DNA from: Mugil cephalus
Taxonomy: Eukaryota > Chordata > Actinopteri > Mugiliformes > Mugilidae
Reading direction: 5' to 3'
Length of the DNA stretch: 64,000 nucleotides
Assembly: GCF_022458985.1 (NCBI RefSeq)
Contig: NC_061788.1
Coordinates: forward strand, 1,775,826-1,839,825
The notes under the pieces were generated by a model. It saw nothing but the letters and a program-made list of their open reading frames with translations, did not search any database and had not been told where the DNA came from. Position 1 is the first letter of the stretch; every line of letters starts with the position of its first letter. The position numbers were made by a program, and so were the translations under genes. Shown in pieces: positions 1 to 64,000 of this stretch.

Positions 1-3000
1 TCAGCTGGCTGAGCTTCCAGAGACTCATCAGATCCTGAGACAGACCTGCAGAGACTACGCCGACCGGGAGCTGAGCCCCATCGCGTCCCAGCTGGACAAA
101 GACCACACCTACCCCAGGAAACAGGTACAGAGTTAGGATGTTTCAGTTTTAAATGGAACCGTAATCATTGTGTTATGGCTCATATTAATCTGGGCAAACT
201 GAGTAGAAGGAGAAGACGCTAACAGGTGTTGTCTCGTCGTTGTCCGTCCAGATCCAGGAGCTGGGGGCGATGGGCGTCATGGCGATGGAGGTCCCGGAGG
301 AGCTGGGGGGGGCGGGGATGGACTACCTGGCCTACAGTCTGGCTATGGAGGAGATCAGCAGAGGCTGCGCCAGCACCGGGGTGGTGGTGTCTGTCAACAA
401 CGTGGGTTCAGAGTCCTCCTCAGGTCCTCGTGGTGTCTTCTTCATGTCCTCTTCATGTCCTCATCATGTCCCCTCCCTGTCTGTCTCCTCCGTCCTCAGT
501 CTCTGTACATCGGGCCGATCCTGAAGTTCGGGTCGGAGCAGCAGAAGGAGCAGTGGATCAGTCCGTTCACCACCGGGGAGAAAGTCGGCTGCTTCGCCCT
601 CAGTGAACCAGGTCAGACACAAACTTTGGCTTTTAATTAAAACGGTTCATGTTCAACAAGGAGACGATCACATGACTCAACATTCACCAACATTCACCTC
701 CTCCTCCTCCCTCTTTTTCTCCTCAATTTCTTCCTCCTCTTTCACCATCTCTTACTCCTCCTCCTTACTCCTCCTTACTCCTTATCCTCCTCCTTGTCCT
801 CTTCCTTCATCTTTCTCCTCATCTTTCTTCCCCTTCCTCCTCCTCTTCCTTTCTTCTTCTTGCTCCTCCTCATCTTTCTTTCTTTTCTGCTTCCTTCCCT
901 TCCTCTCTCTCCTCCTCTTTATGTCATAAGCTCCTCCCCCTCCTCCTTTCCATCCATCTCTATTAACCCTTTAAACCCGAACATTCGTCTGTACATTAAG
1001 AAAAGTTCACAGTATCTGAATTACCGTAATTCACCATTACATTATGCTGTGAAGAAGCTGCCATTACGGTAATGATGATGCATCGCTGCTGTCGGCTGCA
1101 GGTCGGGGAGATGTTGGTAAAAACAAAGTTAGTTAAACTCTTGAGATGTCACGAAGGTCTTCAGACAAAAGCACAACTCCTCAGTGTTCAGACACACTTT
1201 GAATATGTGCTGCTTAAACGTATCACCAGCGTTACATTCAGGCTTTTATATATTTTTTCTCTTCGTGGTTCCAGGTAACGGCAGCGATGCGGGAGCCGCC
1301 TCCACGGTGGCTCGACAGGACGGAGACGAGTGGGTCCTGAACGGGACCAAAGCCTGGATCACCAACAGCTGGGACGCCTCGGCCACCGTCGTCTTCGCCA
1401 CCACCGACAAGTCGCTCAAACACAAGGCAGGAGGCGCCGCTGCACCTCAGTAAGAAGGAGGAGGAGGAGGAGAAGGAGGAGGTGATAACTGTGAGCTCTC
1501 TGTCCTCCAGGGTATCAGCGCCTTCATCATCCCGATGCCACATCCAGGACTCTCTCTGGGGAAGAAGGAGGACAAGCTGGGCATCAGAGCCTCGTCCACC
1601 GCCAACATCATCCTGGAGGACTGCAGGATTCCTCTGGGGAACATGCTGGGTCCTCGGGGAGCGGGCTTCAAAATCGCCATGGTGTGTTTTTCAAAATAAA
1701 AGCACGATCCACGTGAAAACGTGCTGCAGAAGTTTTAGCTCAGGGGCCACAAGAGGCACAACATTAATACATTTAAATAAAAACAGCCTTAACGTAAAAA
1801 ATGTGTACAAGAAAATGTACGATCGCCACCATGAGTCAGACCTTTAGACCCTGTGACGGGACGTTTTTGACCCACGGGTCGTACGTTTGACAGCTGAGCA
1901 TCAGATAACGTCTGAGCACGGCGCTTAGACTGGGACGTGTCCTGGTCTGGTTCTGACGTGTCTCTCGTTTAACTGGAGCGTCTGTGTGTCTCTTAGCAAA
2001 CCCTGGACAGCGGGAGGATCGGCATCGCGGCTCAGGCCCTCGGCATCGCTCAGGCTGCGCTGGACTGTGCGGCCGACTACGCCCATAAAAGGACTGCGTT
2101 TGGAGCCCCCATCGGGAAACTGCAGGCCATACAGGTAGAGGGGGGACCCCCCGGGTCTGGGTCTGGACCCCCAGGTCTGGATCCCCCGGGTCTGGACCCC
2201 CGGGTCTGGACCCCCGGGTCTGGGCGGTCAAACTCATTTTAGTTCTCAAGTGGTCTGCACCAGAAACAGAATAATAACCTATAAACAACAACAACTCCAG
2301 ACTATTTCTGTTTGATTTAGTCCAAAGAAGAACAAGTAACTTAGGAGAATGTTACATTTCATAAATTATCCTTTAAAAGAAATAATTTCTTAAGTTAAAT
2401 AAGTATAATTTTCTCTCCTTGTTGTCTGGTCCTGGGTCTCAGTGTCGTGATCTTTGTGACTAGAAGTTGTTTTTATTGATAATCTTCTGTCATCGTGTGT
2501 GAGTTCATGCTGAGGACCAGATTAGACCCTGTTGTTTGGCCATTTTTGGTCCACGCGCCGTATGTTTGACCCCTGTTACATAGAGTCTGTGACTGAACCC
2601 ACGTCTCTCAGGCTCCATTAGTTACGTGACGTCTTAGAACCAGACTGAGCTTGTTTAGTATCAGGTGGTTTATGGAGCCTCCTCCATCTTCTCCCTCGAG
2701 TTTCTCGTCTCTTTTCTTTCATCCACATTTTTTAAATCCAGTCAGTTAAAGCTCCTGTCGCCATATTTTTAATAAGAAGGTGCAGGAAGTAGTAGAGCTG
2801 GGTGGTTCAGGTTCATAGTGAATCCAGACGGTACTTTTAGTCTGTTATGATATGAGTTTTGGTGTATTTGATTATATTTTTTTAGAGTGACTAGACGTCC
2901 CAGATTTCTGGGGACAGTCCCCGTCCTGTCCCCCAGCTTGACCTGTCCCCAATTTTATCTTTTCATGAACGAGAAAAAAAATGTTGCACACAGACTACAG

Positions 3001-3891
3001 TTATTACGGTAGCTGGTTGTGCTGCTATTGACATTAGAGACATAGTTTAAATATGAATAAATACGTTAATCAATAAATGGGGACATTTACATTGAAACTT
3101 GATAACATTTCATTTATTTATTTTATCTCTAAGCTGTAAATGTCTCTTGATTTCCATATCAGCGCTAACACGGCGCTACGCTAACCTGTTTTACTACTAG
3201 TGTGGGATTATTCTACAATATTCACTCATCGTCTCAGTAAAATAGTTCATCCTTAGTAAATCTACTGCATTAATTCCTCTCAACCTGTAGAAAATGATGT
3301 GAACACGTGATTGTACATGAGAAAAAAATCAGTGAAACCATCAGAATTATAGCTCTAGTAATGAATCTGATTGTTTCAGGACTAACTGAGTGTTTTTTAT
3401 TTGTTTTGTTCAGTTCAAACTGGCCGACATGTCCGTGGCCGTAGAAAGCGCTCGTCTGCTCACCTGGAAGGCTGCTCTCCTCAAAGACTCAAAGAAACCC
3501 TTCACGAAGGTACTTCCCACTTTCTTGTGCCGTACATTTGATTTCCTGCAGAACAACAGACCTTGAACTCATCTCATGTGCACAGGAAGCAGCCATGGCC
3601 AAACTGGCAGCGTCTGAAGCCGCCACCTTCTGCTCTCATCAGGTAACGAAGCAACAACCAAAAATAAAAATAAAAGAAAAGACGAGCTAACTGTGGACAC
3701 CACCTCTAACCTGTTCCTCTGTGTGCGCCTCACTCCAGGCCATCCAGGTTCTGGGTGGGATGGGCTACGTGACAGACATGCCGGCGGAGAGACACTACCG
3801 GGACGCTCGCATCACCGAGATCTACGAGGGCACCAGTGAGATCCAGAGACTAGTCATAGCCGGCCAGCTGCTGAAGGAATACCAGATATAA
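1..3891 (+). CDS. acads: Short-chain acyl-CoA dehydrogenase, mitochondrial (5' end missing)
   Basis: The product is the flavoenzyme that oxidises short-chain (C4) acyl-CoA in the mitochondrial matrix, the first step of beta-oxidation, passing electrons to ETF. Exons by my reading: 1-124 (start unclear, may begin at 5), 252-401, 500-611, 1275-1426, 1511-1681, 1997-2134, 3414-3509, 3586-3642, 3739-3891, keeping one frame of about 383 codons. Mammalian ACADS is 412 residues, so only the transit peptide and a few residues are missing upstream. Recognisable blocks are [32 protein letters not shown] (FAD/substrate region), [27 protein letters not shown] and the C-terminal [18 protein letters not shown], where the E of YEG is the family's catalytic base. 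The exon ending at 1426 appears to use a GC donor (AAG|GC); the others are GT-AG. Introns are short. Gene identity is very secure; the exact first splice site is not. Confidence 0.96.
696..945. repeat. Pyrimidine-rich CTC/TCC tract in acads intron
   Basis: About 250 bases made almost only of C and T on the + strand, built from degenerate TCC/CTT units, within the intron between the exons ending at 611 and starting at 1275. It throws long spurious serine/phenylalanine-rich ORFs that are not genes. Confidence 0.85.
2135..2226. repeat. Short GGGTCTGGACCCCC minisatellite in acads intron
   Basis: Directly after the splice donor at 2135 the intron holds about six imperfect copies of a 12-17 base unit of the form CCCGGGTCTGGACCCC. 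It is G/C rich and locally self-complementary (GGGTCTGGACCC), so it could form hairpins, but it is otherwise ordinary intron sequence. Confidence 0.7.
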
Positions 3892-4118
3892 GCTCATGTG
3901 ACTCAGTGGCTCCGCCCTCAGGTGCACATTTTAATACCTTTTGTTTGGGAGGTGACAGGACTTTAGGAACAGATTCATGTCCGCTGCCTCGTGTGTCAAA
4001 GAAATCCAGGAATACGTTTTACTACACTGTTGAGTTCTGCCAGATTAAAGGGTCACTTCAACCTGTGTGTAATAAATCAGACTCACTGTACATGTTTGAG
4101 ACGGGAAATATCAATAAA
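3892..4118 (+). other. acads: acads 3' UTR with polyadenylation signal
   Basis: The stretch after the TAA stop at 3889-3891 has no further coding signal and carries AATAAA at 4113-4118, the nearest canonical signal. The exact cleavage site cannot be seen. A reversed Tc1-like remnant starts about 110 bases further on. Confidence 0.55.
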
Positions 4119-4229
4119 ACATCCAGAGCTGCTTTAAAAAAAGGTTCCTTCACAGTTTTAGACATTTCTGCATAAAAAAAAAGACCTAAAGAACCCAACA
4201 AACACATGAAACAGGAATATTAATCCATC

Positions 4230-4905
4230 CTTCCTTCATGACCCAGTTTCTCTTCACATTCAGCTCATGGACTCATGTCCTGACATTTTCTTTCAGAGTT
4301 CACTGGTAGAATTCACAGTTCATTGGTCCATCAATGATGAGCAGATGCAGCAGAACAGGCCCAAACCAGGACATTAGCGCCCCCATGTGTCATGGAGGGA
4401 TGAGGTTCTGATGCTGGAATGCAGTGTTGGTTCATCTCCAAACATTTAAACCAAACTATTCTACTCTGGTCTCATCTGTCCACTAAACATTGTCCCACAT
4501 GTTCTTTGTGGACAGAGAGCAGTGTCTTTGGTTGTTGAGTGGATTCATCAACATGAACATCAGCCAATGTGAGAGAGGCCTTTAGCTGCTTAGAAGTTCC
4601 CCTGGGTTCCTCTGGTTCCTCTCCCACTATGATGGAGTGATGTTTGTTGGTGGACCACTCCTGTGGAGGGGAACAGTCGTCTTCAATCTGTCTGACTCTC
4701 TGTGGATTATTTGTGGCTTCCAGACTCTTTACAGATGGTTGTGGAACCTTTTCCAGCCTGATGAGCAACAACAACTCTTTTTCTGAGCTCCTCACAAAGC
4801 TCCTTTGATCTGTTGTCATCACACACTTCAACACAAACATGAGACAAATCCCTGATTTATAGAAACTAAACCAGGACTTGAATCCTAGAGGTCGTCCTCT
4901 CTGAT
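4230..4905 (-). mobile_element. Tc1/mariner-like remnant (reversed copy)
   Basis: On the minus strand this matches, over most of its length, the Tc1-like remnants lying in the introns of GTPase copies A, B and C (14503-15800, 24183-24880, 32500-32793) and near D (36720-36915). The copy at 24183-24880 carries the tell-tale Tc1 phrase QSPDLNP followed by RNEVKFLQASADTNQLLPQT, which sets the family. Here the frame is open for 122 codons (4472-4840) but is not a functional transposase: the usual DD[E/D] blocks are not in one frame. It is the only copy of this remnant outside the GTPase array and the only one in this orientation. Confidence 0.75.
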
Positions 4906-5590
4906 GTGTAATATTGTCTCCATTTCCAGGTCTAATATTTCTGTTTCATTAGATTCCCTTCATCCACTTTCAGGACTTCTCTGAAACTTTTCTGTTTTCT
5001 ATCATTTGTGTGTAGAAATGTAGAAAGTTGTGAAGGATGTAAAAACCAGAACAAAGATGAAGAAGTGAACAACTTAGAGTAACAATAATTAAATAAAATG
5101 AAAGTGTAGTTTGGTTCCAGATGAACTAAAGACTCTGATAAAGTTGTATTTGTTGATTCTGGTGAAATGACCCTTTTAGATCATCTTCATCATAACCAGG
5201 TTGATTTTGTCCTGACGCCGTCTCTCACGTTTAACACCAGGAGAAACGGTTTCTCATGTCCAGCCACCAGAGGGCGACAGAGTTCCTTCATGTGCATTGA
5301 CCCACATCTGATTCCTCCCCTCTGTCGGTACTGACTCTGTCCTCTGAGTGTTCGTCAGATACTTGAATAATGGAAATAAAGATAGTTTGAAGCAGGTTAA
5401 ATAATATGAGGAGGTTTCTGGAACGTGTCCGCCTCTCGTGCCTCAACAGTTTGTACATATTTTTATTGTAATTTATTGTGTCCAGATGATCACGAGAAAA
5501 AATACAGTCGTTTGTGATTTGTCAATGGATTTTATTGCAACAATAAAAATGATCTATGAGGAACTCTAAACTGTGTTGTGGAGACGTGTC
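4906..5590. other. Intergenic, no gene seen
   Basis: AT-rich sequence with no ORF, splice pattern or repeat that I can name. AATAAA-type signals occur on both strands near 5378 and 5540, but nothing ties them to a transcript. Confidence 0.5.
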
Positions 5591-5594
5591 TGTT

Positions 5595-6355
5595 TAAAGA
5601 TGGCTCATCCTCCTATGAAAGTGAAGCCAAAGTGTGACGGAGCCGAGCGCCGCCATCTTGTTCAGGATGTTGCCCAAATACGGTAAGATAACATTTAATT
5701 TACTCCACAGTGAGTTTCCTTCGTGTAGTTAACAGGTCGTTAAATGACAATATTTATTTCCTGATGAGCATCATCAAGAGGCTGGAAACTTCAGAGCCAA
5801 ATTCAAGTGTTTTGTTTTAGTAATTTGACGCTATAGAAGCAAGATGTGACATGTCACAAGTTGCCATGCCAACTGCCCTGTAAAGATGTCCCATTGGACC
5901 ATGAGAGTTGTAAAAACTATTTACTTTAAAAAAAAATTTGGTGTATAATCCAACATGTCCTTGTAGCTGATGGAGGTGGGGCAGAGTGTAGGATTAATTA
6001 AACCAAAACAAGAGTAGGTCTGGAGGAAGTGTGGGCGGGGCTTTGATATCATGGCTCCGCCCTCGGATTGTACTAATCAGAGTTTGGCTCTAAAGTCACA
6101 AGTTGGCGCCACACGTTCTCACTGGGAAATAACATCAGTTTGGACCAATGAGAGGAAGTGGACATGGTGTCCACATTTATATACAGTCTATGGAGGGGAC
6201 ATGTTTAGTCCATATTTATATACAGTCTATGGAGGGGACATGTTTAGTCCATATTTATATACAGTCTATGGAGGGGACATGGTGTCCATACCATATTTAT
6301 ATACAGTCTATGGAGGGGACATGTTTAGTCCATATTTATATACAGTCTATGCTTC
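5595..6355. mobile_element. Non-autonomous DNA element (MITE), same family as 54801-55575
   Basis: The block shares long stretches with the element in septin5 intron 5, for example the run around ACGCTATAGAAGCAAGATGTG, TGTCCTTGTAGCTGATGGAG, and the stretch around 6020-6080 with GGAGGAAGTGTGGGCGGGGC and TGGCTCCGCCCTC. It ends in the same motif that closes the other copy (ATTTATATACAGTCTATGG). The left inverted end is not clearly preserved here. No coding capacity is visible. I know this motif as a common dispersed fish repeat but cannot name its superfamily from sequence alone. Confidence 0.65.
6172..6351. repeat. Minisatellite made from the end of the MITE
   Basis: Five head-to-tail copies of a roughly 38-43 base unit containing ATATTTATATACAGTCTATG followed by GAGGGGACATG. 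The core equals the terminal inverted repeat of the MITE family, so the array seems to have grown from the element's right end. The fourth unit has a short insertion. Confidence 0.9.
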
Positions 6356-6359
6356 AGAA

Positions 6360-7270
6360 GTGCTGATAATGTGGCCCCAGAAGCTGCAGGTTTTCTCTTT
6401 AGATCAGTGGTTCCTCAGTGTGTGCGCTGCTCTGTTGTGTTGTTGTTGTGTTTGTGTGCATGCTCTACTTTTTTTTGTGCGTGTCCAGGCCACTGATTGC
6501 TCCACATCTCCAGAACTAGGCCACGCTTCCTGACGCTGGAGTTGCACCCCCCCCGCTGATTGTGTCCACAGGGTGCATTGTTCGGAGCGGCCTCACATGA
6601 TCTCTCCGGGCCACGCTGCTCATTTACTGCCCCACTGGGGTGTGTGAACCAGGACCCTGGTTATCTGATTCATTTGACGTCACTTTTTGGCTCTTATTTG
6701 CTTCCTTCATTTCATGAGCACAAGTTGGATCTTTATCTGCGGCAGCCTCCTTTCTGAGCACGTGAACCCTGACCTGGTTTGAGGAGCAGCATCTTCACAG
6801 ATCTGACCGTGATCCAGCTTCTTTTAAGAGTTTCAGACTCATCATGAACCAAACAGACGAACCTGCCTCCACTTCCATCCATAAGGTTCAAGTCAAACAT
6901 CTTCTGGGTCGTTTGAACATATTCCAACTAAAAGTCTTAAGTTTTTTCTGTCATCTTTCCTTCCTCTTCATGCACTTTTTATTTTTTATTTAATTTTGCA
7001 TCTGCAGCAACTTAAAGATGCATTTATATGTTTAATTCTCATTTTTAGGGACAATTGAGGTTTCAAAATGAAAAAACAACCTAATTAGACTTCATTTATT
7101 TATACAATTTGCAGAATTAAAGTGAATTATTTTAATTTCTTCTGCAAAACTAACTTTTAATTTTCAGACTTTTTTTCATCTCAAGGAGCGAATTTGTAAT
7201 GATCAAATGAATATTTCCCTGTTTAAATATGAAACATGTGCAGATATAAATGAGGAGCACAGGAGACATC
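6360..7270. other. Intergenic, no gene seen
   Basis: A TG-rich segment near 6420-6480, a short run of C at 6547 and otherwise unremarkable AT-rich DNA. ORFs here (for example 6560-6757) have no recognisable domain and no splice context. Confidence 0.5.
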
Positions 7271-7287
7271 CGGTACATGTTTTGTTC

Positions 7288-7293
7288 TTTATT
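7288..7293 (-). terminator. cldn5: Candidate polyadenylation signal of cldn5
   Basis: TTTATT on the + strand reads AATAAA on the minus strand, about 485 bases downstream of the claudin stop codon. A 22-base A/T homopolymer lies between stop and signal (about 7311-7334). Claudin-5 mRNAs usually have 3' UTRs of this order or longer. Confidence 0.5.
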
Positions 7294-7778
7294 AGAAAAA
7301 GTAAGTCTGTAAAAAAAAAAAAAAAAAAAAAAAACAAAGACAAGAAAATAATGAGAGGAAGTACAAAAACACTGTACACGCATTCAAATGCTAATTCCCT
7401 GCCTTGATCACCACATGAGTGCACATCGGTCTGAGTGGGTCTGGCCGCGTGGCCGCGTGTCCGCGTGTCCACGGTGGGAACCAGAAACTCGAGCATCAGA
7501 AGGAGAAGAGAGAATGAAATCTGCTGCCTCAGCAGCCTGCAGCGCTGCAGCCTCCACAACTATCATTTAATGAATCTGCTCAGTTTTAATCAAACCAGGC
7601 TAAAATAAACTTGCGCAGCCTGGCGCGTGAACACATTCACTTCAGTTGCACATATTTGACGCTGCTGATGTGTCGTTTGCGCCGCTTCAGTTCCACACAA
7701 GTCTGAACAGATCTTTGGCACAAATGTGCCCAAATAATAAAAAAAAAAAAAACAAGTCCCCCGCTATAAACCCGAGCT

Positions 7779-8426
7779 TTAAACGTAGTGCTTCTTGTCG
7801 AAGTCCCCGTTGACTGAGATCGTCTTGGTGGGCGCGTATTTGATGGGGTAGGAGCCCCGGACCAGCTGGGAGAAGGAGCAGCACAGCAGGGTCCCTCCGA
7901 GCAGCAGCAGCGCGGTGGCCGCCCAGCCCACGTAGATGGCGGCCCCGATCTCCCTCTTCTGGGAGGACGACATCCGCGGGTTGTGGAAGTCCACGATGAT
8001 GTTGTTGGCCATCCAGCAGAGCGGCACCAGCACCAGCAAGCCGCTGATGATGTAGATCACCCCTCCGGCGTTCACCACCCGCGCCTTCACCGTCTCATCC
8101 TTGATGCAGTTGGTGCACTGCGCCCCCGCCACGGTCACGGTCAGAGCCACGACCCCCAGCACGGCGGAGATGATGGTCAGGGCCCGGGCCGTCTGCAGGT
8201 CCTGCGCCAGGGCCAGCACCGAGTCGTGGACTTTGCACTGCATCTGGCCGGTGCTCTGCACCACGCAGGACATCCACAGCCCGTCCCAGATGGTCTGAGC
8301 CACCACGATGTTGGAGTCGATGAAGGCGCTCACCTTCCACATGGGCAGCCCGCAGGCGACCATCACCAGCAGCGAGCCCAGGACGCACTGCGCCAGCCCC
8401 AGGAACTCCAAACAGGCAGCGAGCAT
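7779..8426 (-). CDS. cldn5: Claudin-5-like tight-junction protein
   Basis: A four-pass membrane protein of tight junctions; claudin-5 is the barrier-forming claudin of endothelium. The 215-residue intronless frame fits the family (about 218). Hydrophobic segments lie at about residues 8-26, 82-101, 118-138 and 160-183. The first extracellular loop has the claudin signature W30...G49-L50-W51...C54...C64 and the ARAL block follows at 80-83. The stretch MSCVVQSTGQMQCKVHDSVL is nearly the claudin-5 sequence, and the tail DKKHYV is close to claudin-5's DKKNYV, a PDZ-binding end for ZO proteins. I chose the ATG at 8424-8426; a seven-codon extension to 8447 would start at GTG. It is convergent with acads. 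In human, CLDN5 is likewise minus and SEPTIN5 plus, supporting the call. Which teleost paralogue (5a or 5b) cannot be told. Confidence 0.92.
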   Translation of the reverse strand: MLAACLEFLGLAQCVLGSLLVMVACGLPMWKVSAFIDSNIVVAQTIWDGLWMSCVVQSTGQMQCKVHDSVLALAQDLQTARALTIISAVLGVVALTVTVAGAQCTNCIKDETVKARVVNAGGVIYIISGLLVLVPLCWMANNIIVDFHNPRMSSSQKREIGAAIYVGWAATALLLLGGTLLCCSFSQLVRGSYPIKYAPTKTISVNGDFDKKHYV

Positions 8427-9435
8427 CTTAAAGCCGGTCTGATCCACGTCTGAGGCTGAGCTCTGGTCTTCTCGGGTCCTCCGTGGTCTCTGAGGTTCTG
8501 AGCTCTGAGGGGTTCTCGTTTATCTCACGGACTCTGCTGCTGCTGCTGCGCCTCCGTCCAAACAAACCAAACAAACTTTGGGCCAATCAGCAGCGAATGC
8601 GTCTCCGTCTCCGCCAATCAGGAGCGCGCAGGAGCTGCAGCCTGCAGGATACGCGTGCCCATGAGCGCACCGGTGCGTGTGAGTGGTTTTTGGAGTTTTC
8701 CTGTGATTCACACTGGTGCAGATTAACAGGGTTCGTGGTAAAGACGAAACAGACACATGATAATGAAATAAAAGTTTATTTAACACAACTAGATGCGTTT
8801 ACGGTGCATAAAATAACCGGTAAAGTCTGTAAAGGTTCAGTCATCCAGGTTTATTTTTATTTTTTGAAGCATTTTCCTTTGTACTGATCGTCTGGTGGTG
8901 AGTTCAGGTTTTAACTAGGGTCCCATCAGAGGGTCTAATCTGACCCACAGCAGCATGAATTTACAAAGTGCAAAACTGCTAGTCCTAATTTATCCAGTGT
9001 TTTAGTCAGAGGAGTTAACAGCAGACAACAATGGGCACAAATTAAACTTATTTTTCTTAAGAAATTTAATTGTTTCAAATGATAGTTTATTAAATTTGAA
9101 CATTCTCCTTGTACTTGTTGAACTAATAGAAAATGTCTGGAGTTGCTGTTACATACATCTTATTATTCTGTTATGTTAGTGTTGCAGGCCACTTAAAATC
9201 AAACTGGACTGAATGTGGCTGAATAAATAAATAAATAAACTGGTGTTCAGGTTGTTGCTCCTCTGTCCGTCATCACATTAAGCCCCGCCCCCACACGATC
9301 TGATTGGTCCAACATGTCTTTGATGCTGATTTTCAAATCTTGGTATCCAGATGACGTCATTTCCGCTCAGAGCCACGCAGGATGTGGTCAGAGCAGAGGA
9401 CATGGCTCCATTGTCTCCCCCCCGGTGGTGGCAGT
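8427..9435. other. cldn5 upstream region and intergenic DNA
   Basis: The first 250 bases upstream of the claudin ATG are GC-richer and should hold the 5' UTR and promoter, but I cannot place a TATA box or start site with confidence. From about 8740 on it is AT-rich, with a short (AAAT)n run at about 9223-9238, and no gene is visible. Confidence 0.4.
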
Positions 9436-9439
9436 GACT

Positions 9440-9545
9440 CACCCCACGTGCACATCAACACATCCATCACATCTACACATCCATCACATCCATCACATCT
9501 ACACATCCATCACATCTACACATCCATAACATCCATCACATGCTG
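9440..9545. repeat. CACATCTACACATCCAT minisatellite
   Basis: Tandem, slightly varied copies of an approximately 9-19 base motif (CACATCTACACATCCATCA and shorter CATCCATCA units), about 100 bases long. Confidence 0.85.
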
Positions 9546-9616
9546 CACAGTCAGATGCACCATGGTAGAAACTTGCAGCCCAGGAGGAAAAGCATCCTCG
9601 GATGTTACACATATAC

Positions 9617-9850
9617 TATATTGCCAAAAGTATTTGCTCACTTTCACACACATGTGAACTTCATTCAGTGACGTCCAGTTCTTAATCCACAGGCTTTAAT
9701 AGGACGTGTCTAACTCTTCTGGGAAGGATTTTCACATGTTTAGGACTGTGTTTATGGGAATGTTTGTGAATTCTTCCAGACACTGATGTTGGAGGAGAAG
9801 ACCTGGCTCACAGTCCGCATCTAATTCATCTAAATGGTGTTCAGATTTCC
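9617..9850. mobile_element. Tc1-like element fragment
   Basis: Starts with TATATTGCCAAAAGTATTTG, the well-known end of a common fish Tc1-like family, followed by its typical subterminal phrases (AACTCTTCTGGGAAGG, CACTGATGTTGGAGGAGAAG, CTAATTCATCTAAATGGTGT). No transposase frame survives. It marks the left edge of the repeat-rich GTPase block. Confidence 0.8.
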
Positions 9851-9954
9851 TGATGGAGAAGGCTGATTGGTCTGGTGGTGCTGCTTCATACCACTGCATC
9901 TCACGCTCTGCATGATTACAGTATGTTCTCTTCTTTCTATTTCTATAATGTTCT

Positions 9955-10245
9955 CAGTGGAGTTGGGGGGTCTTTGAGGGATGGGGCCTCTTGTGGATCA
10001 TTCCATAGATCCTTGATCAGTTTGGGATCTAGTGAATTTGGAGGTCAGGTCAACAGCTTGTGCTGTTCTTCGTGTTTTTTTTGTTTTGTTTTTTTATTTG
10101 TTTGTTTTTTTGAGTTGTCCCTAAAGTGTTTGTGTGCATCCTGCTGTCATCAAGGAGTGACATTGCTATGGGGTGGGGGTGCCTGGTCTGGTCTAAAGTA
10201 ACATCCAGACGAATGAATGCCAGGTCCAAAGGTTTCCAGAAGTGA
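9955..10245. mobile_element. Second Tc1-like fragment, internally deleted
   Basis: Carries GTGGATCATTCCATAGATCC, GGTCAGGTCAACAGCTTGTG and the AAAGTAACATCCAGACGAATGAATGCCAGG block, characteristic of another fish Tc1-like family, with a T-rich tract replacing internal sequence. Almost the same fragment recurs at 18938-19267, where the true element end survives; here it is cut off and joined to the GTPase 3' flank. Confidence 0.75.
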
Positions 10246-10254
10246 GGGCATAAA

Positions 10255-12868
10255 GTGAGCATAAAGTTAACATTCAAAGGCTCATCCACAACCCGGGTAA
10301 CGGGTAAACGCAGTACCCTGAAACTAGTTTTACACCTTTTACGCCACCTACTCAAATAATTATGAATAATTTCCCTTTGAGCTCCTTATTTTCCTCAGAG
10401 AGAAAAGTGTCCATCCCGTCTCTCTTTCTGACTCGTCTTTAAAGACAATAAGAGGGGGACTTATTGATGAATTATTTCAGCTTTCTCCTATTTCGGACAT
10501 ACCCAAAGTAACTGAATGCTGTTGATGAACATGTTTGAGCATATTTATGGTCTTGGTCTCTTTTTTAAGCTAAGACTTTGAAGTTTCTATCAAAAAAGTC
10601 AGAATCCCTCTAAGTGGTTTTGTTCTGGACGAATCAAAGTTGACACATAGTTAAAAATATGTTGAGTTCGCCTGAATTTTTTTATGTATGTATGATATAA
10701 AAAGAGTCTGAAAATACCTTCCTGAATGTAGGTTAAGTTTCGCCTTTGTGTGTGTGTGTTGTTGCTTTTTAATGTTTATGGCAGAGACAGTGAAACGTGC
10801 TGATAAACACTGGACCACACCTACTGCAATTAATGTTTCGGTTTTAGACACAGGGTTAGAGCACAGACTGATGGGGAGGACGACTCACCCATTTAAATGT
10901 GATGCCAAGATAAAGTTTTTTTTTTTTTTTTTTGCTTTGTACTCCTATGACTAACACAGCATTAGTCCAAATTAGGAGAAAACGTGATTTTAACTGCTGC
11001 CATGTATAAAGTACTAGAGACCCAATCCAACGGGTGACGTCACAGTGGGTTTGTCCATATTATACACAGTCAATGAAATCCATGCTATGGGATTCAATGG
11101 GACATTTTTGTCTGCTAAGGTCACAGGAACATTTAGTTTTATGGAAAACAGTAAATTTTTCATATTTGTTTTTGTAAAAACAAGTAATCAAACTGGTGTT
11201 TAAATGGTTAAAATTCTTAAAATTATTAAATTTTTGGTAGTTTTGTAAAGTTTTTATTGTCATGTTTGTGGGTTTTATGGGAGGATCCAGATGCAGGATG
11301 CAGATAAAGGATGAGGCAGGGGATCAAGGAAAAATGTATTTAATAATAAACAAAAAACCTGGCAGGATGGCAAAAACACAAGAGAAAGACAGGGCTTTAA
11401 ATACACACAAGGACAGAGGTATGATGAGACACAGGTGAAACTAATGAGGGCAATCACACCAGGAGAAACCAATAATCAATCAAAGTAAAACACAAGGACA
11501 AAATAAAACTAGACTTTTTAGACTTTTACAATCAAAATATTTGAGAACGTGTTGTTACAGATGAATCCTTTAAACAAAGAAACTTGAAATAATTCATCAA
11601 CTCATTATTATGACTTATAGACTATTATAAAAGTAGCTAAATCAGTCCCACAAGGATCAGTTTTAGTCATGAATGCAAAGTGTTGCTCCCAAAGCATACG
11701 AGATTCCTATACAACTGACCAAACAACCACATCAGACACTGTTTTTGCCAACTATTTTTGTATATTTTTTCATAATGCTAATCCTGTAATCCTGTGATTA
11801 CTTTTTATTTTTATTTTACTTTAATCTAATTTTATTTTATCTTTATTGTGTTTACTTTTATGTGCAACAAAGCTACAGCAACAAAGTAATTTCCCCCATG
11901 GATCATTAAAGTCTGTCTAAGTCTAAGTCAAAGTGAAATTACTCATAATAGAGGTGATGTAAAAGTGTATAAAAGGTGTTTTAGGGTACTGCAGTTACCC
12001 GTAATTTTAATTTGAATGTTAACTTTATGTCCATTGTCCATAATTGTCTTCCTATACTTCTATGCTCCTGACTCAAATACAACTTGAAGCAAAGAAACAT
12101 GAGCGATAACATATGTTCGCAAACTACTGTTTATTTATTTTGTCAGAACTTGACAGAAATCTGAGGTTTAAATCACCGACAGGTTGGTTCAACAATCATG
12201 AAACATTTCTTCACCTTCATTCTCATCGGCTCAGTGACAGAAATGAATCAACCTGATGAAAGATAATCAGGAATGCACAAGTTATTTACAAAATGTTGGA
12301 AGTTGAATTAATAGTAACAATAAACTATTGATCTGTAACATTATTGTAAAATCAGTGGTTCTGTCCAATCAGAAACCAGAAGTGTTGCCCCCACCCTTTC
12401 CATAATCTTAGATGTCCATGTGTTTTGACTTTCAGGGCCACTGTAGACAATCAGACAGAACCCAACACTGAGACTCAGGACTTATCTTTTTAAACAAAAT
12501 TTCATTTTTTTTTGTTTTCAAGAAATACCAACAGAAATTGGTCAACTTGATGAAGGATAATCAATAATGCACAAGGTATTTACAAAATGTTGGAAGCTTA
12601 ATTAATAGGAACAATAAACTATTGATCTGTAACTTATTGTAAAACCAGTGGAAAAATGATTTTCATTCAGTGAAGACAGAAACATCCACCTGCTCGTTTC
12701 AAATGATTCATGAAACAAAACTTTGAATATATTAACAAAAACATGCAAAATGATTATGTTCATTGAGGGTTAACACATTTAATCTGAACCAACACTTAAC
12801 GTTGTCTGTAGTTTCAAACTAGTATAATCCTATAATGATCTGAATGGTTAGTGCAGATTAGTCTGAGT
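10255..12868. repeat. 3' flank of GTPase copy A: arm of a segmental duplication
   Basis: This flank is repeated, nearly base for base in long runs, downstream of copy B: 10255-10650 pairs with 19548-19930 and 10700-12868 with 20640-22538. A shorter part (about 11520-12868) also pairs with 29890-30838 downstream of copy C. No gene is seen apart from the presumed GTPase 3' UTR near 12130-12868. It includes a dispersed fragment at about 11235-11500 (also 21195-21475) of uncertain class. A conserved TTTATT at 12130-12135 (AATAAA on minus), matched at 22099-22104 and 30390-30395, is a candidate polyadenylation signal. About 115 bases of 3' UTR are tandemly duplicated in copy A only (12243-12358 and 12534-12651). 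Confidence 0.8.
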
Positions 12869-15800
12869 CTAGACTTCAGCGTCTCTCATTTCATCATTGC
12901 TTCTTGTCAACTTTTTCCACATTCTTGCAGCGTACTGGATCCCACTCTGGAGGTGTTTGTTGGCTTGTTGAGCCATTTCTTTCATCTTCTGAACCTTCTC
13001 TGTGTCTCCTTTGTTTTTCATCTTCTCAATGAGGAAGTCCAAGTGGACATGAGTGGACACTGAATCAACATTCAGGGCGATGAGCTTAAGCCTTTCAACA
13101 TGTCGGTAGGCCTCCTCCAGCCACTGCTCTTTATCTTTTTCAAGATTTTCTATTTCTTGTTGAAGTTTTTCCAGAAGACTGGTTTTCTTTGCAGCTTCTG
13201 CTTTATTGCTTTCATACGTCTTTTTCATGTCTGTCAGTGTTTTCTTGACCTTCCGTGTCTTTTCCACATAGACCCATTTGTCTTTGACATGAGCTGATGC
13301 CAGACACTTACTGCTGCAAACGGTACAGCGGCCGTTCTTCATCACCTCACAGTATTCAGGTGTCCAGGCCACTGTGCATCCAGGATAGTGACAGTTCTCC
13401 TTACAATGTCTGCAACGGACGACTCCTTCAAAGAAGAACAGTCCCCACATCCTGCCACCAGTAGCTTCTTTTACTTTGTAGGGCTCATCAACTTCTACAG
13501 TGAACTCTTCGTTCATTTTCATTTCTTGTTCATGTTTCTTCAGAGCTTCTTTGGTCTGTCTGAGCTCTTCCTGCTTCAGTTCAGTCAAGTGAATTCTGTC
13601 GTTCAGGTTTTGGATGGAGGCCGTCAGTCTTATGCGTTCTTTCAGAACAGACAAAGTTTCCTCCAGTTTCTGAGGAGCAGTTTTTTCCATGAAAGCAATG
13701 AGTCCCTTCATTCCTTCAATCGATATTTGATGTGCTTCTTCTAGTTTCTGTGTTTGCTGTGATCGGTCTTGACGCTGGCGGTTGTTGAACAGGAAGTGAA
13801 CGGGCTGTCCCTCCTCATTTTTGGCACATTTAATCTTTGCGACTTTAAGGGCTTCAAGGGCATCTGTAGATGTTAACCCGTCTGAATGTGTCATGAGAGC
13901 TACGATGTTTTTCTCCAGGTCTTTTCCAAACAGAGACATCACTGAATTAAAGACGTATGACAGTCGGTCACTGAGTCGATTCTCTGTGGCCTTCATCACC
14001 AGACCCACAACATCCACTTCATGAACTCCGTCCTCCACCCGAAACCAGTCAAACAATCTTTGACTCACAACGACATCATGTTCTATTGTTTCGGTGCTTC
14101 CATATCCAGGAGTATCGATGATGGTCAGAGAGTAGGGCAGAGTTTGACCCTCAAAACCAAAGATCTTGTACACGATCACATCTGATGTCTGACTTTCTGA
14201 TTGACTTTTTTCCTTCTCCTCTAGGATATCGAACCAGACGTCATCCTCAAACTTCACTCCCATGGTGTAGTTGACCAGAAAGTTGACCAGAGAAGATTTT
14301 CCTGCTCCTGTTTCACCAACAAGTAAGATGGTTTTATTGGGCCAGTCCACATTTCTTCTACCAAAGGTCACTCTTCTTAAATTCCCAACAGGCTCTGTCT
14401 TTGTTGTCAGCTTGAAGCAGGAAGGAGATCCTTCTTGGATCACTTCACATTTTGAGATGATGCTTCTGAATTTTGACGACGTGTTAGTATCCCTGTAGTG
14501 GAGAAAACACATCCCAAAAAAGTTACAAAACCATCTGTAAAGAGTCTGGAAGCCACAAATAATCCACAGAGAGTCAGACAGATTGAAGACGACTGTTCCC
14601 CTCCACAGGAGTGGTCCACCAACAAACATCACTCCATCATAGTGGGAGAGGAACCAGAGGAACCCAGGGGAACTTCTAAGCAGCTAAAGGCCTCTCTCAC
14701 ATTGGCTGATGTTCATGTTGATGAATCCACTCAACAACCAAAGACACTGCTCTCTGTCCACAAAGAACATTTGGGACAATGTTTAGTGGACAGATGAGAC
14801 TAGGGGCGGGCGATATGACGATATTAAATCGTGAACGATTACAACGTGAAGACGATCTGTCAAACTGCAGAGATCATGGGATCGTCTAGGGCACATTCTA
14901 TAAATTGCAGTTCTATGCTGATGCACTGACGCACCAGACATATTACGTCGTCAACCTGACCGACCAATCATAGCGAATTACGGGCAGTGACGGGCTTTCT
15001 TACCCGCCTCCTTGTTGTGTGTGTAGAGGTAGCCACATGGAGCCATGGCTGAAAGTCAAATGGAGTTGGTCACTAAAACAAATTCTACTTCCATTATATG
15101 GAATTGGTTTGGATTTTCCTCAACTGCTGAAGCGCAGGAAAATGTTCTGTGCACAGAATAGGTTCGCACGTCGAACCTGTTCTGTGCATAAAACATTTCC
15201 CAAACAGCGAGGGGCCCGGTGGCACCGGCACCGCAGGCGGAGGCTGCAGCTAGTGTAAGACCAAAACAGTCAACATTAACACAGGCATTTAACAAAGGCA
15301 CTCCATATGACAAGTCAAGCAAGTGATGGAAAGAGGTAATAGAAGCAGTTACCTTTTATCTTGCAAAAGATATGGTACCGTTCAAGATGGTAGAAAACTT
15401 TCTGTTACTACTTTTGCAAGATTGCACTTTATTAGAATGTTGTTGTTGTTTACCTTAAACTTGATTGTTTGCACATGCAGGCAAAACTGCAACTACTTAA
15501 AATAGAATCTATTAAGAAAGGTTCTTTGAAGTAAATTGTCTGTTTTTCATTTTTCAATTTAAGATCGTGATAAAATCGAAATCGTGATTTTATTTTTAAA
15601 AAATCGTGATATGATATTTTTGCCATATCGCCCATCCCTAGATGACACCAGAGTAAAATAGTTTGGTTTAAAGTTTTGGGTATCGTCATGTTTGGAGATG
15701 AACCAACACTGCATTCCAGCATCAGAACCTCATCCGAACAAGCCCAAGAACACAAGTGGTTTTCCAAAAGAACGGTAAAGGGTCCCAATACTTTTAATTA

Positions 15801-16145
15801 AGCCTGCACATTCAGTCAGAGTGAAGAGTTTTAAAGTTTGTTAACAGCCAGAGAAATCTAAACATCCCTACCCAAGTAGAGTCTTAATTAATCTTTTCTT
15901 GGATTTTATGGCAACAAATATAATTTTACTTCAAGTGCATGAAATGTGCATCTTCTGTAACTGTTGTAAATCGATGATCAAACAACATTATCTCACTTTC
16001 TGTTGTTGCAGAACATGAAGACATGCCTTTAAGTTCACACAGTATCTGGCAAACCAAATCTAGAAAGTTCTATGCTAATCTACAGTATATATTATCATTT
16101 TGTTTTTTTAATACATCAAAATGTTAATGTTACTCACATTGCCAT
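12869..16145 (-). CDS. AIG1/septin-like P-loop GTPase with Cys-rich module, copy A
   Basis: Predicted cytosolic GTPase of 543 residues, exons 16145-16138 (ATGGCAAT) and 14492-12869; the joined start reads MAMDTNTSSKFRS. G1 is GETGAGKS at residues 62-69, G3 DTPGYG at 129-134, a G4-like MTHSDG at 203-208. Next come a charged helical region (about 276-330), a Cys/His-rich module (363-405: CRHCKENCHYPGC, CEVMKNGRCTVC, AHVKDKW) and a coiled coil (about 416-480). No signal peptide or membrane span. An open extension to 14632 adds 47 codons, but a strong acceptor (TTTTCTCCACTACAG|G) lies at 14493, so that stretch is intron. The 1.6 kb intron carries a Tc1-like remnant interrupted by a hAT element. 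The acidic loop after the G1 helix is short here. The family resembles uncharacterised fish G-domain proteins of the AIG1/Toc34/septin group; its G4 differs from GIMAP. Function unknown. Confidence 0.85.
14503..15800 (+). mobile_element. Tc1-like remnant in intron of copy A, split by a hAT insertion
   Basis: Two pieces, 14503-14800 and 15649-about 15800, are collinear with the uninterrupted Tc1-like remnant of copy B (24183-24880). The right piece ends with GTCCCAATACTTTT, a common Tc1 terminal phrase. It lies in opposite orientation to the GTPase gene. The same remnant at the same intron position in A, B and C, and a piece beyond the D exon, shows that it was there before the tandem duplications. 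Confidence 0.8.
14801..15640 (+). mobile_element. hAT (ZBED-type) deletion derivative with 8-bp target duplication
   Basis: The ends are TAGGGGCGGGCGATATG and, inverted, TAGGGATGGGCGATATG. The flanks GATGAGAC (14793-14800) and GATGACAC (15641-15648) are an 8-base target duplication with one mismatch, as expected for hAT. Copies B and C have the empty site (GATGAGACCAGAG). Inside, from 15043, a frame reads MAESQMELVTKTNSTSIIWN, the start of a BED-finger hAT transposase, and near 15241 EAAASVRPKQSTLTQAFNKG and TPYDKSSK, a later block of the same protein. The BED cysteines and the catalytic region between and after these blocks are missing and a stop follows the second block, so it is non-autonomous. 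Confidence 0.9.
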
Positions 16146-16198
16146 GGTGATTGTTGGACTGAGGTTTTCACAATGATGAAGGGGTGAGTGAATCAAGT
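16138..16198 (-). other. Start-codon exon of copy A
   Basis: A 61-base exon with a strong acceptor upstream (TTTTCTCTTATCCACAG|ACTT on the minus strand), a good initiation context (ATCACCATGG) and a donor directly after eight coding bases (ATGGCAAT|GTGAGTA). The same exon is conserved at 25430-25486 (B), 33281-33339 (C) and 37923-37980 (D), all with GTGAGT donors. Confidence 0.8.
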
Positions 16199-16341
16199 CT
16201 GTGGATAAGAGAAAAAAAAGTGATAATGGATCAATGATTTATTGCTAAATTAGAGGTTCCTGTCTAGTGCAAAAAACTCTTGGTAATCTTAAAGAGACAT
16301 TTGAAGTCATTTCATGGTTCATTCTGGAAGATGCTCTTTCC

Positions 16342-16395
16342 TGTGTCACTGGCTCATTGAATTGCAGCAAAGAGGAAGTCACATTATTGGTAGCA
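16342..16395 (-). other. Decayed 5' leader exon of copy A
   Basis: Copies B and D have a probable non-coding leader exon ending CAG|GTAAGAGC on the minus strand (ends at 25677 and 38168). The aligned site in A reads CAG|GAAAGAGC: the donor GT has become GA (16339-16340). If this exon is used in B and D, A must use another leader or another donor. The upstream limit of the exon is not visible. Confidence 0.45.
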
Positions 16396-16520
16396 TAGCA
16401 TAGGGATGCCTTTGCAATTTGACAACGATGTAACATTTATCACCATATTCCATTTCCTTAGTTTTCTTGTGTTTAGGGTTAGGACTGATTAATAAAACAT
16501 GTCACAGACATACTTTATCC

Positions 16521-17700
16521 AGTGGTGGCTGGTGAAAAATATTCTTGGTGGGGCTGATGTGACAGTACATTTCTCTGCCCAGTCCATCACATAAGAACTG
16601 AATCAACAGTCAGACAATGGCTGCAATTCAACAATGATTTAATCTCCTTTTCAAAATCACCAGTTGAACAGAAATAGTAAATTAACTATTTACAATTTTA
16701 TAAGACTCCAGTCCTGCTTTATCAAGGGTATCAAACACAATGCAATATTGTAGTTCTTGAAAGAACTTTACAGCAAGGCTATGAACAGCTGAATCTATAC
16801 AAATCAACAGTGAGTGAGTGAGTGGTGAGAGAGAGAAAGAGAGGTATGCTTGTGTTTCTACGGTGAGTGTAATATGAGTGAGTGGATGGATAGTTCTCTT
16901 TTTATAAAGAGCTTTGCTTGTCTGTCTTTCTGAGTGGCAAATTTCTCAATGACCCTGTGTTCTTATCAACCTCTTCATTGTGTTGTGTCCATCATCTAGC
17001 TGCATTGCTATGCTTTAAGTTGGTTTGTCCTGACTGTGTCCGTGTTAAGTACTTTTCATTTTAAAAAAGAATACAGGAAAAACAGAAAAATGCATTGGCT
17101 ATTCCACAGCCTGTCGGCCACGACTTCTGCTCCAACCAACTCCAGACAAAACTCCTTTTGTAGGCTTTATTTTTCTCCGTGGTCTGCTGGCTGATGATAA
17201 GATCGGCCTTGTAGGGTCTCAGCTCCATTGTCGTTTTCACAAACGGGCAGATAAGTAAGGATCTTACCGAATTTGGTGGAAGCTGCTGATTGCTTGTTAA
17301 GTTCTTCATCACTCTCTGACTGTCTTTTTTTTTTTAAACCAAGACTTTCGTGGCATTTTCTGTTGCTGGGGCGATATTTTCAACACCCTAAGGCCAACGC
17401 CAAGATTCTTTGCCACTGATTGGCCATTTATTTATTAATTTGCCTTGGCAACTGTACATGATTGGCTATTTTGCAGCACTTCTGGGGCACCCTGACCAGT
17501 GCCCCATGACGGAAACTATACGAATCTGTCTGCGAACATTCACTGGTGAATAAATGTCAATTGATGGAAATGTAATTTATATAAATCATACTGCATCTAG
17601 GCACACACACGGGTAAAACTGACATTTAAAACTGAATATATAAAAATATATTTTTATATGTATCCCCCTCCTATCAGGGAGGGCGGCGCCCCAGCACACA
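16521..17700 (-). mobile_element. hAT-like element with TTF-type zinc-finger transposase piece
   Basis: The left end CAGTGGTGGCTGGTGA is typical of a fish hAT family. On the minus strand 17312-17061 encodes a piece with RPYKADLIIS, KRSFVWSWLEQKSWPTGCGI and ANAFFCFSCILF, the TTF-type zinc-finger region found in ZMYM1-like hAT transposases. The catalytic region is absent, so it is a deletion derivative. The right border near the GGCGGCGCCCC stretch (about 17690) is a guess. Confidence 0.65.
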
Positions 17701-18937
17701 ACATTATTTTTGGCAGCTATTTTACATGTCAACATATTTTCTGAAACTTCAGATCAAACAATAAACACAGACGTTCAGAAGCAGAACTAGGTCTGAACAC
17801 ATACTCCTGAGAAAACTTGTCCGCCAGTTCATTCTAGAGGACAGCACTCATAACTACTGTTGTGGTAATTCAATTACAAATGTAATGATGTAAAAATATT
17901 AAAAGTGAAGCAAAGATAACATTTTAAATCTTGCACAATAAATTGCAGGCTTGTAACTTGAATGGTTTTCTGTTTTACTTTGTATTTGGACATATAGATG
18001 AGGATTCAGTCGAGGAACTACATTCATGGACAATTTCAGTTATATACTAAATACTAATCCATTATCCACTCTATGGTCACTGTTTAAGTGTGAGTCAATA
18101 AAAGATCAGAATGCAATAATGTAGCGCAAAATATCAACTAGTAAAGCACTTAGATGAGACTTACCTATTGGACTGGTTCACTTGTACAGCTTCAAGCTTT
18201 CTGAGATCTGTGCTGCATTATATTATTTCTTGTAGTGAATCCAGGTGGCGCACAGGTTGGTCTTTCTGGTTTTTCCAGTCTTTCACTTTCGGGTAACTGC
18301 TTGACAGAGCAGGAATTCCACTCTCAATTTGGCCTTGTGCCCTTGAAAAAAATATCTGCTGTTAGGCAACAGTGGCCTTGATGTCCTGCGGTTTTGGGGT
18401 TTTGTAGGCTTTAACACCACAAGCATCTACTGAGAGAAAAAAATATGTCTGTTGATGATGCTCTCTATTCTTATTGGTCAACTCATCAGTGGTGGATCTG
18501 ATTGGAGCCTGGCATGAACCTCTCGGATGGGCAATATTAGCAATTGACACCAATCAATCAGCAGGAGACTTTATCAAACGCACTGTGATGTTGAATTTTC
18601 ACTGAAGAGAGAGAAAAAGTTGACTGAGGTCAGACTGTGTGATGAATTAACGGACGAATAAGCCTGAGTTTGTTACCATTAGATAAGCATTGCTTGTACC
18701 GTAACGTTATGTCGTTTCAACGTTGACCCACTTTTAACGTGCCGAGTACCGACTATAGCCTAGAGCAAACGCTAATTAGCTTGCTGTCAAGTTTTTCCTT
18801 TGTGGAGCTTTAACAGGGTTCCCACGGATCCTTGAAAAGTCTTGAAAGACATTGAATTCATTCATGGAAAAACAAGGCCTTAATTGGCATTAAAATGTCT
18901 TGAATGTTTCAACAAATGCTAAGTAGGATGTTATGAT
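17700..18937. other. 5' flank of copy A, partly shared with copy D; no gene
   Basis: 17940-18240 matches 38760-39005 upstream of copy D (shared runs such as TTGTAACTTGAATGG and GGAACTACATTCATGGACAA), marking the outer end of the duplicated unit. 18240-18800 is not repeated elsewhere in the window. 18815-18920 resembles a dispersed fish repeat (TCCTTGAAAAGTCTTGAAAG). No coding or splice pattern is seen; a promoter for copy A may be here but cannot be placed. Confidence 0.5.
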
Positions 18938-19267
18938 TTTGTGGATCATTCCATAGATCCTTGATCAGTTTGGGATCTCATGAATTTGGAGGTCAGGTCA
19001 ACAGCTTGTGCTGTTCTTCATGTTTTTATTTTTTATTTATTTATTTTTTTGTTTTTTGAGTTGTCCCTAAAGTGTTTGTGTGCATCCTGCTGTCATCAAG
19101 GAGTGACATTGCTATGGGGTGGGGATCCCTGGTCTGGTCTAAAGTAACATCCAGACGAATGAATGCCAGGTCCAAAAGTTTCCAGAAGAACACTGAATTA
19201 TCAGATGATGTTTTAAATGTTATTTCTTTTCCTGTCAGTTGTCATAATGTCGTGGCTGATCAGTGTA
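18938..19267. mobile_element. Tc1-like internally deleted copy with intact end
   Basis: Same sequence as 9955-10245, but continuing to the family's right end, where GTCATAATGTCGTGGCTGAT and CAGTGTA are close to the usual GTCATAATGTTATGGCTGAT terminus. Internal transposase sequence is gone. Confidence 0.8.
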
Positions 19268-19547
19268 TAACAGTGATTGTACAATAGTATTATGGATTAT
19301 TCAGACCTTCTCATGGAGACTGCAGTGACATTGTCAGAATTGCACACCATCTAACATAATGGTAAAAAAATATATATTTAGTGCATCCTTCTACATTTTA
19401 TTTAGTGTGCTCCCCTTTGTCCTATGAGTTTTCTCAGACAAATTTATTATTATACGTCCGTTACTCTTATTTGTCTGGCCCTTGAGAGTTTATGAAAGCC
19501 ATAAACATGAGTTATTTACAAACACCTCTGGCTTAACTTCCCTAGTG

Positions 19548-22538
19548 AGTATAAAGTTAACATTCAAAGGCTCATCCACAACCCGGGTCACGGGTAAACG
19601 CAGTACCCTGAAACTATTTTACACACTTTTATGCCACCTACTCAAATAATTACGAATAATTTCCCTTTGAGCTCCTTATTTTCCTCAGAGAAAAAAGTGT
19701 CCATCCCGTGTCTCTTTCTGACTCGTCTTTAAAGACAATAAGAGGGGGACTTATTGATGAATTATTTCAGCTTTCTCCTATTTAGGACATACCCAAAGTA
19801 ACTGAATGCTGTTGATGAACATGTTGGAGCTCATTTATGGTCTTGGTCTCTTTTTAAAGCTAAGACTTCAAAAAAAGTCAGAATCTCTCTAAGTGGTTTT
19901 GTTCTGGAGGAATCAAAGTTGACACATAGTTAAAAATAAGAAGTAAAAGTAGTTTTTGGACTGAAAATACGACTGAAATGAACCGTTTGGACCCTTATCG
20001 ATACAAAAAGAGCATTTTGACCTGGATAATATTGATTGTTGGATCGATATGAGGCTTTTTTGGTGAATTTATGCTGTTGGTTCTGGTAAATTACAAATGG
20101 TTCAGGAGTGATCCACATTAGGATTCAGATTTAATGTATAAACTACCAATTACAAGTTTGGATAAGCCTTGTCATTGAACCCTTGAGCTCAGTATCTCCG
20201 GGAACTCCTTCAAGATTGCTGGAAAACCATTTCAGGTGACGACCTCATGAAGCTCATGGAGAGAATGTGTAAAGCAGTAATCAAAGCAGAGGGTGACTTT
20301 AGAAGAATCTAAAATATAAAATATGTTTTGAGCTATTTCACACTTTTTTGTCTACTACATAATTCCACATATTGGTTCATAGTTTTGATGCCTTCAGTGA
20401 GAATCTACAATGTAAATAGTCATGAAAATAAAAACCATTAAGAAGTCATGTCCAAACATTTGACTGGTAGTGTGTGTAAAACTTTTTGTAATTCCACAAG
20501 ATTGTTGCAAGTGTTATGAGAGACTAAAGCCTTTTGTCTGAATGCACAACTGAAAAATCACTGACTCACATTTATAGTTTAGTCCTAAACTTCCCTATAA
20601 GTCAGATAAATATGTCATTCACTACAAAGATATAAAAAGAGTCTGAAAATACCTTCCTGAATGTAGGTTAAGTTTCGCCTTTGTGTGTGTGTTGTTGCTT
20701 TTTAATGTTTATGGCAGAGACAGTGAAACGTGCTGATAAACATTGGACCACACCTACTGCAATTAGTGTTTCGGTTTTAGACACAGGGTTACAGCACAGA
20801 CTGATGGGGAGGACGACTCACCCATTTAAATTCTGTGATGCCAAGATAAAGTTTTTTTTTTTTTTTTTTGCTTTGTACTCCTATGACTAACACAGCATTA
20901 GTCCAAATTAGGAGAAAACGTGATTTTAACTGCTGCCATGTATAAAGTACTAGAGACCCAATCCAACGGGTGACGTCACAGTGGGTTTGTCCATATTATA
21001 CACAGTCAATGGAATCCACTCTATGGGATTCAATGGGACATTTTTGTCTGCTAAGGTCACAGGAACATTTAGTTTTATGGAAAACAGTAAATTTTTCATA
21101 TTTGTTTTTGTAAAAACAAGTAATCAAACTGGTGTTTAAAGGGTTAAAATTCTTAAAATTATTAAATTTTTGGTAGTTTTGTAAAGTTTTTATTGTCACG
21201 TTTGTAGGTTTTATGGGAGGATCCAGATGTAGGATGCAGATAAAGGATGAGGCAGGGGATCAAGGAAAAATGTATTTAATAATAAACAAAAAAACTGGCA
21301 GGATGGCAAAAACACAAGAGAAAGACAGGGGCTATATATACACACAAGGGCAGAGGTATGACGAGACACAGGTGAAACTAATGAGGGCAATCACACCAGG
21401 AGAAACCAATAATCAATCAAAGTAAAACACAAGCAGACAGAACAGACAGGAAACAAGAAACTTAACAAAATAAAACTAGACTTTTTAGACTTTTACAATC
21501 AAAATATTTGAGAACGTGTTGTTACAGATGAATCCTTTAAACAAAGAAACCTGAAATAATTCATCAACTCATTATGACTTACAGACTATTATTAAAGTAG
21601 CTAAATCAGTCTCACAAGGATCAGTTTTAGTCCTGAATGCAAAGTGTTGCTCCCAAAGCATGCGAGATTGATTACAACTGACCAAACAACCACATCAGAC
21701 ACTGTTTTTGCCAACTATTTTTGTATATTTGTTCATAATGCTAATCCTGTAATCCTGTGATTACTTTTTATTTTAATTTTACTTTAATCTAATTTTATTT
21801 TATTTTATATTTCTTATGTTTACTTTTATGTGCAACAAAGCTATAGTAACAAAGTAGTTTCCCTCATGGATCATTAAAGTCTGTCTAAGTCTAAGTCAAA
21901 GTGAAATTACTCATAATAGAGGTGATGTAAAAGTGTATAAAAAGTGTTTTAGGGTACTGCAGTTACCCGTAATTTTAATTTGAATGCTTTATGTCCATTG
22001 TCCATAATTGTCTTCCTATACTTCTATGCTCCTGACTCAAATACAACTTGAAAGCAAGAAAACATGAGAGATAACATATGTTCACAAACTACTGTTAATT
22101 TATTTTGTCAGAACTTGACAGAAATCTGAGGTTTTAAATCAAAGACAGGTCGGTTCAACAATCATGAAACACTTCTTAAGCTTCATTCTCATCTGCTCAG
22201 TAACAAAAATTAATCAACTTGATGAAAGATAATCAGGAATGCACAAGTTATTTACAAAATGTTTGAAGCTGAATTAATAGTAACAATAAACTATTGATCT
22301 GTAACGTTATTGTAAAACAAATTACAGATGATTTTCATTCAGTGAAGACAGAAACATCAACCTGCTCATTTCAAATGATTCATGAAACAAAACTTTGAAC
22401 ATATTTACAAAAACATGCGAAATGATTATGTTCATTGAGGGTTAACACATTTAATCTGAACCAACACTTAACATTGTCTGTAGGTTCAAACTAGTATAAT
22501 CCTATAACAAACTGAATAAACTGCAGATTAATCTGAGT
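19548..22538. repeat. 3' flank of GTPase copy B: second arm of the segmental duplication
   Basis: Pairs with 10255-12868. It differs by a Tc1-like 3' end inserted or retained at about 20170-20475 and by small indels. It holds the presumed 3' UTR of copy B (candidate AATAAA on minus at 22099-22104). No separate gene is visible. Confidence 0.8.
20170..20475 (+). mobile_element. Tc1-like 3' end
   Basis: The phrases AACATATTTTGAG-like (here AAAATATGTTTTGAGCT), TTTCACACTTTTTTGT, ACTACATAATTCCACATAT and AAACATTTGACTGGTAGTGT are the standard 3' end of a fish Tc1 family. Just upstream a frame reads LRELLQDCWKTISGDDLMKL, the end of its transposase. The rest of the element is missing. Confidence 0.8.
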
Positions 22539-25437
22539 CTAGACTTCAGTGCCCCTCATTTCAACCTCGCTTTTTGTCAACTTTTTCCACATTCTTGCAG
22601 CGTACTGGATCCCACTCTGGAGGTGTTTGTTGGTTTGTTGAGCCATTTCTTTCAACCTCTGAAACTTCTCTGTGTCTCCTTTTATTTTCATCCTCTCCAT
22701 GAGGAAGTCATAGTGGACATAAGTGGACACTGAATCAACATTCAGGGCGATGAGTTTAAGTCTTTCAACGTGTCGGTAGGCCTCCTCCAGCCACTTCTCT
22801 TTATCTTTTTCAAGATTTTCTATTTCTTGTTGAAGTCCTTCCAAAATACTGGTTTTCTTTGCAGCTTCTGCTTTGTTGCTTTCATACCTCATTTTCACTT
22901 CTTCCACTGTTTTTGTGACCTTCCGTGTCTTTTTCACATAGACCCATTTGTCTTTGACGTGAGCTGATGCCAGACAGTTCCTGCTACAAACCGTACAGCG
23001 GTCGTTCTTCATCACCTCACAGTATTCAGGTTTCCAGGCCACTGTGCATCCAGGATAGTGACAGTTCTCCTCACAATGTGTGCAACGGACAGCTCCTTCA
23101 AAGAAGAACAGTCCCCACATCCTGCCACCAGTAGCTTCTTTTTCTGTGTAGGGCTCATCAACTTCTATAGTGAACTCTTCATTCATCTTCATTTCTCGTT
23201 CATGTTTCTTCAGAGCTTCTTCGGTCTGTCTGAGCTCTCTCTGCTTCAGTTCAGTCATGTGAATTCTGTCGTTCAGGTTTTGGATGGAGGCCGTCAGTCT
23301 TATGCGTTCTTTCAGAACAGACAAAGTTTCCTCCAGTTTCTGAGGAGCAGTTTTTTCCATGAAAGCAATGAGTCCCTCCATTCCTTCAACCGATATTTGA
23401 TGTGCATCTTCTAGTTTCTGTGTTTGCTGTGATCGGTCTTGATGCTGGCGGTTGTTGAACAGGAAGTGAACGAGGTGTCCCTCCTCATTTTTGGCACATT
23501 TAATATTTGCGACTCTAAGGGCTTCAAGGGTATCTATAGGTGTTATCCCGTCTGAATGTGTCATAAGAGCTACGATGTTTTTCTCCAGGTCTTTTCCAAA
23601 CAGAGACATCACTGAATCAAAGACGTATGACAGTCGGTCACTGAGTCGATTCTCGCTGGCCTTCATCACCACACCCACAACATCCACTTCATGAACTCCA
23701 TCCTCCGACCGAAACCAGTCAAACAATCTTTGACTAACAACGACATCATGTTCGATTGTTTCGGTGCTTCCATATCCAGGAGTATCGATGATGGTCAGAG
23801 AGTAGGGCAGAGTTTGACCCTCAAAACCAAAGATCTTGTACACAATCACATCTGTTGTCTGACTTTCTGACTGATTTTTTTTCTCCTCCTCCTCCTCCAG
23901 GATGTGGAACCAGACGTCATCCTCAAACTTCACTCCCATGGTGTAGTTCACCAGAAAGTTGACCAGAGTAGATTTTCCTGCTCCTGTTTCACCAACAAGT
24001 AAGATGGTTTTATTGGGCAAGTCCACATTTCTTCTACCAAAGGTCACTCTTCTTAAAGTCCCAACAGTCTCTGTCTTTGTTGTCAGCTTGAAGCAGGAAG
24101 GAGATCCTTCTTGGATCACGTCACATTTTGGGATGATGCTTCTGAATTTTGATGACGTGTTAGTATCCCTGTAGTGGAGAAAACACATGCAAAAAAAGTT
24201 ACAAAACCATCTGTAAAGAATTTGGAAGCCACAAATAATCCATAGAGAGTCAGACAGATTGAAGACGACTGTTCCCCTCCACAGGAGTGGTCCACAAACA
24301 AACATCACTCCATCATAGTGGGAGAGGAACCAGAGGAACCCAGGGGAACTTCTAAGCAGCTAAAGGCCTCTCTCACATTGGCTGATGTTAATGTTGATGA
24401 ATCCACTCAACAACCAAAGACACTGCTCTCTGTCCACAAAGAACATTTGGGACAATGTTTAGTGGACAGATGAGACCAGAGTAGAATAGTTTGGTTTAAA
24501 TGTTTGGGCATCGTCATGTTTGGAGATGAACCAACACTGCATTCCAGCATCAGAACCTCATCCCTCCATGAAACATGGGGGCGCTAATGTCCTGGTTTGG
24601 GCCTGTTCTGCTGCATCTGCTCATCATTGATGGACCAATGAACTGTGAATTCTACCAGTGAACTCTGAAAGAAAATGGAATGAAGGATGAATGTTTAGGT
24701 ATGGCCAATCAAAGTCCTGACCTTAATCCAACTGTTGCAGCATCAGTTCATGAGAGGGAACTACCAACATCTCAGAACGGAAGTGGTTCTGTTTTGAGGA
24801 ATGAAGTCAAATTCCTCCAAGCTTCTGCAGACACTAATCAGCTGTTACCACAAACATTTAGTTACAAGGTACAAATTGATATTGTAACGACTTGCCTGTC
24901 ATTCAAAAGTCGTGTGAGAGGATGAGATAAGGTCCTGTATATTTTGTGTGACGTGTTGCTGCTGGTTCATGTAAGCACGCTGAGTCCAGGTGAGTTTCAA
25001 GCATTTAATAAACCTTTCAGATTACACATGCCTAAAGATGGAGAACGTGTACACTGGTGGCGAATATATAACAAAGCAATAAACTGAACAAAAGCGGTCA
25101 ACAAAAATTGCGGCTACATGAGTCAACCCTCAAATTAGACAACAATTCAAAATGAAAAGTAGTTTCAAAAGAAAGGGGGAAGAAGAGAAACGTGGTGGCA
25201 GACAGTGGTGAGTGAAGCACTTCACGAGTGTTAGCTGAGGAACTACGGAGGAGAGACAATAGAATAAAGTTCCACTTCTACTCTTCTTTCTTTGATGTTA
25301 GCATTAGTTAGCCTAGCTAGCAGAGTAGCGTGTCCAGGTCTAGTGTCTCATTAACCTGTTCAGATGTACTTATCTGAGTTATAGATAGTAATATATACAT
25401 AGATGGTTAATTATTTTAATGTTACTCACATTGCCAT
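22539..25437 (-). CDS. AIG1/septin-like P-loop GTPase with Cys-rich module, copy B
   Basis: 545 residues by joining 25437-25430 (ATGGCAAT) to 24168-22539; the start reads MAMDTNTSSKFRS as in copy A. Motifs: GETGAGKST in the P-loop, DTPGYG, MTHSDG, then CTHCEENCHYPGC and CTVCSRNC in the Cys-rich module, followed by the charged coiled coil and the shared tail GIQYAARMWKKLT. The acidic run after the first helix is expanded (LEEEEEKKNQSE) by extra GAG-type codons compared with A. The open frame can be read 47 codons beyond the splice acceptor into antisense Tc1 DNA (to 24308), which I regard as intron. The intron is about 1.26 kb and lacks the hAT element present in A. Upstream, a probable leader exon ends at 25677 with CAG|GTAAGAGC, so copy B has the most complete gene model of the array. 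Biological role unknown. Confidence 0.86.
24183..24880 (+). mobile_element. Tc1-like remnant in intron of copy B (best preserved)
   Basis: Reads from the N-terminal third to the C-terminus of a Tc1-like transposase in several frames: a KHGG-type block near 24565, the hallmark NQSPDLNP at about 24707-24733 and the tail LRNEVKFLQASADTNQLLPQ near 24795-24855. The D-D-E/D blocks are not in one frame. It is in opposite orientation to the host gene. Confidence 0.85.
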
Positions 25438-25676
25438 GGCGATTGTTGGTGATTCGCACAGTGATGAAGGAGCGAGTGAATGAAGTCTTTGAAAAAGAGA
25501 AAAAAATAGTTTCTGTTGAATATGACAGTGATAACGGATCAATGATTTACTATTAAACTAGAGGTTCCTGCCTTGTGCAACAAAACTCTTACATTGGTGA
25601 ATTTAGGTCTAACACTTAACATTCATATTCAGACATTTTAAGTAATTTCATGGTTCATCCTGGATGTTGCTCTTAC

Positions 25677-25745
25677 CTGCTCGTTGTTGCTTGTTGAATG
25701 GCAGCAGAGAGGAAGTCAACCTGGTTTCACATAAACACCCACACT
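25677..25745 (-). other. Probable 5' leader exon of copy B
   Basis: On the minus strand this segment ends in CGAGCAG|GTAAGAGC, a near-consensus donor, about 190 bases upstream of the ATG exon. The same segment is found at 38168-38215 (D), and with a damaged donor in A; in C it is deleted. No ATG-initiated frame of note lies in it, so it is taken as 5' UTR. Its upstream edge is uncertain. Confidence 0.5.
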
Positions 25746-28560
25746 ATTCCAAACTTCCCCTGGAGTACAGCAGCATGACATTATTTAACCAGAAAATTAA
25801 AGTCACTCACATTAAATCACATCAATCAACAACAAGTTGCAATTTGACAATGATTTAATATTTATTTGAAACCTTATATATTTTCCTTATTAGAGCACAC
25901 AGCTTAAATAGAAATACATGCATCTATGTCATCTGAATAAAGTTAAAGTTCTATAAAAAAACAAACAAACAAAAAAAAATACTTACTTTATCACTAAACG
26001 ATCATTCAGGTGTTTCTGCAGATGATTTAGAACTTCAGGTTACTGCACAGACCAGAGACACACAAGGAGACGACACAACCAAACATCTATTACCAGCAGA
26101 GTCTAGTCACACACAGAAACTCATCTTACGGCTTTATTGAACTTTCTTTTTTAGAAATAAGGAACTAAGAAAGAGAGAACTAGATTAAAGAAGACAACCG
26201 CAACAAATAGAAGCAGTTGGTGGTTCACTGTTTGAATAGTACAACAGTCCTTCACAAATGCAATGTAAGCAGCCAGTACATGTTACTGGCAGAGACGAAG
26301 ACGTCATCAGGTGGTCGAACCACTTCTTTTTCAGACAGACAACAAACTGCACACATCATCTTTTTTCCTGCTTCTCCTTTTGTCGCTTCCTTATTTATGA
26401 TTGTTTCATAAATTCAAATTTGACAAGACGAGCTTGTGATTGTAGAGTAAACAAAGAATATTAAAACTTATCTCAGCAGCCTCAGTACTTGTAGTTGTCT
26501 CCTACACATCTCGTTATCATCTGAACACATTTATCCAATCCGAATGTCTCTCGCTTAGACCAACTGTAACTAACTACACTATTTAATGCAGATATTTTTA
26601 GCCGTTTTTTTTTCTGAAACTTCAAATTAAAGTTCAACAAGATCTATGCATGAACACATACTCCTGAGGTAACGTGAGGACAGGACTCCTAACTATTGTT
26701 GTGCTAATTAAAATACAAATATAATGAGAAAGAACATTTCAAAAAGTCTCACTGCAGCCACCAACACCATATGTTAAATCCAGCCGAAGCATCAATGTTG
26801 ACCCAAGAAAATGGTAAAAAATATACATAAAAGATGTAAATATTAATCATTTTACTCACCTGAGCTTAAGAAACTATTCAGAGTCCTCATATTGCCCATA
26901 TTGATGATCTGAATGTTTCCCAGGCTGGGTCAGGTTAGCTAGGACCAGGAATACCCCACAATATCCAGCTTTTCCAAGTCCACCATGAAAATGTCTTTTT
27001 AAGAAGATCTACAACCAAATCAATGGCCTCTCCTCTTGCCTCCATCGTAGCTTCAACAAATATCAAAATGTTAATGGGGATGATTTGCTTGTGCAGCTCT
27101 CAACAAATGAACATGTCCTGCTAGCTTGGTTTAAACACACCGGTTCTCTGACGTCCAATGACGTCCGTAGATCACAGAGAAGGAATAAAAATACCAACTG
27201 GAAATATGACTGGTTAAAGGAACAACGATGTGTTTTAGGTTCAGTCATTAAGGTCCAGGCAGATACCTTTGACTTTGGCTGAAATATGACGATGGATAAA
27301 TGTAAGTCAGCGATTTTGATGAGGTTTAGGCCGGCAGAGAAGGCAGAGACACTGAAGTGTGCTGATAAATGTTGAACCACACCAACTGCAATTACTTCCA
27401 CAATCTCAATGTTTCGGTTTCAAGTACTCCATCAAAAAAGTGACTTGGGTAGAAGTTTCTTAAGCACCACACTGATGATATAGTTTTTGATCAATCACTG
27501 TTCAATGACCCTGATCATTTGGAGAAGTTATGAGATTATAATGGGTGTGTATTGCGCGGAATGTTTGTGCCAGAGTGGTGACATCATCACTTAGAGTGGG
27601 GGAAGTTGTCTGAAATTGTCTGAAACTTTTCTTTTTTCACGCTCAACCCGGCTACAATTTATACTCTACACACATGATTTTTTCCACACTTGTAGACAAA
27701 CTTGCTCTCTCTCTCACATTGTGCTCGTCAAAGCAGTGAGACGTACAGAATTTAAACTGTGAGCCTCTGAGCATGGTCACATCCACCTCTGCTCACCATT
27801 GACTGTAAAGATTTTGTCAGAAAAGCAGAAGGGACCCGTGTTTTAAACTCGCACTTGTCTCCAATATATTTAATCTAGAAAGACAAAAAACATATCAAAG
27901 TCTTGAGGAAGGTCTTAAGACGCCCATGGTCTGCATGTTTTTCTTATAGGAGCTAACATTTTGTCACAGTAAGCCCAAATGTGAGACCAGCGCATAGGAA
28001 GAGAAAAAATTGCCCCTTTTCTTCACATTTTAGTCTCTGCCCAGCACGCCTCTGTCGTCATTGTCAACCACCTCAAGTTGCAGCTGATCACTGTCTCCCA
28101 TACATTTCTGTTACAACAGTACACACCAACACACACTCCTCTCCCACACACACACATAAACACACAGGTAACTTTATGTTATTACACCTATAGTTATATA
28201 TTAGCATTAGCATTTCTATCATAGGCTCTAATAGCGTCTAAATTGAAAAACTAATTTAAAAATGTTGAAGAGCTGTTGTGTTACTGACTGAACCAACAGA
28301 TTTGAAAAGCAGTCAGAGATATATTTTTACATATATCTGCCAAAGAAAAGAGAAGTAAATGGGTCGTTGCATTAGAAGAAACAACTGGAATCCACCAGGT
28401 GTCAACCTCCAGGTCTGAGCCACGAAGCCCATGCGGAAGTGCTCTTATGAACTTACAATTCATCGAGTGGCTACTTGTGCCTGCAAAAAGGAGCAAATCC
28501 CCATAGACCCCCATGTTAAAAAGCACAACTTTACAGCATTATTAAACATGTTTACAGCCT
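25745..28560. repeat. 5' flank of copy B, duplicated upstream of copy C
   Basis: 25860-27420 matches 33640-35160 almost throughout (including a segment ending GATAAA|GTAAGT on minus that could be another leader exon, 26000 and 33805). 27480-28050 matches 35165-35600, where it is fused to copy D. The short ORFs here (for example 27063-27401) recur only because the DNA is duplicated. 28050-28560 is not duplicated and has a small CACA-rich patch at 28120-28165. No gene recognised. Confidence 0.7.
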
Positions 28561-28564
28561 GGTA

Positions 28565-29335
28565 CAAAAAAGGTGGGTTTGGAGGAAAGGTAGAGTTGGG
28601 TGTCGTCGGCATGTGTTTTCTGATGTTGTGGCCAAGGGAAAGGATGTAGATAAAGGAGGGTTCCCAGGACAGAGCCTTGGGGAATACCGGATGTGACAAG
28701 GGAGGGTTGGGAGCAGTGGGAGCTGACCTTGATGTAGTGGGTGCTGCTGGAGAGGTAGGACTTTAACCAGAGAAGCGGTGTGTCAGTGATGCCAATGGAG
28801 GAGAGTCTGTTGATGAGAACTGAGTGTGATTGTATTGCAGGCCCAGTTAGGTCGAGGAGGATGAGGATAGATAGGAAACCGGAATCTGCAGCAGTCAGGA
28901 GGTTGGTGATGATTTTGAGTACAGACGTTTTGATGCTCTGGCGGGGGCGGAAACCTGACAGAAATTCTTCATAGATGTTATTATGGGATAAGTGGGGGTG
29001 AAGCTGAGTGGCGATTGTTTTTTCTATGATTTTGAATGAGAAGGGGAGATTTGAGATGGGCCAGAGGTTGTTGAGATTGGGGTCTGAGCTAGGTTTTTTG
29101 AGAATGGGGGTTATGGCAGCTGTTTTGAGTGATAAAAGTATGCCGGAGGAGAGCGAGGAGTGGATGATGGTGGTGATTACTGGTGCTAGGTCAGGGGGGA
29201 CAGACTTTAACTAGGGATGTGGGAAGGGGATCCAGGTGGCAGGTGGAGGGCTTTGATTTCTGAATAAAGGAAGTGACTTCTGTCACGGTGGGGAATGTGA
29301 AGCAAGTCAAAGGGTGGCCGAAGTCAAAGGGCAGC
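28565..29335 (-). mobile_element. L2-type LINE fragment (reverse transcriptase)
   Basis: The minus strand reads as part of a non-LTR reverse transcriptase in order: AAITPILKKPSSDPNLNN, FIIEK-type block (SFKIIEKTIATQLHPHL), a GFRPRQSIKTSVLKI stretch, LLWLKSYLSSSTHYIKVSSH, SGIPQGSVLG and finally ADDTQLYLS (28582-28610), the catalytic core. Between PQGSVLG and ADD a short segment is lost, and the first D-containing block is altered. Both the 5' region and the end after ADD are missing. The wording matches L2/Maui-type fish LINEs. Confidence 0.85.
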
Positions 29336-30838
29336 CCTGGACTCCCAGTGTGGAGCACTCTTGAATCATCTGTACTTTAACAACTGATTAACCCTTGTAA
29401 TGTGATAGAAAGTTACCCGCATCTTTTGTGTTAGGAGATCAAAATTGTCCCACAACTTAATCCGGCTCAAAATTGTCAAAAACATTTCTCATCCAGTTTT
29501 GTCCACTTTATATCTGACTTGTTATTCATTAATATTCATAACCACAGTATTATATGGCATTTTCTGGGCCAATAGACCTTTTATCTTTGAAACTAAAACA
29601 TTGTCTATGAGCCAGTATTCTTGGCAGGTCATATCTGACTCATAACACCACATATGTCACTTTCTTGTTAAAGACTTTCAGAATTTACTAAGATGGTGAA
29701 AAAATATTTAGTTGTGTTTAAATATCTGTTCTTGGGGATAGTATGAAGCTCATCCTCATAAAAGCAAGGAAAATGTACTTTTTGAACTTGGTCAAATTTG
29801 ACCCTAACACAATATAAGGGTTAAAGAACCTGCAGCAACATTTACTCTTGTGTTGAGGCACTTGTACTTTACTTAAATATTTTCATTTTATTAAAGTATT
29901 CTTAGACTTTTTAGACTTCTACAACCAAAATATTTGAGAACTTGTTTTTACAGATGAAACCTTTAAACAAAGAAAGCTGAAATAATTCATCAACTCATTA
30001 TTATGACGTATAGACTATTATAAAAATAGCTAAATCAGTCCCACAAGGATCAGTTTTAGTCCTGAATGCAAGGAGTTGCTCCCAAAGTATATGAATTTGA
30101 GTGAATTTACTCATAGAAGTGATTTAAGTAAAGTTAAGTGACGTAAAAGTGTATAAAATGTGTTTCAGGGTACTGCAGTTACCCGTAATTTTAATTTGAA
30201 CATTAACTTTCTATTCACTAGGGAATGTATCCCCAGAAAAATAATGCTCTTTGGCCAATGAGACGAAGTAGAGACACATTGTCCATATTTATACTCGGGT
30301 AATTCTATTCCCCTAAGTCATACCCAAGAAAATACAACTTGAAAGCAGGAAAACATCAGAGATAACATATGTTCACAAACTATTCTTAATTTATTTTGTC
30401 AGAACTTGACAGAAATCTGAGGTTTTAAATCACAGACAGGTTGTTTCAACAATCATGAAATAATTCTTCAGCTTCATTCTCATCGGCTTAATGACAGAAA
30501 TGAATCAACTTGATGAAAGATAATCAGGAATGCACAAGTTATTTACAAGATGTTGGAAGCGGAATTAATAGTAACAATAAACTATTGATCTGTAACATTA
30601 TTGTAAAATCGGTGAAAAAAATTACAGATTATTTTCATTCATTGAAAACAGAAATATCTACCTGCTCATTTCAAATGATTCATGAAACAAACCTTTGACC
30701 ATATTTACAAAAACATCCAAAATGATTATGTTCATTGAGAGTTAACACATTTCATCTGAATCAACACTTAAACTTGTCTGTAGGTTCGAACTAGTATAAT
30801 CTTAAAATAAACTGAATAAACTGCAGATTATTCTGAGT
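29336..30838. other. Region between the LINE and copy C; 3' flank of copy C
   Basis: 29336-29880 shows no gene. From about 29890 the sequence pairs with the 3' flanks of copies A and B (from about 11520 and 21480), but is shorter. It holds the presumed 3' UTR of copy C, with a candidate AATAAA on minus at 30390-30395. Confidence 0.65.
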
Positions 30839-33288
30839 CTAGACCTCAGTGTCTCTCATTTCATCATCGCTTCTGGTCAACCTGCTCCACATTCTTGCAG
30901 CGTACTGGATCCCACTCTGGAGGTGTTTGTTGACTTGTTGAGCCATTTCTTTCAACCTCTGAAACTTCTCTGTGTATCCTTTGATTTTCATCCTCTCGAT
31001 GAAGAAGCCCAAATGGACATGAGTGGACACTGAATCAACATGCAGGGCAATTAGCTCTAGTCTTTCAACGTGTTGGTAGGCTTCCTCCAGCCACTTCTCT
31101 TTATCTTTTTCAAGATTTTCTATTTCTTGTTGAAGTTTTTTCAGAAGACTGGTTTTCTTTGCAGCTTCTGCTTTATTGCTTTCATACCTATTTTTCATGT
31201 CTGTCAGTGTTTTCTTGACCCTCCGTGTTTTTTCCACATAGACCCATTTGTCTTTGACATGAGCTGATGCCAGACAGTTCCTGCTACAAACGGTACAGCG
31301 GCCTTTCTTCATCACCTCACAGTGTTCAGGTTTCCAGGCCACTGTGCATCCAGGATAGTGACAGTTCTCCTCACAATGTGTGCAACAGACAGCTCCTTCA
31401 AAGAAGAACAGTCCCCACATCCTCCCATCAGTAGCTTCTAGTTCTTTGTAGGCCTCATCAACTTCAATAGTGAACTGTTTATTCATCTTCATTTCTTGTT
31501 CATGTTTCTTCAGAGCTTCTTTGGTCTGTCTGAGCTCTCTCTGTTTCATTTCAGTCATGTGAATTCTGTCGTTCAGGTTTTGGATGCAGGCCGTCAGTCT
31601 GATGCGTTCATTCAGAACATCCGCGGTTTCCTTCAGTTCCCGAGCAGCAGTTTTTTCCATGAAAGCAACGAGTCCCTTCATTCCTTCAACAGATATTTGA
31701 TGTGCTTCTTCTAGTTTCTTTCTTTGTCTTTGCTGCGATCGGTCTTGATGCTGGCGGTTGTTAAACACGAAGTGAACGAGCTGTCCTTTATTATTTTTGG
31801 CACATTTAATCGTTGCGACTTTAAGGGCTTCAACGGCATCTGTAGGTGTTAGCCCGTCTGAATGTGTCATGAGAGCTACGATGTTTTTCTCCAGGTCTTT
31901 TCCAAACAGAGACATCACTGAATTAAAGACGTATGACAGTCGGTCACTGAGTCGATTGTCTGTGGCCTTCATCACCACACCCACAACATCCACTTCATGA
32001 ACTCCATCCTCCGACCGAAACCAGTCAAACAATCTTTGATTGACGACGACATCATGTTCGATTGCTTCAGTGCTTCCATATCCAGGAGTATCGATGATGG
32101 TCAGAGAGTAGGGCAGAGTTTGACCCTCAAAACCAAAGATCTTGTACACGATCACATCTGTTGTCTGACTTTCTGATTGACTTTTTTTCTCCTCCCCCTC
32201 TAGGATATCGAACCAGACATCATCCTCAAACTTCACTCCCATGCTGTAGTTGACCAGAAAGTTGACCAGAGTAGATTTTCCTGCTCCTGTTTCACCAACG
32301 AGTAAGATGGTCTTATTGGGCATGTCCACATTTCTTCTACCAAATGTCACTCTTCTTAAAGTCCCAACAGGCTCTGTCTTTGTTGTCAGCTTGAAGCAGG
32401 AAGGAGATCCTTCTTGGATCACTTCACATTTTGGGATGATGCTTCTGAATTTTGACAATGTGTTAGTATCCCTGTAGTGGAGAAAACACATCCAAAAAAG
32501 TTATCAGACTATCTGTAAAGAGTTTGAAGCCACAAATAATCCACAGAGAGTCAGACAGATTGAAGACGACTGTTCCCCTCCACAAGAGTGGTCCACCAAC
32601 AAACATCACTCCATCATAGTGGGAGAGGAACCAGAGGAACCCAGGGGAACTTCTAAGCAGCTAAAGGCCTCTCTCACATTGGCTGATGTTCATGTTGATG
32701 AATCCACTCAACAACCAAAGACACTGCTCTCTGTCCACAAAGAACATTTGGGACAATGTTCAGTGGACAGATGAGACCAGAGTAGAATAAAATTAGTTGA
32801 CTAGACTCAGTCTGTGGTAGTAATAGATGTTTGGTTGTGTTGTGTCCTGGTGTCTCTGGTCAGTGTAGTTAATCTAATCTGAATCTCTGCTACTCCGAAT
32901 CATCTGCAGAAACACCTGTACGATCATTTGGTGATAAAGTATGACTGTTTTTTGTTTGTTTGTTTTTTAGAACTTTAACAGTTATTCAGGTGACATAGAT
33001 GAATGTATTTCTATTTTAAGCTGTGCACTCCAATAAGGAAAATATATAAGATTTCAAATAAATGTTAAATCACAGTCAAATTGCAAAGGCGTCCTCTCCT
33101 CTTCTTCTTGGTTTGATTCTTCAAAATCTGATTTCTAATGTAAGTGAGACTTTAATTTTCTGGTTAAACAATGTTAGGCTGCCATACTCTAATACTCTAG
33201 TGTCTCATTAACCTGTTCAGATTTACTTATCTGAGTAATAGATATATACATGGATGGTTAATTATTTTAATGTTACTCACGTTGCCAT
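30839..33288 (-). CDS. AIG1/septin-like P-loop GTPase with Cys-rich module, copy C
   Basis: 546 residues by joining 33288-33281 (ATGGCAAC) to 32471-30839; the start reads MATDTNTLSKFRS. P-loop GETGAGKST, DTPGYG, MTHSDG, the Cys-rich module (CCTHCEENCHYPGC, CTVCSRNC) and the coiled-coil tail are all intact. Compared with A and B it has two extra residues in a Q/R-rich stretch (SQQRQRKKLEE) and a divergent segment after MEKTAA (RELKETADVLNERIRLTACI). Unlike A and B, the frame does not run through the acceptor far into antisense Tc1 DNA. Its ATG exon sits inside the loop of a large inverted duplication (32805-33190 and 33540-33920), and no leader exon like that of B and D is found between 33500 and 33560. 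Whether this copy is expressed therefore needs transcript evidence; its coding frame looks undamaged. Confidence 0.83.
32500..32793 (+). mobile_element. Tc1-like remnant in intron of copy C
   Basis: Same intron position and orientation as in copies A and B, but it stops at the point where the inverted duplication begins, so its right half is missing. Confidence 0.8.
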
Positions 33289-33920
33289 GGCCATTGTTGG
33301 ACTGATTTGCACGATGAAGAAGGAGCAAGTGAATCAAGTCTGAGGACAAGAGAAAAAAATAGTTTCTGTCAAATACAACACTGATAACGGATCAATGGTT
33401 TACTACTAAAATAGAGGTTCTTGTCTCATGCAACAAAACTGTTACGTTGGTTAATTTAGGTCTACCACTTGACATTCATATTCAATAACAAACATTTGAA
33501 GTCATTTCATGGTTCATTCCATTCCAAACTTCCCCTAGAGTACAGCAGCATAACCTTATTTAACCACAAAATAACAGTCTCACTTAGATTAAAAATCTGT
33601 TTCTAAAGTATCAAACCAAGAAAAAGAAGAGAGGATGCCTTTGCAATTTGAAAATGATTTAACTTTTTCAAAAAAACCTTATTTGTTTTCCTTATTAGAG
33701 TGCACAGCTTAAAATGGAAATGCATGCATCCATGTCATCTGAATAAAGTAAAGTTCTATGAAAAAAAAAGAAAAAAACCCACAAAAGTCACAGACTTACT
33801 TTATCACCAAATGATCATTCAGGTGTTTCTGCAGATGATTTAGAGCTTCAGGTCACTGCACAGACCAGAGACACACAAGGAGACAACACAACCAAAGGGC
33901 TATTACTACCAGGGTCTAGT
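32805..33920. repeat. Inverted duplication around the start exon of copy C
   Basis: 32805-33190 read backwards matches 33540-33920 over some 380 bases. Shared landmarks: ATCATCTGCAGAAACACCTG, CATTTGGTGATAAAGTA, AGCTGTGCACTC and the stretch around CAAATTGCAAAGGCGTCCTC. The right arm is the normal 5' flank (as in B, about 25770-26110); the left arm is the extra, inverted copy placed in the intron. The left arm shares AGATGTTTGG with B rather than the right arm's version, so it may derive from another unit or from an earlier state. The spacer of about 350 bases contains the ATG exon. Confidence 0.85.
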
Positions 33921-35506
33921 CACACTCAGAAACTCATCTTACGGCTTTATTGAACTTTCTTTTTTAGAAATAAGGAACTAAGAAAGAGAGAACTAGATTA
34001 AAGAAGACAACCGCACCAAATAGAAGCAGTTGGTGGTTCACTGTATGAACAGTACAACAGTCCTTCACAAATGCAATGTAAGCAGCCAGTACATGTGACT
34101 GGCAGAGACGAAGACGTCATCAGGTGGTCGAACCACTTCTTTTTCAGACAGACAACAAACTGCAAACAGCATCTTTTTTCCTGCTTCTCCTTTTGTCGCT
34201 TCCTTATTTCTGATGATTTCTTTCATAAATTCAAATTTGACAGGACAAGCTTGTGATTATAGAGTATACAAAGAATATTAAAACTTATCTCAGCAGCCTC
34301 AGTACTTGTAGTTGTCTCCTAAAAATCTCGTTATCATCTGAACACATTTATTCAATCCGAATGACACTCCCTTAGACCAACTGTAACTAACTACATGATT
34401 TCATGCAGATATTTTGAGACATTGTTGTTTTTTCTGAAACTTCAAATTAAAGTTCAACAAGATCTATGCATGAACACTACTCCTACATACTCCTGATGTA
34501 ACGTGAGGACAGGACTCCTAATTATTGTTGTGCTAATTCAAGTGCAAATATAATGAGAAAGAACATTTCAAAAAGTCTCACTGCAGCCACCAGCACCATA
34601 CATTACATCCAGCAAGAGCATCAATGTTGACCCAAGAAAATGGTAAAAAATATACATAAAAGATGTAAATATTAATCATTTTACTCACCTGAACTTAAGA
34701 AACTATTCAGAGTCCTCGTATTGCCCATATTGATGATCTGAATGTTTCCCAGGTTGGGTCAGGTTAACTAGAACCAGGAATATATCCAGCTTTTCCAAGT
34801 CCACCATGAAAATGTCTTTTTAAGAAGATCTGCAACCAAATCAATGGCCTCTCCTCCTTCCTCCATTGTGAGTTTAACAAATATGAAAATGTTAATGGGG
34901 ATGATTTGCTTGTGCAGCTCTCAACAAATGAACATGTCCTGCTAGCTTGGTTTAAACACACCGGTTCTCTGACGTCCAATGACGTCCGTAGATCACAGAG
35001 AAGGAATAAAAATACCAACTGGAAATATGACTGGTTAAAGGAACAACGTTATTATGATGTGTTTCAGGTTCAGTCGTTAAGGTCCAGGCAGATACCTTTG
35101 ACTTTGGCTGAAATATGACGATGGATAAATGTAAGTCAGCGATTTTGATGAGTGTTTTCATAGATGATATAGTTTTTGATCAATCACTGTTCAATGACCC
35201 TGATCATTTGGAGAACTTCTGAGATTATAATGGGTGTGTATTGCGACTTTGTAACTTGCTCTGTCTTTCACTTTCTGCTCGTCAAAGCATCGAGACGTAC
35301 AGAATTTAAACTGTGAGCCTCTGAGCATGGTCACATCCACCTCTGCTCACCATTGACTGTAAAGATTTTGTCAGAAAAGCAGAAGGGACCCGTGTTTTAA
35401 ACTCGCATGTGTCTCCAATATATTTAATCTAGAAAGACAAAAAACATATCAAAGTCTTCAGGAAGGTCTTACGACGCCCATGGTCTGCATGTTTTTCTTA
35501 TAGGAG

Positions 35507-37930
35507 CTAACGTTTTGTCACAGCAAGCCCAAATGTGAGACCAGTGCAGAGGAAGAGGAAAAATTGCCCTTTTTCTTCACATTTCAGTCTCTGCCCAGCA
35601 CGCAGAGTCAGTCTGATGCGTTCATTCAGAACATCCACGGTTTCCTTCAGTTTTTGAGGAGCAGTTTTTTCCATGAAAGCAACGAGTCCCTCCATTCCTT
35701 CAACCGATATTTGATGTGCATCTTCTAGTCTTTGTCTTTGTCTTTGCTGCGATCGGTCTTGATGCTGGCGGTTGTTGAACAGGAAGTGAACGGGCTGTCC
35801 CTCCTCATTTTTGGCACATTTAATATTTGCGTCTTTAAGGGCTTCAACGGCATCTGTAGGTGTTAGCCCGTCTGAATGTGTCATAAGAGCTACGATGTTT
35901 TTCTCCAGGTCTTTTCCAAACAGAGACATCACTGAATCAAAGACGTATGACAGTCGGTTACTGAGTCGATTCTCGCTGGCCTTCATCACCAGACCCACAA
36001 CATCCACCTCATGAACTCCATCCTCTGACCGAAACCAGTCAAACAATCTTTGACTAACAACGACATCATGTTCGATTGCTTCAGTGCTTCCGTATCCAGG
36101 AGTATCGATGATGGTCAGAGAGTAGGGCAGAGTTTCATCCTCATAACCAAAGATCTTGTACACGATCACATCTGATGTCTGACTTTCTGACTGACTTTTT
36201 TTCTCCTCCTCCTCCTCTAGGATATTGAACCAGACGTCATCCTCAAACTTCACTCCCATGCTGTAGTTGACCAGAAAGTTGACCAGAGTAGATTTTCCTG
36301 TTCCTGTTTCACCAACGAGTAAAATTGTTTTATTGGGCCTGTCCACATTTCTTCTACCAAAGGTCACTCTTCTTAAAGTCCCAACAGTCTCTGTCTTTGT
36401 TGTCAGCTTGAAGCAGGAAGGAGATCCTTCATTTTCTTCACATTTTGAGATTCTGAATTTTGATGATGTGTTAGTATTTCTGTAGTGGAGAAAACACATC
36501 ATAAGAGTCATTATAAATAATGGAAATCATTGTATGTGACCAGTACTCTCCACTCATTGGTAATTGCACTTATAAACAGTTTATAACTCAAAGTACCAGC
36601 CCTGCTCTGTTCGCCTAACTAACCATTATTACATTTCAGCGAGGCGTACAGGTTAATCTGTTTCCATCAATGTAATAAAACTCAGGTGTGGTTCAGTTCC
36701 TGGTTTAGTTTCTATGAATCAGGGACTTGTCTCATGTTTGTGCTGAAGTGTGTGATGAAAACGGACAAAGGAGCTTTGTGAGGAGCTCAGAAAAAGAGTT
36801 GTTGTTGCTCATCAGTCTGGAAGCCACAAATAATCCACAGAGAGTCAGACAGATTGAAGACGACTGTTCCCCTCCACAGGAGTGGTCCACCAACAAACAT
36901 CACTCCACCATAGTGCATAGAGCTCACAGCAGATACAGATTGCAGAAGTATTACATAAAACTCAAACAACACTGTCAACAGGTCAGTAGGAGGCCTCTGA
37001 GGGATGACAAACTTCAGACTACAGCGAAGGCAATGTGTGTTTTCAAGTTTTCAGTGACAGTAGGAGAACTCCCTAAGGGACACCGGACTGACACAAGTCA
37101 ATCCTCAAATTAGACAACAATTCAAAATGAAAAGTAGTTTCAGGAAAAGAAAAGTTGAAGAGGAAAAATTAAAAAGCAGACAGGTACTTTGATCTCCTGG
37201 TTTTCCTACCAATGTATTAAGCCATACACCAACACATCTTATCAGGTATTCTTCCATGACGTACATAGGAGTGTCCCTAATGAACTGGCCAGTGTATGTT
37301 TATTACAACATATTCTTGGGAAACATGTGTCTGTCATTTTCGTCCATATTTGTACTATAGGTGACACTGTGACTGAGTCTTTAGATTATCGTCCATGTTT
37401 GGAACCAACAACCAACCAAGTCGTGAGGTTCGGCTTGTTCCTGTAACCGTGCAACACTGCAGTGAGTTCTTCTTTTTAAATGTACATTTTAAATAACTAG
37501 TACAGATCATTACTTTTCTGCAACATTTTTCACCTAGGCCTTCAATGAAGTCCAACCTCATTCAAAACACGTCTTAATCCGATCGTTATGACGCCACTGC
37601 TAGAGAAACATTCAACATCATATGGACATGCAATAAAACATGTTTTGTCTCATGCACAGAGGTGAATGCCAGTAGGAGACCTCCCTAAGGGACGCCAGAC
37701 TGACAAGGGTCAACCCTAAGGGATTAACTGAGGAACTACGGAGGAGAGACATTTAAATAAAATTCCACTTCTGCTCTTCCTTCTTTGATGTTAGCATCAA
37801 TTAGCTTAGCTAGCAGAGCAGCGTGTCCAGGTCTACTGTCTCATTAACCTGCTCAGATGTACTTATCTGAGTAATAGATAGTAATATATACATGGCTGGT
37901 TAATTATTTTAATGTTACTCACGTTGCCAT
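35507..37930 (-). CDS. AIG1/septin-like GTPase copy D, truncated, with a new C-terminus
   Basis: 326 residues by joining 37930-37923 (ATGGCAAC) to 36479-35507; start MATNTNTSSKFRISKCEENE, three residues shorter than the others near residue 20. The GTPase domain is complete: GETGTGKST, DTPGYG and MTHSDG. After NERIRLT the family sequence stops at about 35602 and some 30 codons follow from DNA that in unit B/C is intergenic (compare 27960-28050): it ends in a hydrophobic FFLFLCTGLTFGLAVTKR. The helical region, Cys-rich module and coiled coil are gone. Acceptor, ATG exon and leader exon (donor at 38168) are all preserved, so it could make a G-domain-only protein. It may equally be a decaying copy; the intact frame over the whole G domain favours recent origin or use. 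Confidence 0.68.
36720..36915 (+). mobile_element. Tc1-like remnant near copy D
   Basis: Matches the part of the 4230-4905 remnant around 4660-4850 read on the other strand (GTGAGGAGCTCAGAAAAAGA, GAAGCCACAAATAATCCACA). It lies in the copy D intron about 240 bases from the large exon, so unlike A-C it is not directly joined to the acceptor. Confidence 0.7.
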
Positions 37931-38167
37931 GGGGATTGTTAGCCTGAGATTTGCAGTGAGTGAATCTAGTCTGTGGACAAGAGAAAAAAATAGTTTCTGT
38001 CAAATACAACACTGATAACGGAGTAATGATTTACTTCTAATTTAGAGGTTCCTGTCTCGTGCAACAAAACTCTTACATTGGTGAATTTAGGTGTACTGAG
38101 ATTCATATTCTTCTAAAAACAAGGCACTTGAGGTAATTTCATGGTTCATTCAGGAAGTTGCTCTTAC

Positions 38168-38215
38168 CTGCGTCGCTGGCTCGTTGAATGGCAGCAGAGA
38201 GCAAGTCATCCTGGT
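38168..38215 (-). other. Probable 5' leader exon of copy D
   Basis: Equivalent to the leader segment at 25677 in copy B, with donor GACGCAG|GTAAGAGC on the minus strand. Non-coding as far as can be seen. Confidence 0.5.
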
Positions 38216-39900
38216 TTTAGAGAAACACCCACACCCTTCCAAAGTTCAGCTTACAGTACAGCAGCATGACACTTAGATTAAAAATCTGATTCTAAAGGAT
38301 CAAACCAAGAAGAAGAGGAGAGGACGCTTTTGCAATTTGACAATGATTTAATATTTATTTGAAATCTTATTTATCTTCCTTAGTTAAGTTAGTAAAACAT
38401 GTCACATATTTATCGCCAAATGACCTTACAGGTGTTTCTGAAGATGATTCAGAGCAGCAGAGCTTCACTGCATGAATATTGCAAGACTCCTTCAAAAATG
38501 CAACGTAAGCATCCAGTAAATGTGATGGGCAGAAAGGATGGTTGATCTAGTTCTTGTTGAGTTGACCGGAGAGAGACAATAAACTGTAAACAGCATCTTT
38601 TCCCAGCTTCTCCTTTTCTTAGTTCCTTATTTGTGAAGTACAAATGAACACATACTCCTGAGTTAACTTTAAGGACAGGACTAACTATTGTTGTACAAGC
38701 ATAATGAGGTAAAACCTTTAAAGGTAAAGTACATTTAGAAGCAAAAATAACATTTAAAATCTTAAACAATAAATTGCAGACTTGTAACTTGAATGGTTTA
38801 CTGTCTTACTTTGTATTTGGAAATGTACACAAGGATCATTAATCTAGGAACTACATTCATGGACAATTTTAGTTAAATGTTAATCCATTCTACTTTTCAG
38901 AAGGCAATAACTTCATGTTTTATAAGACAACAATGAGTAAAGTACTAAGATGAGGCTTATTTATTAACTTCAAGCTTTTCGGCATGCATCTGTGCTGCGT
39001 TATATGGTGACTGCTTCATCTACCAGTATCTGGTACTTTGATCTCCTGGTGTTCCTACCAATGTATTGAGCCATACACCTACACATTCACCTACACATAC
39101 ATGTTTCAGGTTTAATTGTGAAGGTCCCGGCAGATTTCTTTGACTGTGGCTGAAGTATGATGATGGATAAAAGTTGTAATGCAAAGTTACACTGACAGAA
39201 GCAGCTGAAATTAACAAGATTAATGGGAATTTATTAAACTGTAAGTTAAATAATAATAAGGCCAAAAGAGAACGCTTCGCTGGCTCTGACGACAAACCAA
39301 TTTGCAGACGATACCATCTTGTCAGTGTAAACTTTTTTATTTTGGACTCAATCAATACTATTACTAAAAAAAAACTTCCTAAAATGTCCTAAACTTCCCT
39401 ATAAGTCAGATAAATATGCTATTCACTACAAAGATACAACAACTTTAGGCCCAGAAGTCATTTTAAACAGAGACAAACCGCCCAAACTCAATTCATCTTT
39501 CTCTGCTTCTTAATAAAGAATCTGAAAATACCTTCCTGAATGTAGGTTAAGTTTCGCCTTCGTGTGTGTGTGAGTGTGTTTGTGTGTGTGTTTTGCTTTT
39601 TAATGTTTACGGCAGAGACAGTGAAACGTGCTGATAAATGTTGGACCACACCTACTGCAATTACTTCCCCAATCTCAGTGTTTCGGTTTTAGTCACAGGG
39701 TTAGAGCACGAACTGACGGGGCTGAATCAGAGGAGGGGGAGGACGACTCACCCTTTTAAATTCCACTGCATGTAAACACAAACAGGGTGGAGGGAGAACT
39801 GTAATGCCAAGATAAAGCATTTTTTTTCCACCTTGTACTCTTGTGACAAGTCCAAATTAGGAGAAAACGTGAGTTCAACTGCAGACGTGTATAAAGAACT
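38216..39900. other. 5' flank of copy D and outer end of the array
   Basis: 38270-38430 and 38620-39005 match the 5' flanks of the other copies. 39495-39890 matches the segment at 10650-10990 and 20630-20950 (GAATCTGAAAATACCTTCCTGAATG, AGACAGTGAAACGTGCTGAT), which in the other units lies beyond the GTPase 3' end. So the array closes here with the same junction sequence that opens it. No separate gene seen. Confidence 0.6.
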
Positions 39901-39904
39901 TGAG

Positions 39905-40985
39905 ACCCAGAGTTGAGTAAAAGTACAAAGACAAAAAAATGTCTTGAGTAGAAGTTCTTTAAGCATCATGCTTAAGTGGACATTTTTTTGTACTGAAATA
40001 TTATATAATACATGTATTGTGTTATGTAAATAAAGCAGTCAAACTTTTGAACATCATTGTTTATATTAATTCAAATGTTAAACCTAAAGGACTCACAGTT
40101 CATTTGGCTGTAGCAGCAGAACAAGGACAGGAATGTACAAGATAGAATACATGTACATGTACAGTCACTAATTAGCCTCAGGAGCAGACTGTCCATTCAC
40201 AAACATGAAAAATGAAAATAAAATTAAATTAAATTACCTGTTAGTTCTCCATGCTCTTCACCTTCTTTGATGTAAACTGATGAAACGTGAAATTAGAGAC
40301 AGCTCCCAGCACTGAGAGCCAACACAACAGCTAAAGTTAGCTAGCTAGCTAGCTAACGTGAATTCGCTAGCTAGCTAGCTAACATTAAAATAAAATTAAA
40401 TTAAATTACCTGTTAGTTCTCCATGCTCTTCACCTTCTTTGATGTAAACTAATGAAACATAACATTAGAGAGAGCTCCCGGCATTTAGTCCCAACACAAC
40501 AGCCAAAGTTAGCTAGCTAGCTAACGTGAATTCGCTAGCTAGCTTACTAACGTTACGTTAACAAACGTCAGGTAGGCGCTAATATTGCTAATATTTGCCA
40601 ATAGTAACCATAACTTTGCTATACAGCTTTGTATATACGAACGGTTTACTAGCTCGACATTAGCTAGCTAGCTATCACTATGGCTTTAGCCCGTTCTAGC
40701 CTTACCTTGGAGCAGACGCATGTAGCTCGTTTATTTTTACTTGCATATGCCATAGACACACCGCTTCAACATTTAACTTGTCGGAGGTCAGCAGCTTGAA
40801 GAACCTTGTTTCCATAGTAACGGTTGCTAGGTTGCATGATTGGATTGTAATGGCCGTTTGGGAGCGGCACACAAAAAATATTTTGGAGTAGAAATATTAA
40901 ACTCATCAAACACATGTAGTGAAGTAAAAGTGGAAGTAGGAGAAAAAAATAATACTTGGTACACGGTATAGAACACATACAGACT
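39905..40985. mobile_element. Candidate hAT-like non-autonomous element with internal duplication
   Basis: The ends carry GAGTAAAAGTACAAAG and, about 1 kb on, GAAGTAAAAGTGGAAGTA, a style seen at the ends of common fish hAT-like elements, but I cannot define exact termini or a target duplication. The inside holds a tandem duplication of about 180 bases (40218-40380 and 40392-40560) containing palindromic runs of GCTAGC. There is no transposase. Confidence 0.4.
40325..40555. repeat. Palindromic AGCT-rich runs
   Basis: GTTAGCTAGCTAGCTAGC is followed after GTGAATTC by its inverted equivalent at 40331-40382, and a shorter version recurs at 40508-40545. Each forms a near-perfect inverted repeat centred on GAATTC. 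Confidence 0.8.
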
Positions 40986-41130
40986 TTAGACTCTATTGTC
41001 CCCTTGGGGAAATTCTTCTGTGTTGACATCTTAATTAAAAATTAAAATATGTGAGGTCTGATCTCAGTCTGTGTGTAAATCAGCAGCAGCGCCACCATGT
41101 GGTCAGTAGAATATTGTATCAGCTGCTGTC

Positions 41131-41389
41131 TCTGATGGATCTCTACCTACCACTGGACCAGAACCAGGAACAGATCCGAGGAGGTGAGAGTAACTGAAGG
41201 GTGAAGTGAAATCAAATAAAGTTTAGGTCCATTAAAGTAAAGCTGGTAAATTCAGCTGGTTTTATTTTTAATTCAATCATCCCCATTAAACTCTTATTTC
41301 TACTTTCCTGTTGTTTCAGACCCATGAACAGCTGGTTGTTGACTTGGAGACACGATCCAGATTCAGGAACAAGATGGGAAGTCTCTGGT
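41131..41389 (+). other. Possible pair of small exons, unknown transcript
   Basis: A segment ending CCGAGGAG|GTGAGAG (41181) and a second segment with a good acceptor (TTTCCTGTTGTTTCAG|ACCC, from 41321) and donor (GGAAGTCTCTG|GTGAGT, to 41389) look like two short exons. Joined from the ATG at 41134 they stop after 18 codons; from the ATG in the second segment a 21-codon frame stays open to the donor. I find no protein match. They could be 5' exons of a + strand transcript, even of septin5, or chance. Confidence 0.25.
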
Positions 41390-42598
41390 GAGTTGATTTT
41401 AGATTAGTTTCTAGTTTAGTTCGTTCTCAGCTCCAGGTCCAGAATCTTTTAAAGTCTCGTCACTAATGAACAGACGTCTCTGATTCAGGTTCATTTCTAC
41501 CAGTGGATGAATTAATGAATGAGTTCAGTAGCTGGTTTTTAATGGGACCAGGACTCATTAAAGTGTGTTCACACTATCCAAAGGAACGAGGTCACATGGG
41601 TCCAGATGTGGATTGACACCATTCACACCTGGACTGTAGAGACCAGATCACTAGGGATGGATGTTAATGTGAGGTCTGCTCGGGGCCTTTGATAACCTTT
41701 GATATCGTTCTCAGATTAAGGACAGAGGTAGCAGGTGTTGGTCCAGAATGGACGTCAACATGCTGACAAACAACATTCCTTCGGGGAAACACAATCAGCC
41801 CTCCGCCTGGAAACCTCATCATTTCAAAGATGCACGCACACGTTCACACATGAAGCTGAATGTGTCGTGATGTCACGTAGTGGGTGAGTGGGTCATGAAA
41901 CGTGTTGTTCCTGTTGGCTCCGAAACACCAGAGCATCAGTTTTAATCAGCGCAGACGGAGGCCGCTGCCGGCACAATGAAAACATCCAAACCACTTTGTG
42001 TTTGTGTGCAAAATGTGTGCGTGTGTGTGTGTGCACGGCTCAGTGTGCGTCCTCAGAGAGCCAGATGCTTCCTCTTGTGTTTCTGTGGCGTACAGAGTGT
42101 TTACAGACACAAAGAAAATACTTGCAGCTGGTCTAGTTCACTGGCTGTGGAGACATTAAGCATCAGTTCTTACGGAGACACATTGAGAGGTGATTTATGA
42201 AGATTGGTAGAACAACGTAAAAATAAACCAAGAAAAGGGAAACGCTTGCTTCAGATGCCTCAGTTTCATTCTCAACAGATTCAACAAATTCACATCTCCT
42301 CCTTGGGATTAACTCCACATTGCAACTTCAGTTTCACTCCATTTAACACAGCAAACTCATGTTTTTACAGAGTTTATGGACATTATCAGGGTTCGGTTCT
42401 AATCTGAGTCTTTGTCTCTAAAATAAATTAGAACTTAACATGGGAGAGACTTTCCAGCTTGTTCCAAAATCTGGATCATTTCCCCAAGTCAGCAACTGTT
42501 CATGGTTCTGGAACAACATGAAGGTAGAGTCTGATGAGGAGGAATGAACTCTCCTTCCTAACTTCAGCTTCACTTCACTTTACTCACTTCTGCTCACT
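41390..42598. other. Intergenic, no gene seen
   Basis: No recognisable gene or named repeat; a short (TG)n run near 42018-42036. Confidence 0.5.
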
Positions 42599-42599
42599 A

Positions 42600-43400
42600 G
42601 GGATGTGTGATACCACAGTTTTTTTTCGATCCGATACCAAGAAATACCAAGGCTTATATCCCGATACCGATACTTTTACTTGTGTTTATGGAAATGTTGA
42701 CTTTTACAGTGAACATTTGTGAATGTAATTATGAAAAATGTATTTTATACCTCTGTGTACAATTTAAACAAGCTGCCAAATATCAGACCTCTCTTTAACC
42801 TCCTGAGACCCTGCGTCCTCATATGGGGACATTAGGTTTTAGATTTACTTCTTATTCTTTAGTCTGCCTTCTAGTGGCAACAAAGGGACATTACACTAAT
42901 TGGTGCAAAAATATGATAGTGGATAGATTCAGAAAACAGGACAAAAATGGACAAGGCACAAAACTTCGCCGGATTTTAAATCTGTAACTTGTTTGTTTAC
43001 ACTAATTAACTTCTGTAGTTCGATATTAACCTCAGATTTAACACATTCTATCACTTGTAACGAGCTAATTAGCAGGTACTCCAATGAAGATGTTGGGATT
43101 TCATTGCTTTCCATCCTATTTTTGCTCAGCAATGTTCAGAAATTTAAATAAATAGTTTTATAGTTACACACTGGTGACTTTATGATATTATACATCAAAA
43201 TAATCCCTGTGTCCACGTATGAGGACATTTCTTTTTTCAAAACCTACTTGTTGAAAGATGATGCTTAGTGTTTGTACTTCTTGGGTTCTACTAATACCTT
43301 GGAGAAATAAAACTACAAACCGAACAAAAGCTCAGGTCTCAGGAGGTTAATCAGAGCAATTAAAGAGAATCTGTGGAAATCAGATTTTGGAGCAGACAGA
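42600..43400. repeat. Degenerate dispersed repeat disrupted by a MITE
   Basis: 42600-42680 has the GGGATGTGTGATACC...CGATCCGATACCAAG...CCCGATACCGATAC wording seen at the ends of a common fish DNA repeat. The continuation is broken by the piggyBac-type MITE at 42799-43346. The other end was not found, so class and limits are uncertain. Confidence 0.4.
42799..43346. mobile_element. piggyBac-type MITE flanked by TTAA
   Basis: Both sides carry TTAA (42795-42798 and 43347-43350), the piggyBac target. The termini are CCTCCTGAGACC and its exact inverse GGTCTCAGGAGG. The 548-base interior has no transposase; a second inverted pair (CGTCCTCATATGGGGACATT and GTCCACGTATGAGGACATTT) sits further in. Confidence 0.85.
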
Positions 43401-45929
43401 GTTTTCTTCAGGTTAGAACTTGACAGAACTTTGACATCAAAGGTCCTATTCAAGAAACATGGTCTACGTGTACATGCCTGTGATGTTTGTTCACTTTGCA
43501 CCTTCCTCTCTGAACATCACTTCCATCACAGAGATCTGTCTTTTTACTTTTACACATTCATAAAAGTATTAATATTTCTTGTGTGTTTTTGATGTGAACA
43601 TCACATTACATTAGTTTCCTTCTCCGAACACAGACTCATCTCCTACCTCTCTACATCCACCATCTCCGTCCAGATTGTGTATGTGGTTGCGTTGCTGCGT
43701 TGCGTTGTGTGTGCAGCTGACTGACGTGTTAGTGGCGGGTGGAGGGGCCGAGATGCAGCAGTGTTAGGATGTCCTGACTCTTATCACTTCCCTTCGACTC
43801 CATTGTTCTCCGAGCCGCTCCGGGAATGTTCTCCTCCTCCTTTTCCACATCAACTCCTTTTTATTATCCACAGTGACATGTCACCTGCCGCGGCTGCCTG
43901 GCACTTGCAGAGGTGTGAGGCCTTGGTGTTGTGTTGTGCGTTTGTCCGGTGACGGTATTTGGAGCGTTGTTTATGGTGGAAGATAATCACAGTTTGTGTG
44001 TTGGTCCTTTTGACAACAGCAGAGCAGCAACACTGAAGCTGGAAATAATTATTCATAATAATATAATAATTCTTCTTCAGGTTCTTTTTCTTCTGTTTCT
44101 AATTGATCAGATCTTAATTCAAAACTCTTAAAACATGACTAATTTGTTTGGAAATATGTGAAACTGAAGCTGACAACCTAGATACTCCTCTGTTTCTTCT
44201 TCCTCTTCATTGCACATTCTCCATGAGGCCATTGCATCCACTTCTTTTATTCTACCATGTGTCCAATCAGTGCCCGTTCTGTGAAACTATTTTTCCCATT
44301 TTTAACAGTTTTCATAGTCTCACAGCATTTTTTATTCTTGTCACTGATGTTTTTGAGCTTTTTTATTCAGTTTTTACAACCAATAAACTTACTAATGGAG
44401 CAGGGTACAGGAAACAAAAGAATGTGTCAACTTTTAAATTGTCATTTACATCTCAAGAAAAAATAAAACAGACGTCCTGTCTGACTGAACTTTTATAAAG
44501 TAATGAAACATGTAAGAAGCTTCTCTGGAGTACGGTGCCATAAGAATATCCTGTCAACCATTTTTAGGAACATACTGAGAGAAGAAATGTTTTTTTCTTT
44601 TGTTTGCTCTTTAGTTTTTAAACATTTAGATTTTTCATGTATCTATAAATAAGAAAAATAAGTCTCATTTGTGAAACGTTCCTTACAAGATAAAATAAAG
44701 TGCGATTGTAAAAGTAATTCTACTTTTCTTCCTAACCTGTTCCTGGTTCCTCTTTTAGTTCTTTTAATTATTTTAATTATTTTTTAATATGAGCTACTTG
44801 CTATTCTTTAGTTATTATTGCTATTCTTCTCCTAATTCCTCTCATTCTTCTCCTAAGTCTTTTACTACTTCTTATTATTCTTTGTCTTCTTCCTCTAATT
44901 CTTCTAGATCTTTTTCTTCTTCTAATTCTTCTAGTTCATCTTCTAGGATGAATAAATAACAAACAGGATTATTTTTTTTCATATGAGCTACTTGCTGTTC
45001 TTCTAGTTATTCTTCTCCTAATTCTTCTTCATCTTCTTTTTATTTTTCTAGTTCTTCTTCTTTTATTTCTTCAGTTTTTTTCTAGCTTAAGAGCTGCTTT
45101 ATTTGGAAATATGTCAAACTAAACCTGAAAACCTTGAGATATAAGACCTGAATCCTTAATGCACACAAACATTCTCACACCTCAAACTCAGATCTTTACT
45201 CCACAGGAGGAGAAGTCGTCTTATTTCAGTAGGATTGAAACTTTCTCATCAAACTTAATGATCCATGAGTCAGAAGCGTGTGAAGGTAAATTCATCTTGA
45301 AGCCGTTTACTGATGCAATACAGTGATATTTCAAAACAATTCTGTCTTATTTTTCTCTCTGACTGCAGCAGATTTTAATATTTCTTCAGGGCTCCATCTT
45401 GTTTTTATGCATTAGTGTCGGGACTCGATATTTATGACATCCTAGGGCTTAAAATGATTGATGCAGGGTCATAATAAGCATATTAAGTCTAATTAACTTT
45501 AGTCACATTAAGATGAGTCAGACCGGAGGAAATCCCGACACTAGAAACTCTTTAACCTGCCTGATAAGAGGAGAAGTGTTGTGGTGGAGGCTCTGTCATG
45601 TCCACTGTGCCTCCTCATCCTCCACTGACTCATTCCACCTGTTACAACAAACAGAGGACGTGACGCATTCGTTCAGCTCGTGGCTTCGTCATCCTGTGTG
45701 GATTCAGGCCCTCGCAGCTCTGCTTTCATTTTCAACCAGGATGACACGGATTGTTTTATTTGATCTGTGTTTGTACTGATCTCAGGGAACGCCCGGGACA
45801 GTTTCAAGACATTTACTTCGATGAGAATGGACAAACTCTTTAACCCTGGTTTGATAATCCTATGTGTATGTGTTTTTTGGAGTTTCAGACTTTCAGGGAA
45901 CTGGAATAAGAGCTGTGTCTGTATCAGCA
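43401..45929. other. Intergenic, no gene seen; CTT/TTC-rich patch
   Basis: No splice-supported frame. 44815-45080 is strongly pyrimidine-rich (TTCTTCTAATTCTTC units). The ORFs here are short and without recognisable domains. Confidence 0.5.
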
Positions 45930-47560
45930 CTAAATCAAGCAAGTTTCATAGACAGGATCTCAAGGAGGAGCAGGAGTGAGGAGGGTTTCTTTGCAGACGA
46001 TGTGGTCCTGTTGGGTTTATCAGTGAACAAGCTCTTTACCCTCGCAGAGTTTCCTGTTTTGATAATTCTGTGTGCATGTGTTTTGTGGAATACATAAAAA
46101 TGTCTAATCAACCACAGATTTTGCAACCCCCCTGCAGTACCCTCGCAGACCCCCCTGTTGAACACCTATGGTTTAAAGCGTACTAAACAGCTGTGTGAGA
46201 ATGACCTTAATCAGTATTAACCTGATGAAGACTGTGTGAGTCAAAACGTGTTGGTTATCCCTGTTTATTAAAGGATCTCCTCACTTACAGCCAGCTCCTT
46301 GGTTTTATGGTTTTCATGGACAGGGTGTCTGGTTTTGCAGACGATGTGGTTCTGTTGGGTTTATCTGACATTTGCAGTGGGACGGTTTGAAGCTGAGTGC
46401 AACGCAACCGAGATGAGCGTCTGCACCTCCAAGTCTAAAGGCCGTGGCTGGTGCTCTGCTGGAAAACATATTTTCCTGAAGTTTGAGGTGTGTTCTTGCA
46501 TCAGGCAAACAAAAAGGAACAATTACCGGAAATAATCTGGGATCAGAGTTGGACGAAGGACAAGCTTTTTACCTTTACAGAGTGTCTTTGGGGATCATGG
46601 GAGTTGGGACGATTCAGTCTACGTGTAGTTTGAGGACTTTGAGAAGGCTTACAAACATGTTCCTGGGGTAGAATAGAATAGAACAGAATAGAAAAATACT
46701 TCATCCCCTGAAATTCGAGTGTCCAGTAGCTTGTACACAAACATACACAGACATCAACAAAACACACCAACAGAATCAACAGTGCAAAGGGAGAAGGAAG
46801 ACTGGAAATATACGACTGTACTAACATGTACTGACATGTACTAAGATGTAAAACTATGTACAACCATCTAATCCTTGTAACCAAAGTAAGAACTGCCATG
46901 TCTGAATCCCCAGCACTAAATTAAGTAAATTTCTGGCCATAGCTGATGTTCATGGTCTTCATGGACAGGATCTCAAGGAGGACCAGGAGTGAGGAGGGTG
47001 TCTGGTTTTGCAGACGATGTGATTCTGTTGGGTTCATCAGACCTTGGCACTGGAACAGTTGACTGTAGCAACTGGGACGAGAGTCTGCACCTCCATGGTA
47101 GCTGGGTGCTCTGCTGTAAAACAGGGGATATTGTTTTTTAAATGTTTGTTGTGGGTTGTTCAGCCATGTGACAGAGTTTCTCAGGGTGTTGTTCACAAGT
47201 CATAGTAGAACAGAGCAACAGCTGTGTGGACAGGAAGTTTTGGTGCAGAAATGTGGTCGTTGTATTGAACCATCAGAGTTTGGAGGGAGCTGAGCTATAT
47301 GGCGAGATTTTCAAATTCATCTATGTTCCAACTCTCCCCTATAGGGTCACGAGTGTAGACCTCATCTTCTGGTGACTGGGTGAGGAGAAGATGGTGAGTT
47401 AGACCCAGAAGTCACCAGAGGGATTATATATATATATCTTGTCTGGCCTGGAAACGCCTCAGTATCCCCCAAGGAAGAACTGGAATGCGTTGCTTTAGGG
47501 GAGGAAGATATCTGGAATTCCCTAATGAACTTCAGACCCAACCTCAGATACGTTCCCGAT
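45930..47560 (+). mobile_element. Decayed non-LTR retrotransposon (LINE) with internal duplication
   Basis: Pieces of one reverse transcriptase appear in order on the + strand: FIDRISRRSRSEEG and FADDVVLLGLS (45945-46023), again FADDVVLLGLS (about 46335), GRFEAECNATEMSVCTSKSK (46380-46441), a third DRISRRTRSEEGV (46960-47000), then IYVPTLP-like and YISCLAWKRLSIPQ (47310-47480), the end of the RT ORF. The catalytic block is therefore present about three times, so the copy is rearranged as well as frame-broken. The wording is that of a widespread fish LINE ORF; I cannot fix the clade. Confidence 0.75.
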
Positions 47561-49045
47561 ACTTTGAAAGCAGATTCTACTAAGACTGTGTAGTTTTATG
47601 TCAGTAAAGTATCAGAGGTTCTTCACCTGGCAGGAACATAAACATTGGCATCCACTGAGCTCTCCACCGGGATGAACAGTCCCTTTACGAGTAATCTGGC
47701 CTGATCCTGCAGGCTGTCCAGTAAACACTTAACATGCTGATAATGCAGGGTGTGACTGAACACGTCACTGAGCATGGAGGCTAATGGACTCTCCAGCCCT
47801 CGGGCAAATCCAATACATGTGACCTCAATAATATGATGGAGAAATTCATGACCTGTTAGCAGAACAGCTGAAACTGTGTCAGGGACTGAGGATCCAACCA
47901 GATCTTAACCCGTGATCATTTTCTATAGAAAACAATGGGAATTCAGGAGGAGCTCAGGGTGGATGGATGACAACCATAACGTCTAAATTGTCCTCTTTTC
48001 CTGAACCAGTACTTGCACATACACAGAAATATTAAAAAGATGAGACCCAACCCTTCTACAAGATGCAATAATGACTGCAAGGTCTGTGGTTTTACTTTCT
48101 TCTATTGCAGAGAATGAATTGAGAAAAACAACGTTGCCCTTTTATGATGTGAACTGGTGAATCTTTTAGGGTTTGGCTCTTGCCTCGAAGGGGGAATTCA
48201 GACGTTTCGTCCTCTCTGCTGCATCTTGCCTGAATGGACTTGTTTTGATTTCCGGAGCCGTTTTTCCGGCCTTATCTCTGCCATCCGGTCATTTCCTGTG
48301 TGTAACAACACCATTTCCTGCCTCTGTGAAGCACAATCAGAGAGATAACACGACCGGTGCACTGATTCTGATTCTTCCTTATTTTTCCTCCTTGTTTCTC
48401 TTTCTATTCCTGGACCCTGCACGTCCAGCTCTCTGTACTCTTTCATTCACGTCGGATGTTTTCAGAGTTTTTGAAGTCGTGAAACGTCGGCGTGTCGAGT
48501 GAAGGACGAGATAGTCCTGACTCTGTGTTTCCTTCGTGTGAGACTGGGAACAAGAAATTCTCAGAAACGTCTTCGTACTTTACGGAGAAGAAATAAGCCC
48601 AGCATTCCCTCCTGCATCTGTCTCTCCCCTTCCCTCCTCTGCCTTCATTGTCCCTCTACCAGGGAGACCATGAAAACGCTCACTCAGAACAATAAGCACT
48701 TCCTCCTGCGAGGCGACGCGCTCGATGGCGGCCGAGGAACGGACGGAGAGCACATGTGATGGGCCATTGTACGAGGACCAGCTTCAGCCTTCCTGCGTTA
48801 GCCTGTTTCCGAGCTGAAGTCATTGCGTGACCTTGTCTGTGGGGAGGAAGCGCTCACATGGGCACATGGGTGCAGTACATACATACCCCACCACCACCAC
48901 CTCCACCCGGCTCACAGTATAACATAAACATAAAATGAGCTCAGAGTTTATGGTCAGAAAGAGGAAGGAGAATCATCAGTTCCTCCGCAGACACAGTTTA
49001 TTCAGCTGTTGAACTATACAGAGGTGGAAACATTTTGAACAGCCA
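47561..49045. other. Intergenic, no gene seen
   Basis: Mixed-composition DNA with no domain-bearing ORF. The 109-codon frame at 48173-48502 lacks recognisable similarity and splice context. Confidence 0.5.
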
Positions 49046-49049
49046 TAAA

Positions 49050-49470
49050 AATGTTCCCCACCAGCCTTTCACACTGTTTAAGGTTTAATCTAGTCCCATT
49101 CTCCTTGAATTACAACTTTTAATTTTTCTAAATTCTTTGGTTTGTGCTTTGAAACAGACCTTCAGATAATCCACCACAGATTTTCAATGGGGCTCATGTC
49201 CAGGGATTGAGGGGTCACTCTAAGACCTGGACCCTGTGCTCCTGCAGCCAAGTTCTACTGGTCCTGGATGTGTAGTAAGGGGCAATATCCCGTTGAAGCA
49301 TCCAGGTCGGACCTCGATGGAACAGAGCATGTGCAGAAAGGAGCATGGGGTTTGGAGAGCGACTCAGTTTCTTTGAGTTTTAATGTGTCATCGCAGACAG
49401 TGAGATGAGCAACACCAGCAGCACTCGTGCATCCAAACCATGATGCTGCCTCCTCCGTGTTTGACTGTAC
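49050..49470 (-). mobile_element. Tc1/mariner fragment
   Basis: On the minus strand 49467-49438 reads VKHGGGSIMV followed by W, the standard block before the second catalytic Asp of Tc1 transposases, and the adjoining DNA (ATCCACCACAGATTTTCAAT, GGGCTCATGTCCAGGGATTG) is typical of the central region. It is a fragment without ends. Confidence 0.8.
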
Positions 49471-49479
49471 ATGTTGGCA

Positions 49480-49545
49480 TCCATATTTATATACAGTCTA
49501 TGGAGGAGACGTGTTTAATCCATATTTATATACGTTCTATGGGCA
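49480..49545. repeat. Two units of the ATTTATATACAGTCTATGG repeat
   Basis: Two tandem copies of the motif that ends the MITE at 5595 and 54801, here without the rest of the element and directly abutting the Tc1 fragment. Confidence 0.8.
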
Positions 49546-49559
49546 GAACTACTTCCAGC

Positions 49560-51355
49560 CGGAGCCCAGCTGTTAGTGGACCTCCCCATATATGGATTAA
49601 TAAACCATTTCTTCTCACTGACCTTCAGTCCAAGTTGAGCCCAATATCTTGGATTTTATGATGCAAAGTTTTTTATTCAGTTATTTTATCTGATGTTATA
49701 TTGTCTACTTTAGCTCATGTGGGGACCGTTGATTTATTTCTAGTTGTTCTGCTTGTGCAGCTCTTTGGTTTAAACTGAGGTTGTTTCTTAATGTGCTTTA
49801 GAAATAAACTTTGACTTGACTTAAAAACGTGCTTTTTACTATTTTATTAGTATTTGCTCCAACTTTATTTCTGAAAGTTCCTGTTAAATGTCCCGTGTAG
49901 AAGCATCCGAGGCCAAAGCGTTAACCCCAGTTTGTTCTTTGGCGGAGGGAGGCACGTTAAGTAAATAAACAGCAATTACGCTGTGATTTGGTTTGTGTTT
50001 GGGGGAGTCTGAGATCAGAAGAGGTCTGCGAAGGAGGGCGGGAGGGAAGGTCGCTCATTGTGTGACCTCCACCCCCACCACTTGTGCTATGGCCACAGGA
50101 AACAGAGGCCGTTATGGCGCCCTGCTCCCTCCTGCAGTCCCACGCTCTCCTCATTGTTCACCGGCCGTCTCCTCCTCCCTCAGGTAGCTGTCAGACTCAA
50201 ATCTCACCAAAAACCCTTGTTCTGTCCCAATCTGTTGTGTTTGAATCACTCAGTGTCACTGAAGCAAACACACTTCTGCTACACAACTGATTAGAGAGTG
50301 AAACGAGAGGCAGGAAGTGATGTCCTGCTGTGGAGCAGCTTATATTCTTCATGATGCGTAAAAGTTCCTCCAGACTTTTACAAGTTTCTTCTGCATAAAC
50401 AAAAAAACTCAAAAACATCAACAGGTTTTCCCACAAGTAAACAAGTACAACTAAACTGTGCATTTATTTAATCGAGACACTTCCTCCTCTGAGCTGCTAT
50501 AGAGGACAGATCAGCGGTTACCAAAAGTTTCTTGCTCCAGATACGAAAAAAACACAACTGTTGCATCACAAACATGTAACATTGTCTCACGTTTTAAGAA
50601 TAAGTAAATGCACAAGTGTGACAATTTTTATTTATTTTTTAAAAAAAAATGTGTTTGGTTCGGGTTCTGTTTCTCTTAGTGCCTCTGTATATATATTTGG
50701 CACCTGCTCACCCGGTTGTATCGATGGGTGGCATCCCACACAGAGCAACACAATGCTGCATTGTTGGTGGATATTTTCCTTAAAACACTCCAGTTCCTAT
50801 CAGGATGTGAGTCTATTCACATCTGTGTGTGGGGTTTAAATAAATAAGAAAAAGCTTTCATCTCTCCAGCTCGTTCTCAAATAGCTCCTTGAAACAGATC
50901 TGAGACGTTAGACTCCTTTCAAATGTCAATATACAAGTGTGTTTATGTTGTGAGTTTTGGCTCCACAAAGCAGGAGAAATCCTAATTTATTTATTTAGTG
51001 ATAAAATAAAGACACATACAGTCACTGGTCAGTTTATTAGCTCACTAGTGAATGCATTTGAGTTATTTTAAACTGAACTAATGAACTGGCCAGTGCACAT
51101 AGATTAATTTAGAAATAAAAAAATTCCAGTACATCATCAAATTGAAAAGCTTCATAGAAGAAATAAATAAATGAACACACATCAAAACTTTAGTTATTTA
51201 TTTTTTTTTTATTTTTAGTGGATTCAAAAAACATACAAGGCATTTAGTTTAATAATAAAATAAAATAAACACAGACATTTTAATTAAATTACATTATATA
51301 AAATAAAAACTAAAATGAAGAAAGTGAAAAATAATATTAAAAGTTATAACATCTC

Positions 51356-51387
<32 letters not shown>

Positions 51388-51645
51388 CTACTACATATGA
51401 GAACGTTAGTTATGTTTAATATTTTACATTTTTTTGTAAATTTTGTCGTGTAATTATTATTATTATTATTGGTGTTATTATTATTTATAATAATCATAAA
51501 TTACTACATATCAGAACTGGAGTCAAGGCCCTATTCATATAAATAGCCAAATAAATAAATAAATATTATTATCAGTATTATTGTAGTTGCTGTATTTGAG
51601 TGGTTATATTTTCCTTCTTTCCTTCTAGTTTTAATTACCAGGTCC
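49560..51645. other. Intergenic, no gene seen; AT-rich microsatellites
   Basis: 50630-50650 and 51185-51215 are A/T tracts, 51356-51387 is (AAT)n, 51450-51500 (ATT)n. No gene, RNA or clear regulatory site was found; part of the septin5 promoter may be at the right end. Confidence 0.5.
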
Positions 51646-51999
51646 ATGTGTTCATTTCTGGGTCAACCTGCTCCGTGGAGACTAGTTCTTTGTCTGAGAG
51701 CGGAGCTTTACCGCCACCACCTGGACATTCACGCGAACTGCAACAGGTTTCACTCCCCCACCACCACCATCATCATCATCACCATCATCATCCTCAGTGG
51801 ATCAGTCTTCGTCCACGCACCGTGGAGACAAACACGACGACGGAGAGTCAGATGTGACGGATGCGTTGGATTCTCACAGATTCATTCGGAGCTGTTATCG
51901 GATCATCTTCCTCCTCCTCCTCCTCCTCCTCCTCCTCCTCCTCCTCCTGCCGCTGCAGGGACACATCTGTCTCCGCCCCCCCTCCCAGCTGTGTCGAGG
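51646..51999 (+). promoter_or_regulatory. septin5: septin5 5' UTR/promoter region with trinucleotide tracts
   Basis: GC-richer than its surroundings, directly upstream of the septin5 ATG. It contains a CAC/CAT tract (51755-51793) and a long (CTC)n tract (51906-51949), followed by CCGCTGCAGGGACACATCTG and a C-run. The transcription start cannot be set. Frames read through the tract are low complexity and not genes. Confidence 0.5.
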
Positions 52000-54900
52000 A
52001 TGACGACCAACACCAGGTACAAGAGCCGCGCTCCCCGCTCAGGTAAGACCCCCCCTGCAGGTAACTGATCTGGAAATGAAACGCACCCTTTATTTTTAAT
52101 CGTTAGTTTTTTATTATTATTTTCCTCCTCCTCCTCCTCCTCCTCGGATGGACGGATGCTCGCTGGATGTGGCGCTCCTCCTCTCCTCCTCTGTTGTCTC
52201 CTGGAATCTGTCTCCATGGCTCAGATGAAGGGGAGGTAAGACACCCCAGCACACAAATATGAGGAGGCTCCTACAAAATAAAAGCCTCGGTGCTTCCTTG
52301 TCTCCTTCTTGTCTCCTCCTTGTCTCCTCCTTGTCTTCTCCTTGTCTCCTCCTTGTCCCCTCCTTGTCTCCTCTTTGTCTCCTTGCATTTGTTTTGGAAA
52401 AAGCAGATTAAATAAAAAATATTACAATAAAATAAAAATCATCGTAAATATCATAAAATATTTGGTCATTTTGCTTAAAAGGTCACTTAAAATAGATAAA
52501 TGGTTCAGATCTTAAATATCTGATGTTGTTTTGAAGCAGTGTCGTGTTTTTAACCTTAAAGATCAGAAAATAGGCTCAAATCTATTTCATAGTATATTAT
52601 TTATTTAAGGATGAATGTAAACCATCAATGAAGAAAGTGGAAAAACTAGAGAAAATTATTTGTAATAATAATTATAATATATTCAATATTTGGTTCAGCT
52701 TTTTGTGTTTTCTGAAAAACCTGAAACAATAAAAGACTTTATTTACACGGTTATTTTAAGAGACATGAAAAAGAAGCTTTGAATTCATTCTTTTTTCATT
52801 TGATTGGATTCAGTGGAGTTAGAGGAGAAAACGTACAGAAATAAACCTATATTTTTATGTATTCTGTGTTTCTTGCCTCCATTGTGTCCACGTCTCTGTG
52901 TGTTTTGTATTTTTGGTTCTCGTGTTGAACTCAACGTCTGGATCCTCAGGATAAACAGACTACCCCTCCCCACTGGCTCTGTTATGAATACTTGAAGGAC
53001 CTCAGGGCTCCAACACTCCTCAATAAGACATGAAGGCATCACAGGACTGACCTACTAACACTTTAACCCTTCATGTGGTTCCTGGTTCCTCTCACTGAGG
53101 TTTATTGTCATGTGGTTTTCATTCAGCCAATCAGAGCAGATCAAGGAAACACTGTCAGGTCTAATCCGGGTCTAATGTGGTCCAACCCTGGGCTCTACGA
53201 CGTGTTCAATGTTTTCTGTTTGTTTCCAGGAGAAAGAGTACGTCGGCTTCGCCACGCTGCCCAACCAGGTTCACAGGAAGTCCGTAAAAAAGGGCTTCGA
53301 CTTCACACTCATGGTGGCAGGTGAGACAAACAACAGATATATTTATCCCACTGTTGTTACAGTCAGTGAACTAACCACAGACATCATTTGTCCCACTGGT
53401 TTTATAGTCTTTGAACTAACCTCAGGACTAATTTATTCCACTGTTATTACATTCAGAGAACTCACAACAGATGGTTGTTTATCCCACTGTTTTTATAGTC
53501 TTTGAACTAACCACAAACTCTCATTTATCCCACTGTTATTACAGACTGTGAACTAAACACAGACAGTCATATTTCCTGCTGTTATCACAGACAGTGAAGT
53601 ACACATTGCTAGCATTTATTTTACATGTTCATGTGAACGTCATATAACCTGACTCTCTGAGGATCTCAGGACGTTCAGTTCAGTTAAATCTTAACTCCAG
53701 CCCCAGATTTAAATATAAAACATTAAACTCTAACTGTTGTGTTTTAAATAAATGAATGTTTGTGTGTCCCAGGTGAGTCTGGTCTGGGGAAGTCCACTCT
53801 GGTCAACAGCCTCTTCCTCACTGATCTACACAAAGACCGGAAGCTGCTCAACGCTGAGGGTGAGTCAGCGACCGGCCAATCAGACGCCTCCATCCAAACC
53901 TCTGGTCCTCGTGTCTCTGACCTCAGAGGGACACGCGTCCTCATCTCTGTCCTCTCGTCCTCTGGTTAGAGCGCATCAGTCAGACGGTGGACATCACCAA
54001 GCACACGGTGGACATCGAGGAGAAGGGGGTGAAGCTGAAGCTGACCATCGTGGACACGCCGGGGTTTGGAGACGCTGTCAACAACTCAGAGTGGTGAGGC
54101 CTCCTCTAACCTCCTCCTACTCCTCCTCCTCCTCCTCCTCCTCCTCCTCCTTTTCATCCTCCTCCACCTTCTCTCCTTCCACTCTCCCCTCTTCCTCCTA
54201 GATGTTCAGTTTGTTCCCCTCCGCCCGCTGACAGGAGCCACGGTTATTACCAGATAATCAGTGGTCGTAATGTTATGGCTGATCTGATCAGCCTTTGCCA
54301 GGCTTGGATATGAACATCAATTATCTTAGAAAACAAAACTAATTAGAGGGTTTGTCTTTTAAGAAAGCTGGACGTCCTGAAGTCTGAAAACCTTTAAATA
54401 AATAAATAAATAAAAATCACTTGGTTACCGTGGTAACTGAAGTAAAAGGTGTGAGAAAGTCTTTCTGTGTCGTATTTTCTCAGCTCGTCTGTGCCCACAC
54501 ACGACTTCTGTTCCTTGCTGCTTGTTTATCACGTTTAGCTTTTGGATCAATATGAGTCTGATATCACTCCGGTCTGGATTTCATCTTGGATCGTGTTACA
54601 CACTATAATGGTTTAGTCCTCCGGCTAATTATGTGAAATATGCTTCTCCGTGAATCCCTTAATCACCATTAACTGTTTGTAGAGTTATTTCTCTGTGAAA
54701 GCTTTTTAAATCAGATGGATAGACCTTGTTTATCTGATGGTAACGATCTGATTGGCTCTACAGATCTTCTTAATCTAATTATTTAGTTTTCACTTTCAGC
54801 CATAGACTGTATATAAATATGCAACTGCTCCTCTAAAGTGAAGCCAAAGCAGGTAGAGCTCCCTCTGGTGTCTGCGGGCTATAGGTCATAAGCTCCACCC

Positions 54901-57900
54901 ACTCCATGTTAGTGGGCGGGACCTGGGCCAAACCAAAACACTAAAAAACACGTCATTATTATTTTTGTTTTTTTAATTTTTCATGTCATTTTACGTAGTT
55001 AATACAATGTTGATGAATGTTCAAGTGTCAGTCTTTTAAAAAAGTGTTTTTAGTTCATCATTTCACGCTATAGAAACAGGATGTGACATAATGGAGACCA
55101 CCAGTTGCCACGCCAACTGCTAGGGACAGTTGTAAAAACCATTTTTAAAAATGACTTCAGTCTATAATCCAACATTTCCTCGTAGCTGGTGGATGTAGAG
55201 CAGAGTTAATTAAAGGAAAACAAGAGTGAGTCTGGAGGAAGTGTGGGCGGAGCATCGATATTGTGGCTCCGCCCTCAGACCATACTGATTAGAGTCTGGC
55301 TACAAACTCACAAGATGGCGGCGTCCATATCCTCCAGGAGTTTGACCAATGAGAAGAAGTGGAGACGTGGCATCCATATTTATATACAGTCTATGGTTTC
55401 AACTGGTTATCCATTAGCTTTAGCTACCTTTAACAAATTATTCAACCAAAGTCCCATCCACTAACTTGGAGGAGGCGGAGCTTATGACCTACACTGCAGC
55501 CTCCAGCCCCCGGGGGGAGCTCTACTTGCTTTGGCTTCATGTTTGAGCAGCAGTTTCGTCGTCCATCTTTATACAGTATAACTTTAATCCTCGATCTAAT
55601 TTTACCAACTAGTAGCTTGTCGTCGTAGCCAGCGTCTAGTGGCCGTTAGAGGAACTGCAGTTTCTCTGGATCTTTGCTTATTTTTAAGCTCTGGAGGGAG
55701 GTTGCTGCTTGGCTTTAGATCAGCTCAGTGTCTATAAAAAAAAAAAAACACGCTGATGCCTTCATGTCTTACAGCTGGAAGCCCATCACAGATTACATCA
55801 ACCAGCAGTTTGAACAGTACTTCAGAGACGAGAGTGGACTGAACAGGAAGAACATCCAGGACAACAGAGTGCACTGCTGCCTCTACTTCATCCCTCCGTT
55901 TGGACACGGGTAACACCCACACTGTCAAATATAAATACACACATATATATATATATATTCATATACTGAGTATAGACAAGTCCTCGTGCTCCTGCAGGCT
56001 TCGTCCGGTCGACATAGAGTTCATGAAGGTTCTCCAGGACAAAGTGAACGTGGTTCCTCTCATCGCTAAGGCCGACTGCCTCACGCCCCTGGAGATAAAG
56101 AAACTCAAGGAGCGGGTACGGTTATAAATAAATGGCATTTCTATACACACAGTGTAAAAGCTGAATTAATGCAGTGACCTTTCTGTCGGTTGCTCCTGGA
56201 GGTGTTTGTATTTAAAATCCAGAGAAATATCTAACGAATATGTTAAAGACACGTGATTATTACCAGTCTGAATTATCGTCATGATTTTGTTATTTAATGT
56301 TGATGATGATTTAAACTCTGTAGGAGGAGGGTTTGTGATGTTATCCGTCTCATCGCTGTGTGTTTTGGTCCTTCCAGCTGAGGGAGGAGATCGATAAGTA
56401 CGCGATAAAGATCTACCAGTTCCCCGACTGCGACTCGGACGAGGACGAGGAGTTCAAGCGACAAGACAAAGAGCTGAAGGTGAATCTGGTGATGATCATC
56501 TAAGACCACAGACCACGCCTTAATGGAGGCAGGGATGGGAGGGGTCAAAGGGCATGGGATGAAAGTGGGTTAGAGGAAACTTCAGATCCTCGTCCCTGGT
56601 TCCTGTAATGAAACGTGGAAGAAGAAGAAAATAAAAGAGAGGGATGGGGGAGGGTTAGGACGCCTTTATGGTGGTTAACACATGTACAGTTAGCCCATAG
56701 CGGTCACAACTAGCTAATGCATAGCTATAATGCTAACATTGTAGGTATGTTTTACCTTTGCCATTATGACATCGAGATGAAATGGAGAAACAGGAACAGT
56801 TATGGTTTCATTTATTTTTGTGAGGTCAACATTTTTTTTCTCATTCATAAAATATCGAGGACATTTTTAGCCGGGGGACCGTTCATCCAAAACGGAGACT
56901 GTTCCCAGAAATCAGGGACGTCTGGTCATGCACCCCACTAGCGTTAGCATTCAGTAACCCAACCAGCTAAAAGAACTGGTCTGCATCCAGACTGTTATAT
57001 GCTTTTAGACCAGCACCTTTATGGGGACACTCTGTTTGTGACATAGTGGGACAGATGATGAGGACTGAACTCGGGCAGACTGGACAGTTAGTCAGGTCCA
57101 TGAACATGTATGGGTCGGTAGCTAACCGTGCTATCGCTATCTTCTCCAAATGTCGCTCTTTGTGTCGTCCTACAAGGTGACTCACGTCACACGACGTTAT
57201 TCTGACTATTGGCAGAATGGAATTTAAAATTTTATCTGTTTTTGTGGTTTTCTGTCATCCATCATGGCGTCATCTCCCTCGTCATGACGTGTCAGCAAAG
57301 GGTCAATAGAAATGCTTGGGAAATAAAACGATATGGGGCACTTAACTTATAATAATGTCTTTTTAGGTCAATTTTTACCTTTAATATATCAATGAAAGTT
57401 TTTTTTTCTGATCATTCTCTGCAAGAACGTTTATGTTGTTTAATTGTGTATCTTAGCGGAGTAAAATAATGAAAGAGCGTGGTGCTTGTAGCTGTAATGC
57501 TGTGTGGTGTGTTTGGTCCTGGCTGATGTAGGAGAGCACCCCGTTCGCAGTGATCGGCAGCAACGCTGTGGTGGAAGCTCGAGGTCAGAGAGTGAGAGGG
57601 AGACTCTACCCCTGGGGCATCGTGGAGGGTGAGAAACACTGACCTGGATAAACGCACAGTCATGACCTGAAGAGAAATGTTCATCGTGGTAAAACAATGC
57701 CTGTGGTTTTTAAGTGGAGAACCCGTCCCACTGCGACTTCGTGAAGCTGAGGACGATGCTGATCAGAACCCACATGCACGACCTGAAGGACACGACCAGC
57801 GACGCTCACTACGAGAACTACAGGGCCCAGTGCATCCAGACCATGACCAGGTGATCACACAGTGACTCGTTAATGAGTAGACGGAGGCGTTAGAAAGAGC

Positions 57901-59083
57901 TTTAGGAATATTTAGAGTTATTATGTCATTTTAAAATTATTATAATCGGGATTTTTAATGAGATAAAACATCAAGTTATGTATTTTTGTGCTAAACCAAA
58001 TTGTTGACTTTTAATCTCAAATTTTGACTCAAATAAGTCACAAGTCAAATTGTTTTATGATATGATAATGATAAAAATGTTAAACCTTTGACTTATTAAC
58101 GCAAAATATAAATCCTTTAGGTAGTTATAAAGCACATAAAAAAGGAATAAATAAATTAAGAAATTAAAATTGATCATAATGGATCGATATCGATATCATA
58201 CTTTACTGATCCACGCCGTTTCTGACACTACATAAAAATAATTGAATTTAAAGGAGTTGGATTAAAAAAATCACAAATTAAATTAAATTAAATTAAATTA
58301 AATTAAATTAAATGATGATATTTTTAAGAAGGATTTTTAATAACTGGTATAAAATATAAAGTATGATAAAATATAAAATATGTTAGAACCTGTTTCGTGA
58401 CGCAACATAAAAATAATCAAATTAAATTAAATTAAATTAAATTAATAAAGCCATAATGGTAGTTTTAAGAAGAATTTTTAGTAACTGGTACAAGATATAA
58501 AGTAGTAAAATATATTAAAGACTCTTTTAAGTCTGAAGCAAAATCAATACATTAAACATGACATAAAAAGTCAGAATTTGTTTTAAGATAATATTTGAAC
58601 TTTTAATTTCATCATTTTCACTTACTAAACATTCTGACAAAAATGTACCAGAATAACTATTTAAAATGTGCTTGATAAAATCCTAATAAACTATGAAATA
58701 CACAAACTGTTGAGATGTTTAAGAGCCGGTCGGATGCTTCGTTACACATCAGGCAACAAAAGACAGTGAAGATAAATGTGTTGTGCTGCCGTCTCATCCC
58801 TCATGTTCCAGTAAGATGAACTCAGACCAGCGGGTGGAGAGTCCCATCCCGATCCTGCCTCTGTCCACTCCGGACGTGGAGACGGAGAAAATCATCAAGA
58901 GGAAAGATGAAGAAGTGAGTGTGCTCCAGAAGTGAGGCGGTGAATAATGCATGTTGTTACGTAACTCGTGGCCTATATGTGCCGTTGCGTAATCCCGCTC
59001 CCTGTTAATCTCCTCTGCAGCTGAGGAGGATGCAGCAGATGCTCCAGAAGATGCAGCAGCAGATGCACGAGCAGGACCTGTGA
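52000..59083 (+). CDS. septin5: Septin-5 GTPase, complete
   Basis: Filament-forming septin, in neurons linked to exocytosis and SNARE binding. Exons: 52000-52042, 52225-52235, 53230-53320, 53773-53859, 53970-54093, 55775-55909, 55998-56115, 56378-56479, 57532-57628, 57715-57850, 58812-58914, 59021-59083. They join to exactly 369 residues, the mammalian SEPTIN5 length. Start [14 protein letters not shown]; polybasic HRKSVKKGF at 33-41; G1 GESGLGKST at 49-57; G3 DTPGFGD at 106-112; G4 AKAD at 187-190; septin unique element ending WGIVEVEN (265-272); C-terminal coiled coil [17 protein letters not shown] (348-364). The [16 protein letters not shown] hinge marks septin-5 rather than septin-4. All introns are GT-AG. 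Exon 2 is an 11-base microexon encoding part of SDEGE, needed to keep frame. Start chosen at 52000 because RYKSR aligns with the mammalian N-terminus (RYKSK). Confidence 0.96.
52285..52385. repeat. CTTGTCTCCTC minisatellite in septin5 intron 2
   Basis: About nine imperfect copies of an 11-12 base CTTGTCTCCTC unit. Confidence 0.85.
53325..53600. repeat. About 60-base tandem repeat in septin5 intron 3
   Basis: Five diverged copies of a unit of the form TTTATCCCACTGTTATTACAG...GTGAACTAACCACAGA, starting directly after the donor at 53321. Confidence 0.8.
54106..54200. repeat. (CTC)n tract in septin5 intron 5
   Basis: Pure then degenerate CTC/TCC repeats just after the donor at 54094. Confidence 0.9.
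54251..54285. mobile_element. Tip of a Tc1-like element
   Basis: GATAATCAGTGGTCGTAATG followed by TTATGGCTGAT is the end of the same Tc1-like family as 18938-19267. Only this tip is visible. Confidence 0.55.
54801..55575. mobile_element. MITE with inverted ends in septin5 intron 5
   Basis: Starts CATAGACTGTATATAAATAT and carries the exact inverse at about 55376-55396. A second, outer inverted pair joins 54838-54915 (GTGAAGCCAAAGCAGGTAGA) with 55455-55545 (inverse of TGAAGCCAAAGCAAGTAGAG), so the element may be two nested units. It shares its interior with 5595-6355. No coding capacity. Confidence 0.8.
58245..58515. repeat. AAATT microsatellites within a tandem duplication, septin5 intron 10
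   Basis: About 150 bases are duplicated (58238-58385 and 58405-58515): each copy has an (AAATT)n run followed by TTTTTAAGAAGGATTTTTA or a close variant and ACTGGTA. The run is seven to eight units long in the first copy and five to six in the second. Confidence 0.8.
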
Positions 59084-59787
59084 CCTCCGACCTCCTGTAT
59101 GACCACGTCTCTGGCCTAAAAATCCACTGGACCACGAGAAGAAATGTCCCCAAAGCACCGGTCACAAAGACAGTAGAAGCATGCTGAGTTTAACGCAGTC
59201 ATTAGCCAAGTGAGTCTCGTTAGGCAATAGGAAGTAGTTTTGCACTTTTTTCACCTCTAGAGTTGCACATGAAACATATGATGAGTCCGACCCTCCAGGT
59301 CCTCTGTCCCTCTGTCCCTCTGTCCCTGTGTCCCTCTGTCCCTCTGTCCCTCTGTCCCTGTGTCCCTCTGTCCCTATGTCCCTCTGTCCCCTTAAAAGAC
59401 TTTAGTCCTGCAGAAAGTTTGGAAAAGTCAGACGTTTACAGTCGCCTAAACTCGATTCATGACATTAAATCCTGGTAAATATTCATCATCCAAACACATT
59501 TGGTCTTTTTTGATGAATTTTATTTATTTATTTATTTGTTTTGAAGAATGAAGAAAAAGAAGAGTTGCTGCTCTGGAGTCTCTCTGTCCCTGCTGCAGGT
59601 CTAACTAGAGCCAGTTTTAGTCTGAGCAGAACCGTCGTAGTAGAAACGTTTTGATTGAACTTTAAGTGTTTTTAGAAACACAGTTAAAACCAGATCAGAA
59701 AGAAAAAGGTTCAAAAATAAAGAAACATGTTGATTTTCATCTGAAGTGTCTCATTTCACTTTATTTTGTTTCAGTGTAAAAAATAAA
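59084..59787 (+). other. septin5: septin5 3' UTR with two polyadenylation signals
   Basis: AATAAA at 59716-59721 and 59782-59787 follow the TGA stop without further coding sequence. Between stop and signals lies a CCCTCTGT repeat (59300-59393). Confidence 0.6.
59300..59393. repeat. CCCTCTGT tandem repeat in septin5 3' UTR
   Basis: Twelve or so copies of the 8-base unit CCCTCTGT (variants CCCTGTGT and CCCTATGT). Confidence 0.9.
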
Positions 59788-59824
59788 AGTCTGATCTTCC
59801 CTCGTCCACAACTGGAAGAACTGG

Positions 59825-60045
59825 AGTCCCTGATCCGGACCCTGATCCAGGGTTTGATCTAGACCGTGATCCAGACCTTGATCCAGACCCTGATCCAGAC
59901 CTTGATCCAGACCCTGATCCAGGGTTTGATCTAGACCCTGATCCAGACCTTGATCCAGTCCCTGATTCAGGGTTTGATCGAGACCCCGATTCAGATCCTA
60001 ATCCAGACCCTGATCCAGACCCTGATCCAAACCTAATCTAGACTC
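59825..60045. repeat. CCTGATCCAGAC minisatellite
   Basis: Sixteen or more copies of a 12-base unit alternating CCTGATCCAGAC and CTTGATCCAGAC, with GGGTTTGATC variants, just beyond the septin5 poly(A) signals. Confidence 0.9.
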
Positions 60046-60299
60046 TGATCCTGATTCTGTGCAGCCTTCATCATTTTATTCCAGAGCTGCAGTGATGCTA
60101 CGTCCTGGTAGCTACATGCTAACCAATGGGGGTCAGGGTCTTGCCGGTCTCCTTTAAGTTAAAGAGTGACTCATTGTTCATATATTGACGTGTTTTACAT
60201 TAAAGTGACTCGTTGTAGTTGTAGAGTTATAAGTTTATGACTCTAACGTCCAGACGACATCGTCACCTTGTTGTGTTTAAAAAGTTACATAAATTGAGC

Positions 60300-60575
60300 A
60301 AAACTCAGAGGAAAGCCGTTTGTTCACCGCCCTAGCCTGTAGCCATGCCTCTGATGGACAAACATGGTCCCGCTGGTCCTGGTTGGAACCTTTGTCAAGA
60401 AACTTCCTGCACAGACTCACACGAGGACGACGTCCAACTAAAACACTCGACACTGACTTTAACGCAGCAGAATGACTCAGTTTGTGTTGTAATCTGAGCT
60501 AAAACCAGCTGATGCAGCTGCAGCCTTGAGTTGTCTCCACTGGATCTCACCTCTGTCCCATGTGACAGTTCACTT
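60300..60575. repeat. Dispersed direct repeat, first copy
   Basis: Shares GAAAGCCGTTTGTTCA, CGCCCTAGCCTGTAGCCA, GGACAAACA and GAGTTGTCTC in order with 62625-62900. The two copies flank the exon at 61026-61562. Class unknown. Confidence 0.7.
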
Positions 60576-61025
60576 TTCTTTTTAATAAACACCCAAGGGT
60601 CGTGTGTGGTGCTGGTCCTAACGGTCTGGGACTCACTTTTATCTAAAAACTTCCATGAACTGAAAAGGAAATGAGCACAGACCCGTTTAAAGGGGGGCAT
60701 GGTTCTCATCTGAGCCAAATGAGTGGGCCCTAGTGGAGCGTACTGAACACGGCAGCACTTCAAAGTTGTTGGGGGGTTTGAGGGGGGTTAGAGTCGTGGC
60801 AGAGGGGCTTTTGGGAACGTGGGACCGGCCCTGGGTCTTTCACTTCCGTGGAAAAGCGGCTGGAGGACCCCCGGACTCGCAGCCAGCGGCGCAGCCAGAG
60901 CATGCCCAGTGTTTGCGCTCCAGCTTCCGCGCATTGGCCGCGGTGTGAGGAGGTTGGATCAACACCGGTTGCGTAAGAGTGTCTTCAGATCAGTAGCCTG
61001 TCCGTCGGCGTGACAGCCCGCGGGG
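60576..61025 (+). promoter_or_regulatory. Putative promoter and 5' UTR of the next gene
   Basis: From about 60800 the sequence becomes GC- and CpG-rich (CCGCGCATTGGCCGCGGTGT region), as expected of a CpG-island promoter, and leads without a splice signal into the ATG at 61026. No TATA box is evident. Confidence 0.45.
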
Positions 61026-61562
61026 ATGGAGCGCGGCGAAGAGGACGAGAATGAGAGCGGCTCGTCCCAACACAACACGATGTGGAAACAGTTGCAAGCC
61101 AAAGCAAAGCCCCTGCTCAGCCCCAAGCTGGGCGCCAAGGAGCCCGAAGACAAGAAGGAGCGAGGCATGTGGGTCTTCAGGAAGCTCAAATGGAGGGAAA
61201 ATGCCGAGCTGGACCGGGGGATGTCCTCCTCGCAGCCCGACCTGCTCTTTTCCGCTCAGGTGGACGCGGACGCGGTGGAGGCGGAACCGAAGGAGGCTCA
61301 GGTCTGCGGCAAAGCGACCGGGAGCGGCTCAGGGCTCGTCCGGGAGAAGCTGCTGTCGACCATCAAGCTCAGGTCCTCCAGCCCCAATAAGCCCACGGTG
61401 GCTCAGCTGGTGCAGTCCCACCACAAGAGCGCATCCCTGGGCTCTGCGTGCCTGGAGAGTATGGCCGAGGCTTCGGGCAACAGCAGCGGGGACGACGCTG
61501 CAACAGCTGCCGCAGCAGCGGAGGAAGCGCAGTCGGAGGACGAGCAGCCGGGGAGCTCCCAG
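61026..61562 (+). CDS. First coding exon of an unrecognised protein (gene continues past the window)
   Basis: 179 codons from ATG 61026 to a donor at 61563 (AGCTCCCAG|GTAGAT), phase 0. The frame is open, CpG-rich and begins MERGEEDENESGSSQHNTMW. It is hydrophilic, with a basic stretch around residues 19-60 (KQLQAKAKPLLSPKL, MWVFRKLKWREN), serine-rich motifs (SSSQPDLLFSAQ at about 68-79, LRSSSPNKPTVAQLVQSHHK at about 115-134, SASLGSACLESM) and an acidic Ala/Glu/Ser-rich end. No signal peptide, membrane span or catalytic domain lies in this exon. It looks like the disordered N-terminus of a larger scaffold, regulator or channel-associated protein. I do not recognise it. Without the donor the frame would run to 61610. 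No second exon was found before 64000, so the first intron would exceed 2.4 kb. Confidence 0.65.
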
Positions 61563-64000
61563 GTAGATACGGGGGTTTCATTTCACTCTCACATTATTCA
61601 CCTTTATTAACAGACGTGTGATTGACAGGTTAATTGACGATGAACCACGCTTTAGTTTAGTTTCCGCTCTGTTGCTGCTGATTAGATATTCAGTGTGACT
61701 CATGTTGGCAGGAAGTAATAAGAAACAAATTACAAGATAAATAAATGGCAGTGCATCAATAATTAATCACCAATCAATGCATTAAGAATAAAATGCATCA
61801 ATAATAAATCGTCTAGTACTGAATGGAGCAGAGCATTCTGCAGAGAGGACCTGGGGCTGCAGCTGCATTTATTCTGAGGACGAGATCAAAGTCTGTTTTC
61901 ACTGCTTCATAAAACCAAACGTGATCCAGTTAAATGTGAATGAGCAGCAACTTTAACCTCTTATCATTCCAGCTTTTTGAAAAACAAAATACTCCTATTT
62001 AGGACGTAGCCAGAGTAACTGAACCGTTCATGAACATGTTGGAGCTCATTCATGGTCTCAGTCTCTGTTTAAAGACAAGACTCTGAAGTTTCTATCACAA
62101 AAGTCAGAATCTCTCTAAGTGGTTTAGTTCTGGAGGAAATAACTTTGACACACAGACGTTGTTGGAATCACCTGAATTCTTTGTTGAATCCGTTAATGAC
62201 TTTTATCAATGGAACCAGAAGAAAATGACACAGCTGGTGTCCAGAGCTCTGATTGGTTCAGGAAGCTGCTGCTGTCCCATAAACCACCAGAGGAAAGTTA
62301 AAGGGTTATAAACGGATCAGTTATTAATCCATCAATCATCCCAACTCTCATAAAGACTCACACTGATTTGTGTTCTGTGTGCTTCTCAAACAGACAGTAA
62401 CACTTTTACTCTTGTGTTTACTGTTGTCTAGACTAAGTGAGTACATTTACCCAACTACTGCTTTAAAATCCTCCGTGCGTCCTACACTGACAGAGAAACT
62501 TTTCTGATTGTTCTCTTACTGACTTACCTACAAGTCCCATGATGCATTTGTGCAGCTCTTGGAGGGTCAACCTCCCAAAACACAGAAAAAAAAGTTAAAC
62601 AAATATCTGAGCAAAAGTTTAATTTTGAGAAAGCCGTTTGTTCAACATCGCTGCTCATCGCCGCCCTAGCCTGTAGCCACGACTCTGTTGGACAAACACA
62701 GCGTTATATGCAAAAGCTTCACTCACTCAGTGGTCACCTGAGGTCTCGGTCCAGCTGGTGTCGATCAGGATCCCTGCACACCTTTTTCTAAAAGCCTCCT
62801 ACGCAGCTGAATGATTCAGTTTGTGGCTCAATCCGAGCAAAGACGCCACCAGTCGCTAACACAGCTGCAGCCTCGAGTTGTCTCTGTTGGATTTTACCTC
62901 TATCCCACAGAAACGCCTCACGAGTCGGGGTGGCAGCTCCTCTGATGTGAAGATGTGCTTTTCTTTTAAATTATTTTAGTGAATTCATTCATTTTACTTT
63001 TTAAAAATTCCAAAGTGTGATGGTACAAATCAAGAAACTGATGTCGTACATGCAACAAATGAGAATGACTCCAAATTAACCAGCTCCAATAAAATTATAC
63101 TTGGTAATTAATGTATAAGTAACTATAATAATACATTTATTTGATCCTACATTTGTACCTGTAACTCAGTGTTTGATGGGAGAAGCCTGGAGGTGCAATA
63201 ATTGTGATAAATGAGGGCATTAACGCATTTTTTACTCCAATAAAACCCAAACTGGAACTACACAAGCCTCATATCTACACAGATCCAATTCAAGCTAGTT
63301 TTACCGGATTTACTGGAGTCATTTCAAAAGTTAATATGACCCAGTTCAAGCACAAACTTAGCTGAAACTGTTTCAGAATGAACATTTAAAATAATAACAC
63401 ATGTGGATTTATTGCAGGGCTGCTTTTTTTAAACTCTTAGTTTTTAGTTTAGGCCATAAACAGGACCACAGTAAATATTCAGCTCAGCCTCTGGGGGAAA
63501 CCCTGCAGCGCTGAAACTCAACAAGAATCAGCCAAGCAGGGCCCTAAACTAACAGCTGATTTCACTAAAGCAAACCAGTGGGTTGTCGAGACGAAGCAGA
63601 AACAACGGAGGAATATTTCAGTTCCCGGCATTCACTGCTTTAGAGTGGAAAAAACAGGAGTAATGATGGATTTGTGAGAAACGTCGTCATCTCACACTGC
63701 ACAGAGATAATGGAGGCAGCGTTTACTGCAGGAAACAGATGAAACTAATTGTGGGAGATGAATCTGGTCCAAGAACCAAGATGGAACCGATATATTTAAT
63801 TGTGCTGCTGCAAGTAGGAAAATCCTTTTTAGGTTTGTTTTTATCTGCTGCACTAGAACATGTCACGACTCAGAATACAAAAAGATTTCCTAGAACAGAA
63901 CATAATCTATAACTATACGCTGCTATTGATATTACAACAGGCTGATGGTTTGCACAAGATACAAGATGAGAGTTAGTATCTGTGCTTAAATTTTACTGCA
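61563..64000. other. Intron of the unrecognised gene; repeats but no exon found
   Basis: 61983-62165 is a copy of a dispersed repeat that also occurs in the GTPase flanks (10480-10650 and 19775-19930). 62625-62900 is the second copy of the direct repeat at 60300. From 62900 to 64000 I see AT-rich sequence without convincing exons. Confidence 0.5.
61983..62165. repeat. Dispersed repeat shared with the GTPase duplication units
   Basis: Shares AACATGTTGGAGCTCATT, AAGTTTCTATCA and AGTCAGAATCTCTCTAAGTGG in order with 10490-10645 and 19790-19925. It is the only copy outside the array, so the sequence is a mobile or ancient repeat rather than part of the GTPase gene. Confidence 0.75.

What the first reader, a model, noticed from the sequence alone, without database searches (positions are those of the whole stretch)
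12869..37930. Four-copy tandem array of an undescribed-looking GTPase with a Cys-rich module
Seen: four same-strand frames (543, 545, 546 and 326 codons) with P-loop GETGAGKS, DTPGYG and MTHSDG, followed in three copies by a Cys/His cluster and coiled coil. All keep matching splice sites. Known: fish have lineage-specific expansions of AIG1/GIMAP, GVIN and IRG GTPases, some in immunity. Inference: this is one more such expansion, with G4 and C-terminal architecture unlike GIMAP, and is the best candidate for a poorly described system here.
Basis: partly seen in the sequence, partly recalled or inferred. Interest (0 to 1): 0.75.

Follow-up and report, generated by a model that had tools for sequence, protein, structure and literature searches.

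The report
Fish GTPase family with metal-tipped stalk
Four neighbouring fish genes belong to a larger, fast-changing family of probably immune GTP switches with an unusual, probably metal-binding stalk, and relatives elsewhere in the same genome are joined to a pore-forming type of protein, which suggests a defence machine that may not yet be described.

Summary
The minus strand carries four copies of one gene, each an 8-nt coding exon plus one large exon: A 543, B 545, C 546 codons, and D 326 codons, truncated by a rearrangement. They are recent duplicates (91-96% DNA identity by region). The 25 intact members aligned share an AIG1/Toc/septin-class G domain and a C-terminal module with 8 Cys and 2 His invariant; a search found the module in no other gene here. 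What differs is the C-terminus: a predicted antiparallel helical stalk ending in a Cys/His (probably zinc) tip. In the chromosome-7 branch, two intact single frames fuse this GTPase to a stonustoxin-type perforin-like module plus fibronectin III. Best reading: a diversifying, probably immune, GTP-driven dimerising switch, possibly a partner of a perforin-like effector. Expression and copy number in other species could not be tested.

The parts
12869..14492 (-). copy A, large coding exon (stop included)
   Evidence: Pfam AIG1 39.1 bits, cut-off 27
16138..16145 (-). copy A, 8-nt first coding exon
22539..24168 (-). copy B, large coding exon (stop included)
   Evidence: AIG1 32.1 bits
25430..25437 (-). 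copy B, 8-nt first coding exon
30839..32471 (-). copy C, large coding exon (stop included)
   Evidence: AIG1 39.3 bits
33281..33288 (-). copy C, 8-nt first coding exon (a second in-frame ATG lies 6 nt upstream)
35507..36479 (-). copy D, truncated large exon: G domain kept, Cys module and coiled coil lost, new tail of about 32 residues
   Evidence: AIG1 50.1 bits
37923..37930 (-). copy D, 8-nt first coding exon
35603..35607 (.). break point where copy D's exon joins the 5' flank of unit C
   Evidence: self-comparison
32273..32296 (-). copy C P-loop GETGAGKS (G1)
31856..31867 (-). copy C G4 motif THSD
31160..31426 (-). copy C Cys/His module and flanks
22860..23126 (-). copy B Cys/His module and flanks
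13190..13456 (-). copy A Cys/His module and flanks

Best explanation
The array is a recent tandem expansion inside a larger multigene family of AIG1/Toc/septin-class GTPases. SHOWN: intact G motifs, an invariant Cys/His module, one shared exon structure in the window, about 33 loci, a high rate of protein change that is below neutral in two of three window pairs, and fusion of the same GTPase-plus-module to a stonustoxin-type perforin-like module in paralogues. PREDICTED: the G domain is followed by a long antiparallel two-helix stalk with the Cys/His module at its tip. INFERRED: GTP binding makes G domains pair through the G interface, and a conserved arginine at the place of the GIMAP arginine box supplies the finger for hydrolysis, as in GIMAP7 (that arginine is recalled). 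The probably metal-binding tip recognises or tethers a partner or membrane. The family acts inside the cell in defence, some members fused to, and the others possibly working beside, perforin-like effectors. Copy D probably does little, or acts as a G-domain-only modulator.
Against: No transcript, protein or infection data. The AIG1 match is weak (32.1-50.1 bits; the best GIMAP-type locus of this genome has 237.6) and the cut-off is not specific: the same profile passes it in 7 of 14 prokaryotic control genomes. The A-B pair does not differ from neutrality (p 0.27). Five of 16 chromosome-end copies have lost the G4 Asp, so not every copy need bind GTP. The window copies carry no stonustoxin part. 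High dN/dS can also come from relaxed constraint; in the contig-7 group even the Cys region reaches a median of 1.07. The five full-length models vary (mean pLDDT 52.6-72.0) and residues 348-360 beside the Cys module are below 50. Zinc binding is assumed from the residue pattern.
Confidence: 0.5

Rival explanations
1. Ordinary intracellular GTPase duplicates without an immune role, for example membrane-trafficking or cytoskeletal scaffolds of septin or Toc type, expanded by drift.
For: Best fold matches include Toc34 and septins; a Septin profile also passes its cut-off in 4 of 4 copies.
Against: About 33 loci with pseudogenes and truncations, median dN/dS of 0.51-0.83, and fusion with a perforin-like module fit arms-race families better than housekeeping.
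Confidence: 0.2
2. Decaying duplicates: most copies, the window ones included, are on the way to pseudogenes.
For: D is truncated; 4 of the 20 chromosome-end loci carry stops; A-B does not differ from neutral.
Against: Three full-length open frames of 543-546 codons here and 16 uninterrupted ones near the chromosome end; 10 Cys/His positions invariant; A-C and B-C below neutrality; by eye, an acceptor at the same place in most of the 16 chromosome-end copies.
Confidence: 0.12
3. GTP-controlled switch for intracellular stonustoxin-type pores: chromosome-7 members carry the pore module in cis, the window members act on such proteins in trans.
For: 5 of 9 chromosome-7 GTPase loci have a stonustoxin helical domain 0.6-1.0 kb upstream on the same strand, two of them in one intact frame.
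Against: 4 of 9 chromosome-7 loci have none so placed, and no such domain was found on chromosome 19; no interaction data; the window copies form their own branch.
Confidence: 0.18

Closest known systems
GIMAP / AIG1 GTPases
   Same: G domain over the AIG1 cut-off; colinear arginine box to G4 and an F-x-N type G5; top or tied fold matches; large AIG1-type expansion in the same genome (152 matches, this family included).
   Different: Low AIG1 score; P-loop GE(T/S/I)G or GAT(G/R) where the GIMAP loci seen have GKTG or GRTG; R-L instead of R-F in the arginine box; four predicted N-terminal strands before the G domain; a Cys/His stalk after it.
Toc34/Toc33 and septins
   Same: Same class by fold; Septin profile over cut-off for the G1-G3 part.
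   Different: Septin match covers only about 80 residues; different C-terminus.
Stonustoxin-like (SNTX) family of fishes
   Same: Chromosome-7 paralogues carry the SNTX perforin-like, helical and thioredoxin part. PMC10566576 reports four neighbouring sntx-like genes that lost the third exon while the second runs on to the stop (passages seen), possibly the same gene type.
   Different: Window copies have no SNTX part; in the fused paralogues FN3 domains, this GTPase and the Cys module stand where venom SNTX has PRYSPRY.
Rad50 zinc hook and other stalked proteins
   Different: Z within the range that the tool calls common for long helices; 8 Cys and 2 His where the Rad50 hook has one CxxC (recalled); GTPase head, not ABC ATPase.

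Membership tests
GIMAP/AIG1 | AIG1 domain (PMC8201404 passages), here over the curated Pfam cut-off | tested here: met
   32.1-50.1 bits, cut-off 27, 4 of 4 window copies. Weak: best GIMAP-type locus 237.6 bits, and 7 of 14 prokaryotic control genomes also pass the cut-off
GIMAP/AIG1 | arginine box to G4 colinear with GIMAP | tested here: met
   R-L-x14-FG-x11-T in 26 of 26; the stricter pattern (S/T/A third, D/N last) in 20 of 26 family sequences, 7 of 8 GIMAP loci and 1 of 10,400 shuffles
GIMAP/AIG1 | family similarity restricted to the N-terminal G domain, followed by a helical segment and in some a membrane anchor (PMC8201404 passages) | tested here: not met
   A conserved Cys/His module and stalk follow; so filed as AIG1-class, not as a GIMAP
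Septin | septin GTPase domain over its whole length | tested here: not met
   profile over cut-off, but positions 6 to 74-75 of 280 only
Septin | filament formation | not testable with these tools
   none
Stonustoxin-like | SNTX helical and thioredoxin domains in the window copies | tested here: not met
   no such match in A-C at E 1 (the list for D shows 25 of 36 families); no PF21109 locus on contig 19
Stonustoxin-like | same domains in chromosome-7 paralogues | tested here: met
   PF21109 rings in 0 of 14 control genomes
Dynamin-like immune GTPases (IRG, GBP, GVIN) | dynamin-type profile over cut-off | tested here: inconclusive
   Dynamin_N 12.9-27.2 bits, cut-off 27; only truncated copy D reaches it, marginally

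The most novel reading that the evidence does not exclude
A previously undescribed vertebrate defence module: an AIG1-class GTPase with a zinc-tipped stalk that acts as a nucleotide-controlled trigger for intracellular stonustoxin-type perforin-like effectors, with the venom toxins of stonefish an offshoot of this immune lineage in which PRYSPRY stands in place of the GTPase end.
Probability: 0.18. Interest if true: 0.85.

Novelty: new variant of a known kind. Interest (0 to 1): 0.5.

Why it matters
Stonustoxin-like genes are expanded in percomorph fishes, non-venomous ones included (PMC10566576, passages), and salmonid studies list them among vaccine-, resistance- or parasite-associated genes with unclear roles (PMC6369366, PMC7316828, PMC13142024, passages). 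A GTPase built into the same protein offers a testable control mechanism, and a defined Cys/His stalk family gives expression and knock-out studies a clear target. The C-terminus has no convincing match in the Pfam library used.

Tried and rejected

Literature for a described GTPase-stonustoxin fusion: searches. None of the titles or abstract beginnings listed shows one, but several lists were capped at 10-20 of many papers, only passages of six papers were seen, and most subscription journals are not held. So it may well be in print. Schwefel 2013 (GIMAP7) is not held.

Limits: other fish genomes are not held, so copy number between species was not tested. Counts rest on six-frame matches and are lower bounds. 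dN/dS is pairwise Nei-Gojobori and may be distorted by gene conversion. The neutrality test used rounded counts and treats the three pairs singly.

Full report
WHAT IS THERE. The window lies at 1.776-1.840 Mb of contig 19 of a 635-Mb genome in 24 contigs, by size and gene content a fish (inference). Four genes lie head to tail on the minus strand. Each has an 8-nt coding exon ending at a GTGAGT donor and one large exon after a CTCCACTACAG acceptor. CDS identity between copies is 91-96% by region. By eye, an acceptor lies at the same place in most of the 16 uninterrupted copies near the chromosome end, but an 8-nt first exon of this type was not found there with a simple pattern, so the first exon is supported for the window copies only.

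COPY D. D matches its sisters down to 35607; below 35603 the DNA matches a 5' flank (35253-35603 against 27699-28049 of the B unit, 95%). A rearrangement has replaced the C-terminal half of D by a tail of about 32 residues.

FAMILY SIZE. The copy C protein finds 39 matches in the genome. Grouped by hand they make about 33 loci: 4 in the window; 20 between 16 kb and 861 kb of the same contig (16 uninterrupted, 1 with one stop, 3 degenerate); and 9 at 1.39-1.54 Mb of contig 7. In a protein tree of 25 members with a midpoint root, window A-C form one branch (100/100) inside a contig-19 group (100/100), and contig 7 forms another (100/100); the chromosome-end copies are not resolved as one clade, and 11 of 22 inner branches are weak. 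A query with the Cys module and following helix of one contig-7 copy finds 33 matches at E up to 0.05, each in one of these loci, so in this genome the module appears to be the family's own.

FUSION. On contig 7, two intact single frames (1244 and 1118 aa) hold stonustoxin helical and thioredoxin domains, one or two FN3 domains and then this GTPase, with the Cys module at the end. Residues 12-491 of one of them match solved stonustoxin beta at E 7.1e-115. Of 9 contig-7 GTPase loci, 5 have the stonustoxin helical domain 0.6-1.0 kb upstream on the same strand and 4 do not; one such domain on contig 7 has no GTPase beside it. Seven further stonustoxin loci lie on contig 16, where the family search found no member. 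A stonefish genome paper reports four neighbouring sntx-like genes that lost the third exon while the second runs on to the stop (PMC10566576, passages). This may be the same gene type, but the word GTPase does not occur in that paper's main text.

SELECTION. Pairwise dN/dS medians: window A-C 0.59, chromosome-end copies 0.83, between the two 0.51, contig 7 0.66; the part between G domain and Cys module is near 1 in the first two sets (1.01, 1.07), and the Cys region of contig 7 is 1.07. Against neutrality, A-C p 0.011, B-C p 0.0026, A-B p 0.27. Constraint is present but loose, as in immune families; relaxed constraint is not excluded.

MECHANISM. Shown: motifs, module, fusion, copy number. 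Predicted: stalk with tip. Inferred: GTP-dependent pairing with an arginine finger (paraseptin GTPases such as TOC and AIG1/GIMAP have one, PMC11238149 passage; the GIMAP7 position is recalled), recognition or tethering by the tip, and a role in cell-autonomous defence. The last is supported by company only: GIMAP genes rise in zebrafish and some invertebrates on infection (PMC8201404 passages), and stonustoxin-like genes appear among immune-associated genes in salmonids.

NEIGHBOURS. A claudin, a septin and an acyl-CoA dehydrogenase flank the array. Placement between claudin-5 and septin-5 orthologues would fit the recalled vertebrate order, but was not tested.

VERDICT. A real, recently duplicated set of genes of a larger AIG1-class family with an unusual C-terminus and a telling domain fusion: a new variant of a known kind. 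Interest 0.5, because function and species distribution remain untested.

Noticed in passing
L039, L043, L046 (contig 7, 1.42-1.53 Mb): Intact frames joining a stonustoxin-type perforin-like module, FN3 domains and this GTPase.
   Followed up: yes
contig 16, 0.48-1.50 Mb: Seven stonustoxin helical-domain loci, two of them in frames with a stop, without a GTPase of this family.
   Followed up: no
contig 19, 166k, 492k, 748k, 827k, 831k copies: G4 Asp replaced by Asn (four) or His (one), so guanine specificity may be lost.
   Followed up: partly
L012:3088-5469: One chromosome-end copy has a long repetitive tail rich in Glu, Gly, Asn, Gln and Lys (Pfam Mucin-like 46.3 bits); the 892-aa frame in L038 has a similar acidic repeat tail.
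   Followed up: no
contig 8, 0.5-1.5 Mb: Large GIMAP-type expansion with several AIG1 domains in one frame of up to 997 aa; 152 AIG1 matches in the whole genome, this family included.
   Followed up: no
window 28545-29210: Reverse transcriptase fragment (RVT_1, 36.8 bits) between copies B and C.
   Followed up: partly
window 36814-36915: About 100 bases upstream of copy D are 97-99% identical to stretches upstream of the large exons of A (14543-14644), B (24223-24320) and C (32526-32621), more alike than the exons; by eye the frame at 4475-4945 holds the same stretch in the other orientation, so it may be a mobile element.
   Followed up: no
window about 26898 and 34727, minus strand: By eye, a matching possible 5' exon with a short upstream ATG frame (MGN...) before a GTGAGT donor in the B and C units.
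   Followed up: no
window 40209-40555: A direct repeat of about 175 bases at 89% identity.
   Followed up: no
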